A stretch of 64,000 nt of DNA from Larimichthys crocea. Lineage: Eukaryota; Chordata; Actinopteri; Sciaenidae. Each line of letters starts with the position of its first letter. Within the stretch, counting starts at the first letter, position 1. The stretch lies in NCBI RefSeq assembly GCF_000972845.2, contig NC_040028.1, positions 12,553,744-12,617,743 on the forward strand, written 5' to 3'. The position numbers and the translations under genes were made by a program. Below are positions 1 to 64,000 of the stretch, piece by piece. The notes below the pieces were generated by a model. It ran no database searches and was not told the DNA's origin. It worked only from the letters and a program-made list of their open reading frames with translations.

Positions 1-108
1 GAGTGAATCAATTATCACCATCTAATCATATGCATTGAATTTCACTTTATTTTTTCATCTTTGGTTCGTATTTACAGGACTACAAATCTTCCAGAATGTT
101 AAACGTAC

Positions 109-369
109 CTGGCAGTAACGTGGTTGGTCTTCCTCTCTCAGTGTGATGTAGATCATTTTCATCCTTTACTGTAATCTCACACACATATTTCATGCTCATG
201 TCCTCAGGTCCGATGTTGAATATGATAAAGAGGAACTTTTTGGGATTGACTTCAAGACAGGTGATGTTCTCACTCTTTTTCACTCCTTTCTGGCAGAGTA
301 TGTTTCCAGAACTGTCTGTTCTGAGAGTGAACAGAGATCTATTAGACAGAGCACATCTGCCAGCATGAG
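109..369 (-). CDS. ICOS-like exon 2 (single V-type Ig domain exon)
   Basis: The 261-nt exon is open throughout and bounded by CAG at 372..370 and a GTACG donor at 108..107, phase 1 to phase 1. It carries all four cysteines of the domain. The acceptor tract is A-rich and weak, so the exact 5' boundary is uncertain. Unlike ctla4 and cd28 here, this V domain is not split by an intron. Confidence 0.6.
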
Positions 370-2155
370 CTGAGTTTCTGATTTTTATTTTTTTAAATTA
401 GTTTAAAGGAATAATAATACATATTTTGGGGAACACTTAATTACATGCCAAGATTTAGATGAGATGATTGAAACAGTACAACTGACATACTTTCCTTGAG
501 TATTTCTAATCTATGGTACTTCATACTTCTACTCCATCACATTTCAGAGGGAAATATTGCATGTTTTACTCCACCAGTTATTTACACTTGCAAAAATGTG
601 ATATGCTTATATGAAATCATGCAATACTCTAATACTAATAAACTCAGAAGTACCTCTGATTGGCTCTACATTGATTAACTACAATATTACAATGCTCTTA
701 CAATGTTTTACTCTGTGAAAGGAACCATTCATTCAACATTCAACATCGGCCAATGCCAATCACAGCCTTCTATTTATCTTGGTGCATTATTTACTAAGTG
801 ATTCTTAATGACACATTAAGTAAAGTAACATAAATTGACAACGTTTTATTTATCAGGAGGCAATGTGTGCAATATATTCAGTCTCCCTCTTATCGACAAG
901 GGCAGCTTACATCTGGGAACAGTTAGTGTTAGTGTAACAAAAGACCAGTGTAGGCAGTGTAACTGAGGAGGAGGGTGGATTTTTTATTTCTTATTCGTCA
1001 ATTTGATTTTACTTGATTCTCAGTGTTTACTCATAAATGTGATCACCTTTTTTTTTTTTAAATAAGCTGCTTTACAAAACACTGAGTTAGACCTGGAGGA
1101 GGATCGTTGCAGCCGTTGGCTCATGGTCTTGTGGTTAAACCGCAAGCAGTACACTCCTTTCCTCTCTTTGTTTTTCTGTGCCAAGATAGACTGGGTAAAT
1201 ATGTGGTCTATTCTCAAACGAGACCTTCAAAAAGTGGTCTCAAAAACCAAGACCAAACAGCAGCACTACAACACTGTTCAGTACTTTCAGTCAGGCTACT
1301 GTTTCCAGTCTTTATGCTCGGATCTGTTTAAACCTGATAACTTTTAACATTGTACTGTGATGCTAATTTACTGGTTTCAAATTCGCCGATTTGAGTGAAG
1401 TGTGGTTATGCAGATAAGGCGGTGCAGTGCAGTTTTGGTATTTGTTTTGGGAGCTGCTGAGACCAGCTCTAACCAGCTCTATACTTCCTTTGATAAGAAA
1501 TCATGAAGCCTTTTTTAAAGCAACTAATTTGATTAAATGAGAAACTGACGACATTGATGGCAAAGAGAAAATAGACACAAAGAAGTTCAAACTGGAGTTA
1601 AATGCGATAAAAAGCTGCATGCATGAACCTTCTTCATTTGTGTATTTCACAGATCCCCCCAAAACACACACACCACTAGAATACATACGGTGACATGCTG
1701 AGGAGTTGAAAGTCTTCCACAGAGGTGACTTCTGCGGTGTGTTCACAGCTGATAGACGCTAACTCATCTTGGTTTACAGTTCGATTCTGTGGTTGAATCA
1801 CTTTAAAATCTGATAAATGAAAAGGATTCAGCTTCAACATTCATGCTTAACTAGCTCGTCTTCTGTTTGTGAATCATTATGGTAATATCCTGTGTGTTGC
1901 TGCTGTGTGTCAGAAATACAAATAATTATACACCAAACATGTAAACCATCAGCTCAGATTATTTGCCGGATCTTTATGAATGGTCGCCATTATCATTATA
2001 ATACAAGAAATAAATATAAGTATGAAAAATGTTTTTTAAAGTAAGAACTGTATATTCAAATAGAAATTAGTTTTAAAGTGAGTCCTACCATAGCAATAGA
2101 TGAGGCTCAGATGAGTTATGAAGACGATAAAGCTGCTGAAGCTGTGTGCTGTCAT
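109..2155 (-). CDS. ICOS-like / CD28-family receptor, 5' part of gene (exons 1-2; continues left of window)
   Basis: Visible coding exons are 2155..2089 and 369..109, both ending in phase 1. The predicted product starts with a hydrophobic signal peptide (residues 1-22) and continues into an Ig V-type domain with four cysteines at residues 28, 48, 60 and 86. CD28, CTLA4 and ICOS have two cystine bridges in this domain; the motif ILC (46-48), a later C, a run of aromatic and aliphatic residues (FLFIIF, 68-73) and YVC (84-86) follow human ICOS in order and approximate spacing. Family knowledge: these are T-cell surface receptors that bind B7-type ligands. The gene lies third after cd28 and ctla4 on the same strand, the position of ICOS in mammals. 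The proline ligand loop (FDPPPF in human ICOS) is not visible; the loop is charged and ends in a Gly-Arg-Pro-Thr stretch. The part before the first cysteine is very short, so a small exon may be missing. Stalk, membrane and tail exons lie outside the window. Another CD28-family or V-set receptor is possible. Confidence 0.55.
480..690. repeat. dispersed teleost repeat with AGTACTT-like blocks
   Basis: The segment has alternating 'tacttctactcca' and 'ttactccaccagtta' blocks and the phrase 'catttcagagggaaatattg'. Related blocks occur at 38340-38960. It lies in the intron between the two visible exons of the ICOS-like gene. The remainder of that intron (691-2088) shows no further gene-like content to me. 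Confidence 0.4.
2089..2155 (-). CDS. ICOS-like exon 1 (signal peptide)
   Basis: ATG at 2155..2153 opens 22 codons rich in Phe, Ile, Leu and Ser, a typical signal peptide ending near LIYCY, followed by a GTAGG donor at 2088. The donor is phase 1, as in exon 1 of cd28 and ctla4 in this window. No competing upstream ATG in frame was chosen because the hydrophobic stretch begins directly after this Met. Confidence 0.5.
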
Positions 2156-2159
2156 CTCA

Positions 2160-3269
2160 GCGTTTCTGCTCCTTCTCCACCTACTGTCCCACTGTTAACC
2201 TACCTCACAATCACAGAGCTCATTCTGCTGCCGAGCTCTTAATTAAACAGGAAAAAGGAAATCTGAGGTTGGACTAGACAGTGATCTGGCCAAATTCTGT
2301 GTTCCTGTGGTGCCTGTGCTTCGCTGCTGTCATGCCTCCACGCTCTCCAGTTATCAACTGCCAATCGAAGTTTTTCTTTCTGTACTTTTTGTGGGTGGCA
2401 CATGTTCCTGTTGCAAACATTCATCGTGCAATAGGATGTTTTTGTCTTTCAGAATAAAAAGTGTAAGTGACACCACTTTCTGTACAACTGGAAATATCTT
2501 TAAATATGTGGAAAGGTTCACAACTTTTACTACTATTTACAAATTAGCAACCATTACTAATTATAGGTATGTGTATGGGGTGTGGCCTCCCTCCAGGTCA
2601 CTGTCTGGCTTTGGAGTTGGCTCCTGCAGGATTGAGAGGAGCCACTCTTCTACATCAGTGGTCTGCTGTCTTTGCCTCCTCCTTGGGTCAGTGCAAGCCC
2701 CCCTTGGACTCTGGGACCTGTAGGGTCTGTCTCTCTTCCCAGATGTGAAAGGCCCCGGTACAGACTGTGTCTGTGCTGTAGACTGTAGACTGACGGTGTA
2801 TCAGATCCACATACAGACACTGGTGTAGATGACCTCTCCTCCTCTGCCAAAACAGTGCCCAGGTTGCTTTTCGAACTAAAAAACAAACACATACAGATAA
2901 ACAAATAAGTCACATTAGTGTCAGAGTCAGAATCGATTACTTCATTTTAAATGAGCACATACATCTTACAGATTACATCACCATCTATAATGCTATATAA
3001 TAATAATATCCTAATAAAAATAACGACAACAACAAGAATTTCATACTGACCTTCTCGGATGGAGGTGGGACAAAAGAAAAGACATGATGTCCTTGTATTT
3101 CTAGTCCTTTTGAGATCCCCCCGCTGAGCCGCTGGCAGACACCTTCTTCCGGCTTTTTACAAAGCTGTCGCTCAGTGTACGCCATTTTGCCTAGCAGGGA
3201 TCAGCTGGATAAAGAGACGCATATTAAAAAATAATCATACATTGAAATCATCTTTTTTTTTACTTTTCA
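2160..3269. other. upstream of ICOS-like gene and left flank of Harbinger; weak minus-strand ORFs
   Basis: The first few hundred bases are presumably the promoter and 5' UTR of the ICOS-like gene; I see no canonical TATA box. Two short minus-strand ORFs at 3185..2985 and 2913..2650 lie next to the Harbinger transposase. They are Ser/Gly/Pro rich and could be the divergent accessory DNA-binding ORF that Harbinger elements carry, but I see no diagnostic Myb or MADF motif. Confidence 0.2.
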
Positions 3270-3950
3270 CTTTACAGGTACTTGGCTTCTGGGGACTCAC
3301 TCATCAGCCTAGCGTTCAATTAGCGCCTTGGCCACGCAACAGTGATAAACTCTGTTCACATGGTGTGTGCCGCCATTGAAAAGGTCATGATGGAGAAGTT
3401 TTTACCACAGCTGACTACAGCAACATGGAAAGACAAAAGTGGGAAAAGTGGAACTTCCCAGATTGCCTGGGAGCACTTGATGGCAAACATGTCATCATTC
3501 AAGTGCCACCCAACTCTGGTAGTCAGTATTTCAACTACAAAAAGACTTTTCATTCCCTTTGAAGCACTACCTGTAGAGACCCTACCCAGGACAGAACCTA
3601 ACCCATAAAAAGAGGATTTTCAATTACAGGCTCTCCAGAGCGAGGATGAAAATGCCTTTGGCATTTTGGCGTCACGTTGGAGGATTTTCCACCGGAGGAT
3701 TAACCTGCACCTCAAAAACGTGGACACACTTGTAGTGGCAGCATGCATCCTGCACAATTTCCTCCTTGTCCCAAGTGAAAATGTGCAGCTGCTAGCAGAG
3801 GCAGAGGAACTTGGGAGACACATGGCACCGGTACGAAACATGGGAGGAAACAGAGCATCAAGAGAAGCCTGTGCTATCAGGGAGAGCTTGGCTACTTTCT
3901 TCACCTCCCCTGAGGGCAGTGTGTCCTGGCAGGATAGAATGATTTAAATG
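3270..3950 (+). pseudogene. Harbinger/PIF (HARBI1-like) transposase, deleted and frameshifted
   Basis: The first part (about 3275-3565) reads, across frames, as the N-terminal half of a PIF/Harbinger transposase. It contains WNFPDCLGALDGKHVIIQVP, with the first catalytic Asp in ALDGKH, followed by PPNSGSQYFNYKKTF. The second part (about 3620-3947) resumes with FNYRLSRAR, then after a one-base frame change ENAFGILASRWRIF (the family's catalytic Glu region), and ends in VDTLVVAACILHNFLL. The middle third with the second catalytic Asp is deleted, and stops interrupt the frame. It is therefore a dead copy. Intact transposases of this family excise and insert DNA at 3-bp AT-rich targets. Terminal repeats were not delimited. 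Confidence 0.8.
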
Positions 3951-4395
3951 ACTATGAAATGTCAAACAGAATAGGCCTAATAAATAAATAATTCATTTAT
4001 ATACATATAAAACATAACTTAACTTTAACTTACTGCATTTCATGACTTTATATCAGATAATAAAAGTTAGAATACCATGGACAGTTATTTCAAAGTTTTT
4101 CATAGGTTTGACACATATGTAACTAGAGAACGTCATTGTCATTTTAATGCACATAAACAAACTATTTGTTTTCAAACAACATTATTGGACCAAAATACAA
4201 ACTTACCATCCATTGCTCCACGCCACATCTTTTTTGTTGGTGTCCTAGGATGTGAGGTGTCATAAACGATAGCTTGATTTTGGACCTCCAGAATCAACTT
4301 CTCCTCAACCATGGTGTCGACGGGGTGAAAAGACACCTGAAAACCTCTGACCTGTTGACTTCAGGTCAGCCCTGCCTATTATGACGTGTTCTTGT
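3951..4395. other. right flank of Harbinger element; nothing else recognised
   Basis: AT-rich sequence between the Harbinger fragment and the next LINE. The 'ccatggtgtcgacggggtg' region near 4308-4328 could be part of the Harbinger right end, but no terminal repeat was matched. Confidence 0.3.
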
Positions 4396-4886
4396 AATCA
4401 AATCAAATCAAAACAAATCAATTTTATTTGTATAGCCCAAAGTCACAAAGTACATTTGCCTCAGAGGGCTTTACAATCTGTACAGGGAGTGACACCCTCT
4501 GTCCTTAGACCCTCGGTTCGAGTGAGGAAAAACTTGCCAACAAAAACCTTTAACAGGGAAAAAATGTGGAAGAAACCTCAGGAAGAGCCACAGAGGAGGG
4601 ATCCCTCTCCCAGGACGGACAGACGCGCAATGGATGTCACGTGTACAGAGCAAATATACAGAGACAAATTGTACAATTACAATGAATGATAAAATGACCA
4701 CAGTAGCAGATATGGTAGCAATAATGACAGTAATAATATGTGTAGTGGACGTCGTGCAGGATCACAGCAGCAGCCACGATCCACGAGAACCTGCTGGACG
4801 ACAGAGCACAGAAACTCCGGGGAAGTTTGGTTAGTAACATGCATTAATGAGACATGTCCACAGATGGAGAGATGGAGAGATGGAGC

Positions 4887-4936
<50 letters not shown>

Positions 4937-5666
4937 GTTTTCGGTAAGGGAGATGTGTGCATCTTCAACCAATACCGTGCCTGGCTAGGCATAACCCTCG
5001 GTGGGGTCCCCCGGCAGTCTAATCCTATGGCAGCATAACTAAGGGATGACCTGAGCAAGCCCTAACTATAAGCTTTATCAAAAAGGAAAGTCTTAAGTCT
5101 ATTCTTAAAGGTGTTGACCGTGTCTGCCTCCCGAACCCAGAATGGTAGTTTGTTCCACAGAAGAGGAGCCTGATAGCTGAAAGCTCTGGCTCCCAATCTA
5201 CTTTTGGAGACTATAGGAACCACAAGGAACCCAGCATCCTGAGAGCGCAGTGTTCTAGAGGGGTAATAAGGTATTATGAGCTCTTTTAGATATGATGGTG
5301 CCTGACCATGAAGAGATTTGTAAGTAAGGAGAAGAATTTTAAATTCTATTCTAGATTTAATAGGTAGCCAATGCAAGGAAGCCAAAATGGGAGAGATGTG
5401 ATCTCTGATCTTGGTTCCTGTCAGAACACGTGCAGCAGCATTCTGAATTAACTGCAAAGTCCTAAGAGACTTATTAGAGCAGCCTGATAACAAAGAGTTA
5501 CAATAGTCCAGCCTTGAAGTAACAAATGCGTGGACTAGTTTTTCTGCATCCGCTTGAGAGACAATGCATCCGATTTTAGCGATGTTACGTAAGTGGAAGA
5601 ATGCAGTCCTCCAAATTTGTTTTATGTGGATGTTAAAGGACAAATCCTGATCAAAAACAACTCTAA
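4396..5666 (-). mobile_element. 5'-truncated L2/CR1-like LINE, with 3' UTR
   Basis: The minus-strand ORF at 5643..5062 encodes the conserved C-terminal region downstream of reverse transcriptase: LDYCNSLLSGCSNKSL, then [37 protein letters not shown] and PLLWNKLPFWV. It is 193 codons without a stop. The 3' UTR contains a GA/CT tract (about 4889-4934), a segment recurring at 19235-19520 and 40640-40740, and a 3' tail at 4396-4470 of the 'attttatttgtatagccc' type common in teleost LINEs. The copy is 5'-truncated near 5666, as usual for target-primed reverse transcription. The same protein recurs at 34471-34937 (minus) and 39798-40379 (plus). Confidence 0.85.
4886..4934. repeat. (GA)n microsatellite inside the LINE 3' UTR
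   Basis: An essentially pure GA dinucleotide run. The same position of the sister LINE at 40540-40620 carries a longer CT/GA run, so the tract is part of the element and varies between copies. Confidence 0.9.
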
Positions 5667-6773
5667 AACTAAAATTTGGATTTTAATTCTCTTTCCAGAA
5701 ACAATGTCTGGTTGGAAAAGATCAGTGGCCTGTTGTTACTTAAGTAACAATACCACAGCATTATTCTGTACAAATATACATACGTGGATCATTGTAAATT
5801 TCCCCTCCACTCAAACATGTGTTTTGCTTGTTGTTCCGTCACTTGGATGTTTGAGCTTCACTGTGCAGAAAGAATGAGTAAAGTTTTTCTGCCGTCACCG
5901 TAAATCTCAGTATGTACGTACTGGCAGGATTTTATGACGTCACAATTTGCTTTGAGGCCAGTTGTGGTCTAAAATGCAACTAAGTGTGTTGTGGAAACTT
6001 GAGGTCACAGATGCTGAGGATGAACTTTTCAGTGAAGTAGCTGACATCCTGACACCGCCTGTTGTTAAACACAAACTTTTGCAAACTTTTGAACATTTGC
6101 ATATTCATAGATTTTAGGTATTGTAATGACAGAGAAAGAACAGGCGTAATTTAAGTAATTTTAAGTTTGTAATTCTTTAAAAAAAACAACAACATATCTG
6201 ACACTAATTATTACTCAAGATGCCTGGACAGGACAAAGAACGCCTCTGAAATGTAGGAGAAAACATGTATGTGTATAATGACAGAGAGCTCTGAAATGGG
6301 ATAAAGAATTGGGATGAAGAGTAAAGTAGGTGTTTTGTGTTTGTGGCTGTCTGCATTCGAGTGAGTGAGAAAAATCACTATCAGTTCATTTTCTTTGTGC
6401 TACCAATCACTGCTTTGAAGTACATAGCTGTATGTGCCCCCTGTCAGCAAAAAGTTACTTTGACAGAAAATCTACATTTTTATTATTTCCTCTGTCATAA
6501 CCAGAATCAGCAGTGTTAACTCACATCCTGTTTTTCAGAGTTTGCACTTCTGTGAAATCTTCCTGCATGACTGTGTGTGATGAATAAAACCACAGACAGA
6601 ATCAACGTCAGCACACTGAAATGTGTTCTTATTGATAAGTTTTCTTTGTTCATTTTATATGTAGGGCCACAATTGTCTTTTTAACTTGCTCTTGTGTTGC
6701 ATGTGAAAGTAGCCATGCCATTGTAATCTGTGCAGATTATGGTTTGAAATTGTCTGAAACTAATTAACTATAA
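5667..6773. other. no gene recognised
   Basis: AT-rich unique-looking sequence. Short ORFs on both strands have no recognisable domains and no splice-supported structure. Confidence 0.4.
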
Positions 6774-7265
6774 TTAAGGCCATCCCTGAAAAGGACATTG
6801 TCGCCTTGGCAGCATATGTTGCTCCATGGGCAGGTTACCCATCATGCCGTGTGAACAAATGCACCTCCATACCATCACGGATGCTGGCTTTTGAACTGTG
6901 CTCTGATAACAAGCCGGATGGTCCCTCTCATCTTTAGCCCAGAGGACGTGGCGTCCATGATTTCCAAACAGAATTTCAAATGTGGTCTCGTCAGACCACA
7001 GGACTGTTTTCCACTTAAAGTTGGTTGCGTCCACAGAAGGTGGCAGCGTTTCTGGATCTGGTTTATATCCGGTTTCCTCTTCGCCTGGTGGAGTTCCAGC
7101 TGTCATTTGTGGATGCAGCGATGAACTGTGTTCACGGATGATGATTTTTGGAAGTGTTCCTCAGCCCATGCAGGGATGTCCATGACAGAGTCCTGTCTGT
7201 TTTTGATGCAGTGCCCTCTGAGTCTGAAGCTCACGACCATCCAATATTGTTTTTTGGCCTCATTC
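6774..7265 (-). pseudogene. Tc1/mariner-type transposase fragment
   Basis: Minus-strand frames show the Tc1 core WKTVLWSDETTFEILFGNHG, with the second catalytic Asp in WSDE, and then SVMVWRCICSHG, equivalent to the family's MVWG block. Upstream, in another frame, RCIHK and RLLW-type helices continue to about 7265. The copy ends abruptly at 6774, where ORF residues resembling LPRRQCPFQG are followed by a stop. The third catalytic residue region and the terminal repeats are missing, so it is an internal fragment. Confidence 0.8.
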
Positions 7266-7284
7266 TTTGTGAGATGTTCCACCA

Positions 7285-7790
7285 GTTTTTTTTTTTACAT
7301 TCATTACATTACATTACATTACATTACATTACATTGCATTTAGCAGACACTTTTATCCAAAGCGACTTACAGAGGAGGACATAAGCTGAGAAAGGTGTAA
7401 AGGAGCACAGAGTAGTTGTTAGTTTTGTTAGTTTTGTTAGGCAGGGAAGCATTCTCGAAACAGAAAGGTTTTTACAAGTTTTTTAAAGGTCGAAAGGGAT
7501 GTTGCTGTTCTAGTAGCCGTTGGTAGGTCATTCCACCATTTGGGGACGACCACAGAGAAGAGTTTAGAGTGACCTCACTTTGCGAGAGGCGAGGGTACAA
7601 GAACCTAACCCTAACCCTCAGCAATGTTACATTAATGTTACATTTTTCTTTGAGCATTTCACAAATTTTTTTGAAAAGGGGTTTTTCCATCTTGGGGAGT
7701 GGGGTTGCAGCAACTACACCACTAGATGCCACTAAATCGTACACACTGGTCTTTGTAGATTTTGAATTACTCCTCAATCTTCAGTTCAGG
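7285..7790. repeat. ACATT tandem plus common teleost interspersed repeat
   Basis: An (ACATT)n run at about 7300-7337 leads into 'gcatttagcagacactttt' and 'atccaaagcgacttacag', a sequence I recognise as a very common dispersed repeat in fish. It continues with LINE-like 3' sequence to about 7790. No intact ORF. Confidence 0.6.
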
Positions 7791-10299
7791 GAAAGATAAC
7801 TACTGATGAATGTTTTTGTTGTTGTTGTTGTTGTTTTTTTTGCAATGTTAGCAGCTCTGTTCTGTCCCAATCCTGCTCCACTAACAGATTCAATAACTCT
7901 TTCGCCCCCCTTGCCATAAGACCGTACAACAGCTCTTAGTAATAGCAAGAGAGAAAATTGACAATTTGCATTTATTTCTGGACATTCAGCATCTACAGCC
8001 TATCAGAACAGTTTGCAGAAACAACCTAGACACAAATATTTGACTTAGAGAATATATGAGCCTCTGTTTCCAACATTAATGTAACATTGCTGAGGTGAAA
8101 ATGGTATCAGGGGTTCTTCAGGGGTCAATCCTTGGACCATTTCCTTTCCATGAACACAAGTTCCTTTTTAGTAATATTATATGGAAAGCTCCTCTATTCA
8201 TGGGTGGATGAGTTCACTCCTAAAAACAAGCTGGTAAACTGTACTGATAATTTCCATTACCCCCTCTTCCCATACCCTTCTGGTGTCAGATTAAGGAAAA
8301 AAGACGATCTGACATTTAAACCTACTTCACACTGTGATTGACCAGGTCTTTAGTGAGAGAAGAACCTGTGTTTCAACTCTCCGTAGCTCTAGTCATTTTC
8401 CATGTGAACAATATGTCTTAAAATATGCACCATTATCTCTGCCTTTAAAGAATATTAGGTCTACCCCTCTCTATGACAGCTGGCGTTTCACATTGCCTTC
8501 AAGTGTTGTCATTTAAAATGATTATATACTTTTGATTTCTAACAGGGTCAGACATGTCCTGCAAACTAGTCCTGATTGGACATATTAACACCCTAAGACT
8601 GACACACTTGTCGTAGTTCTTAAAACCCAGAGACAAGAAATGTGCTCACACTCAGCATTCTTGTGGTTGGTATACACACAGGAAGTCAGGAACCTGGAAG
8701 TCACGTAACATAACTAGGGCAACTGTTTCAGCTGAAAATATGTTTTAGAAGTAGATTTTTTTATCTCAAGCAGATTCTGAGTACTACATAATTTTATCTA
8801 AGACAGGATAAAGACTACAGTAATGCTCTCTGATTACCAAGATAAACTATAGGAAGGCATCACACGAACATGTACAGGCAAGATCAAATGTGTTACAACT
8901 GAAATGACTTCACTGGCTCCCAGTGACAAAATAAACTTCAACATTTTACTGAAGCAATTACCAGTCTCCGACATGCTCTGCCTACAATCCAGTTAAATTC
9001 AATTCAATTTAAAAACAAAAGCTTAAATGATTTATTAACAAAAAGAGAAGTTTGTGAGAAGCAGCTTGGTTTGGAGAGTGCATAAAGAATGCAGAAAGTA
9101 AGATTAAGTAAGAATAGAAAACGTAATAAATGTTAAAGGTTATGTGCAGTAATGCAAATGGGTAATAATGTATAATAATTACTTTCTGACCGCTGTAGAG
9201 ACAAAGCTCTTATCCGGGTATTTCTCTCAGTCAGAATATTCTTCTTCTTTTTTTAACTCAGCAGAATAGGATCAGATAAGGTGTGTGTGAAACTTTTACT
9301 CACTTTGATGCTGTGCAAAAAGCAAAGTGCAATTTACCCAACTTCCTTTGGCTCATACAATTATACTGTGTATCTTTGTCTGTGCATCTGTAGTGGGTTG
9401 TCTTTCTGAGCTAGATGTTGGGCTTTCTCAGAACCAGTCCAAAGTCTTCTCCCCCAATCATACTCTAGCCTGTGGGTGAATAGAACAGGGTTACTGATAA
9501 TCAAAGCACCAAAAACTTGAAACACTGAAATTTGAAAATCTCAACATGGTGGGACAAGTGTTTAGGTGTTTTAGGCCGCAGGGTTCAAAGTATGTGAAAA
9601 AAGTAGCGGCTTATAGTCCGAAAATTATGGTATGTTCATTTCTGTCTCTCTGCATCACACTTTTTTGACAATAGTTTTATAGGTAGAGCAACAAGACTAC
9701 AACAAGCTGACTGAACCATCAAGGCAAATTGTGTCCAGTGACGCCCTCATCCAGACTCACATTCAGCCTTGGTAGAACACAAGAAGCAAAAGTATGCTCT
9801 TCATGTTAAAATATTTCAGATGTATAATCTTCAAACAAATACTCAGTACCTGAGCAGTATTTGGAAGTTCTGTTCTTGAAACATAATATGGTATTATGTT
9901 TTCCCTTCTGATGTTGATAGATTGTATCTGCTGTATATATACAGACAAAAAGAAAGGTGTTTGAGAAGGTGAAGGCTGTGAAGCTCCTGATGGAGGAGGA
10001 GATGATCCTGTGCAGAGAAATGCAGCAAAACTAGTAGGTGTTGAAGGAACAATCTCTGAAACTGGGAACAATCTCCTCAGACATCTCTTTTTTTTATTTT
10101 AGTGATGGTTATGTGAGGTCTGGCTAGTTCTCTGCATTTTTGTCTTAAATCTTCTTAAATCTATCTTTGAGGTCTGCAGCTAACACTGCCCTCTCCGCTT
10201 TAAAGAAAGGTTTGATTAAAGGATCCTAAATCTTTGTGTTTATATAGTGCGCTCACTTTCATTACTGACTTTATTGACTTTGTTTTTGATATTCTGTTT
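7791..10299. other. no host gene recognised; small TE remnants
   Basis: A plus-strand phrase near 8105-8150 translates as GVLQGSILGPF, matching the reverse-transcriptase GxxQGSxLGP motif, so a LINE scrap lies here. Near 9590-9632 is 'gcggcttatagtccgaaaat', the end of a known dispersed DNA repeat. A (GTT)n stretch lies at 7815-7835. A degenerate plus-strand reading near 9950-10025, rich in Glu, Met and Lys, may be a decayed coding piece. The rest is AT-rich without support for a gene. Confidence 0.35.
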
Positions 10300-10305
10300 T
10301 TACAG

Positions 10306-10388
10306 CCTCTCTTGCTGACTTGGAGGAGGGGGAGATCGGAGAAGATGATGCAGCTGACAGTGATTTCAGCACATCTGATGAGGCCTGA
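10306..10388 (+). CDS. possible 3'-terminal exon of an unidentified gene (acidic C-terminus)
   Basis: A good polypyrimidine tract and CAG acceptor (10287-10305) precede an 83-nt open segment ending in TGA at 10386..10388. It encodes SLADLEEGEIGEDDAADSDF and then STSDEA. An AATAAA signal follows at 10408..10413. Acidic, Ser-rich ends of this kind are common in nuclear or cytoplasmic proteins, but I cannot name the gene. No upstream exon was found with confidence, so this may be a partial retrocopy or a relic. It lies on the strand opposite to the receptor genes. Confidence 0.3.
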
Positions 10389-10407
10389 CTGTGACTGAAC
10401 TACAATT

Positions 10408-10413
10408 AATAAA
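10408..10413 (+). terminator. AATAAA polyadenylation signal after the possible terminal exon
   Basis: A canonical hexamer 20 bases after the TGA of the exon-like segment. It gives some support to a real transcript end, but single AATAAA words are frequent in AT-rich DNA. Confidence 0.3.
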
Positions 10414-10892
10414 ATGATTGATAAAATCAAAAGTTCTCTGTTTAATGTGTTATTCAGTTATTTAGGAGCAGAGGGGGAGGATGAGTTCTGGTCAAGACTT
10501 TGGATTACATTTACGATATCTGTCTGACTGTAATTTATTCAGCTTATATATGATGTGAATTTGAAATGTTTTTCTCATACTGTATGCAGATATATATTTT
10601 TCTATTGAAAGGAGAAATGGAATTCCCCGTGTACAGTTGTTTAACCTGGATCATTCTTCCTAATACAGTACTGTACAGAATACATGTACAGTAACATCAT
10701 TTTATTTATGCTTTCTGAGGTACTCAAAGACACTACATAAGTTAAAAGTCTCATAATACACACTGAAAGCATGAGGCAGCACACTCACAAGGTGAGTTTG
10801 GTTCAGTGTTTTGAACATAGACAGGTCAGTGCTGTCAGTGCTGATGTGCATGAAGAAACAGTTCCTCAGAGACGAGCAGCTATGGAGAAATA
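10414..10892. other. no gene recognised
   Basis: AT-rich spacer between the exon-like segment and the Tc1-like element; nothing identifiable. Confidence 0.4.
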
Positions 10893-12154
10893 GACAGCCT
10901 GTCCAAAAAAAAGTCACTCACTCTAATATTCTGTTTTGACCGCCTTTAGCTTTGACTACAGCACACATTTGTTGTGGCATTATTTCGATGAGCTTCTACA
11001 ATGTCACATTTATTATCAACATTTATTTTTATCCAGAGTTGCATTCATTTTCCGCCAAGATCTTATATTGATGATGGGAGAGTCGCACCGCTGAGCAAAG
11101 TTTTCTCCAGTACATCCCAAAGATTCTCAATGGGGTTGGGATCTGGACTCTGTGCTGGCCAATCCATGTGTGAAAAGAATGTCTCATACTCTCTGAACCT
11201 GAACCACTTATTTACAATGTGAGCCTGATGAATCCTGGCATTGTCATCTTGGAATATGTCCGTGCCATCAGAGAATTAAAACTCCATTGATGTAAAGACC
11301 TGGTCATCCAGTATATTTAGGTAGTCAGCTGACCTCATTCTTTGGGGACATAACTTTGTTGAACCTGACCTGACCAACTGCAGCAACCCCAGGTCATAAA
11401 ACCACCCCCGCAGACTTGTACGGTGAGTACTAGGCATGATGGGTGTATCACTTCATCCACCTCTCTTCTTACCGTAATGTGCCCAAGATGATGGTTCACC
11501 TCCATCCTTGCAGGTTTTAATAATGCGTTGGACAGTCTTAATCTGATTTGAGTAGTTTTAGGAATCTCCTTAGTTGTTTTCTTTGTTTGATACAGGCCAA
11601 TCATTTGACCCTTCCGAAACTAATTTACATCCTTTCCACAACCACAGAATACGTCTTCAGACATGGTTGTTTAAGAAAGAAGAAGCTACTCACAGCATGA
11701 GCTAGGGTTAAATAAGTTGTTGCTAGCTGAAATATATTTGTGAGAGCCATAATGACAGTCTTAAGAGTGTTTAACAGTTCAGTTTTGAAATGTTTGAAAT
11801 GCTTTTTTAGGTTGATTGTTAGTGATGTCACAGCCACTTAAACATCAGATGTGGTTAAGCAGCCTAAGGAGCAACACAGTTTTTTGACGGTTCGTTTAAG
11901 AATGAATCTTGTAACTTTTGTTTTTCTTTTAAAGTAAAGTTTTTTGAAAAGAGTTACTTTGTTGAAGATTCATTACTAGTCAAGCTTATTGCCATTTGTT
12001 TGCTTAATAGTGGCGGTAAAGAGGATTATTGGACTGATAGAAGATTGCCGCTACAATATTAATCACTGCAGTAATTATCTAATGGAAAACTCTTACTGAT
12101 TTGCTTAAATAAATCCAGTGGTGACTTTTTTTTTTTTTTTTTGGACGCGCAGTG
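10893..12154 (-). mobile_element. full-length decayed Tc1-like transposon (about 1.26 kb)
   Basis: Terminal inverted repeats built around GTCCAAAAAAAAGTCAC lie at both ends, at 10901 onward and inverted at about 12121-12146. The right copy has a longer A/T run. TA dinucleotides flank the unit (10891-10892 and 12155-12156), as expected for Tc1/mariner. The minus strand carries transposase remnants. The ORF at 11604..11335 holds the N-terminal DNA-binding part (KTTQIRLRLSNALL) and a later GGGFMTWGCCSWSG, equivalent to the WGxxS block. More N-terminal and C-terminal pieces appear in other frames, including the reverse of 'ccaatccatgtgtgaaaag' near 11160. Multiple stops and frameshifts make it non-autonomous. 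Confidence 0.75.
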
Positions 12155-12835
12155 TATGTCACCTGTGTGAATTGAGGAACTTTTTTAGGAATGATTTCAT
12201 CACAAATATCCTCAGCCACATATTCCTGGAAATATAAAATCACATGAGCAGCCTCGTATTTTACAATCACCAGGGATAACACGCCTTTTACTCACAAGAA
12301 TAGTGATGTTTGGATTCAGATAAATGTAATTGCTGCCAATCAGCAGTAATCTGAAACAGAATGACACCCACATTCAGCAGATAGCCCATAGTAGTCAAAC
12401 ACTCCCAATCAATCCACAACACAGTGCCCTCCCCTAAATCCTGTACCATGAAGGGCATGAAGATGAGGTTGAAAGGGCTATGTCATGTTGCCAGATAACC
12501 TTATCCCAAAAAACATAAACATTCTTCCAGTGTACATAGTAGCCTTTGCCTAAACAAACCTGTGTGACCTATCAGATGTTACATTTATATGTCATTACAT
12601 GTAAAACTATTGATTGAGCCTCCACCATCATACAGTACAAGATGTTAAACTCCTCAGATGATCTTATCTCTGTAGTCCTCTTCAATCATTCCAAGATTAA
12701 TATTTGACTTTAAAATAATGTTCTACTACCCTAAGAATACTTATATACAGCAAAACATTCAGTTTTAATGTTCTGATTTCATTTTCTCGTCTGATACAGG
12801 AGAGGCTCTGCTCATATAAAATATCTCACTGGGAT
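12155..12835. other. no gene recognised
   Basis: AT-rich spacer with no recognised domain or repeat. Confidence 0.4.
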
Positions 12836-12893
12836 GATATGATGATGATATACAGATGATGATGATGATATACAGATGATGATGATGATGACA
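12836..12893. repeat. (GAT)n microsatellite
   Basis: Imperfect GAT trinucleotide array directly preceding the LINE ORF1 fragment. Confidence 0.8.
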
Positions 12894-13185
12894 TGTTTAG
12901 CCGCATATCGTCATTTCACCGCTGGCTGTCGAGGTGGTGTCCAGCAAACGATGTGGGCTTCATAGACAATTGGACACCTTTCTGGGGAAAACCTGGTCTG
13001 ATTAGGAGAGACGGCATCCATCCCACTTTGGATGGAGCAGCTCTCATATCTAGAAATATGGCCAAGTTTATTAGCTGACCAAAATCATGACAACCAGAGT
13101 TGAGACCAGGAAGCAGAGCTGCAGTCTTACACGCTTCTCTGCGCCTCCATTAGAGCAGCTGCCCACCCAGTCCTTTAGTATAGAG
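12894..13185 (+). pseudogene. LINE ORF1 esterase (SGNH) domain fragment
   Basis: The frame at 12893..13078 encodes [18 protein letters not shown] and ends in [18 protein letters not shown]. The D-x-x-H arrangement in RDGIHPT matches the C-terminal catalytic Asp-His block of SGNH/GDSL esterases, which L2/CR1-type LINEs carry in ORF1. The 5' part of the domain is missing. It appears to be the front of the same LINE whose endonuclease resumes at 15228, interrupted by the hAT insertion that starts at 13186. Confidence 0.65.
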
Positions 13186-15060
13186 CAGGGGTCACCAACC
13201 TTTTTGAAACCGAGAGATACTTCCTGGGTACTGATTAATGCGAAGGGCTACCAGTTTGATACACACTTCTGAACTAGCCAATTTGCTCAATTTACCTTTA
13301 ACTAAATGTCATTATCAGAATCAGAAATACTTTAATAATCCCAGGGGGAAATTATTTGTTTATTTTAATTATTATTATTAATAATTAATGATATTCATTT
13401 CTGCAAAGACACGATCATGTTAATGATTTCTCACAATGAATATGAACAATTATTTAACAAGATAGGAAACAGGTAAATATCAATATGCAACATTTTATTT
13501 CTATATTTTGTCCTAGTGCAAGTGTTTTTCAAATTGAAAAAAAAAATGTTCAAAAACATTTTAAAATGATCATTTCTACAACAGTCCTAGGAAATCACAA
13601 TGTCCCAGCCTGATAGGCTTTGAGGTGCAGGTTATTTTGCAATGTTACAATTTCAATTTCCATCTGTCCAGCATCCAGGATGAACATTGCACTTAACTGC
13701 TCAGCAATGCATGATATATCCACATTCATGAATGGATTACAAATGAACGACACACATGGCTCAAGCTAATCCAGGTCACAAAACCTGTTCTCAAACTCTT
13801 GCCCAAGTCTTTTTATGACCTGAGAGTACTTTTCTACAGCTTTGTCAAAAGCCTCATATGCAGAAGCATTGTCTTTCAGCACCATCTGCACAGAAGGAAA
13901 GTGCAGCACCTTTTTTGTCTGTAAATGCATACAGAAAATGTTCATCTTGGCTTTAAATGCATTTAAAGCACTGATCATATTGGCAACAGTCTTGCCTTTG
14001 CCTTGCAGCTCACAGTTCAAACTGTTTAGTTTCCCAGTAATGTCCATTAAAAATGCAAGGTCAAGTGTCAGTGTCAGTGTCAGGGTCAGTGTCCTCCAGC
14101 AGCGAGGTATTCTCTGGACTGCATGAACTCTTTGATTTCACCAAAAAGTGACAAAAAACGAAGCAGGATCCGTCCCCTGCTGAGCCATCGGATTTCTGTG
14201 TGTAGTAGCAGGTCCCCATATTCAGTTGACAGCTCCTCCAACAGTACCTTGAATGTTCGGTGCTGTTTATGATCTTCACGACGGGAGTCATCACATGCTC
14301 AAAGCCGATCACTTTTGCACATAAGGCCTGCTGGTGAATGATGCAGTGGTAATGCAGAAAGTTTGGGAACTCTGTCACCTTTACAGTGAGCGATGAAACC
14401 TGTGTCGGCCGATCATAGCAGAAGCCCCATCTGTTGTCACTGATACCAGCTTTTTTCGCCACCAAAAACTCCTTCACCGCATTATGTCAACTCCCCTCTT
14501 AGTTGTCTTTAGGGGCAGTAGTATGAGAAGTTATTTTGTGGAGAAATCAAACACCATCCTGATAAAGACCATCAGCTGTGCCGTACTGCTGCTGTCCACC
14601 GACTAGTCACACTGGATGCTAAACCACCTGCACCTCGCCAGATCATGGTCCAGCTGGTCGGCCAAGTTCAGGGACATCGCAGATGCTCTTACCATCGTAG
14701 CTGCCCCCAGTTGAACATCGGAGAGACTGGAGATCACATCGGTTCCATATTTCTCATCTTCAAGTACAGTGTTAGCAATTAGCATCATTGCTTCTTTAAC
14801 TACCTCCCTGTCTGAAAATGCCTTCTTAATCAAGAATTGCGTAGCTCTAAATGAGGCTTCGGTTGCTTGTTGGGGAGGTTTTAACTGGTCATGAAAAAAG
14901 GCTTGCCGTTTGCACAAAGCTGCCTTTAACTCGCGGGCTCTTTCTGCTCGCGGTGCACAGTTTGCATGGTAGCCCGTGTGACAAGTTGTTAATGCCTCTG
15001 CATTGTGCCGCTTTGCCGTCGCCACAGTTGCCCCGCAAATAAGATACATATGCTCCTTTC
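13186..15060 (-). mobile_element. hAT transposon of GTF2IRD2-like (Charlie-type) family, decayed
   Basis: The left end has a hAT-type terminus, CAGGGGTCACCAACC, starting at 13186. Minus-strand transposase pieces follow. At 15049..14603 is an N-terminal part with LICGATVATAKRHN (BED-like finger remnant), RARELKAALCKRQAFF and SDREVVKEAMMLIANTVLED. At 14477..14061 is a core with AGISDNRWGFCYDRPTQ and FLHYHCIIHQQALCAK. At 14047..13766 is GKGKTVANMISALNAFKAKM and following. The family is the one domesticated as GTF2IRD2 and related zinc-finger genes. Frameshifts separate the pieces, the C-terminal dimerisation block and right terminus are not seen, and an A-run follows at 15071-15094. Not functional. 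Confidence 0.75.
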
Positions 15061-15227
15061 ACAGTGGTTTAAAAAAAAAAAAAAAAAAAAAAAAACCCAC
15101 AAACACCTCCCATTCGTCATGAAAATTATGTTTTTTTTCCTGCCATCTTTTTATAGGTCGCATCATACTGACCTTTGAACTATAATAGGTCATAGTTCAT
15201 TTATATTAAACATTTAATGTTTTTGAA
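15061..15227. repeat. poly-A run and junction sequence after the hAT
   Basis: An A-run of about 24 bases at 15071-15094, then AT-rich sequence to where the LINE endonuclease frame begins. The expected right terminus of the hAT and a copy of its target-site duplication are not visible. Confidence 0.4.
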
Positions 15228-17085
15228 TCCACTCCTCCCAGTCATTGTAATACTCATATTCCCTGAAGTACCGGTCGAGGTGGTGGAGTTGGAGCCATAT
15301 TTGACTCAAGTCTTTTAATAAATCCTAAACCTAAACTAAATTATAATTCATTTGAAAGCCTTGTTCTTAGCCTCACTCACCCAACCTGGAAAACATCGTC
15401 AACAATCAGGAAGACCCAAACGCAGTACAATCTTACTGAGTGTTCTTTATTACACTTCAGGAAACAGAACAGGCAGGAACACAGTCTCTGTAAAAGTCTT
15501 CTGCTGCAATTCAAAAGTCCTAGGCACAAGCTCCGAAGGTGGCAGATGAGAATTCGCCCACGGCGGAGTAGGAGCGGCAAGACGCCAAACAGATGCAGAC
15601 GAAATAATAGCAGGAAACTCACAGGCTGGGTTCGGAGTCAGGGACGGAAAGCAGTCAGGTTTACCAGGGCAGAGACAAAGAGCCCAGATCAGGAACATGC
15701 GGGTCGGAACCAGGAAAATCAAGCCGAAGAGGACTGCTGGAAAGTTCTGCATAACACTAAGACAATCTAGCACTGGGCTGGTATAGCTTAAATAGTGGCT
15801 GGATGCTGATGAGGAGCACCGGAGTGCACAGGTGAACAAAGTTGGCTGATGAGAGGGGAGTGGCCAGCAGGGAGAGTGAGCAGAGGGGAGGAGAGTGGGA
15901 AATTACTGGCAGAGCAGCAGAGGAATGGATTGTGACAATTACAGCCAATTTTATTTGTTACAGTATATCGAGCTCCAGGTCCTTATTCTGATTTTTTATC
16001 TGAATTTGCAGAATTTGCATCAGGCTTGATCCTTAAAACAGATAAAGTAATTATTGTAGGTGATTTTAACATTCATGTGGACAACCACAATGATAGTCTT
16101 AGTACTGCGTTTATCTCTCTATTAGACTCAATTGGCTTTTGTCAAAGTGTAAATAAACCGACTCATTGTCTGAACCACACTCTTGATCTTGTTCTTTCAT
16201 ATGGCATTGAAATTGATAATATAATAGTCTTCCCACAGAATCCTCTTCTGTCTGACCATTTTTTAATAACCTTTGAGTTCATACTACCGGACTATAAGCC
16301 TTTGTGTAGAAGCTTCTACAGCAGATGTTTATCTGATAGTGCTGTAGCCAAATTTAAGGAAGTGATTCCTTCAGCATTGAATCAAATGCCATGTCTAACT
16401 GTAACAGAGGACTTGTCTACTTCCTTTAGCCACCCACAAATAGACCATCTTGTTGATAGTATTACAGGCTCATTACGGACAACTCTAGACTCTATTGCAC
16501 CTCTGAAAAAGAAGATAATTAAACAAAGAAGGCTAGCACCATGGTATAGCCAGCAGACTCGTAAATTAAAGCAAGAGGCACGTAAATCTGAACGCAAATG
16601 GCGTGCCACTAAACTGGAAGAATCTCATCTAGTCTGGCAAGATAATCTCAAAACATACAGGAAGGCTCTCCGTAATGCCAGAGCAGCCTATTACTCTTCT
16701 TTAATAGAGGAGAATAAGAACAACCCCAGGTTTCTCTTCAGCACTGTAGCCAGGCTAACAGAGAATCACAGCTCTACTGAACCATCTATTCCTTTAGGTC
16801 TAAGTAGCAATGACTTCATGAGCTTCTTTAATGATAAAATTATAACTATTAGAGACAAAATCCATCACCTCTTGCCCTCAACAGGCATTGATCTGCATTC
16901 TGATACAGCAAGTTTTGAAACAGCTGTAAAACCTGATATGTATTTAGACTGTTTTTCTCCCATCGACCTTCATCAAATAACTTTAATAATTTCTGCATCT
17001 AAGCCGTCATCCTGTCTCTTAGACTCCATCCCAACCAGGCTGCTCAAGGATGTTTTACCTCTAGTTAGTCCTTCTTTATTGGATA
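15228..17085 (+). mobile_element. L2-like LINE, ORF2 endonuclease to start of reverse transcriptase (interrupted by an LTR)
   Basis: The frame starts near 15270 with GRGGGVGAIFDSSLLI, typical of the front of an APE endonuclease in L2/CR1 LINEs. It is cut by an LTR-like insert at 15397-15937 and resumes at about 15945 with YRAPGPYSDF. The long ORF 16026..17108 then carries VIIVGDFNIHVDN (catalytic Asp and Asn block) and LLSDHFLITF (the SDH motif). A linker ends in SCLLDSIPTRLLKDVLP, the first reverse-transcriptase block. At about 17085 it stops abruptly where a second, different LINE begins. Its 3' tail seems to reappear at 19235-19520. Confidence 0.8.
15397..15937 (-). mobile_element. probable solo LTR of a retrotransposon, inserted in the LINE
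   Basis: This segment interrupts the LINE endonuclease frame. Read on the minus strand it begins TGTCACAATC and ends GATTGTTGACG, nearly inverted ends with an expected final CA mutated. A TATTTAAG box lies about 145 bases in, and an AATAAAG polyadenylation-like signal near the 3' end, the layout of an LTR. No internal gag or pol sequence follows and no clear target-site duplication was found, so the family is not determined. It is a TE relic and not a host exon. Confidence 0.55.
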
Positions 17086-17089
17086 TGAT

Positions 17090-19233
17090 GGATATGTGGG
17101 GGATCTAAACCTTGATTGGTTGTCATCAGCCTCAGATGGCCTGAAATCTATCTGTGATTCATTAAATCTAAGCCAATTAATAGATAACATTAAATACCCT
17201 TCAAGATCATCGCTTCTTGATCTTATAATAACAAATGCCCCCCACAGGTATACTGATGCTGGTGTCTTCGGGAATGATCTGAGTGACCACTGTGCCATTA
17301 CAGTCATCAGAAATGCCAAACTCCCAAAAACTAAACCACGAATCTTACTTAAAAGAGATTTTAAACGTTTTCATGAGCAGGCATTTTTGCATGATTTATC
17401 AAATCATGAGTGGGAACTTATCTCCCTCCTTGATGATGTCGAGTTGGCCTGGAATCTCTTTCATTCTGAATTCTTGAAGTTAATTCATAAACATGCTCCC
17501 TTACTTAAGTTTAGGATAAAAGTGCGAAACAATCAGTCGTTTTCCACTGAAATTGGAAACCTTCTCAAAGAAAGAGATCTTGCCTGGGCCAGGACACGAA
17601 AAACAAAAACTGAGGCTGATTGGATCATTTTCCGTCAGCTCCGCAATAAATGTACCTCCTTAATTAAAAAGATCTAAATCTGAATTTTATTTATCAGAAA
17701 CCACCAATAACCTAAATGATCCCAGGAAATTTTGGAATATTGTGAAATCTGCTTCTGAAGCTATATCCTCTACTGAATTACCAAACTTCTTGGTCATTGT
17801 TACGTCCCCAGTTGGGCCAGGGGATGAGGGAGTAACATATAATTAAATAACCGGGAGCTTTGACAAAAAACGATAGACAATGTAACCAATTCAATAGGTT
17901 TATTTACAAAAAATAAGGCAGAAAACGAATTAACTCAAGACGGACTCCCCCAAAACACAGGGAGCCGAATCGCCAGCTTCTTTCGTGGCTCACTCCAGAA
18001 CCAGAACGCACACACACACACAGCTACGCGGCTCCTGAGACAGATCGCTCGCACACACACAGTTACCACCCGGTCTCTGCCACACAGACCAACCGCAGGA
18101 TGAGAGAGAGAGAGGGAGAGCGGCTCCACTTCCTGCCTATATATGCCCCGCCCGCTTGAGTGGACACAGGTAACCCAGATCACTCATCAGTGCGAAAAGG
18201 AAAAGGGGCAGAACCTAGAGGGGAGGAGCAGAGGAGAAAAGAAAGGCGAACACAAACAATAACACAGGCCAGCGGTCGTAACAGTCATAGACTCTATAAA
18301 CCTGACAGATAAATGTGCCATGCTAAATTACTTTAATGAACATTTTATCACAGCAGGACACTTATTTGATTCTCTTAACAGTGTTCTTAAAAGCAATGTT
18401 TTAACTGATGAACCTTCTGTTGTAAGCCGTCCCCCTGTTGATTGTTCTTTTCATTTTTAGCCTGTGTCTATTTCTGAGGTCCATAGTGCGCTAAAAAAAT
18501 TGGACTCCAAAAAATCAGCTGGTCCAGATAGTTTGGATCCATTTTTTCTAAAGCTGGCTGCTGACTTAATTGCTGAGCCCTTAACTAATATTTTTAATCT
18601 AAGCCTCAGCACAAATAAACTTCCTAAAGTCTGGAAATCAGTGTTTGTCCTCCCACTGTTAAAAGGAGGCGAACCCTCAGTTGTTAATAATTACAGACCT
18701 ATCTCTAAATTATGTATTCTGGCAAAAGTATTTGAAAAATTGGTCTGTGATCAATTGAAGGATTTTTTTGGAATCTCGGAACAAGTCCCCTTCAGTCAGG
18801 TTTTAGAAAGCATCACAGCACTACTACTGCTGCCCTAAAAGTCCTTAATGACGTGTTTGAGGCTTTGGACTCGAGAAAGTTCTGTGTGGTGCTGTTTATT
18901 GATCTGTCTAAGGCATTTGACACTGTAGATCACAATCTTCTGCTAAAAATTCTTGGCAGGAATGGCGTCTCCAAACAAGTTGCCTCTTGGTTTGCCAATT
19001 ATTTGGCCAATAAGACACAATGTGTTCAGATGGCTGGAGTTAGCCTTTCTTGAGGTCACAAAAGGCGTACCTCAAGGATCAGTATTAGGACCCATACTAT
19101 TCATAATTTACATTAACGATTTGTGCACAAACATGTCAAATGCCTCATACCACCATTATGCCGATGATACTGTCATTTATTGTTCCTCACAATCGATTGC
19201 TCAGGCTTTTTTAATTTTTACAGTCTGCTTTTG
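17090..19233 (+). mobile_element. second non-LTR retrotransposon (endonuclease C-part, reverse transcriptase), nested; interrupted by a solo LTR
   Basis: The ORF 17096..17677 begins with GDLNLDWLSSASDGLKSICD and holds LLDLIITNAP and LSDHCAITV (the SDH block of an APE endonuclease). After the solo LTR, 18464..18838 carries LKKLDSKKSAGPDSLDPFFL and VVNNYRPISKL of reverse transcriptase. The frames 18853..19234 carry [24 protein letters not shown] and YADD, the catalytic aspartates. It is frameshifted and contains stops (for example near 18460), so it is inactive. Its codon pattern and sequence differ from the L2-like LINE on either side, which suggests that it inserted into that LINE. Confidence 0.8.
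17798..18283. mobile_element. solo LTR (486 bp) with 5-bp target-site duplication
   Basis: The unit begins TGTTACGTCCCC and ends GGTCGTAACA, so it has TG...CA termini and a short inverted end. GTCAT flanks it directly on both sides (17793-17797 and 18284-18288), the size expected for LTR-retrotransposon integration. It splits a LINE frame that reads across it. No internal coding region is present, so recombination between the two LTRs presumably removed the rest. Orientation and family (Gypsy, BEL or ERV) cannot be set from the sequence alone. Confidence 0.8.
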
Positions 19234-19234
19234 A

Positions 19235-19529
19235 TGCTGTGCTCTGTCGTCCAGCAGGTTCTCGTGGATCGTGGCTGCTGCTGTGATCCTGCACGACGTC
19301 CACTACACATATTATTACTGTCATTATTACTACCATATCTGCTACTGTGGTCATTTTATCATTCATTGTAATTCATTGTCATTTTATCAGTCATTGTAAC
19401 TGTACAATATGTTTGTGTTGATTTGTCCTGTACATGTGACACCTATTGCACATCTGTCCTTCCTGGGAGAGGGATCCCTCCTCTGTGGCTCTTCCTGAGG
19501 TTTCTTCTACCTTTTTTCCCTGTTAAAGG
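19235..19529 (+). repeat. 3' tail of the L2-like LINE
   Basis: The sequence from 'cgtccagcaggttctcgtgg' through 'gcacgacgtccactacac' to the 'ggagagggatccctcctctg' block is the reverse complement of 4560-4810 in the 3' UTR of the L2 copy there, and matches the 3' end of the copy at 40700. It probably closes the outer LINE of this nest. Confidence 0.7.
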
Positions 19530-21030
19530 CAAGGCAAGTTTATTTGTATAGCACAATTTGTACACAAGGCAATTCATAGTGCTTTACAGAGGCAAGGAAA
19601 AACATTTGACATTAAGACAAGCAATAGCAATAGAAATAAAAACAGCAAATTTGAAAACATTTTAAAACATTAAACGAATCACTGGATTATGATTACAAAT
19701 TCTTTAAAAGAGCTCAGTCATAAGCATGTGAAAATAGAAAAGTTTTTAACCTGGTTTTAAAAGTGCTAAGAGTTGGGGCTGATTTCAGTCCTGCTGGTAG
19801 TTTGTTCCAGTTGTGAGCAGCATAACTGCTAAATGCTGCTTCACCGTGTCTGGTTTGAACTCTGTGCTCCACTATCTGACCTGAGTCAGTAGATCTCAGA
19901 GCCCTACTGGGTCTATATTCTACTAACATGTCATTTATGTATTGTGGGCCTAAACCATTCAGTGATTTGTAAACTAGTAGCAGAACTTTAAAATCTATTC
20001 TGTGGCTAACTGGGAGCCAGTGTAAAGACTTAAGAACTGGGGTGATGTGTTCTGATCTCTTTGTTCTGGTCAGAACTCGAGCTGCTGCGTTCTGAATGAG
20101 CTGCAGCTGTTTGATACTTTTTTGGGGGAGTCCAGTCAAAAGACCATTACAGTAGTCAAGTCTACTGGAGATGAAAGCATGGATCAGCTTCTCCTGATCT
20201 GTTTAGGACATAAAGCCCTTAACTCTGGATATGTTCATAAGTTGGTAGAAGGCTGTTTTGGTGACTGATTTTATGTGACTGTTGAAAGTCAGATCTGAGT
20301 CTATCAACACGCCAAGGTTTCGGACTTGGTCTTTAGTTTCTAGAGACAGTAACTCAAGGTGTTTACTGACAGCAACCCTCTTCTCTTTATTGCCAAAAAC
20401 AATGACCTCAGTTTTTTCTTGATTTAACTGAAGAAAATTTTGGTTCATCCAATTTTTGACTTGCTCTAGACCAGTGGTCCCCAACCCCCGGGCCGCGGAC
20501 CGGTACCGGTCCGTGGATCAATTCTTGTGCGGCCCGGTACTGCCGCATTAAAATTGTCAAGCGTTGACCGGTCCGCAGTTAGGAAAAGGTTGGGGACCAC
20601 TGCTCTAGACAGTTACACAATGACTCTATAAGACTGCAGTCATCTGGGGACAGCGCAAGATATATCTGTGTGTCATCTGCATAACTATGATAGTTGACAT
20701 TAGAATTCTGCAGAATTTGACCCAAAGGCAGCATATATAGGCTGAACAAAAGGGGTCCAAGAACTGACCCCTGAGGAACCCCACATGTCATAGCCACTCG
20801 ACCTGATTGATTACTTTCAATGGTCACAAAATAACTCCGCTCCTCCAAGTAGGACCTGAACCATTCTAAGACTGTTCCATGGAGTCCTGCCCATGTTTCC
20901 AACCTGTTCAGCAGTGTGCTGTGATCCACAGTGTCAAACGCAGCACTGAGATCCAGCAGGACCAGAACTGATAGTTTGCCTAAAGGGTTTTTTCTGGGCA
21001 AGTTTTTCCTCACTTGAACCAAGGGTCTAA
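19530..21030 (-). mobile_element. another L2/CR1-like LINE, 5'-truncated, with a hAT MITE inserted
   Basis: Minus-strand frames in order are as follows. At 21022..20579 is reverse transcriptase with [27 protein letters not shown] and YADDTQIYLA. At 20484..20203 is VKNWMNQNFLQLNQEKTEVI and VRNLGVLIDSDLTFNSHI. At 20139..19714 is the C-terminal domain with [36 protein letters not shown] and [13 protein letters not shown] 3' tail of the 'aaggcaagtttatttgtat' type lies at 19530-19600. It is related to, but clearly diverged from, the copies at 5062, 34471 and 39798. The copy is truncated near 21020, where the GAT array begins. Confidence 0.85.
20472..20602. mobile_element. 131-bp hAT MITE with perfect 8-bp target duplication
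   Basis: Terminal inverted repeats CAGTGGTCCCCAACC and GGTTGGGGACCACTG. The flanks are CTCTAGAC on both sides (20464-20471 and 20603-20610), an exact 8-bp duplication as made by hAT transposases. The interior is GC-rich with no ORF. It interrupts a LINE frame, so it inserted after that LINE. Confidence 0.9.
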
Positions 21031-21068
21031 GTACTGAGGGTGTTGAAGATGATGATGATATGGAGATG

Positions 21069-21116
<48 letters not shown>

Positions 21117-21275
21117 GATGATGATAATGGAGTAATGATTATGATGATGATGATGATGATTTGATGATGATGATAATGGAGTAATGATGATGATGATGAT
21201 GATGATGATTTGATGATGATAATAGAGTAATGATGATGATGATGATGGAGTGATGATGATGATGATGCAATCCTA
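21031..21275. repeat. long (GAT)n / GATGAT minisatellite
   Basis: About 240 bases of GAT/ATG trinucleotides broken by a recurring 'ttgatgatgataatggagta' type unit, giving a higher-order period of about 50-60 bases. Confidence 0.85.
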
Positions 21276-22703
21276 CACTACAATCCTACTGCCATTATAT
21301 TTATATATGATTGTCTGTTTGTGTATCTGATAATTGTGTGCAATTAAACAAAATCAAGCAGTATGAATGACTTGTACATTAATTTATTTAAATCCTTTTT
21401 TGCTTAACCATAAAAACTGTAATACTACGTATATAAGACTGAACAATTCCAAATGTGCAATGGTCTCTGCATATAAACATGACAGATGACATATTAAAAG
21501 AAGCAGAAACATAAACATGAACTCCAGCTGGTACTGGTGTAGTTAACTTCCTTTCTTTAGGCTCCTACACACATTACTGCTTACCACAGTCATCTCATTA
21601 CTTACTTACTTTATGTGCAGTATTACTGTACCTTTAGCACTATATTATAATAGCCTAGTCACTTTTATAGTGGTGATGATGCATATGAGAATGCTCATTG
21701 ATATGCAACAGTTGTTGATCTATCAGATTCATGCATGTTTTTACAAAATGTATTTCTCAGCAAAGAAATAACCAAAGATAACATGTGATTTTGAGTGTGC
21801 ATAAAATTCCCATTGTCACTTTTGTAATTTAAAATATAATATGTTGTATGTAGTGAATGCAGATTTCAGAATTAATTCACTGTATTAAAAACAAAAGCAA
21901 AAAAGACAGCTATGAATCACAGGATGGTAGTGAGTACTGTAAAATAACAGGCATGAAACAAATTTGCAGCAAACACAGCACCCTACAACGATGGAAGCAA
22001 GCGAGAGCAGCAGCTTAACAGAGTTGGAGTCTACCAGACCTAAGAAGCCTCGTCCTTTTTCCAAGAAACTCTGACCTTTCCGTGATACAGGACATACAAA
22101 CTGGGCCGTAAATTCATTATAAACAGCATAAACATTTGTCTGTGATGAGCTGGGTTATCAAGGAAGCAACTAGTTTCAAGACATATCTGGTGAAGTGACA
22201 GGAGTAGAGCTAGCTGGCATGCTAACACAACTGTATTCAGACCAACCAGGTGTGTTCGGACGTTTGGCCACTGTGAAACAATGAAAAAAATAGTTTTAGT
22301 TCTGAGACAGAAACAGGCTAGGTACACACAAAAAAGCAAACAATGTTACAGCAGCTGGGAGAGTTTCACAGTTTATAGTGCACAGACTCTGTTTTGATAG
22401 TGCTCAGTCAGGAGATAGTGTTTGTGGAGGGTGCTGACGGTGTGTTTAGTTCAGCTGCCCCACACAGTTGGTTGAGAGATTAATTAAGAAAACCTAAAAC
22501 CAAATTAATGCAGAAATCACATAATGGAAATGCTACTGCCAGCGAGTCTAATGAAACACTGACAACTGCTTTATAGAATAAAAATATCTACTAGCTGCCG
22601 CTGCCACGAATTGAGCCAGCCCTTTCTCTGTGTTTGTGTGCTGGACGTAACCGCTATGAAACAATCTCCCTCACTCTGATTTACCACGTATGTATCTCGA
22701 CCA

Positions 22704-22706
<3 letters not shown>

Positions 22707-22749
<43 letters not shown>
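22707..22749. repeat. (CT)n microsatellite
   Basis: A pure CT dinucleotide run of about 43 bases. Confidence 0.9.
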
Positions 22750-22754
<5 letters not shown>

Positions 22755-24524
22755 AAACCAAACTAAGCTTCTTCATGTCATTATTTTACAGCGTAAATTT
22801 CAGTCAGACTCAGACTCAAATTTAGAAGCTGATTCATGAAATAAAGTCAGAACACAACAGGTAGAGTATCAGAGTTTAGATAGTAACGTTTGAAATACAC
22901 AGACTGCTCTCTGAAAATATTTCACATGTATTATTTTTTCTTTCTCAAATAATCCGCAGATTTTACCATGATCCCTCATCACCCTTGAATTAAATGAAAA
23001 ACATAGTGTGGCAAAAAAAACACGTCCATAATATGACTCATTTTAATCAAAATTGGTTTATCCTCCGGGAAGTATGAATTGTGTATAAATCGGGGTTGTA
23101 GTCATGGCAAGTTGAAAATAGATTAGGGCTGCAAATGTCATTAATTCAGTTTCAATAGAATGTATATAGTGCCAAATTAAAACAGAAGTTAAATGTTGGA
23201 TCCCTTTTTTTGTCAAATCAGTTATATTTCTTTATGTTTACTGAGACTTACTGAGACACTGGCGACTGTGTTGCAGGATTTCAGGTCATGGAGGTGGCTT
23301 GGCTATGATTCTCACAGACAGTTAATCATCATTCACAGAAATGTTTCTTCATTTGAATTAGTTGGTTTTATGACAAATGGCAAAACCATTTTACTTGATT
23401 TGCTGTGTTTTATCTAAAGACTGTGGCTAGACCGTAAGTGGCTAGAATTTGACAGTCTTTTAGTATTTATAATTTCTCTCTCAACCTGATTTCAAGAAGG
23501 TCGTTCATGTTTTTATTTCTGTTCGGTTAGATTTCAATTCTGGGTTCACTGGATACCAGAGTTATGACCCTGAGTCATAACATCTATTCGTATTGCAGTA
23601 TGATTATATGATTTTTTTGTGCTGTTTCCCCTCCCTGCCTGAGGATGGTGCTGTCTACCCTGCTGTGTGCTTCCTCAGTTGTTAAGTTACAGGTGGCAGC
23701 TTGTCTGTCATTTTATGCTTTCATGTCCAAAGATTACAATACATTTATTTTTTACCTCTAAAGTTTAAATTCTATTGGTGTATACAGTTGACTGGAAGTG
23801 TTTTGATTTATAGATTGCATGCTTCTCAACCAACCTGTTTCAAGAAAATATAGAGTTTGTTGAGTTAGAAAGCCACTTTCAACACTACACCTACACCTAC
23901 CTACTTACACACTCACAGTAAGGTCCACTCTGTGAATCCACAACTTCAGATCAATATGTAAACCCTTAATTTTTTTCTTTATGTTGTTTCTTTGGTCTTT
24001 GTGCACTTGGCTGATTAGGCAAAATAGCTGATGATCTGGATTGAATTTTGGATCTGTATGGTTCATCCCTGAGCAAGCTGATTAATATTTTAGAAGAAAT
24101 AATAAAAGATGACACAAAACTACAATTTAAAGTTAAGAAACTTCATTTTAAGGAAATATCCAACATGAATATTTGCTTAACATTGCAATGGCAACAAAAT
24201 ATACAAATATAGTAATTATTAATATACTCACAGGCAGATTCAATAGCCACAATGATGATTCAAAGCATTGCATCGCTGGAGTGTTTAGCGAAGTTACACA
24301 GTAGTAGCTATACAAACCTTCCAACCTGCTATTATAATCTGTTTACAACAACGTAAACATTACTTTTATACTTAATAAGTAAAATATACACAGACACTCA
24401 ATGTCATTTTGGTGTTTCAAAGAAAAAAAGAACCTCATAACAGAGGTGATATTTCATAAACAGCTAATAATGACCATATCCCTCTAACCCTCCTTTCTAA
24501 TCAACGCTATTCTCATGCATCTAG

Positions 24525-24561
24525 GCAGATACGAGGCTGCTTTGGACATGATGGCCCAAAG
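24525..24561 (+). other. exon-like 37-nt segment with consensus splice sites
   Basis: A pyrimidine-rich stretch and CTAG acceptor precede 37 open bases encoding RYEAALDMMAQR, closed by AAG|GTGAGT, a consensus donor. No neighbouring plus-strand exon could be paired with it. It may be a relic, part of a mobile element, or chance. Confidence 0.15.
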
Positions 24562-24821
24562 GTGAGTATTCTTGGGGTAGAGGAGACACATTTGTGTGGT
24601 TTTCATGCAATGTTGTCACGTGAAAATGCAGAAGGATCCAATTTGTGAAGCATGCCAGGCAGGGGTCTTACAATGTCCCTCTTCCCTCGTTCACACTGTA
24701 GTGTCTGCAAATGGAAAACACATTGATCTGAATGCAAGAAATAACAGAGGACAATTAGCTTTTATCAGATTGTACAGAAAGAAAGTAAATAATGTTACTG
24801 CTACTAGAACAGCTTCTTCTG

Positions 24822-24853
<32 letters not shown>

Positions 24854-25284
24854 GTTTACTGTGGTAAGATCAGTCTGCTCTGGAGCTTTTATAATCCTGT
24901 GTCTTATTCTGACCAATAAATTTAAGTGCTGCATTACTTGAGTTTCTCACAGGAGCCTTTCTTAGGGCCTCAATAAAGCAGAACCCACTAGGGCCCTTAT
25001 TTTGCCAATCTAATTGGATATTAGAACATCCACAAACAACGGCACAACTCATACATCTGCAAACCAATTATCATACAGTGAGCATGGGTGCAGGGAGCCG
25101 GGTCAGCTGGCTGTTTTGCCTGCTTAGACAAGTGCAGTACCACTATACCACTCTACTGTTATTGCTGCTACTGCAGTACTACAGGTGGCATGTTGCAATT
25201 TTAACTTTGGCATAAAACATAAATGACGCTTCTACTACTAGTAAATACCACAAATAACAAAAAGAGGACACTCACATAATAAGA

Positions 25285-25292
25285 TGATAATA

Positions 25293-25325
<33 letters not shown>

Positions 25326-25375
25326 TAATAATAATAATAATAATATAATAATAATAATATATAATAATAATACTT
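25285..25375. repeat. (TAA)n microsatellite
   Basis: An imperfect ATA/TAA trinucleotide array just downstream (3') of the last visible ctla4 exon. Confidence 0.85.
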
Positions 25376-25458
25376 GGTTCTATGTATGCGATTTATTAAT
25401 ACCATTAAATATCAGCACAATCATGACATGAATTAAAATAAAATAATATTGCTCTGAC

Positions 25459-25622
25459 CTGGAAGTAGATAATGATGATGAGGACAAACATGACCAGTAT
25501 CACCAGTACAACCACAGGAACACTGACTGCTTCTGTCTTCTCATCACCCTCATCAACCTCTCCTCCAATACCCTGCAGTGCAGTCTGTCTGTGAGCCCCC
25601 TGCATGGGACAGTCAGGGCTTT
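25459..25622 (-). CDS. ctla4: ctla4 exon 4 (stalk and membrane segment)
   Basis: Acceptor TCCACAG at 25629..25623. Encodes the stalk with SPDCP, an acidic Gly/Asp/Glu stretch, and a Val/Ile/Leu membrane helix ending IIIIYFQ at the donor CAG|GTCAGA (25458), phase 0. If this donor is skipped, reading continues for about 17 residues to a stop, giving a very short tail without an obvious tyrosine signalling motif. Confidence 0.85.
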
Positions 25623-28600
25623 CTGTGGACAAAGGATGAGGACAGAGTTAGACTGAAAGAAGGACAGGGACACATGTGACCTGTGAGCTCACTCTGCATG
25701 TCATGCGTGGAAGTCTCACCTAAGACATGAATGAGCGTGCCGTTGCCTGTGAGCTGCAGGTACGGTGGTGGGTAGAAGACTTCAACCTGACAGCGATATA
25801 TATCTGTGTCTGTGGCTTGCAATCCGGATACCGTCACCTCCACAGCTCCCTCTTTCAAATAAGCAGAGCACTGCACCTGAAACATAAAATAAACATGAGT
25901 TTGGATCCAGCATTTAGGAAATGCATTTTCACTACAATATTTTATTTAGAAATGATTCCAAACCAGAACACAATGACTGTTTTTCACAGGACATGAAGAA
26001 AATGAATGGTAACAGCAGTGGATCTTGTGTTCTCTACACCCATATAATGCATGTATGGCTGACCCTTATGGGCAGGAGGAGGATAAATAATCCTGTTTGT
26101 GTGAGTTTTTTCTTGCATTGGTGTGTTTTTAAAATGTAGTAGCCCATATTTATCAAAGACGTATTCTTATCCATATTTTGGAATGCTGGAACTAGATTTT
26201 TTTCTACATAAAGGCATCTTTTGCTTCTTAAAATTGCATTTTTCACATAAATGCTTAAAATCCAATGGGCAGGTCTACATAAGCATATAATGTTGCCCTG
26301 TCCTTTTGAACTGTATAAACTTTAGCACCACCTTCAGGCCAAACTGTAGACTTGTTGACAAAATATTTCAGAATCTGAAATATGCATATATCACCATACA
26401 TTTTGTTGAATACATTCATTTCCCCCAGTGGATAAACCTGTCTGTCAAAGAGGGCTTTATAATTTATAACTGAATTGAACATTGACATGAACCTTTCTTC
26501 AGGATCAACCTCAGGACTAAACTAACAATGTTTCTAGTAAAACTCTACGAATATTAAAGTTGTATGTTGTTCATTTTTTTTAACAAAGTTGGTGGCCTAA
26601 GCGTGTCATCAAGCCACCCTTTAAGCACCGCCCACAAAATCCTAGACTGAAAACTGGTGAAAAATAGTTTGAACCTGTTTTCAGCAACTATATTTCCATT
26701 TCCCTTCTCCTTACACCTTTAATGTGACAAAACATTTCCCCTGTTGCCATGATTGAAAGAAAATTGATTAAGTGTTTAAATATCCATACATGTAAAACCA
26801 TGTTCATGACTAAATAAGCAACAATAATAGTTCATGGAAAGTCTTGGTCATTTCTATACTCTTTAAAATCAAACACTGAGCTAATCTGCTTCATCAGACC
26901 CAACTTTCATCAGACTCTGATTCAAATGTTATAATTGGTGCACAGAGATAAGTGACATCATTGTTTCAAGGAAAAACCTCTAATGGAATATGAAAAAGGT
27001 TTCTAACTGTGGCAAAAAAAAAAATTCAATTCATTTAGGATCTTCATCTCTTAGAATCTGATCTAGAAAATGTGTTAATATATTACTTTATGTTGGTTAA
27101 AGTTGGAATAACATCCATTCATCCACAACTTACCTCTTCCTCCTTCTCCACTCCTGTCTTGTTCTTCTCTGTGTAGTTGAGTATAGACGAGCAGAATTTC
27201 TCTGTGCCATGGAGGCCTTTCAGCAGAGTCACACGGAGCTCTTCTGGGCTGGGGTAGGGGTATAGCTGGCTTTGGTCGATGGGGGGCTGGATCTGGTGGT
27301 AGGAGGGTCGCGGTTGGATGAAGCACTGGACTTGTGCTGTACCATTGGTGCTCACCACTCTATAGGGCTGGATCACCTTCACAGCTGGCAAAAAAAAGGA
27401 AGGTGAGAGGTGAAATCGTTTTTGTGTCCTGCTGTACTGAACCCAAAAAGCAAAGACAAGACAGACAAGACCTTTCCTTTTTGAAAAACAACAACTTAAC
27501 AGTTTGCAAACTTTTCACAGCCACACTTGACGTTGAAATTTTTCATTAAATGTTTTTGTTGCTGAGAGTTAAAAATGTAAGCCAATCATGTAAACTGAAA
27601 ATGGAATTACATAACATTTGGCTTGATTTTCGGAATCTCTGTCAAAGGTGACCTACAAAGTCAAAATTCTCCACACCCACACGTCACTTCCTGTGTTTAA
27701 CATATGGCGACATCAGAAAATGAAACAGTGGTTTGCATCTCTCTGCACAAGTCATGTCATTGCAGTAAAGCTGCAGGGTTTTGAACATGCTAACCAATGC
27801 TAAATAAAACCAGGTAATTCTTTAATGCTGGCTAGTCAAGAAGTGGCAAGAAGACAAGCAAACGCTCTCAGTCTAGTCTTTTCACTGAACAAACAGAGAA
27901 AAAAAATGATGTCTACCCTCCCAGACAACCCATAGTCTGCAAACAAGACAGGAAACAGCCCATAACCTCAAAATACTGGAATGTAATCACTGAATTTCAA
28001 ATTGCTTCCTTTTTTTTGACTCAACCGGTTGGAGCAGATGACTGTCCACCAATGGACGGGGTTCTACTCAAGGTTTCTGCCTGTTAAAGGGAAGTATTTC
28101 CTCACCACCGTAGCCAAGTGCTTGCTCATGGTGGGAATTTTTGGGTCTCTGTAGATAATATTATTTAAAGTACAACCTAGACCTGCTCTGTATGGAAACT
28201 GAGATAACTTCTAATATGATTTGGCGCTATATCAGTGAAGTTGAACTGAAACATTGAATTGACTACTTGTTACTTGTTAACATATTCTATGTTAAACACT
28301 GATCTGGAACCACCTTTAGCCAGTGAACTGGCTAAATTGCTTTTACTTGGTCCACCACAGAAGGTCAAGAGAAACATTATTATCCCTATAAGTATAATGC
28401 AGAAGTACACAAAATAGTCATAAATCTAGATATAAATACAAAAATACAGTATGCAATCACACCTCAAACTGATGCAACGATAATGCTAAAATGCATTTTG
28501 CTCCATAAGCACTTTTTACTATAATCTCCACCTGTAAGTGGGTTAAAGGAGTAGTTTGACATCTTGTGAAATATTTGATTTCTTGCTGCGTTAGATGTGT

Positions 28601-28978
28601 TATATTATATTGATCTTCTCATCTAGCATTGGAAATACTCCTAAAATTGATACTACTCTTAACAATGTCTTGAGTGGCATTTACTATCTATGTTCATCAT
28701 TTGTTGTAGGAAGGACACTGCTCCACCATCACAGGACATATCAGTTTGTACAGAACAGAATCACAAAAAATGTTTTTCTATAAGTATGAAAAATATTTGC
28801 CACATTCAGTGTTACTCAGGCTGTGGCTTTTGTCACATGATTTGCAAAAAAGTGTTACCAATCATGGTACTGTCATAGCATCAGCATAAGTCTGTTTATA
28901 CTCACCACTCCACACAGGCAGGCAGAGGCTGAGGACTGTCAGCACAATCCATTCCATAACACAGTGGGCCAGGAACAT
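25459..28978 (-). CDS. ctla4: CTLA-4-like inhibitory T-cell receptor (exons 1-4; tail exon not found)
   Basis: Coding exons are 28978..28906, 27384..27134, 25876..25720 and 25622..25459. Phases (1, 0, 1, 0) join into 215 codons without a stop. Residues 1-24 form a signal peptide. The V-type Ig domain follows with four cysteines at 45, 89, 111 and 137, matching the two disulfides of CTLA4 and CD28. Residues 131-137 read DTDIYRC, and the ligand loop is FYPPPY (142-147), almost the MYPPPY of mammalian CTLA4 and CD28. It continues into GNGTLIHV, cf. GNGTQIYV in human CTLA4. A stalk cysteine (165, SPDCP) would allow a disulfide dimer, and residues about 192-214 form one membrane segment. CTLA4 binds CD80/CD86 and restrains T-cell activation. 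Oddities: a roughly 20-residue Pro/Gln/Tyr-rich insert after the first cysteine, an intron inside the V domain, and no identified tail exon. It sits between cd28 and the ICOS-like gene. CD28 is the alternative name, but loop and cysteines favour CTLA4. Confidence 0.88.
25720..25876 (-). CDS. ctla4: ctla4 exon 3 (V domain, second part)
   Basis: Acceptor TTTCAG at 25882..25877. Encodes Cys 111, strand E/F with VEVTVSGLQATDTDIYRC, the FYPPPY loop and strand G ending HVLG. Donor G|GTGAG at 25719, phase 1. Confidence 0.9.
26000..27000. other. ctla4 intron 2; nothing recognised
   Basis: Unique-looking AT-rich intron sequence between the two V-domain exons, with no recognisable TE or exon. Confidence 0.5.
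27134..27384 (-). CDS. ctla4: ctla4 exon 2 (V domain, first part)
   Basis: Acceptor CCAG at 27388..27385; the first residues AVKVIQPYRVV resemble the start of mature CTLA4. It contains Cys 45, the Pro/Gln-rich insert (about residues 46-71), then ELRVTLLKG, cf. EVRVTVL in human, and Cys 89. The donor GAG|GTAAGT at 27133 is consensus and phase 0. Confidence 0.88.
28023..28255 (+). repeat. LINE 3' end in ctla4 intron 1
   Basis: Sequence of the type 'caaggtttctgcctgttaaa' followed by 'gatttggcgctatatcag' and 'tgaagttgaactgaa' is the 3' UTR end of a common teleost L2/CR1-like LINE. No coding part remains. Confidence 0.6.
28906..28978 (-). CDS. ctla4: ctla4 exon 1 (signal peptide)
   Basis: ATG at 28978..28976 gives 24 residues with the hydrophobic core WIVLTVLSLCLPVW, then donor G|GTGAG at 28905, phase 1. 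An in-frame Met at residue 8, directly before the hydrophobic core, is an alternative start. The first Met is chosen because the sequence is open from it and the length is usual. Confidence 0.85.
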
Positions 28979-29062
28979 CCTACAGTGTCTCTTACAGTTA
29001 CACAGAAACACCCTCACAGTGAACAAATGTCATTAAAATACAGCAAATAAGAGTAGAAGGTA

Positions 29063-29070
29063 CCTTTATA
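29063..29070 (-). promoter_or_regulatory. candidate TATA box of ctla4
   Basis: TATAAAGG on the minus strand, 85 bases upstream of the ctla4 start codon. Transcription from about 29035 would leave a short 5' UTR. A CAGGAAATG word on the plus strand near 29111 is ETS/NFAT-like. Positional inference only. Confidence 0.35.
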
Positions 29071-29927
29071 GTGGTGTGTTTCCTTCAGATGTCATGGAAA
29101 CTCTGTGCCACAGGAAATGATGATGATTGCCGGTAAAGAGAGACGGCAAGTTTAAACGGCTGCGGTTCTGCAGGAAAGCTGAGAAGAGCTAATTTCAGTG
29201 ATTTTAATGAAGCAGTTTAATGTCAATGAACAGACTTTCTGACAAAAGGAAGAAGCATTGGGGAACAACAGACTTGCACACTAACAATGCATTATGTTGT
29301 ATATTGTGTATAAGTCAACATACAGTTAAAGTCCATCCATCGCACAGTGAAGTTTTGGTTCTTTTGCCCTGTTCAGATTCAGTTTGCTGTTTTATGAGAT
29401 TTATCAGCTCAATCAAGAACTTCTTAAGATTGATAAGTTTGATATTCCTTTGAATAAATATGTTCAACCTTTGAGCAGGGTGGAAAGACATGCGCTAAGA
29501 CTCAAATGACTTGTCATGTGGAAACTTTTACAGGGTTAATATTTAGTTTAGATTTCCATCAATCACCTTCTGCTGAATCTCTATGAATTTTGATTGTTTT
29601 AGATTAAAGTGGAAAATGAAATGGAAAATATGAATATGCTATTTATATTCAAAGGGGATTCTATTGAACTACAGTACATTAGCTAATTTCTATTTATTTA
29701 TCTATTTTATTTGTGACATCTCTTTTGCACAAGGCAGCACAGTGATGATTGTAACACGGGGCAACACTTTGTTCTGAAATCTGCTGATGGTTTTTCCTTG
29801 GAGCTGTAGTAAATGATATATATTTAATTTCAGAGAAAAAAAAAACATCCCTATATTTAAGAATGTGATGAAGTTAGTAGTCTTTCCTGCTAAAACACAG
29901 GTTAGCTGAACATTTTTGAACAGACAC
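29071..29927. other. ctla4 upstream region; no gene recognised
   Basis: AT-rich flank. Possible regulatory DNA of ctla4, but no specific element could be supported. Confidence 0.4.
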
Positions 29928-30747
29928 TAGTGGTGTGCGATACTGCATATTTTGGGGGCCAGTATTGCTGACACCGATACCAATACTTTTGTAATAAATA
30001 AGGTGGATGCGTCATTGAATTGCTAAATCGTAATTAATTTTCATGACCCTAAGTGTTTTTTGTGATGTTTCCTTTTTTTATTATTAAATAATTAAAACCC
30101 AGGACAGAATTAGGACAAAGTTTATAATTAAATAGAAAATGCTTTATTATCATTTTTTCAGAAAAATCGAAAATAAAAAGTTCTCGCAAACCAGTAAACA
30201 AATTAAAACAGGTACTGTTGAGAAACTACTCTCTCTGTTTTTGCAGCTCCATGTTTTCTTTTGGATGGTTTTTTACATGTTTATATAAATTGGTAGTGTT
30301 TCCACTATACCTGACTAGCTTTTTACAAATCCCACATTTTGCTGTTGTCTTGTTTTCGGCTTGAAATACAGCCACACAGTGCTCCTCTCTGCCATTCTTC
30401 TGTTGTATTTTCACGCACAGAGAAAATACGCATGCACTGCGTGTGCTGATGAACCTGAGCCAGCAACTTGCTTGTTTGCTTTGTGCGTCTAAGTCACGTC
30501 ACGTGATGGCGCATCTAAACATCTAAAAATAAGAGGGGGGAGCGGGAGCAAAGTGTTCCTGCTCTGTGCTGACACAGGAGCAGCGAGTCCGGCGACCTGG
30601 CTGTTTCCTCTTTGCCGAAACTGCAGCATTGCAAAGAAGAGCGGAACTTAAACTAAAGAATCGATTTCACCAGGCTAGTATTGATCCGATTTCGATTCCA
30701 ATTTGGTATTGATAATATTGATATTTAGATTGATCCGCCCACCACTA
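29928..30747 (-). mobile_element. non-autonomous hAT transposon retaining a BED zinc finger
   Basis: Ends TAGTGGTGTGCGATAC (left) and, inverted, TTAGTGGTGGGCGGATC (right). The flanks are ACAGACAC (29920-29927) and ACAGATAC (30748-30755), a 7-of-8 match to an 8-bp duplication. Inside, the minus-strand ORF 30414..30226 encodes a BED-type finger: AKCGICKKLVRYSG (Cys pair) and LYKHVKNHPKE (His pair). BED fingers bind the transposon ends. The rest of the transposase has been deleted, leaving an 820-bp unit. Confidence 0.75.
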
Positions 30748-30755
30748 ACAGATAC

Positions 30756-33079
30756 AATGAATATCTGAATCAATGTTACCTGAGTCTCTGTCTGATAGTT
30801 TCTGACACAGTAATTTCAAATGGAGTGGAAAGCGATGTTCTTTCAGTGGGAGAAGAAAAAAAGTGTACAGGAGTATCATGATTACACAACTGTTGTGTTG
30901 AGTGGGACGTACAGAAACTGACACTTCCAAAATAACGTCACATGACATGACTTGGGATGATCCAGAAACTACAGTATGCTCTGGAAACTGACCATGAGCA
31001 GTTAGCTGATCAAACAATGAAATGCATTATACATTAATGGATAAAAAAAGTGGCTTCCCATGAAGGGAAAATGTCAACACTGATGTTATATCAACCCTAT
31101 GAATCTGGATAACGTTTCTCATAGGCCAAGGTCAGGTTCATTGGCCTTTCTTAAGTCAATAGGCTCTATTTCAGCCATATTAACATTGTAAACAGATTTT
31201 TCTCTTCACATCAGCTCTGTCATTTACTGATGCAACAAAGGGAATGTGGATCATGTCAAATTAAAAACCTCAAACCCTGTGTATTTGTTGATATCACTAC
31301 TTATAAAGCCTTATAATGCCTTAGAAATGCTGTGTTGAAATGAAGTGTGTGATGCAATCAAGCAGATTTTTACATTTTTTTAATCTGATGGTTTATATTT
31401 GTCATTTCCCCACGGTTCTTTAGACTATTAGAATCATTTTTCGGTTTCTTCTCATCTGCATTTCTCTCACATCCCAACGAACTTAATATGAAGTAATGGT
31501 TCGCAAAGAGTGGAAAATAGGCAATTCTAGTCAAATCAAATTGAAAGTGCTGATGTTATGACATTCTGTGTCATCCTGACGTCACATATATGTTTTGCCT
31601 GGAAACACTCTGTGGGGTTAAGCCCCAATCTTACAGAGCTGACTTGCAGAAGTTGCAGTCAGCACTACAGTCTTCAGTCACGCGGAAAACGTTGGTTTGT
31701 TTTCGCTGGTGTCATTGCTTCAGTATGGTGTGCAAAAGTGCAAAAATAAAATCAGAAGCTGTCAGTAAATTTGGCAGCACATGCGGAAAATTCATCACAT
31801 GACGCTGCAATAAGAGCATGCCCAAGTCTGAAAAGTTCCACATTAAGTTAAGGTGGATATACATGGAAGCTCAATAACTGTCTGTACTGTTACTGTTATC
31901 TTTCCTGTTGGCACAATTGTTAGATTTGGGTGGATATATCAGCAGAATATAAATATATTTTCAATAGTGTATAATCCCCTGAAAATAGGAATTGTGTTTT
32001 ATACCGCAAGTCCTCTTCCACCATGAACCACCATGCTTCCACAGTAACCCAGAATAGACAAACTCAACACTGGCTCTGTGGGACCACAGTAATGACACCC
32101 TTTCAAAATGGTCACAGTTTGGTCAGATTTGGTCACAAACATGACATGGCTTGGGGTTACAAAAAGGTGCACTAATCCAGGAAATTGTCTCAGGCGTGTG
32201 TCGTTAAGGTTTGCATATGAGAGCAGGGACATGTCCCTTCCAATATTTCCAGAGGACAGACTTGTCCCTAACAATATTTGTTATATTTGATGTTCTGGCA
32301 GCAACACTGCTTTGGTCCGTTCCCCATATGGCTAATGTGTTTAATTTTGAAAATGTTCTGCACCATTTGTGTCTGACTTCTGGCCAGCCTTAACACGTTG
32401 CCCAGGGGATTTTAGGAGTGAAGTGAGTGAGCGAGGGCTGCAAGCCAAATGAATTTCTACACACCTCTGCCTGATGACAAAGGATTGTTCATAAGTCAAA
32501 AAACATTTTGCATTGTTGCTTAGCTGTGCTGTGCTTTTATTTGAGTGTTGTAATTAATAAATGCACTTGTTTGATTTTTAAACAGAAGCTTTAAAGTCCA
32601 TATAGCCTTTTTCTCTATCACTGCAAAAACACACTTTTGTTGTGTTCCTGCCAATTTTGAGACCAAACATTGGTGTGGATGGAGCGTTTCATCCACTAAT
32701 CAGATGATCAGTGTGTCGATGTGTCCTTGAGCCCAAAAACTTGCATGGCAGCCAATGCTATCACTGTATGGATGAAATATATATATATATATAAAACACC
32801 TTATTGGAATAAAAAAAAAGGAATTTTGCCGTCTTTGAGAGAATCAGAGGCACTCACATTATAGTATGTCTCTCTGTCCAAGAATTTAACCATTCCATTA
32901 TGAAATACTTCAACAAAAGACACACGTCAACATTTTGACGTGGTAAAAAAACAAACAGCTTTTTTTCCCCCATCTTCCTGCTCCATCGTTCTTTCAGTCA
33001 CTCATCCACCCTTAAGCCCACCCAGTTAATCAGACTTTAACAATTTAAAGTTTGCTTCAGTCAAACTGATATTATAATG
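30756..33079. other. no gene recognised
   Basis: Intergenic AT-rich sequence between ctla4 and cd28. A (TA)n run lies near 32779-32792. Short ORFs, such as the 91-codon minus-strand frame near 32274..31999, show no domain. Confidence 0.4.
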
Positions 33080-33330
33080 CAGTCACAGGTGTAGGATGTT
33101 CCACCAACAGGGAACAACAGAGGAGAAAAGTTTGGATTGCCCTAAATGTGATTGCAGAGCGAGGTGTCGTTGATTGGAGAAGGTAACATACTGTATATGT
33201 CTGTATAAGGACATGGGTACAGAACCAGAGATTACTACTAGGGATTTGAATTTCATGTAGGCTGCTACAGGTAGCCAGAGGAGCTCGATGAGCAGCATAA
33301 TAACATGACACATTGATCAGACAAATCCAA
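33080..33330 (-). pseudogene. LINE ORF2 C-terminal scrap
   Basis: Minus-strand frames read ELLWLPVAAYMKFKSLVV and a later VVPCWWNILH, decayed versions of the LHWLPVxxRIxFK and WNxLP blocks of CR1/L2-type LINEs. Short and frameshifted. Confidence 0.5.
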
Positions 33331-34410
33331 ACCAAAAGTTCACCCGCAAAAAGGAGAGTAAGGTGGATATCTACTTTAATTTAGAGACACTTCTTGTATT
33401 AGTGGTAAGATGTCTTCAAACACGCAGGAAATGTTTCTGAAAATATCTCAAGAAAGTTTGATCAAGTTTTCATCTTTGTTTTGTAACAGTCTCTCAAGTC
33501 GTACCAGACCAGTAAACTCCTACAAGCTCTTGAAGGTTATACTTGACAATTATTGACAGCTAACACTGCTGCATTTCTGTTCATACATATGTGGTACACA
33601 TACTGTTGAGGTAAACTTTTTGCTCTCTGCAGTATATGAGCGCTCGTCAGTCAGCTCTGCATACCTATGCTACATGCTAGCGCATCTGCACTACAAGTTC
33701 GGCTATCGGTTGAAAGTTATAGAAAATGAAAAAAGTTCATGCTACAGTGATATTATATCATGAAAGTAGGGTATATGATTACAAACAATTTTTTGAAATA
33801 ACAACAACAGTGGTGGGTATACTCTGAGTACATCCCATTGGAAGCCTCACACTGGCCAGGTACTGTTAGGTGTTGTCTTGGTCTCATAATGCCACTGTCA
33901 TTGAAGCAGAACATTTAGTGGTCCATTCGTGGATCAGACACTTGTGATTTTTAATCACCTTGTTAGAGAACAGCTTGTTCTGTAATAAGTTGGACATGTG
34001 CATTCAAAAGTTTAGAGAAGGTCAATGAAGTCCACCTGTAAAAGTTAGAGTGCATTTTAGGTGTCCCGTCATTAATGCAGGGACAGGAAATTTTGTGTTA
34101 ATAATCTGCAATTGACAGACAGCATACTTGGGGGATTCATGTTTTTGACCAACACTTTCTATGGTTAGTCAAGAAAAGTTCAGATAGGTCAGAAGCTGAA
34201 TTCATTCAGCTTCTTGTTTTTGCTGAGTCTGACATATGTTCAGTTCCTGCAGTTACTTTGAATTGTGGTAACTTGCATCTTATCACACCTAATTTTTGTC
34301 ATCAGATAACATTTCTTGCAGTGACTTCTTAGTAAACTGCCTCATGTTAGATATTTCTGAACTGTTCAAGATGTAATTTGACGAAACATGAGGAAATGAA
34401 TCATGTCACA
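33331..34410. other. no gene recognised
   Basis: AT-rich intergenic sequence without recognisable repeat ends or domains. Confidence 0.4.
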
Positions 34411-34470
34411 CACACACAGAGACAGAGACAGAGAGTGACAGAGACAGAGAGAGAGCGAGTGAGAGACACT

Positions 34471-34937
34471 ATCAAAGAGGAAAGTCTTAAGTCTACTCTT
34501 AAAAGTGTTGACCGTGTCTGCCTCTTGAACCCAGAATGGTAGTTTGTTCCACAGAAGAGGAGCCTGATAGCTGAAAGCTCTGGCTCCCAATCTACTTTTG
34601 GAAACTATAGGAACCACAAGGAACCCAGCGTCCTGAGAGCGCAGTGTTCTAGAGGGGTAGTAAGGTATTATGAGCTCTTTTAGATAAGATGGTGCCTGAC
34701 CATGAAGAGCTTTGTAAGTAAGGAGAAGAATTTTAAATTCTATTCTAGATTTAATAGGTAGCCAATGCAAGGAAGCCAAAATGGGAGAGATGTGATCTCT
34801 GATCTTGGTTCCTGTCAGAACACGTGCAGCAGCATTCTGAATTAACTGCAAAGTCCTAAGAGACTTATTGGAGCAGCCTGATGAAGAGTTACAATAGTCC
34901 AGCCTTGAAGTAACAAATGCGTGGACTAGTTTTTCTG
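34471..34937 (-). mobile_element. short L2-like LINE fragment
   Basis: Encodes the same C-terminal protein as the copy at 5062-5643 ([37 protein letters not shown]). The nucleotide match is close, but the fragment is cut on both sides. A GA-rich tract at about 34412-34470 replaces the usual 3' tail. Confidence 0.85.
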
Positions 34938-35039
34938 TGTAGAACTATGACCCAGGCAAAGGGACAGAGTGTATAAAAAGAGGAGGAAACCTTACCTGGG
35001 CCTTTCTTCCTGCACTGAGACTCACCTGAGAGAGCAGCC
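34938..35039 (+). promoter_or_regulatory. TATA-box-like sequence of unknown origin
   Basis: Immediately beside the LINE break lies 'gtgtataaaaagaggagg', a good TATA box, followed about 25 bases later by pyrimidine-rich sequence. It could be a promoter piece of an LTR or other TE. No gene follows. Confidence 0.2.
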
Positions 35040-36370
35040 GGAGCAGCTTTGTTTACAGTTTCATTTCAAAAATACTGGCGCGCCATGCCTGTGAAAAAAT
35101 GTGATAATTTGGTGGTCGCGTGCATTGGCGTCACAAAATGTCTCTATAGTACCCCCTACAAATTTTCAGAAACGCCAAATAAATGGGGTAACTTTGGCGT
35201 AGGACAACAAAATTCAGTACACACGTGTGTCATAACCAGACGCACAAAAATGCTTATGGACGCCATGGTGCCAGATGCACAGGAAGTCAACCATTTTGGG
35301 TGGAAGTTGTGTTTTGGCGCCATTTTTTTTGTCCATTTCCACACCTCGCATATGATCGAACACGTCCTACAGATCAAATGCTAATGGCTTCAAACTTGCC
35401 CAGGTTACTCTTCAACCATGGGGGAATAAAAGTTAAATAGAACTTTCCCCAAGTCTGAACGCTGTGGCCTTGATGACCCCTCAAAGTTCGAGGACTCACC
35501 ACTCCTAGCCACAAAACACAAAGTCGCTTATAACTTGTGGATACATTGTCCCATCCTGACCAAACGTCATAGGGTGGACGCTGGACACGGCCTGAACGCG
35601 TACATGTGCTCATACTCACACTCACCTATAGCGCCACCTGCTGGTGGTTGGAAATATCAGTTTGTTTCCACACCTTGCATATGATCAAATTAGTCCTACA
35701 GATTTAATGCTAATGGCTTCAAAACTTGGCCAGGTTACTCTTCAGCCATGGGGGAATAAAGGTTATAGAAAACTTTTCCAAAGTCTAAACGGTGTGGCCG
35801 TGATGACCCCTCAAATTTTGAGGACTCGCCATAAAACACAAAGTCGCTTATAACTTGTGGATACATTGTCCCATCCTGACCAAACGTCATAGGGTGAACG
35901 CTGGACACGGCCTGAACGCGTACATATGCTCATACTCACACTCACCTATAGTGCCACCTGCTGGTGGTTGGAAATGTCACGCTTCACATGTCAAGGTGTC
36001 ACGCCTATCTGGATCGCTGCAGTGTCATCAAATTGGCTCATGTTGGGCTTCAGGACTTGGTGATTCTTCCTGGTGAAAACAATGACGCCACCTCATACGG
36101 TGTGGGCGTGGCCAGGCGGCGAAAGTCGTGTGATAGCGCTTGCGGTTTAAACACCTTTTCATCATCGCACGGTCATGAAACTTGGCACACACGTCCACCC
36201 TGACGACCATCGTGTGTGGGCAGAGCTAAATGGCTCTAAAGCGCCCCCTACAAATTTTCCAAACCCCCCTGCCATTGGGGATACTGTGTGTACGATGCAC
36301 GTGGGATGGCGTCCAGCGCTGACGTGCGCATGTGCAAGGGCTCGTACATCACTGCTTGCAGCTTTAATTT
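35040..36370. repeat. dispersed GC-richer repeat with an internal tandem duplication
   Basis: Recurring phrases such as 'gccacctgctggtggttgg', 'gtggccgtgatgacccctc' and 'gcgccccctacaaatttt' mark a repeat family common in teleosts. Two units, about 35329-35657 and 35658-35980, are direct copies offset by 329 bases with scattered substitutions. Several overlapping ORFs of 60-110 codons are by-products. No protein domain. Confidence 0.65.
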
Positions 36371-38335
36371 TATTATTGAAACTGTAAGAACATTTCACGT
36401 TTTATTTATTTATGTATTAACTCTCCCCAGTGGAATGGAGGCCAGTCTTTTATTTGTTGTAAATACAATCTGTTTTGAAGCAGTCTCTAAACTACAAAAA
36501 TAAGTTGAAGCCATGTTTTACAAAAGTGGCCTGACTATGCATAAAGACACACACAGCTCATTCAATGACACTGTTAGCTATTCCCTGAAAAAAAGCCATG
36601 TGCCAGTCTGAGGGTTTGTTCTGTTAGGGTTAAGGTTTGTTTTGGTGAAAGAAAATGAAACACTATTCCGAATTAACCTGCCCCAAATATTCCAATTTAC
36701 ATTCAATTTCACAAACCATTTTGACATGAAATTGTAGGGTTACCAATGAAGCTAATTAAAGCTCTGTTTCATTTATTGCAGACTATCAAGTGAGCCAACA
36801 TGCATAACAGCAGCACCCTGACTCTGTTTGACTCGAATGGAGCGGAGCCTTAATTAATAAAAGGACCATCATGTTGAACTTAATAGTTTCAGCACAAGTG
36901 AATATGATTGGGTGACTGAGGTGAGAGTGATCCAGAATGTTGCAGGGCTGGTGGTGTCAACAGATGTGGAGACTAGACAGGGCTGGAGAGCCAGAGAATG
37001 GCTGACAGGTTTAATGAAGCACAGGGACATTAGAGTTACCAAATATCATAAAACTGGTTGAAAATTTACAAGGCTACAAGGTTGTTACTACGAACACCAA
37101 ACTCCTTGGCAGCATCTCGAGGGGTGAACCGGTCTTTTATCATGTGCAAGTTGATTGGATAATAGGAAACAGGTGTCGTGGTGATTAGACAGGGGAGAGG
37201 GAGGGAGAACCAAAAGCCACGCCCAGCAGCACACACAGAGTGTTGGAGCCACATTGAATCTTAAGATATAATTAGAAAATACGTAGACTTGTTTTCAGTA
37301 AATTATGATATTTTTATATATAAAAGAAATTATTATTAGGAAATCATCTACATCTGGAGCCATCCTAATTTAAAATGTATAAAGGTCCTTAAAGGTCCTT
37401 ATTTTATTTCAATTTGATGGTGACGTATATATGGACAGGTGGGTATTTAATTTTTATGAATGTTTTGAAGTGGTTAGGTGGCGGAGCGTTAAAGTTTTCA
37501 GACCAAACACTCACACACAAATGTTTCGGACCTTGCGTGTTAGGTTACTCGTTTCATTTTGTTTTATAATTATGGAAAGTCAACCGGAGATTTATGTTCA
37601 ATAAACATCAAACTTGGATGAGCGCCGTCTCTGCGCATGCTTTTTAAAAAGTGTGTTGGTAACTCTCTAGCATCAGGGTGCGGTCGAAGAGTCAGTTTTG
37701 TTTACGAACCTTCCTAACTGAGTGAAATGACCCGGAAGTATTAACGTAGCCGCCATGATAAGAGCTGTTCCAATTCTCAGACTGTTAAGGAAAGGAGCTT
37801 CAATGCTTCCTTTATTATCTCCTTTAGCAGAGGATACACTGGACCACCATTTGCGAAAGGATGGTCCAAACTTTGATCATGAAGTGTGTACTGATTCTCT
37901 GAACACCACGGTCGTCTTCCCCACAATCCTTATGACCTCTCCTTCACGTCTTTCCTTAAACTTGATGTTTTGCATTGAGGTCAAAGAAAAGTGGCTAGGA
38001 AAGGACTTAGGAGCAAATTTTTTAATAACTGGACCATACCCAAACAGAGACAGACATAAGGGGTAATGACAGGAAACACTAGGAAAGAAGGTGGGAAATG
38101 CCTCCCATCATGATCATGTAACAAAGATGAAAGTATCAAATTGTCACATATTGTGAAGCAGGACACAGATGTGCCCCAGTTCAGTTACACAGAAATGCAG
38201 TGCTCCACCACCTGCTATGTACCACCTTCACCCCTTGTGGTAGGAGAGAGGTTTAACTCATTTTCCCCTGTTCATCATTAATCTATAACACAGAAACAAC
38301 CTCAATGAAGGCAAAGTAGGTCAGATATGTATAGT
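36371..38335. other. no gene firmly recognised
   Basis: Includes a plus-strand 103-codon ORF at 37755..38066, with CCGGAAGT (an ETS-type word) just upstream near 37731. No domain could be recognised, and the region may be an old repeat. The remainder is AT-rich spacer. Confidence 0.3.
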
Positions 38336-38965
38336 AATGAAGTGGAACTACTTAAGTACTGTACTTAAGTACTAAAATGCAGTATCTGTACTTTTATGTA
38401 GTATTATTTTTTTCCCCAACTTCCTCTTTTACTGCACTACATATTTTTGATGAATTTAATACTTTTACTCCGATACATGTTTCATGTGCTGAATCGTTAC
38501 TCGTTACTATTGTAGCGTCCAGCCAGACGTGTGATGAATGACGAGGCGTTATTCAATAAACCTGCATTTATTGCTGAACAGTTTGGTTCCAGGACTCGGT
38601 TACTGTCGGCCGTAACCACCCTCTCGCATTCATTCAGACGCATTCACAGACCATGGGAAATCATAGAACTCTACCATGAACATTCTAACACTGTAACATT
38701 AGAAGTTGTGCCTTAATAAATATTTGAAATAATATAAACAACAGTACTTTTACTTGTACTTTTACTTTCAGTACTTGAGTAGCAATTTTTTACATACTTC
38801 TACTTGCAATACTTAAGTACAAAACATTTTAAATACTTTTGTACTTTCACTTAAGTATGGTGTTTAAAGAACACTTCAACTTCTACTCAAGTCAGTTTTT
38901 TTATATAGCACTTGTACTTCTACTCCACTCCTTTACTCCAGTACTTTATACGTCTCTGAGGGAAG
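38336..38965. repeat. AGTACTT-rich dispersed repeat, split by an insert
   Basis: Blocks such as 'tacttaagtactaaaatgc', 'cttttacttgtacttttac' and 'caatacttaagtac' form a low-complexity dispersed element common in fish. The middle part (about 38508-38705) does not share this pattern and may be a separate insertion; it has inverted-like ends TGTAGC and TGTAACA. Confidence 0.5.
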
Positions 38966-39619
38966 TACAACACAGGCAGTAACTGCCTTATGTACTCTAG
39001 CTGTAGCTGGCTAAGTTGAACTCTCACTCTGTCTGACCATATGGCCTGACATCTTTGTTCACTTGTCGGTGTGACACTCTGAACTCCCCAGAACTTAATG
39101 TGCTCACATAGGGTGGCACCTGGGGTGGCTGTGACTCAGGAGGTAGAGCAGGTCGTCCACCAATCAGATGACCCCCGGCTCCTCCAGTATGCATGTCGAA
39201 GTGTCCTTGGGACCTAAAACTGATGACTGGCATGCAAGTTGACACCTTGCATGGCACTTGACACACAGTGACATATGTAGGCCATTAGCCAACAGAATGT
39301 GTGATTTGATTATATCTGATAACTAGAGCTTGCTTTTTTTTTCTTTTTTTTTAGCTTTTTGAGGGTTGGCAGAGTTTAAATGTACTATTAATTTTACTTT
39401 ACATAATGACCAGCTCTGCTGCTCATCCCACAATGCATGTTCCTTACAAATGTAGCACCATTTAAACGGGGAAATAATCAGAATTCTAAAAATATTGCAG
39501 TGAGATTGGTGACGACAATTCATGTCAAAAAAGACCTACATTATCTAGCTGTGTTTTCAAATACACCATGCTTATGAATAAAAATAATATTATAACAATA
39601 ATAGGCCTTCTGCTTCTGT
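38966..39619. other. no gene recognised
   Basis: Spacer before the L2 element, with a T-rich run at 39335-39352. Confidence 0.4.
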
Positions 39620-40542
39620 TTCTGTTCTTCTATGTCTAAAGTCTGATAATAGTCCTAATTCAAACAAAACTGAAGTTCTTGTAATTGGACCCAAACACCT
39701 CAGAAACTCTCTTTCTAGAGACTTAGTTACTTTAGATGGGATCACCCTGGCCTCCAGCTCCACTGTAAAGAATCTTGGAGTTGTTTTTGATCAGGATTTG
39801 TCCTTTAACGTCCACATAAAACAAATTTCGAGGACTGCATTCTTCCACTTACGTAACATCGCTAAAATCAGACGCATTGTCTCTCAAGCGGATGCAGAAA
39901 AACTAGTCCACGCATTTGTTACTTCAAGGCTGGACTATTGTAACTCTTTATTATCAGGCTGCTCTAATAAGTCTCTTAGGACTTTGCAGTTAATTCAGAA
40001 TGCTGCTGCACGTGTTCTGACAGGAACCAAGATCAGAGATCACATCTCTCCCATTTTGGCTTCCTTGCATTGGCTTCCTATTAAATCTAGAATAGAATTT
40101 AAAATTCTTCTCCTTACTTACAAAGCTCTTCATGGTCAGGCACCATCATATCTAAAAGAGCTCATAATACCTTATTACCCCTCTAGAACACTGCGCTCTC
40201 AGGATGCTGGGTTCCTTGTGGTTCCTATAGTCTCCAAAAGTAGATTGGGAGCCAGAGCTTTCAGCTATCAGGCTCCTCTTCTGTGGAACAAACTACCATT
40301 CTGGGTTCAAGAGGCAGACACAGTCAACAATTTTAAGAGTAGACTTAAGACTTTCCTTTTTGATAGAGCTTATAGTTAGGGCTGGCTCAGGTCATCCCTT
40401 AGTTATGCTGCTATAGGACTGAACTGCTGGGGGACTCCCCCTCCCTCCTCTCTCTCTCTGTCTGTCTCTTTCAGAGTTATGCCTAGTCAGGCACGGTATT
40501 GGTTGAAGATGTAGTCACATCTCCCTTTACTGAAAACTCTAT

Positions 40543-40622
<80 letters not shown>

Positions 40623-40740
40623 TACCACCATCTGTAAACATACATGTCTCATTAATGCATGTTACTGACTAAACTTCTTCCCCAGAGTTTTTGTGCCCTC
40701 TCGTCCAGCAGGTTCTCATGGATCGTGGCTGCTGTCATTA
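39620..40740 (+). mobile_element. 5'-truncated L2-like LINE just beyond the cd28 stop codon
   Basis: The frame from about 39650 includes TEVLVIGPKHLRNSLSRDLV and NLGVVFDQDLSFNVHIKQ, and joins ORF 39798..40379 with LDYCNSLLSGCSNKSL and LHWLPIKSRIEFKILLLTYK. A 3' UTR with a CT run (about 40546-40620) and the 'gtccagcaggttctcatgg' tail follows. It is longer and cleaner than its relatives at 5062 and 34471. It lies about 145 bases 3' of the cd28 stop, in opposite orientation, and so probably lies in or next to the cd28 3' UTR. Confidence 0.85.
40546..40620. repeat. (CT)n microsatellite in the LINE 3' UTR
   Basis: A CT run of about 75 bases in the plus-strand LINE copy. Confidence 0.9.
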
Positions 40741-40886
40741 TTGTTACCATATCTCCATTACAGTTTATAGCTAGTTTTTTAATATAAGTATTCTAATCAG
40801 AACAAATACGTGTCCATATTTACCACAGTAGGATTACACCAAAAAAAAAAAAATCTATTTTTTTTTATAGTTGTCAAAAGCTGTTG

Positions 40887-40973
40887 TTAAACTTTGCAGG
40901 GTTTCCTGAGCTCTCCAGGTCTGGTGTTGATGTATATGTTCGTATCATCCTCTTCTCTCTTCATCTTACTATT
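40887..40973 (-). CDS. cd28: cd28 exon 5 (cytoplasmic tail)
   Basis: A good acceptor (TGTTCCTCAG) precedes 28 codons and TAA at 40889..40887. Tail: NSKMKREEDD, then TNIYINTRPGELRKPCKV. YINT is the only tyrosine motif. The C-terminal part is much shorter than in mammals, and no second proline-rich SH3 site like PYAPP is present. Confidence 0.85.
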   Translation of the reverse strand, partial: NSKMKREEDDTNIYINTRPGELRKPCKV

Positions 40974-41478
40974 CTGAGGAACACAACACAGAAAGAGAGA
41001 GAGAAGTTTACTTACGGTAGCAAATACTTTTTCACAATGTGTGCAGGTGACTCCATGTTTTCATTCTTACCCATAAAACAATGGCAACACTGGTGACTGT
41101 CAGGCTGTAGGCCAATAAAACACCACATCCCGCCCACATCGCCACGTTTGGGATGAGTGGAGGCCTGACTGCACAGCTCTGATTGGTTACCGGGAGAGTG
41201 TCATTGACTGTCAGCGAGGACTGCTTTTCTATAAATTGATCAGAACAGAATTTATACATCATTATTAATATATCACATACTGTGAATATCATCATATGAT
41301 CACGTTATATAAAGCATTTTACCTGCCACTATGACCTCAGTGACGTGACAGTCCTCTCTCTGTGGTGGAGGGTAAATCAACTCCCTCTTGCAGATGTACA
41401 CTCCACTGTGGTTGGCTGTGACTTTAAACTGACCTGAGAACACACTGTCTGCAGAATATAACTGCTGTGTGTGTGTGT

Positions 41479-41525
<47 letters not shown>

Positions 41526-44500
41526 TAATTGCAGACTCCCTGTGCACAGTTTGTGCTGTGGTATGCCCACAGTTTCACAAGCATCAACATGAGGGGCCTC
41601 ATGTACGAATACTTGCATGGATTTCCTACTGAAACTCGGCGTAAACCCAGGAACTGTCATATGCACAAAAAAATTCAGATGTATCAAAGTGTGCGTACGC
41701 ATGTATCCAAGCACGTTTCTTTTCTACATCCAGTCAATGTGGAATTGAGCACACATGCAACTCCTCCCTGTCCACGCCCCCATTTACATATGCAAATCTA
41801 TTTAAATAGGCCCTGGACCTGAGATTCACCTCTTTGTCCGATGAGATAACGGGATGAACAAAGGAAAGAAAATGAATTTCACAGAGTCTGAGCTAAAGAT
41901 TCTAGTGAATGAAGTGGAGATTCTGTTTGGTTCCTGTCAACAGGGATAAATTTGACCAAAAAAAGACGTGAGTGGGAGCGTGTGTGTGAGGCTGTAAATG
42001 CTGTGGGATCCGAGCAGCGCACACACAGGTGTGGACAGGTGTGGCGCTGCGGCTGACATTTTACGCCCGCTTTTACTGACAAGAATACTGAACACAGGGA
42101 GACAATCAGGGGCTTGTTAGAAAGCTCTGCAGCTCTAATTTCACCAGCAGAAAATAAAGAAAACCAAAAACATGATATTTGAATGCGCACATGCCCAAAT
42201 GTGCATTGCACTGGTTTACTTACAGGACAATTAAACGAATAGAAGCCACCCATCGCGCACCGTGCCAGCCTCCAGCCTGTTCCCAACCATGCTGTTAGTC
42301 ATAATGAAGGAGTCAGGCCACCTTGCCACGATGTTAGTTAGCTGCATTTGCGATTACATTAGGGAAACCGGCTCTCGCTGCAAATTGCACTTTAATGTCG
42401 GCCTGTTCAACATTGTTTAGGAATCTGATGTACCAGGAAGACATTCGGATGATTCCGTCCCACACAGCTGGCATGGCTCAGCTCAGGGTTGACTGGCACA
42501 CGTGCGTACGCCAGCCATGAAGTTGGCGTGGGGCACGCACATTTCCACGATCATTTCATGTCTGATACATCTGAACTTGAGCGTCTAAAAGGACGTACGC
42601 CACGTTTTTGTGCGTACGCAACCTTTGTACATGAGGCCCCAGCACACTACACACCACCTTGTGGTGCAGTGGTGGTCAGTTTAGCGCAGACCTGGGCATT
42701 GTACGGCCCCCGGGCCACATAAGGCCCTTTGGTTGACTCTGACCCGCGTAAGGTTAATTGGAAATTACAAAATAAACATGTTTTCTTACCTCATACATGG
42801 ACTAAAACTACATTGCTTTTATTTTGAAGTTGTTTTTATTAACGTATGTAATGACGCAATACGTTTATCAAAACGTTTATCAAAAAATTGCTAAAAACAG
42901 TAAGCCATTCTCAGAGGGGGAATTTGTCAAGTGTGTCAAGAGTGTTTGGTGGACTCTGCAGCACTAATATGCCCTGACAAAAAAGGAGCATTTGAAGTCC
43001 CGCTGTCCAGGCAAACCGTGATGAGAAGGATCGAGGGAATTGCGGGAAATTTGGAGCTTCAGCTGCAACGCGAAGTGGCAAGTTTTGACTTCTTCTCCTT
43101 GGCTTTGGACGAGAGCTGTGATGTCCAGGACACAGCCCCAGCTTCTCATATTTGTCCATGGGATAACAGACTTCAAGATTACGGAAGAGCTGGCCTCCGC
43201 AGGTACTCATCCATGTTAGGAGCATTGCATGGTGAGTTTTCAAGGCGGTTTGAAGATCTCAGAACAATCAAGGGTGAAATGCACATGATTTCCTCTCCCT
43301 TTACCTGCAGTGTGGATAATGCACTCAGTGATGTTCAGCTGGAGCTCATTGACCTGCAGTCTGATGCAGTACTGGCAGAGTACTTTAAGTCAGGATCTCT
43401 GCTGGATTTCTACTCTTCTCTTAAGGAGGAGAACTTTCCAAACATGAGGAGACATGCTCAGAAGATGTTGGTTCTCTTTGGCTCTACCTACATATGTGAA
43501 CAAACATTATCAATGATGAAGTTTACAAAATCCAGGTATAGATGCTCTCTGACTGATGATCATCTGTCAGCTGTGCTTCGCATCTCCACCTCAAACATTC
43601 AACCTGACTTTGATGGACTCGTTAAAGCCCAGCAGAAACTAGATTTCTCTCACTGAACAAGAAAAACGAACTTAAAAACACCAAATTAGGTGGTTAGACT
43701 ACAAATGTAGGCATGTAAAGGCACCAACTAGCAGTGAACTGGGACACTTTCTTTCTAAAGCCTTTTTCTCAAAACCACAGTTCAGTGATGTTCAATGACA
43801 GTAACTTTAATATGATGTGTCTTGCTTAATGTTTGGAGCACAAAGACAATATTGTGATGTCCTTAGAATGCTAAGAACCTCTTTCCAACAGTATTTGAAA
43901 CTCAGAATGCATTTTGGAGTGAATGTGACTGAAAATGTTCACTAATATAAGTCATAAATAGTAAAAAAAAAAGAAAGAAAAAAGTGTTCATATTTTGTTT
44001 GCCATTGGTTTGGGAAATTTTATTGAATAAAGGATTTTTTTGTAAGGCAACCTCACTTTTTCATTGCTAATTATAACATATAGCCTACTCATACCAGCTT
44101 GTCAAAAAAAATGCTATTTACTGCTTTTTATAAAGAAATACAATTAATATTATGCGGAATTGATTGCAGCCTTTTGGACCGGCCCTCTACAATATTTTCT
44201 GTTTCTCATGTGGCCTCATGGAAAAAATAATTACCCACCCCTGGTGTACTGGGGGTGATGAGATAATTACATTGTCCTATAAGTACATCCAACTGGACAG
44301 ACGTCAAGGGTGCTTTGCTCACATTCTGAGTACACGTCGAGCAGCTTGAGTCCACCACTGCTGAAGAGTAAGTGTACTCTGCTTTAAAATCCCGTCTGTG
44401 CTGCCAACTATTGTTGGATTGCTGCATGCATTGTCCAAGTTCAATGGAACTGTGTACCGCAGCATGTTTTATTTTTCAATTCAAGTCAAATTTTATTTAT

Positions 44501-44795
44501 TTAGGTGAATATCACGAAGAGCTTTACGATCTGTGTGGCATAAGTGTGTGAAAATGTTCTATAAAGAAAGCCACACTTGCAGGAGATCTCAGTGCAGTGC
44601 AGCTGTGGAGCAAAGGTGAGATATTGTGGCTTCCTAAAGTTGCAATTACACTTCTTGTAATACCACATCACATTCAGCAAAGTCCACTCCAAATGTCTGA
44701 GAGCCAGAAGAACGTGTCAAGCTCACGTCTTGTTTGCTCTTGCGGTTGCGAATCAGTCAGACCTTTGCAATATATTCTAAATACAGAGGCATATG

Positions 44796-44835
<40 letters not shown>

Positions 44836-45027
44836 CTGACTGACCTTACTCATATGTATATGGTTGATGTAGCTTTCATTGAAGAGGAGCAGGTACTTCA
44901 TCTCTGAGTTGGTGGCCGTGATAGATGGACACGAGATGGATGTGGTACTGTCCTTTGACACTGTGACGACCAAGCGGACTGACAGACAAGCAGAAAAAAA
45001 GCATTGAGATGTATTATCAAAATGTGT

Positions 45028-45059
<32 letters not shown>

Positions 45060-48000
45060 TTATTTTTATTATCGCACTTGGATTGTCTGATTTGAGAATT
45101 AGTGGGGTTTAGTGTTCAATAGTCTGATGGCAGTGAGGGTAGAAGCTTCTCACCCTCACTTTTATGTATGTATATATATATATATAAAAAATAAATAATA
45201 GATTAGGATGTAATGTTAGGATGCATTTTCTTACCTTTACAATAATAACATGATATATATATCCAATTCAATAACTCTTCTATATATTCTATGGAATCAC
45301 AAAGGCAGAGAGTAGAGCAGAGTAGTCAGAAACGGTATTCATTTTACTTTGTATATACTATTCAGGTTTTAGGGTGCTGTGGTGTTAAACTGGACTATAT
45401 TATCTTGAAAGGTGATTCTGATATTTTGTCTCTTTCCTGTAAGTAAATGATGTGGCCAAAATATTACAAACACCTCTGAATAAAATGTCCACTCCAAACT
45501 CCCCATAAATTATGATATTATTGTAAAGGTAAGAAAATGCATCCTAACTCCACATTACATCCTAATCTATTATTCATTTCAGTTTAATAAAAGTGTAGTG
45601 CAATATATATGTGTGTATGTATATACATGTGCAAACGACAATATACATGAAATATAAAATATATAAATATAAAAAATATATACAAGTTAAAAGATATCTA
45701 AGAAAAATAAATCTAAAAGATATAAACAGTATAAATAAGGCAAATATAGCAGTAAAACAGAATGAACAGTATAAACAGTGAGATATTGACATGAAATATC
45801 TCAATATGATGTGTGAAACATTTGCTTAAACTTCATGAGAAGTGTTTTTTGTTGCTGTTGTCCAAAGATACAATGCACACAAATAATTGGAGGCAACTTA
45901 AAGAAAGGGAACAAGATTTTAAAACAATATTATCAGACTTGCATTATTAACATGATATAATATTTGATATATCATGATTACCATAGTTTCAAAACTGAGA
46001 TTAGATTAGATTAGATTAGATTAAATTAGATTAGATAAAATTCATCTTTATCATCATAGCACAAAGTACAGGTACTTAAAGAACAAAATGTAGTTTAGTA
46101 TCAAATCAGACGTGCAGTAGTAACGTGCAGAGTATGTACATATGAAAAGGATATATGAATATAGTGCAGATATAAATATGAATATGTTTTAGGATATACA
46201 GTGGTCCCTCGTTTATCGCGGGGGATACGTTCTAAAAATAACCCGCAATAAACGAAATCCGCGAAGTAAGTTTTACAATTATTATACATGTTTTAAGGCC
46301 GTAAAACCCCTAACCACACACTTTTATACACCTTTTTACACGCATTTTGTACAGTACTCCCTTAATCAGGACGCAGTGCGGTTCTCCCTTAGCCAATTTT
46401 GGACGCAGAACACAATGCGCGCTCATACTGTACAGTACGCTGTAAAAAAAAAGCATGCAAAATTACACTGATAAAAATCCGCGAAAAGTGAACCGCGATA
46501 TAACGAGGGACGACTGTATACAGTATAAGTATATACAGCTCTGGAAAAAAATATGGAGACCAGTCCATATTTTAACACAAACACACCTCACTCTACTTAA
46601 TAACAATTAAGTAGACAAGTACTGATTAAGTGATAACCTGAACCAAATCTTATTTAACAAGGAAAAGTATAAAAAACAACTGTGGTCTTCACTACCCTTT
46701 TGCAATAGGATCAGCTGGATGGCAGAAAACAGTGCTGGTAGTACCTCAAAAGTAACTGGAATCAAAAAATAACTACTGACCAAAGATGTAAAGAAAAGTT
46801 TAGAATGAGGAAAAGATGGGTTCAATTCTGGCTTTCCTGGCAGAGGGACACAGTGAGCATCAGGTAGCTTCCATCCTTAAAATTTCAAAGACAGCGGTTC
46901 ATAAAAACAAGGTCAAGCAGCAGACTGGGGACAACAAAACTACAGACCAGCAGAGAGCGAAAATGACTGTCCACTGACCGGGATGACCGAATGTCACTCA
47001 ACAACGGTAGAATGATATTAAGTTACCTACAAAAAGAATGGCAAATGAAATGCACAGCAAAACAGTTGTAAATAGGCTCTTAAGGGCAGGACTGAAGTCA
47101 CGCAAAGCTAGAAAAAAGCCCTTCATCAATGAGAAGCAAACAAGAGCCAGGCTGAGGTTTGCAAAACGATTGGACCGTAGAGGACTGGAGTAAGGTCATC
47201 TTCTCTGGTGTCCAATTTTTAACTTATAACCATTAGACGTCCAGGTGTTGGGCAAAGTGAAGAGGACTACAAGCCAGTGTCTTGCACGCACTGCGAAATT
47301 TGGTGGAGGATCGAGATGATCTGGGGTTACTTCAGCAAGGCTGGAATCGGGCAGATTTGTCTTTGTGAAGGATTCATGAATCAAGCCACGTACAAGGTTA
47401 TCCTGGATGACAACTTGCTTCCTTCTGCTCTGACAATGTTTCCCAATTCAAAGGACCGTTTTTTCCAGCAAGTCAGTGCTCCATGCCACACAGCCAGGTC
47501 AATCAAGGTGTGGATAAAAAGACCACTAGATCAAGACCCTGTCAAGGCCATTTCCAGACCTGAACTAGATCGAAAACCTCTGAAATGTGATCAGGAGGAA
47601 GATGGATGATCACAAGCCCTCAAACAAAGCTGAGCTGCTTGATTTTTTGTGCCAGGAGTGGCATAAAGTCACCCAACAGCAATATGAAAGACTGGTAGAG
47701 AGCATGCCAAGATGCATGAAAGCTGTATATCTATCTCTATCTATCTCTAAATTAAAACATTAGTACTGATTTGTTTAAAAATTATTATGAACTTGTTTTC
47801 TTTGCATTATTCGAGGTCTGAAAAACACTGCATCTTGTTGTTGTCATTTTCTGCAAATAAATGCTCTAAATAAAAATATATTTTTATTTGTAATTTGGGA
47901 GAAATGTTGTCAGTAGTTTATAGAATAAAACAACAATGTTCTATAAATATATAGAATTTATAAACTTATTTACTATAAATAGTAAAACCAGAGAAACTGA

Positions 48001-48409
48001 TAATTTTGCAGTGGTCTCTTAATTCTTTCCAGAGCTGTACAAGATGAGCATTGTCATCTTATTTTGCTTCTGAATAGTCTATTTTAATATTTTCTGCAGA
48101 TCTCAGAGCACTGCGGGGTGAAGAACAGTCCTCTCTCAGTGTTACTGCAGTGAACAGAGAACAGATCAAATCGCTCCAGGATGTATTTTATCAAACTCTT
48201 TTCCTGATTCCACATTGCTGACAGAGCACATGAAAGCACTCACAGTCATTCTGAAAGTTGTGATGTTGCTTCAAAATGTTCTGTCTCAGCATTTTCAGTT
48301 GTAACTGTTTTTAATTGTAAAGCAATTCCAGCATCTTCTTACCTGAGCATTTGTGGAGCTCACCATCACTCAAACACACCATCACCATCACCAGGATACC
48401 GACTCTCAT
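40887..48409 (-). CDS. cd28: CD28-like T-cell costimulatory receptor, complete (5 coding exons)
   Basis: Exons are 48409..48343, 44978..44845, 41461..41323, 41228..41071 and 40973..40887. All splice sites are GT-AG, phases (1, 0, 1, 0) agree, and the total is 585 nt, 194 residues plus stop. A signal peptide (about 1-17) precedes a V-type Ig domain with Cys 39 and Cys 91 (SGVYIC). The ligand loop reads IYPPPQ (96-101), where mammals have MYPPPY. A stalk Cys 132 fits dimerisation. The membrane helix (about 145-166) includes GVLLAYSLTVTSVAIVLW, cf. GVLACYSLLVTVAFIIFW in human CD28. The tail is basic, then has YINT (180-183), the YxN type of SH2-binding site (YMNM in mammals, PI3K and GRB2). CD28 delivers the second activating signal to T cells on binding B7. 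The inner cysteine pair of mammalian CD28 is absent from the V domain. Gene order with ctla4 supports the call. Confidence 0.9.
41071..41228 (-). CDS. cd28: cd28 exon 4 (stalk and membrane segment)
   Basis: Acceptor TTTATAG at 41235..41229. Encodes two N-glycosylation sites (NDT, NQS), stalk Cys 132 and the membrane helix. Donor TGG|GTAAGA at 41070, phase 0. Confidence 0.88.
41323..41461 (-). CDS. cd28: cd28 exon 3 (V domain, second part with YPPP loop)
   Basis: The acceptor CAGCAG at 41467..41462 is preceded by a CT/GT dinucleotide run that serves as the polypyrimidine tract. Encodes SGQFKVTANHSGVYICKREL and then IYPPPQREDC. Donor G|GTAAAA at 41322, phase 1. Confidence 0.88.
41468..41524. 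repeat. (GT)n/(GA)n run overlapping the cd28 exon 3 polypyrimidine tract
   Basis: On the minus strand this reads (CT)n then CACACACACAGCAG, directly before cd28 exon 3. The microsatellite therefore appears to act as, or adjoin, the splice acceptor tract. Confidence 0.8.
41593..42640 (+). mobile_element. Harbinger-like element with Myb/SANT-type ORF remnant, in cd28 intron 2
   Basis: Terminal inverted repeats GGGGCCTCATGTACGAA (left) and, inverted, GGGGCCTCATGTACAAA (right) enclose about 1.05 kb. A plus-strand frame near 41855-41946 reads MNKGKKMNFTESELKILVNE followed by VEILFG, the start of the Myb/SANT-like DNA-binding protein that accompanies Harbinger transposases. Stops follow soon after. 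Several 'gcgtacgc' words lie just inside both ends. No transposase is present, so it is non-autonomous. A matching target duplication was not found. Confidence 0.65.
42687..44243 (+). mobile_element. hAT transposon of GTF2IRD2-like family with in-frame internal deletion, in cd28 intron 2
   Basis: Ends CAGACCTGGGCATTGTACGG (left) and, inverted, CAGGGGTGGGTAATTATT (right). Flanking octamers gtttagcg and gtgtactg agree at 5 of 8 positions, perhaps a worn duplication. ORF 42931..43656 (241 codons) starts in the catalytic core (FFSLALDESCDVQDTA, a DExxD-like part). It jumps directly to the C-terminal third and ends with the hAT dimerisation block LVLFGSTYICEQTLSMMKFT. The deletion kept the frame open, but the enzyme lacks most of its catalytic fold. 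It is on the strand opposite to cd28. Confidence 0.75.
44798..44833. repeat. (CA)n microsatellite next to cd28 exon 2
   Basis: A pure CA/TG run 12 bases beyond the exon 2 donor, on the intron side. Confidence 0.9.
44845..44978 (-). CDS. cd28: cd28 exon 2 (V domain, first part)
   Basis: A strong pyrimidine tract and CTGTCAG acceptor (44985..44979). Encodes RLVVTVSKDSTTSISCPS, with Cys 39, then MKYLLLFNESY. The donor AAG|GTCAGT at 44844 keeps phase 0. A second possible donor (GTAAGG) lies 5 bases earlier but would break the frame. Confidence 0.85.
45020..45055. repeat. (TA)n microsatellite
   Basis: An AT dinucleotide run in cd28 intron 1. Confidence 0.85.
45191..45578. repeat. inverted-repeat unit (MITE-like) in cd28 intron 1
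   Basis: The left arm at 45191-45246 (containing 'gattaggatgtaatg' and 'gcattttcttacctttac') and the right arm at 45516-45577 are inverted copies over nearly 60 bases. They differ mainly by a 5-base insertion. The arms enclose about 270 bases of non-coding sequence, so the whole resembles a small foldback or MITE. Confidence 0.6.
45579..46198. other. cd28 intron 1; AT-rich
   Basis: Contains a (GATTA)n stretch near 45999-46035. No exon recognised. Confidence 0.5.
46199..46516. mobile_element. Tigger/pogo-type MITE (318 bp)
   Basis: Left end CAGTGGTCCCTCGTTTATCG and right end, inverted, CAGTCGTCCCTCGTTATATC form terminal repeats. TA flanks both sides (46197-46198, 46517-46518). The 'aacccgcaataaacgaaat' and 'cgcgaaaagtgaaccgcg' sequences inside are typical of this widespread family. 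No ORF. Confidence 0.85.
46536..48037 (+). mobile_element. full-length decayed Tc1-like transposon (about 1.5 kb) in cd28 intron 1
   Basis: Terminal repeats CAGCTCTGGAAAAAAATATG (left) and, inverted, CAGCTCTGGAAAGAATTAAG (right), with TA on both flanks (46534-46535, 48038-48039). Plus-strand transposase remnants: EGHSEHQVASILKISKTAVH (helix-turn-helix), FINEKQTRARLRFAK, KFGGGS with a following GVTSARLES (the WG block), and fragments to about 47610. Stops and frameshifts are numerous. It lies 19 bases from the MITE at 46199-46516. Confidence 0.75.
48343..48409 (-). CDS. cd28: cd28 exon 1 (signal peptide)
   Basis: ATG at 48409..48407 starts MRVGILVMVMVCLSDGELHK, a short hydrophobic signal. It ends at the donor CAG|GTAAGA (48342), phase 1. 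The next residue after splicing is Val. The upstream 5' region lacks an obvious TATA box. Confidence 0.85.
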
Positions 48410-48840
48410 CTCGTCCTCCTGATCAGTTCTTATTGACTATCAGTGTTTGATAGTTTACAGCAAGACGAGTCTTCTTCTCCTTCAAGGTGCAAAGGGACTG
48501 TCGGTCTGTAAAAACACGAGTGGACACACAGCTCCCATCTCTGTTCAATATTACAAAGACGGGTGTTAAGACAAACATGTGATTTCTGAGGAACACATCC
48601 TGTGTGAAACCATACAAGAAACTGTGCACCCACATGTTCATGCACACACACAAACACACAAACACAGGCTTACAGATAAGCCTGTGTTTGTGTGTGTGCA
48701 CCCACATGTGCATGCACACACACAAACACAGATAAGCCTGCATATACATGCATACAAATATAGGCACTTATATATCCTATAAACATGCATGCCTGCATGC
48801 CAACATGCTTATACAGTAGATGTGCAAGCAAAACATACAG
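48410..48840 (-). promoter_or_regulatory. presumed cd28 5' flank
   Basis: Immediately upstream of the cd28 start codon. No TATA box is evident. From about 48630 outward it becomes CA-rich repeat ('cacacaaacacacaaacaca'). Confidence 0.3.
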
Positions 48841-48863
48841 TCTCACCTTAAAAACAACCACGC

Positions 48864-48908
<45 letters not shown>

Positions 48909-49000
48909 GGGTGAGGGGGATTACAGACCACAGTCAACAGCATTTAGGTGAAAGAAAATCAACAATCTCACACCTCTCGGAGAAATTTAGGTCAAATAAT
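48839..49000. repeat. direct-repeat copy A (with CA microsatellite) upstream of cd28
   Basis: 'tctcaccttaaaaacaacca', a (CA)n run at 48868-48906, then 'cagaccacagtcaacagcat' and 'ttaggtgaaagaaaatca'. A second copy of the flanking parts lies at 50258-50390. Confidence 0.6.
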
Positions 49001-49049
49001 GTAACACAATAAAAAGTATGAAAGGTTATGAAAGGGGATGTAGCAAAAT

Positions 49050-49050
<1 letters not shown>

Positions 49051-49082
<32 letters not shown>
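49051..49082. repeat. (GT)n microsatellite
   Basis: A pure GT run of about 32 bases. Confidence 0.9.
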
Positions 49083-49083
<1 letters not shown>

Positions 49084-49269
49084 TTTCTACATAAATTTGT
49101 TTGTTCATGTTCAGTGAACCAGTTTAGAAGTTATACGCTTCTTTTTGTTGACTGCCAACTTCCAGCTGTCTTCTGGTTCATGTGCAATTTTGCAACAGGT
49201 CACTCCTATTAACATGTGTATTATAATGACAAGCTATCTGTGACATCACTCACAGGTTTCTGAAGGGCT

Positions 49270-49745
49270 GTTTGAAGCTCAGAATATGAGGCTTTGGTTG
49301 TTGGTTAGTCCCACCTCTCCCACCTCCTGGCTAATCTAAAAATTGACAGAGACATGGATCATCAGTGGACTTAAGCTCGGTGCTCTAGCAAGCCATCTGT
49401 AACAACACCCATCTGTCAGTCAATGCAGCCACACTATTAATTCTGCATAACTTTAAGCCTTAATATAATGTGAACAGGTGAGTTGTATATAAATTCACCC
49501 TCAGTACAGTTGTCATGAACGGGGAAATTAGCTACAGAGACCAAAACTGTTTTTTGTACCAGGCTGTAAACATGTTTATTTCTGCTGTGAAGTTGGACAT
49601 TTGAACATGGGGACTTATGGAGACTGAGTCACTTCTGGAGCCAGCCTCAAGTGGAGAAGAAGAGGAACTGCAGTTTTTGGAACTTCTGTATTGGCTTCAC
49701 TTCACAGCCAAGGAGGTTGCGGCTTGGCTTTGAAGCCAATTTGAC
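49270..49745. repeat. dispersed teleost repeat
   Basis: Phrases such as 'tgtaccaggctgtaaacatg', 'ggagccagcctcaagtggag' and 'ggaactgcagtttttggaac' belong to a dispersed repeat that I recall as common in percomorph genomes. No ORF. Confidence 0.45.
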
Positions 49746-50257
49746 ATAGTGTCCAAACTGCTAATGACAGCAGTGGCGTCTGTCACGTTAGGCACACTGG
49801 CCCAAAAAGAAATATTCGTGAAATGACTCCTTTTACTATCCGGATTTAATTTGGTTGAATAACATTTTGAAGGTCAATTGGCTTGTTTTATTCCCAAACT
49901 TTTATGGCTTCGAGTGCCACTGAGCAGTTTTCCATAAGTATGAACAGAGCCCAGCCTCCAATACTGTAACCAGTTCATTTTATACCTCCATGGACTGGTA
50001 CCAGAAGTGAGTATATTTCCATAGGTTGCATACTAAAATGCCAGCACAGCAGAATGAAACATTTTTTACAGTCTAGTACAAAGACCAGTTTTGGCCTCTA
50101 GAGTAAGGAGTTAAAGTGGGCCAGAACACTCCAGAACAATTAGGCTACCCCACCACCAGTATCTGGAATTAAGGGACAACTGTATACGAATGATTAACAT
50201 GTCAAGTGTAGTAACAGGAAAGGAAAATGGAAAATGTTTTGCAAAACACAAAGACAG
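49746..50257. other. no gene recognised
   Basis: Intergenic DNA upstream of cd28. Confidence 0.4.
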
Positions 50258-50400
50258 TCTCACCTTAAACACACAGAAAGAGGTTACAAGAACATCAGAC
50301 CACAGTCAGCCACAAGCATTTAGGTGAAAAAGAATCATGTCACACCCCTCACCCACCTTTTATTTTCTCAGACAAATTCAAATCAAACTAGAGTGTGCGT
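50258..50400. repeat. direct-repeat copy B
   Basis: Diverged copy of 48839-49000 without the CA expansion ('cagaccacagtcagccacaa', 'gcatttaggtgaaaaagaat'). Confidence 0.6.
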
Positions 50401-50572
50401 GATTCTGGCCCCGTCGCCCCCATACATTATTACTGACACTGCTCAGAAAATTCAGTACTTGAAAATTCCCGCAGAAATTTTGAGAGTGACGAGTGGGCTG
50501 TTGCTGGGGGTCTGTATTCAAAAAGCACACCTCAAATAGTAATTATTAACATGTTTATTTAGACACAGGAGC

Positions 50573-50760
50573 AGCTAGCACGCCAGCAATTACCATTAGC
50601 ATGTTACCATTAGCATGTTAACATTAGCATGTTAGCAATTAGCATAGCATGTTAGCTTTAGCATGTTAGCTGACACGTTAGCAATTAGCATTAGCATGTT
50701 AGCATTAACATGTTAGCAATTAACATTAGCATGTTAGCAATTAGCATGTTAGCTGAAGTA
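50573..50760. repeat. minisatellite of TTAGCATGTTAGCA units
   Basis: About 190 bases built from the words gttagca, attagca and ttagcatg, a variable tandem array. Confidence 0.85.
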
Positions 50761-52978
50761 ATAACTGCTAAAATGCCGCCGCTGGGCTTCTGCCTGCCGG
50801 CCCAAATCAGTTACTGAATACATAGTCTTTTTTGAAGGGACTCTTATTTTGAAAGCCTTTTGTCTTATCTGTGTGTCTGTCTGTGTCTGTGTCTCTCTGC
50901 CTCTCTGAGTATGTGTGAGTGTCTGAGTAATTAGTCACAGGTGCGCTCGTGCTCACTCCCTCTCCCTCTGACCACTGAGCAGACACAAAAGCTTCAAATG
51001 AAGTCGCTCGAAGAAGTGGCCGAACATGGCATAGGTGTGCCGCAAACCAAAATCCGAAATGACTGCAAGAATCCTCGTCTCGTGGACCATATCCTTGTCC
51101 ATTTTCAGGCGAAAATTGTATAAACTTTGGCCTCTGGAGTGAGAGGTGCACAGGTGCTCCCTGCTCCTTCTGGAAAGTTCTCTTCTCAAAATAACATGGG
51201 AGTAGATTGGGCAGAAGGTGCGTGTTGCTGCCAAATCTTTGTGTACAGAGCCAAAACGATAAAAGTGACAGCTTCAACAGTGTCAAATTTTCCTATGTTT
51301 TGAGGGTGTAATCATGTCTGTAGTATGGCATTTGAGGCCACGATAGTTTTAAAGCGTTTTATTTTTTCTTTTATCATTCTCTGTCCTCTCCACTCTAGCG
51401 ATGACGTCACTCACTCTATCTCTCGAAAATTCTCGCAATACACACCCATTCATTTTTTGCCGTCGTTTTTGGCGATTTTTGGCAAAACCGTTTGCCGAAA
51501 CTTTTAGAAAAGTCATAGCAATCGATTCCCGGCCGAGCCGGTCGTTTTGATACCCGTTTTGTGTTGTTAGATCCCGAGTTGACCCCTGTACAGGTGGTAC
51601 CGGTCCAGCTCTCCGTCTCACTGGTCCGATCCTCAAATCCTTTACGGTGCGGTACGGTTGAGGACTGTTTAAGCTGGTGGCGAGGAGATTCCCCTAGCTT
51701 CTAACTGTCTTCATCCGCACGTCTACCCTGCTTACTCTAGTATAGCACCTGACCGAATAGCCCCTAGGGCCAAATACTACACTAGCCGCGTACATTCACG
51801 GCAGCTCTCCTCTCATTGATCTGTGCACTTGGTGTGGTTGCTAGGATATTTTTTAGAGGCTCGGACAGTGAGCCCCAAGGGTCTGTTAATTTCTGTAGGC
51901 TAGAGTAACCTGTTAGAACCTTATTAGATGTTGAACACACTATACCTCATGATTACGCCCTGTAGGAGATGTCATAAATGTGAGGTCCACAACTTAATCT
52001 TTAACTGCAGTGGATATATTTATTGCAAAGTTTGGCAAGAGCAAGCATACAGTTTAATTCATTCAGATTTGATTATTCCTATCCTCTAAAATCACTATCC
52101 TTATATTAATAAATTTGATAACCTGATGCAAAGGCTGTTGCTGAGTTACTGAGGTTGGTCCAATTTGGAGAGAGGGAGGGAAAGGGTGAAGCGGTGATCA
52201 GTCGATCCAATCCTTTCACGACTGCCGTACTGCTGGATTTCATCAAGAGTCCCTGGCTTTGTCCAAAGACTAGAAAGTCCCTGATGTCCACAGTCTCATT
52301 GGCAGGGTGAACACGAAAAGAATTCCGGTTGGTCCAGTTGAGACCCACAGCCGGTTTGGGGTGGTTATCCTCCTTGACTCGGCTCCCTCTTGCCAGCTGT
52401 GGCTCACCGGATTCTTCTGTTGCGATGTTGGGCTGTTCGTCTCTTCCTTCTCTGTGGTTTGGAGTCTAAGTCCGTAGATTCAATGCTCCCGATGTGGTCT
52501 GTCGTCCAGCATGTCTCGAACTTGGGTGCCGGATGACGAGGATAACCACGATCTCCGTTGTGCCGTAGCTCTTATACTCCCTGCTTGTTGGATTTTCCCC
52601 TATCAGGCTGCAATGAGTCACTTGCCGGAGTCCAACCATATTAGGTGGTAGTTCATCCTTCTTGTTTATCCCTCCAGATGTTTCCTGTTTGCTTCACTTA
52701 TCCTCTCCCTCTGGTCCAGTTGCTCAATATTTCCTGGGCCAACCTCTCAGCATGATCTTGTTTTGGTTACTCACTTAGTTACTAGCTGTCACAATGATTT
52801 CACAATTTTTAGTAGTCAAAATCAAAACACAGTTATAATCACTCTTTTCCCTTACTGTCACTCTCATTTTAACATTTCATTCTTACATTATTTAATACAG
52901 AATCATCATTGATCACATTTCAGTTTAGCTCATTTTTCTCTTTATGTATTACTCACACTCAGACAGCGAGTCCCCATT
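50761..52978. other. unidentified region, possibly retroelement-derived
   Basis: A 159-codon minus-strand ORF (51286..50810) has no recognisable domain and a Thr/Asp/Arg-rich end coming from simple sequence. The GC content rises at 51500-52800. If the LTR-like unit at 52979-53211 is real, its internal region would run into this segment on the minus strand, but I see no gag or pol motif. Confidence 0.25.
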
Positions 52979-53211
52979 TGTCAGGCTCAGAAGTGGATAG
53001 TCCCAAAATGTCCGAAGGTTTATGCCATTACCGGTCATACCAGAAAGTCCCATGACTATCACATTAACTCCTTCGCTGTGTCAGCGGATCAGGGATCTCA
53101 ACGTACTTGACAGTGTGTTTGCGATAAAAACTCTGGGCAGACTCAATAATAGGAAGAAGAAGCGTGGTGGATAACATGTGTGCGCTTTCACGCACCCTCA
53201 ATGATGTGACA
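52979..53211 (-). mobile_element. candidate LTR (233 bp)
   Basis: On the minus strand it starts TGTCACATC and ends GCCTGACA, with TG...CA and partly inverted ends. It is followed three bases on by TGGGGACTCG, which looks like the start of a tRNA-type primer-binding site. No second LTR was located, so this is tentative. Confidence 0.3.
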
Positions 53212-54890
53212 GGATTAAAAGTAGAAGTATGAGTTATGAAAGGGGGTGTGGGGAAAAAGTCTGTGCACTGATACTTATATTATGAAAAAAGCAGCTCTAA
53301 AACAGTGGATACATTATTTTAAACAACCCCTGTGAAATGACTCATTCCCTATCATCTGATTCTGTCCAATAACATTTGTTAAGTCTAGAACAGCATGATT
53401 CAATCATTTCATGCCCATTCAAGTTAGCAGAGGGATAAACTAGCTAAACTTGCTCTTTTTCTATGGTCCCTGACATGAAAACTTTTATGGATTTTAAAAC
53501 GCATGCATATACTTAGTATATGGATTATTAACATGAAGCACTGGCTGGTGGAGTTTAATCGCAAAGGTTGAAACAGCCACACAGTGTGATGAAGTGTATT
53601 GAGAAAAATGACAAATGCTGTAAAGGGAAAAAGATAATTGATTAAATATGTGCCAAGACCAAATAAATATGAGTTAATGAGTTGAAAGTAGGACATACAG
53701 TTAAATAAATGTAGTATTTATTTGTTTATCACCTGATTGGTGGTAAAGGAAAACCCTGTGTTACAACAGTGTTATTTATCAATGTATTTATTTATATTTT
53801 TATTATATTACTGTATGTCATTATCTTCTGAAATTGCATTTTGTCCAACCAACAGTGTAAAATCTCTAAAACATGAATCTATTGTTATACAAAAGCCGCA
53901 CAGACTGTGAAGCAGGAAACAGATGTGGGAAGACTTTATCTGTTTGATGTCTTATTTCTGATACAGTTCATTTCAGGTTAAACAACACACCACAGTTCAT
54001 CTCGGTTTATTATAAAACTCAGCCATAAACAATTTGTATACTGTCATCTGTGCACATATGCCCCTTTCCAACAGTATAGACTGAACCTGTTCTTCACTGT
54101 CATATGGAAAGGGTGAACTCAGATAATAATCATAATACTCTGACCTTTGCAGTGTTGCAGCTTACGCCACACAAACTCGTGTTAGCCAACCTAAAGTACC
54201 AGTCTATCAACTTTAGAATTGTTAATTTATCGAATCTCTTATCTTCTATTATATTATAAATTATATACTTGTGGCCTGCTGATACGCTTAGAACCTGTTA
54301 AATTATACAATTAATTTAAACAAAGTAAAAGTTGTTACTTACTGAATAACTTAATTCATATCAGATGCAAAATCGTGTCATCCTCTTGGTTTACTCGCTT
54401 GGTAAACTCAGTCCAACAGCAAAACACGTCAGGCTTGTCTTTAACAGTTGAACAACTCTACATGTTTTTAGAAGTTCCACTAACTTAGCATGAAAGCAAA
54501 AACATTTGTTTAAATTGATATATTAATTCATTGACATGCTCTTTGTCTTGACTAATTTCTTAAAATACATTGTCAACTGGCCAAAACAGATGCTGAAAAC
54601 ATATATGAGTTTTGTTGCACTGGAATGGAGCTCTGTGGCAGTGGACTACAGTTTATTAAGCCATCTGACCATGGGGGTGTGAAATAGAAACGCTCACCAG
54701 TAACTTCAATCAGAAGTTAAAAACACAGTTTCACTGACCTCTTCTGGTTGGAAGTTTTATGAGCATTTCACCTCTGATCACACGCGCAGTGTTTTGATTA
54801 CACCCACCTACATAAAAAATAGCAGCAGGGAAGTTGTTCTTTCGAGAGTCGCTACACAATAAAAGCATTGACGACATTCACCTTCATACT
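53212..54890. other. no gene recognised
   Basis: AT-rich intergenic DNA. Confidence 0.4.
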
Positions 54891-54898
54891 GACAACAT

Positions 54899-54940
54899 GT
54901 GCACCTTCAGGTGAGCATATGTGTTCACCTGAAGGTGCAC
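54899..54940. repeat. perfect 16-bp inverted repeat with 10-base loop
   Basis: GTGCACCTTCAGGTGA at 54899-54914 and its exact complement at 54925-54940. It lies inside a 109-codon plus-strand ORF (54868..55197) that has no recognisable domain. Confidence 0.85.
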
Positions 54941-55199
54941 CTAAGGGTGATAATGATTGTGTTGCATGCAATTCTGCAGCTCATCACAACTGTGAAATAG
55001 CTTGCACGACATCACATCCGGAGTGGTTGCGGGTCAGACCAGACTGGACCCAACTGCAAGAATTTGTTCTCAGAAGTGCAACAGCCTTGAACCTTCAAAC
55101 AACAGCTCATCGCAGCAGTGCTTTTCTCACCAGATTTTGTGTTAAATCACTCTTTGATATGATGCATGTTTTGAATTTGGACAATAAAAAACGGTAAAT

Positions 55200-55940
55200 A
55201 ATTTTCCTGCTGGTAAAAACTTGCATAGACTGAGCTCACTACCTTCCATTCTCATTGGTCAAACAACAAAAATCACCTGTCAAACTGCTTTGCACAATGA
55301 GCGTTCTGTCAGGCTGAGAGCAATCTGAGCTGTTGGGTTGTCAAGGCACTGATATATGTCATGCAGAGTTTTTTTTATTATTATTTAAACGTTCAACAGA
55401 GAACTGAGTGGAACATGGAAAAAGGAATTCAACCTTTTTCCATCAACTCTCTTCAGGGGACGTCCCGCTTCATCTGACAGCGCCTCTAGATTTGTGTGCG
55501 CCTGCCTCCTGTGTTTGACTGTCTGCTTCATCTCTGTATGTATAATCTGCGGCTCCTCGCGCTCTGTCAGTGTATTGGAATGATGGAAAATGACGTTTTT
55601 CTTTGACAGGGTTAGGCTTTGTACTGAAACCTCAAGGTGGTTTAGGGTTTTGAATTATTTTGATATATATTTACAGTGAAAAACCCATGAGATTCTGGCA
55701 ACAATGAATGCCCCCACCTACACCTAGTTCAATAATGCACACACAGAAGTGTCGTGTTAACTCTGTGGTTTTCAGCTGCAGCTTGCATCACCTCCTCTTC
55801 CTTCCTCTCTTGCTTGGTTGTTCTACTGTAGGACACCCTCAACACACTTAGATACACTTAGATGTGTACATATACATCACCTTTTATATAGATGTTTTTC
55901 TTCGTTCCTTCAGAAAAAAAAATAGGAACAGAAACGGAAG
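55200..55940. other. no gene recognised
   Basis: Intergenic DNA with no identifiable element. Confidence 0.4.
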
Positions 55941-55949
55941 GCACGTCAG

Positions 55950-56170
55950 ATGGGCATTACAATAATCAAGTCGTGAGATGACCACAGTCTGTATCAGGTT
56001 TTGAGTAGCATTTTGAGTTAAGTAAGGCCATCGATCATGACTCCCAAATTTCTCGCTACCCTGGTAGGGGCGAGAGATAGGGAGTCAACTGCGATGTTGA
56101 TGTCATGGTGTATTGTAGGTTTGGGAACTGTACAAGAATGTCTTTATCAGTAACGAGTACTCCTCCTTTT
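55950..56170 (-). pseudogene. LINE-like fragment (low confidence)
   Basis: The plus-strand text 'gggcattacaataatcaagt' and neighbours resemble the reverse of the LDYCNxL region and downstream parts of L2-type LINEs. It is strongly decayed. Confidence 0.35.
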
Positions 56171-56759
56171 GACATTTTCAGTTTAAATCAGTTGCTATAG
56201 TTACATCCATGCTGGTATGAGACTTCCTATGATTACTTCTAAACATCAAAAGTAATAAGAGGAAACTACCTTTTGTTTACTCATGATAAAGTCTTTTTAT
56301 GTCAATATAACAGAGCTCATTGGTTTCTATATAGATCATCACTGAACCACAGCACTGCATGGAGTTCTTCAGTTCAGGGCTTCCTCTCCTTTTTGGCCCG
56401 CTGAAGACTACACCCTGATTCCCAAAAAGTTGGATTGCTGTGTAAAGTCAAAGATTTTCTATAGAAAAGATGATGCATTTCAATCTCCACCAATGATTTG
56501 TCTGAAAATGCATTTTTAGTGTCAATGTTCAGAGGATATGTGGCTTGTGAAGAATGTTCAGTCATTGGAGTCAACAGAGTCAGGAGCTGCTGGTTTCCTA
56601 AAGGAGGGTGGCAGAGACTAAAGCCATGTAACACAGAGACAAGAAATGACTCTTCAGTTAGGCGTCTGTTTTCTAAAGCATCTCTGGTAAAATGTAAAGA
56701 AGAACAGAATGCATCAAATTCAGAATATGTATTTATATATATATATTTGCTCTCCCCAA

Positions 56760-56960
56760 TGCTCTTTTCCCTTTCACACCAACTCTCTCTGGATCAGCAG
56801 CTCTTTAGGCAGGTTGAGCTTCCTGAGCAGGAAGTACAACCTCTGCTGGGCCTTTTTGATGATGATGTTTGTGTTTGTCTCCCAGTTGAAGTTTCCACAA
56901 CAGACACAATGTTGTTGGTTATGGTGATGGCCGACAGTCGCAATAGATATTTATATAAGC
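56760..56960 (-). pseudogene. non-LTR retrotransposon fragment
   Basis: The minus strand reads KKAQQRLYFL and then RKLNLPKELLIQ across frames, the region just downstream of reverse transcriptase in several fish LINE families. No intact frame. Confidence 0.55.
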
Positions 56961-57309
56961 TCAAGAAATATAATATAATAAAATACAAAAAAGTAATTTA
57001 AATAAAGTACAAAGTGTATTGTATAGGTATAATATTAAAATAAATGAATAAATGAATGTACTACATATAGATAACAACATAAGGACATAACAGCTGCTGT
57101 TATATATCTGTAGATGTGACACAAAATATGACTTTCTGAATGATCTTGTTAAAGACAAGAGCAAGAATGATACGTTATTATCTTAAATGTTAGCAGATGT
57201 TGCATTACTCATAATAAGTCATGATGAGAATGAACATGATGTTCAGATTTGTATCAGCTTCATGCAAACGTCATGCATTTATATGTAACTTTTTTCTTTT
57301 TCATATTTT

Positions 57310-57385
57310 AAATGTTAGTATTGGCCCCCAGGCATCTTCACATTGTCAGATCTGGCCCTCTTTAAAAGAAGTTTGGACACCCCTG
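57310..57385. mobile_element. one terminus of a hAT element
   Basis: Inverted, the end reads CAGGGGTGTCCAAACTTC followed by 'agggccagatctgac', a familiar hAT (Charlie-like) terminus. The other terminus was not found. Confidence 0.55.
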
Positions 57386-57620
57386 GGTTAGATTAAGAGT
57401 TCAGAAGTATGGTGGCCCAGTGCTCACTTTAAATCTTGACTGTGTGATGCAGAAACTTGAAGTTTTCAGGTTGCACACACTTTCAGGAGACTTTTAAGTA
57501 CATCTGCTAAACTTATTCAATATTTGCATCTTCACTCTGGGTATGTCAGTGTCTGCTTACGTCACTGCAGCCTCAGACCACTAGAGGTCAGACTTTGGCA
57601 TAAAAAGCTGAAACCATGAA

Positions 57621-57624
<4 letters not shown>

Positions 57625-57677
<53 letters not shown>

Positions 57678-58070
57678 GACACAGAGAGAGACAGAGAGAG
57701 AGAGAGACAGAGAGAGAGAGACAGAGAGACAGAGAGAGAGAGACAGAGAGAGACAGAGAGACAGAGAGAGAGAGACACACACACACACACACACACAGAT
57801 AGAGAGACACAGAGACAGAGACAGAGAGAGACAGACATAAACAGACACAGACAGAGAGAGAGAAAGACAGAGACACAGAGAGAGAGAGAGACAGACACAA
57901 ACAGACACAGACAGAGAGAGAGAAAGACAGAAATACAGAGAGACAGAGGCACAGAGAGACACAGAGAGAGAGAAAGACAGAGACACAGAGAGACACACAG
58001 AGAGAGACAGAGGCACAAACAGACACAGACAGAGAGAGAGAAAGACAGAGACACACAGAGAGAGAGAGCG
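57625..58070. repeat. long compound GA / GACA / CA satellite
   Basis: About 445 bases of AGAG, GACAGAGA and ACACAC blocks, with a higher-order unit near 100 bases repeated several times at 57830-58060. All three minus-strand frames and one plus-strand frame are open because of the composition. They are not genes. Confidence 0.95.
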
Positions 58071-58270
58071 CTCATCTCATCACTGGCGGTTTGAGTGGAT
58101 CGCATTGGTTCACGCTGATTTCTGGGTTGGGCAGGACAGGAAACCAGGCACCGGGAACGCGCAGGGCATAAATCCGCGCTCGCGCGAGTTTTTTGGGATC
58201 CGGTGTCGAGCTAAAAGATGCGTCAAGCCAGACTCGAACACACCGGAAGTGAGGCGATTTCAGCTTCACA
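58071..58270. promoter_or_regulatory. CpG-containing segment, possible old promoter
   Basis: GC- and CpG-richer than its surroundings, with CCGGAAGT (ETS type) near 58243. No exon assigned. Confidence 0.2.
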
Positions 58271-58335
58271 ATAAATAAATACAGTTTTCTAAATATTCGT
58301 TTTTTAGCAAAGAAAAAAAAACTGCTTTTTAAAAC

Positions 58336-58410
58336 AAATGATTGAGTATTATTCTTTTTTTAACACAAGCCCCTCGCTTTTGTTAAAAAAAGAATAATAC
58401 TCAATCATTT
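58336..58410. repeat. perfect 30-bp inverted repeat with 15-base loop
   Basis: Arms at 58336-58365 and 58381-58410 are exact complements (ends AAATGATTGAG and CTCAATCATTT). The loop is CAAGCCCCTCGCTTT. Perfect pairing implies recent origin or gene conversion. Confidence 0.9.
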
Positions 58411-58511
58411 TGGGTTATCAACCCGTCAATATAAACCCATATTCAAATGCATACAGTAGACAAGATAAGACAACTACTACATGTGTGCATATTATAGATT
58501 GCAGCCCTGAG

Positions 58512-58775
58512 CAGCGCCAGGTCCTGGCCACATTTGCGCCCCCCCCCCCTCACGGCAGCCTGTGCGCCCCTGGATGCGCCGTGCGTCCCAAACAGTCTGT
58601 CCGCCGCCCCCCTCTGCCTTGTCAACACCCCGCTCCCCGCCACCCCGCTCCGCTAACTTAATGAGCGGTATCGAAAATGACCGGGGTTTTTTTCTTTTTC
58701 GGGCGATCGTGCGCCCCCCACGGAGACTGCGCCCTGGGCGGCCGCCCACATTGCCCATAGCTAGGACCGGCCCTG
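58512..58775. mobile_element. 264-bp hAT MITE with exact 8-bp target duplication
   Basis: Left end CAGCGCCAGGTCCTGG; right end, inverted, CAGGGCCGGTCCTAG. GCCCTGAG flanks both sides (58504-58511, 58776-58783). The interior is GC-rich with CpG and a poly-C stretch; no real ORF. Confidence 0.85.
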
Positions 58776-59098
58776 GCCCTGAGGCTGAATATACGATACA
58801 TGTCTATGTGTATCTCAATAGATATATTATTATTGTTGTTGTTGATACTGTTATTCCATACTGTTATTAACAATAACATTACCGTCATATCATCAGTATT
58901 ATTACCACTATCTTGCCACTGCACCTTATCTACCTATTTATCTTGTGTTTTTCTGAAGTGTCCTTGTCCCATTTTGTTTTTTTCTTTTTATTTGTATTTT
59001 TTTTTCTACCTCAGTATTGTATTCTATTGTATTTTTATTGTATACAAATATACCGGACTGCTATGATGACCTAATTTGACCTAAATGAATTAATAAAG

Positions 59099-59100
59099 TC

Positions 59101-59179
<79 letters not shown>
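59099..59179. repeat. (CTAT)n microsatellite
   Basis: About 20 copies of the tetranucleotide. Confidence 0.95.
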
Positions 59180-59289
59180 GATTCAAGGGGTCACATGACA
59201 TCTAAAATGAGAAAAATAAATTTAAATTGCTGTTATTTGACGAGTTTATATGATTTCTTATCAGTGAACTGTTTTAACTGTTTTCGTGT

Positions 59290-59946
59290 AGCTGTCAGGA
59301 GCTTTTATTTTGAAGCTGCGGCCGGAAGTCTCTCCCTCTGCCTGCCTGTAGCTTGAGCCAGTGTTCGCGGTGCTGGATTCAGTGTGGCAGCAGGGGAAAT
59401 CTGGGATATCTGGGATATCTGGGAAAAGGGGAGTCAGTAGGTGTAAACCGGGACTGAACCGGCTGAAATCCCGACGAAGCCTCGTCCGTCACAGCGCGGA
59501 CAACGGGCTTTCCCAGCGGACACCTCTCCTCGGTCTTCCCGCTGCGGTCTTTTTTCTGTCGTCTCCTCCCGGAGGTCTCCCTGGATCCGCACAGTGAGTA
59601 GCCCAGCTCCCCTTCACCTAAACGCATCTCTGTGCCCCGCATTCAGCCTGCTCTGCCCACACCTCGCTATGAAAGTCTCGGTTAAAACCCGCAACACCGG
59701 AGCTTTTATTGTGCGGCGAACGGAGAGAGCGGGACCTTTAATTAACATCCGCTGGAATAAAAGCCAATTAATCCCGTTTTTTTAATCCCGGCTGCATGTG
59801 CATGCAGAGAAAGGAGACGGGTGGGGAGGGGGTACCGGAGAAAACGAGCAGCTCCACAGAAAAGAGGCTTTGCTGCACTTCAGCTGCTGAAACGCATTTC
59901 AGCGGCGACTGCACGCACGGTCCATTTCTGCCGTTATTCATCCTGC

Positions 59947-60023
<77 letters not shown>

Positions 60024-60060
60024 TCGGCGCCGTATTAAACGCCGCAGGGCCTGCAGAGAG
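59290..60060 (+). promoter_or_regulatory. CpG-island promoter and noncoding first exon, head-to-head with cd28 (raph1 candidate)
   Basis: From about 59290 the sequence turns GC- and CpG-rich (GCGGCCGGAAG near 59315-59325, CGCGGTG, CGCACGG), unlike the AT-rich surroundings. A plausible 5' exon ends at CACA|GTGAGTAG (59593), a consensus plus-strand donor. It has no convincing long coding frame, so it would be a 5' UTR exon. CCGGAAG is an ETS-type word common in housekeeping promoters. In human, RAPH1 (lamellipodin) lies divergently next to CD28, so by synteny this may be the start of raph1. No RAPH1 coding sequence is seen here. A long GT run lies at about 59948-60020. Confidence 0.45.
59948..60020. 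repeat. (GT)n microsatellite
   Basis: A pure GT dinucleotide run of about 70 bases just after the CpG-rich exon. Confidence 0.95.
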
Positions 60061-60439
60061 AGAGAGAGAGAGCACACACACACTCTCTCTCTCTCCCGGC
60101 CTGGATGCGCAGGTTCGCCGGGGAGCAGCAGCCGGCTGACAGCGCCTTCCCAGCCGGGATATTTGCGTTTATCTCAGCGGCAGCTCGGAGGCCAGGCGTG
60201 CGGGGCTGACACAAGCAAGGCGTGGCATTCATATAGCATTACACAGCCATGGGCGTGTTCCCCCCGCAGCTGCCGCCACACACTACTCACTTTTCGAGAT
60301 GTGTGGTTAATTCAGGATCATTCATCCATCTCCATCATAAATGATTATGTTCTTTAACAAGCAGCCAGGTCAGAGTTTACCCCAGGCCTCATTCACAAGT
60401 CATTTCATATTCAGCATCATCAGACATGCAGGACTGCCA

Positions 60440-60440
<1 letters not shown>

Positions 60441-60483
<43 letters not shown>
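60441..60483. repeat. (CTGT)n microsatellite
   Basis: Ten or so tetranucleotide copies. Confidence 0.9.
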
Positions 60484-63400
60484 CAGTATACACTGTTTCA
60501 CTGTCTGTCTTCTGAAAGGTAAACCTGTCTTCCTGCTGGACCCGTCTATCTCAAAATTAGGAACAACATCCAAAAAATATTGCTGAACTGCCTCATTTAG
60601 CTAAAGGTCATGAAGTGGTTATGTTTAGGTATGAGGTCGAACGTGTTTATTAAAGGTGTCAGTAATATGTGGGGCCATGCATGAAGACCTGCCAGCAAAG
60701 GGTTCTATGCATTGATAGCAGTGGTCTGGTGAAATGATGAAACACAAGCCAAGAAGTCCCGTCTAAAGATTGATTGGACAATACATTTATGTTGCCAGAT
60801 GATGTCGGACTGCACTTTGGCAATAAAAGAAGAGTAGGGCCTGGATTGATTGAAGTGAATGAGTGGGTTGGTTTTATACCCAACTGTCTTTGATGGAAAT
60901 GTATGGAATTTAGAGGAAGCTGGTGAGAATTTGGCTTTTTCCTTTGACAGTGACCATGTCCTCCTACCGTTTGTCCGAAGCAAACAGGGAGAGACTTCGA
61001 CCTTTTGCACAATATTTCTTCTAATCATTCTGATTAGAAATTCCAAGTTAACTGTAACACGGATGCTAAATCAAGTGATCTGATAAGTTGTGTGTTTATA
61101 TGCCTCAGTTATGGATGTATTGTAGAACCTGGTGCTAAGGGTTGAGCCCATGTAAACAAAACACAACCGGTTTGACATTCAGACATAGACGGTACCAGTG
61201 ACACTGCATTTGATAAGATGTCACATGTGACTCAGCCTCTTCTGAGTTGAGCTGAAGGGGAATACCATGAGTTGCCATGAGTTGCAGTAAGGCTGAGCAG
61301 CGATGTTGTATCCAGTGTCTATAATACATCCATGACCCCGAAGCATTTAATAAGAATGTAACGTTTTGTGATGTGCAAACTGCTACATCCTGATGTAAAG
61401 TGTCCAATCTGATGGAATTATAACAGAAGAAGTAGTTCTGCCTTGTTCTCGTCACCTAATGTTACTGCAAACTATTTTATTGCATTGTCTAAATGTTCTC
61501 TCTGAAAGGCAGCCATGCAGTGTATATGTCAAGGGCTTTTATTGTGGAATGTAGAAAATCTGTAATGCCTTGCCAGTTGGACATTAACGTTGCCATCATG
61601 ATCCAGACTCGGGACCTTTTGTGTTTATTTTATAACCCTCATAATTACAGTCCAAGCTCATAACCCTTGCTTACATTACCCCCACATGGAGTGAGCATGC
61701 ACAGAAGAATGAGAAACGATTGGATGAAGTGTTTGTGTGGTAATTAAGTGGTAATTATTGCTTTAACCTGATCCTCCCAATCAGGCCGGTCTTTTCTGAT
61801 TGAGGTGCTATTATTAGTGGAATATATTTATATATATATATATATATATATATGTGGTCCACTTGAATGCAGCTACACTGGCCTTTGGGTCTAGAAAATA
61901 AGGTGGATGATTAAATGCTCAGACTGCCATATTTCTTTATCATACCTTGATATTGTGAGTGCTCATGAAATAATCACACTGATTTCCTATACAGTGAATT
62001 GCATGGTGATTTTAAGTGTGTTTCTTTAAAACAAAAAGGGTTCACAGTCCCAAGTGCCGTTTTGACATTCTGTCTTGGTGCTGTAATCTTGTAACCAGGT
62101 CCATCAGTGCTGCAGTGTAATCATCCGGACAGGCTTGAGACGTCCCACCCCACTTGTGTGCTGCAAAGTGGAGCAGAATTCAGTGTCTACCAGTAGTGTT
62201 GAGGGTTAACTGGAGTATAAAAATCCCTGCTGCCCTACTTCAGCTAAAGGCTGCTCCGACTGTATCCGGACCAGCCAGTCATCTGAGACCTGCTGGGTCC
62301 TGGTTTCCTGATTCAGTATCCTTCACTGGCTAGTGCTCATCCCCATGGTGTTTCTGCTCTGTACTTTCCAACAGTCCGTCTGATACAATCAAGCAGCGAG
62401 ACATCATCTTTTGGATGTTCTCTTGGTTGTGTTTGAGTTGTTGTAGGCGGTGTTCATGTCTTTTCATTGATTCCATTTGAGCAATAGGGAGGTGAATCAT
62501 CAGGAGATCCTGATACAGTTTGAAAGGTTGGGGTTAGATGGTTAGGGTTAGAGTTGAAGATGTTGATTAATAGGGTTGTAGTCAACCAAAGAAAATCTTG
62601 GTTGACTGAAATTCTACGTACTCTTCAATCAATCAGTTGGTTCATGGGGGCAGTTTGACCTCTTTATTGTTGCCTTCAAATGAGACTGAACATTAACACA
62701 GTTCCTCTTGACTGTCCCTCAATATTACAGCATTAACTAGTCCAACATTGCCCCAAACTGGGGGAGTACCCACAGACAAGTCTACGAAATAAGCACTGAA
62801 AGCATAAAATAACATGAAACACCAAACTTTCAAGTCTTAAGTCTGGTCATGGACAGTCAGTATCAACCTAACTGTAAATGCACAGTAAGTCAGGACTAGC
62901 AGTCTCCATTAGGTTGGGTCAATTCCAAACATTCCAAACCACACTTGATGAGCAAAATATATTTAAATGTTATATCTAGAATTCACCCCTGAACTGGAGT
63001 GTCTTTTTTTCTTTTCTTTTGAAGATAACACCAGACATTGTCCAACCACCGAAAACACATCAACCAACCAACCAACCAATCAGAAGGTGTCAACCCTATA
63101 TTTGGTTACATTTAGCTCAAGTACACCTTAAAGATAGCAATGTTAAGGTGTCCGCTTTGCTCCAAAGCTCGATATGGTGGCGTCTGGACAGATTCCTTCA
63201 TAATTTGCTGTTGGTGTTTGCAGTGCCCTCAGGGCGATGCCGTACTGATCTTTTCTCTAACACCAGAACAACTGATTTGTGTTTGATTAGCGGTGGATAT
63301 TTATTGGCTGTGGCCCAAGTTCCATACTATATACTAAATGTATATGTGCTGTGTACTACTATGTCTTTTTCGAGTACAGTGTAAAGAAGATCAGTGTTCT

Positions 63401-64000
63401 TTTGTTTTGCACAAACAGGAAATGACTCGAGTCATCAAGTCAAGTGTGACTTTGGAATGTCATTGACGGTTAAACGTCTCAAACAAACAAAATGTTTTGG
63501 ACTTTTTTGCAGTCGTTCCTTCATTTCCTCTTTGCACATCAACTGCACACTCAAAAATCAAGATATTTATAAGGAGTAAATATGTTGTGTGGAATCTTTG
63601 GAAATGGAAAAATTGATCTTGAATGTTGTTGCTCTCCATCACCTTTTGCATCCACCTTTACACTGGAGATGTAGCTCTCCTACAGGATCACGTACAGAGC
63701 AAGATGTCCACTCTGCATCAAAGATATTAGCGATGCATTACAGTCCCAGTTGAAGTAATTCGAATAAAATGTTTGGATGAAGCTCGGGGACACATGACTG
63801 CTGTGGGATATGCACATCTGCATTTCCAGTCTTGTGTGCTTCCTCTGGCAGCTCTGCACACATCTTGTAAACATCAGACTCAATGCACTGATTACATCTG
63901 TATCAGCTGCTCTGGTGCAGCCTGTCAGAGTATTCTCACTAGTGGGCTCCAAAGGTCAACCCGGGTCACCATCTGATGTTGTTTTCCCGTTTTTCTGTTC
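60484..64000. other. no gene recognised; presumed intron of the right-hand gene
   Basis: Includes a (TA)n run at about 61828-61853 and a short (ACCA)n run at 63061-63079. Short ORFs on both strands, up to 121 codons at 63019..63384, have no recognisable domain or splice support. If the CpG block at 59290 is a first exon, this is intron 1. Confidence 0.35.

What the first reader, a model, noticed from the sequence alone, without database searches (positions are those of the whole stretch)
109..48409. Conserved CD28 - CTLA4 - ICOS-like array in a teleost
Three V-type Ig receptor genes lie on the minus strand in the order cd28, ctla4, ICOS-like, the same relative order and orientation as in human. 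cd28 and ctla4 are supported by complete splice-consistent reconstructions. The array suggests that this costimulatory cluster predates the fish-tetrapod split and has stayed together despite heavy transposon invasion.
Basis: partly seen in the sequence, partly recalled or inferred. Interest (0 to 1): 0.85.

Follow-up and report, generated by a model that had tools for sequence, protein, structure and literature searches.

The report
Third CD28-type gene beside fish CTLA4
In a spiny-rayed bony fish the immune-switch genes CD28 and CTLA4 still sit in a row with a third, overlooked receptor gene in the place where other vertebrates keep ICOS, a gene that a recent survey reports as apparently lost in such fish.

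Summary
The window is from a percomorph teleost, almost certainly Larimichthys crocea. On the minus strand it carries complete cd28 (48409-40887), complete ctla4 (28978-24603) and the first three exons of a third V-type receptor gene (2155-109), with canonical splice sites. The third gene is real: 71 further protein hits, 36-59% identical. In 9 of 9 species where both genes could be placed it lies on the same contig as ctla4; in 3 the locus tags are consecutive. The receptor has a V-type domain, a transmembrane YxxxxT motif (63 of 72 hits) and a YVxM-type tail motif (42 of 43 alignment rows with a tail), but no proline motif in the ligand loop (0 of 72). Pfam barely recognises it, probably why it was missed. 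Quiniou et al. 2024 report ICOS apparently lost in teleosts and the three-gene cassette conserved except there; this locus contradicts at least the second statement. Whether it is ICOS itself is unresolved: position, orientation and YxxxxT favour it; profile comparison favours CTLA4; trees reject nothing; two ICOS motifs are absent. I file it as a new CD28-family member in the ICOS slot, not as proven ICOS.

The parts
2089..2155 (-). third gene, exon 1: start codon and signal peptide
   Evidence: identical to P0078 residues 1-22; donor GTAGGA
1689..1809 (-). third gene, exon 2: first half of V domain
   Evidence: acceptor TTATCAG, donor GTATGT; matches P0078 and the 4 orthologues tried
109..320 (-). 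third gene, exon 3: second half of V domain; later exons lie outside the window
   Evidence: acceptor CTCTCAG, donor GTACGT; matches P0078 and the 4 orthologues tried at 54-63%
28906..28978 (-). ctla4 exon 1: signal peptide
   Evidence: tblastn with fish CTLA4, splice check
27134..27384 (-). ctla4 exon 2: first half of V domain
25720..25876 (-). ctla4 exon 3: second half of V domain with VFYPPPY and GNG
25459..25622 (-). ctla4 exon 4: stalk and transmembrane
24603..24704 (-). ctla4 exon 5: cytoplasmic tail and stop
48343..48409 (-). cd28 exon 1: signal peptide
   Evidence: splice-consistent frame
44850..44978 (-). cd28 exon 2: first half of V domain (alternative end 44845)
   Evidence: splice-consistent frame only
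41323..41448 (-). cd28 exon 3: second half of V domain with LIYPPP (alternative start 41464)
   Evidence: tblastn with human CD28 and CTLA4
41071..41228 (-). cd28 exon 4: stalk and transmembrane with YSLTVT
   Evidence: tblastn with human CD28
40887..40973 (-). cd28 exon 5: cytoplasmic tail with YINT, stop
   Evidence: splice-consistent frame

Best explanation
The left gene is a functional, conserved third member of the CD28 family that percomorph teleosts keep next to ctla4, in the slot and orientation of ICOS. It most likely makes a T-cell surface receptor: one V-set domain, a proline-rich stalk that often carries a cysteine, a YxxxxT transmembrane dimer motif, and a tail whose YVxM would recruit PI3K, so a positive costimulator working beside CD28, while teleost CTLA4 (which lacks the YVxM) competes or dampens. 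Because its FG loop has none of the prolines with which CD28, CTLA4 and ICOS touch B7-type ligands, it probably reads a different or strongly diverged ligand. Most likely it is the teleost descendant of the ancestral third cassette gene, the one called ICOS in gar and tetrapods, after fast divergence of the ligand face. Shown: gene structure in the window, conservation, linkage, motifs in orthologues, predicted V fold. Inferred: T-cell surface location, PI3K signalling, costimulatory sign, ligand change, orthology with ICOS.
For: 71 homologues at 36-59% identity, the named ones all percomorphs by my reading of the names; four rows come from short (964-1937 base) 'lgn' contigs, of which three (P0088, P0095, P0118) read as spliced. 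YxxxxT in a hydrophobic stretch in 63 of 72 hits, against 6 of 77 ctla4 hits, there always YFQV[GR]T at the helix edge; YxxM in the last 40% in 58 of 72, against 1 of 77. YV/IxMR in 42 of 43 rows with a tail; V-domain cysteines B 44, C' 43, D 42, F 44 of 44 rows; stalk cysteine 31 of 44. AlphaFold V domain confident, mean pLDDT 86.8; 6 of the first 9 Foldseek rows are CTLA-4. The V profile scores human CTLA4 and human ICOS above all but 1 of 1000 shuffles each. PMC11599192: the ancestral cassette has three genes, gar/sterlet ICOS-like proteins carry YxxxxT and fish CTLA4 does not. The V-domain intron differs in position and phase from that of ctla4 (phase 2 versus 0), against a recent copy of ctla4. 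A zebrafish gene whose symbol NCBI gives to orthologue P0138 (si:ch211-67e16.3) is listed as a T-cell marker in PMC12431003 (one passage).
Confidence: 0.6

Rival explanations
1. The third gene is an old tandem copy of ctla4 (or cd28) made within ray-finned fish, which took over the slot after ICOS was lost; it kept or regained the YxxxxT and YVxM motifs of older CTLA4.
For: Profile comparison prefers mammal and fish CTLA4 (E 1.4e-7 and 1.5e-6) over ICOS; the domain starts with VIQP as fish CTLA4 does; YVxM resembles mammal CTLA4 YVKM, which PMC11599192 reports in sterlet and eel CTLA4; Foldseek's first row and 6 of the first 9 are CTLA-4; the best tree joins it weakly to fish CTLA4 (43/47).
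Against: Needs loss of ICOS and a duplication into the same slot and orientation; fish CTLA4 lacks YxxxxT (PMC11599192); V-domain intron not shared with ctla4, so the copy would predate those introns.
Confidence: 0.33
2. The third gene belongs to another V-receptor family (NITR, CD28H-like or PD-1-like) that happens to sit beside ctla4.
For: No loop proline motif; Pfam V-set not reached; VIA-align's first rows are PD-1 and TCR V; a NITR gene lies ~0.1 Mb from medaka ctla4 (PMC2442602, passages).
Against: V profile against human PD-1 within shuffles (61 of 1000 reach it) and hhalign E 0.018; tail has YVxM, no ITIM/ITSM noticed in the rows read; a GxG pattern follows the F strand in only 4 of 72 rows; two extra V-domain cysteines as in CD28/CTLA4/ICOS (that comparison recalled) in 42-43 of 44 rows. 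NITR and CD28H sequences were not compared.
Confidence: 0.07
3. The exons are a decayed remnant or a gene-prediction artefact.
For: Only a 5' part lies in the window; L. crocea has lost the D-strand cysteine shared by 42 of 44 rows; P0078 is annotated 'partial'.
Against: Open frame with canonical splice sites, conserved across many percomorphs, transcript-like contigs P0088, P0095, P0118 from unnamed species.
Confidence: 0.03

Closest known systems
ICOS of gar, sterlet and tetrapods
   Same: third gene of the cassette, same strand as cd28 and ctla4 in the window; single V domain; YxxM-type tail motif in orthologues; YxxxxT in the transmembrane as reported for gar and sterlet (PMC11599192)
   Different: no P-[P/A/L]-P in the FG loop, YVxM instead of EYMxM, weak sequence similarity to mammal ICOS (hhalign E 4e-3)
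CTLA4
   Same: nearest by profile comparison and in Foldseek's first row; VxQP start; extra pair of V-domain cysteines; YVxM as in mammal CTLA4
   Different: no PPPY, GxG pattern in only 4 of 72 rows; fish CTLA4 lacks YxxxxT and YVxM, which this gene has; different V-domain intron
CD28
   Same: YxxxxT transmembrane, Y-based tail
   Different: no PPP; window cd28 tail reads YINT; V profile against human CD28 reached by 57 of 1000 shuffles (window cd28: 8 of 1000)
PD-1 and CD28H group
   Same: single V domain, stalk, transmembrane, tail; PD-1 also lacks loop prolines (PMC11599192)
   Different: no ITIM/ITSM or EIP motif noticed in the rows read; other synteny according to PMC11599192

Membership tests
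CD28 family (IgV-TM-tail receptors) | single extracellular V-set domain, transmembrane helix, cytoplasmic tail | tested here: met
   AF2 model of P0078 and alignment of 44 rows; 4 of 72 hits (P0102, P0104, P0112, P0118) carry two V domains by a B-strand pattern
CD28 family (IgV-TM-tail receptors) | tyrosine signalling motif in the tail | tested here: met
   YV/IxMR in 42 of 43 rows with a tail; the L. crocea tail itself was not seen
CD28 family (IgV-TM-tail receptors) | conserved synteny of the cd28/ctla4/icos cassette | tested here: met
CD28 family (IgV-TM-tail receptors) | conserved motif near CDR3 (PPP in CD28/CTLA4; not in PD-1) | tested here: not met
   no PPP or P[PAL]P after any Y-x-C in 72 rows. 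It is one of the criteria of PMC11599192; the same paper says that PD-1, a member, lacks loop prolines, so I do not treat it as defining for the whole family
ICOS | third position of the cassette, same strand | tested here: met
ICOS | P-[P/A/L]-P in the FG loop | tested here: not met
   0 of 72 rows
ICOS | EYMxM tail motif | tested here: not met
   mostly YVEM or YVVM instead
ICOS | phylogenetic grouping with ICOS | tested here: inconclusive
   p-AU 0.41 with human and mouse ICOS; known CTLA4 and CD28 orthologies were not recovered in the best tree either; no gar or sturgeon ICOS available
ICOS | fold closest to ICOS | tested here: inconclusive
   rows listed hold CTLA-4, PD-1, antibodies and TCR, tied
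ICOS | binds ICOSL | not testable with these tools
   needs a binding assay
CTLA4 | [MLI][YF]PPPY with GxG | tested here: not met
CTLA4 (ctla4 of the window) | PPPY with GxG in the V domain | tested here: met
   VFYPPPYLQLTGNGT
CD28 (cd28 of the window) | PPP without GxG, YxxxxT transmembrane, Y-based tail | tested here: met
   LIYPPPQ, YSLTVT, YINT; hhalign best against mammal CD28, E 5.4e-10

The most novel reading that the evidence does not exclude
Teleosts never lost ICOS. They carry a fast-evolving orthologue, mostly annotated as 'uncharacterized protein', in its original slot beside ctla4; it is a T-cell costimulator with a PI3K tail whose B7-type ligand-binding loop was rebuilt, and it may reach from zebrafish (si:ch211-67e16.3) to percomorphs.
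Probability: 0.5. Interest if true: 0.78.

Novelty: new member of a known kind. Interest (0 to 1): 0.62.

Why it matters
ICOS drives T follicular helper cells in mammals (recalled), so its reported absence bears on how T-cell help works in teleosts. A conserved receptor in the ICOS slot, hidden because it lacks the proline motif used to recognise the family, gives fish immunologists and the aquaculture field a concrete gene to knock out and a ligand to look for. It also shows that a motif-based survey can report a loss where there may be divergence.

Tried and rejected
Human CD28, CTLA4, ICOS and RAPH1 tblastn against the window: found ctla4 and cd28 exons, nothing for RAPH1 with E below 4 and nothing convincing at the left gene. 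Searches of the PDB and Pfam with the left exon alone: only PDB rows at E 0.96-1.9, no Pfam family. PDB profile search with A1: transmembrane resemblances to insulin receptor and Fc receptor gamma, antibody chains, and CTLA-4 at E 0.96. ICOS chains were not among the 50 rows listed in each; this is no evidence either way. PDB search with window cd28: CTLA-4 chains, 4n8p and one Fc receptor at E 0.006-0.053, no CD28 chain among the 20 rows. Structural control with fish CTLA4: a poorer model (pLDDT 65.6), yet CTLA-4 ranked first and second and stood clear of antibodies, unlike the left gene. Tail comparison with ICOS ('DPNGEYMFMR' against 'DPENSTYVEMR') looked striking by eye but failed the shuffle test (276 of 1000 shuffles as good). 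Tree: cannot place the clade. A link with medaka NITR24 was considered and dropped: it is ~0.1 Mb from ctla4 with olfactory genes between (PMC2442602, passages); its sequence was not compared.

Selections: alignment A1 holds 44 of the 72 hits (short, partial, isoform and double-V rows, and some near-duplicates, left out by hand); A2 holds 30 of the 77 hits; trees used 22 and 14 of the A1 rows and 14 and 10 of the hits. Counts are on all 72 (and, in 46, all 77) and include partial models and isoforms. In one search the loop pattern failed or caught the membrane helix in some rows, so repeats it; there the stretch after every Y-x-C was read in all 72 rows, membrane matches included.
Full report
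What the window is. The best fish matches of the ctla4 V domain are percomorphs (76% to Monopterus albus, Lates japonicus and Pampus argenteus). The left gene's joined exons equal residues 1-133 of L. crocea protein E3U43_016594. L. crocea is a sciaenid percomorph teleost. Species identity is an inference from that one identity.

The array. Reading the minus strand, cd28 occupies 48409-40887 in five exons, ctla4 28978-24603 in five exons, and a third gene starts at 2155 with three exons down to 109. The gaps between genes are 11.9 kb and 22.4 kb. Internal exon boundaries are GT/AG and each spliced frame is open. ctla4 has VFYPPPY with GNG, as the family requires; cd28 has LIYPPP without GxG, YSLTVT in the membrane and YINT in the tail. 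By profile comparison the best mammal match of fish CTLA4 is CTLA4 (E 3.5e-18, CD28 close behind at 7.1e-17) and of window cd28 is CD28 (E 5.4e-10). A PDB search with window cd28 gives CTLA-4 chains, 4n8p and one Fc receptor at E 0.006-0.053 and no CD28 chain, so the cd28 name rests on motifs, position and profile comparison.

The third gene. A search with one exon found only the L. crocea protein. A search with that protein found 72 rows including itself, mostly called 'uncharacterized' or 'hypothetical', a few oddly named, two called V-set domain proteins by UniRef, and one turbot row with a UniRef name beginning 'Inducible T-cell costimulator'. The precomputed Pfam column is empty for 71 of the 72. 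Alignment of 44 rows shows a signal peptide, a V domain with four conserved cysteines, a proline-rich stalk, a transmembrane helix with YSCVIT, and a tail with ENSTYVEMRKAP. Counts: YxxxxT 63 of 72, YxxM in the last 40% 58 of 72 (the 72 include partial models and isoforms without a tail), YV/IxMR 42 of 43 rows with a tail, stalk cysteine 31 of 44. In the ctla4 set the same patterns matched 6 of 77 (always YFQV[GR]T at the helix edge) and 1 of 77. The FG loop reads like YECEFTVKKDDLDYTETGTPT; PPP or P[PAL]P follows no Y-x-C in any of the 72 rows, and a GxG pattern follows in 4.

Linkage in other fish. Locus tags are consecutive in Scortum barcoo (L3Q82_017272/017273), Pampus punctatissimus (PAMP_003490/003489) and Pampus argenteus (PAMA_002933/002932). 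Order and strand are known only for the window.

Introns. All three genes split the V domain by an intron, at phase 2 in the third gene, phase 0 in ctla4, and phase 1 (or 0) in cd28, and at different places in the domain as I read the translations. In human the V domain is one exon (recalled). The introns were therefore probably gained separately, and the third gene is not a recent copy of ctla4.

Literature. PMC11599192 (abstract, introduction, methods, results to the start of the PD-1 section, and discussion read) reports ICOS in gar and sturgeon, apparent loss in teleosts, and a three-gene cassette conserved in jawed vertebrates except teleosts; its membership criteria include motifs near CDR3, which this gene lacks. 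It also reports cd28 and ctla4 together on eel chromosome 3, so teleost linkage of those two is not new. [quoted passage not shown] in this window they are 12 kb apart on one strand. PMC12431003 (one passage) lists si:ch211-67e16.3 among T-cell markers of zebrafish tumour tissue; that symbol is the NCBI name of orthologue P0138, so T-cell expression of a zebrafish orthologue is likely but rests on NCBI's naming. The passages seen of PMC12092003, PMC13337447 and PMC12151841 say nothing of a teleost ICOS. Ten searches of the open-access library (several lists capped, at 15 of 3,120) gave no listed title or abstract start that reports a teleost ICOS or this gene; subscription papers and supplements were not searched.

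How it probably works. By analogy with CD28 and ICOS (established knowledge), YVxM would bind PI3K p85 after phosphorylation, YxxxxT would pack a homodimer helix, and the stalk cysteine, where present, would lock it. That gives a costimulatory receptor. The rebuilt FG loop means that the ligand cannot be guessed from the family.

Verdict. The array is real and the third gene is a conserved, unreported (within the searches named) CD28-family receptor in the ICOS slot. ICOS orthology is about even odds and needs gar and sturgeon sequences.

Noticed in passing
P0102, P0104, P0112, P0118: Three poeciliid orthologues of the third gene and one unnamed row have two V domains in tandem, so the V exons were duplicated in that lineage.
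   Followed up: partly
window 109-320 (P0078 residues 79-84): L. crocea has lost the D-strand cysteine kept in 42 of 44 rows and has another cysteine five residues later, right behind an N-I-T sequon.
   Followed up: partly
V-domain introns of all three genes: window 1688-321, 27133-25877, 44849-41449: Each gene splits its V domain at a different place and phase (2, 0, and 1 or 0), suggesting separate intron gains.
   Followed up: partly
window 3609-3944, 15936-17105, 42904-43653 (+) and 20582-21277 (-): Transposon pieces by Pfam: DDE_Tnp_4, endonuclease-reverse transcriptase, hAT dimerisation region (slightly below Pfam's cut-off) and RVT_1; the other 5 of 9 ORFs tried gave no family at E 0.01.
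   Followed up: partly
protein names: Some fish ctla4 and third-gene proteins carry odd names in public records, such as 'FYVE, RhoGEF and PH domain containing 1', 'Complement receptor type 2' and 'protein cappuccino-like'.
   Followed up: no
Gasterosteus aculeatus P0080 and P0147: Stickleback has two named loci for the third gene on contigs of different length, perhaps two assemblies or a second copy.
   Followed up: no
window 49000-64000: No coding exon of raph1 was recognised there by one human query; long overlapping ORFs near 58.5-58.9 kb look GC-rich and could mark a promoter of the next gene.
   Followed up: no
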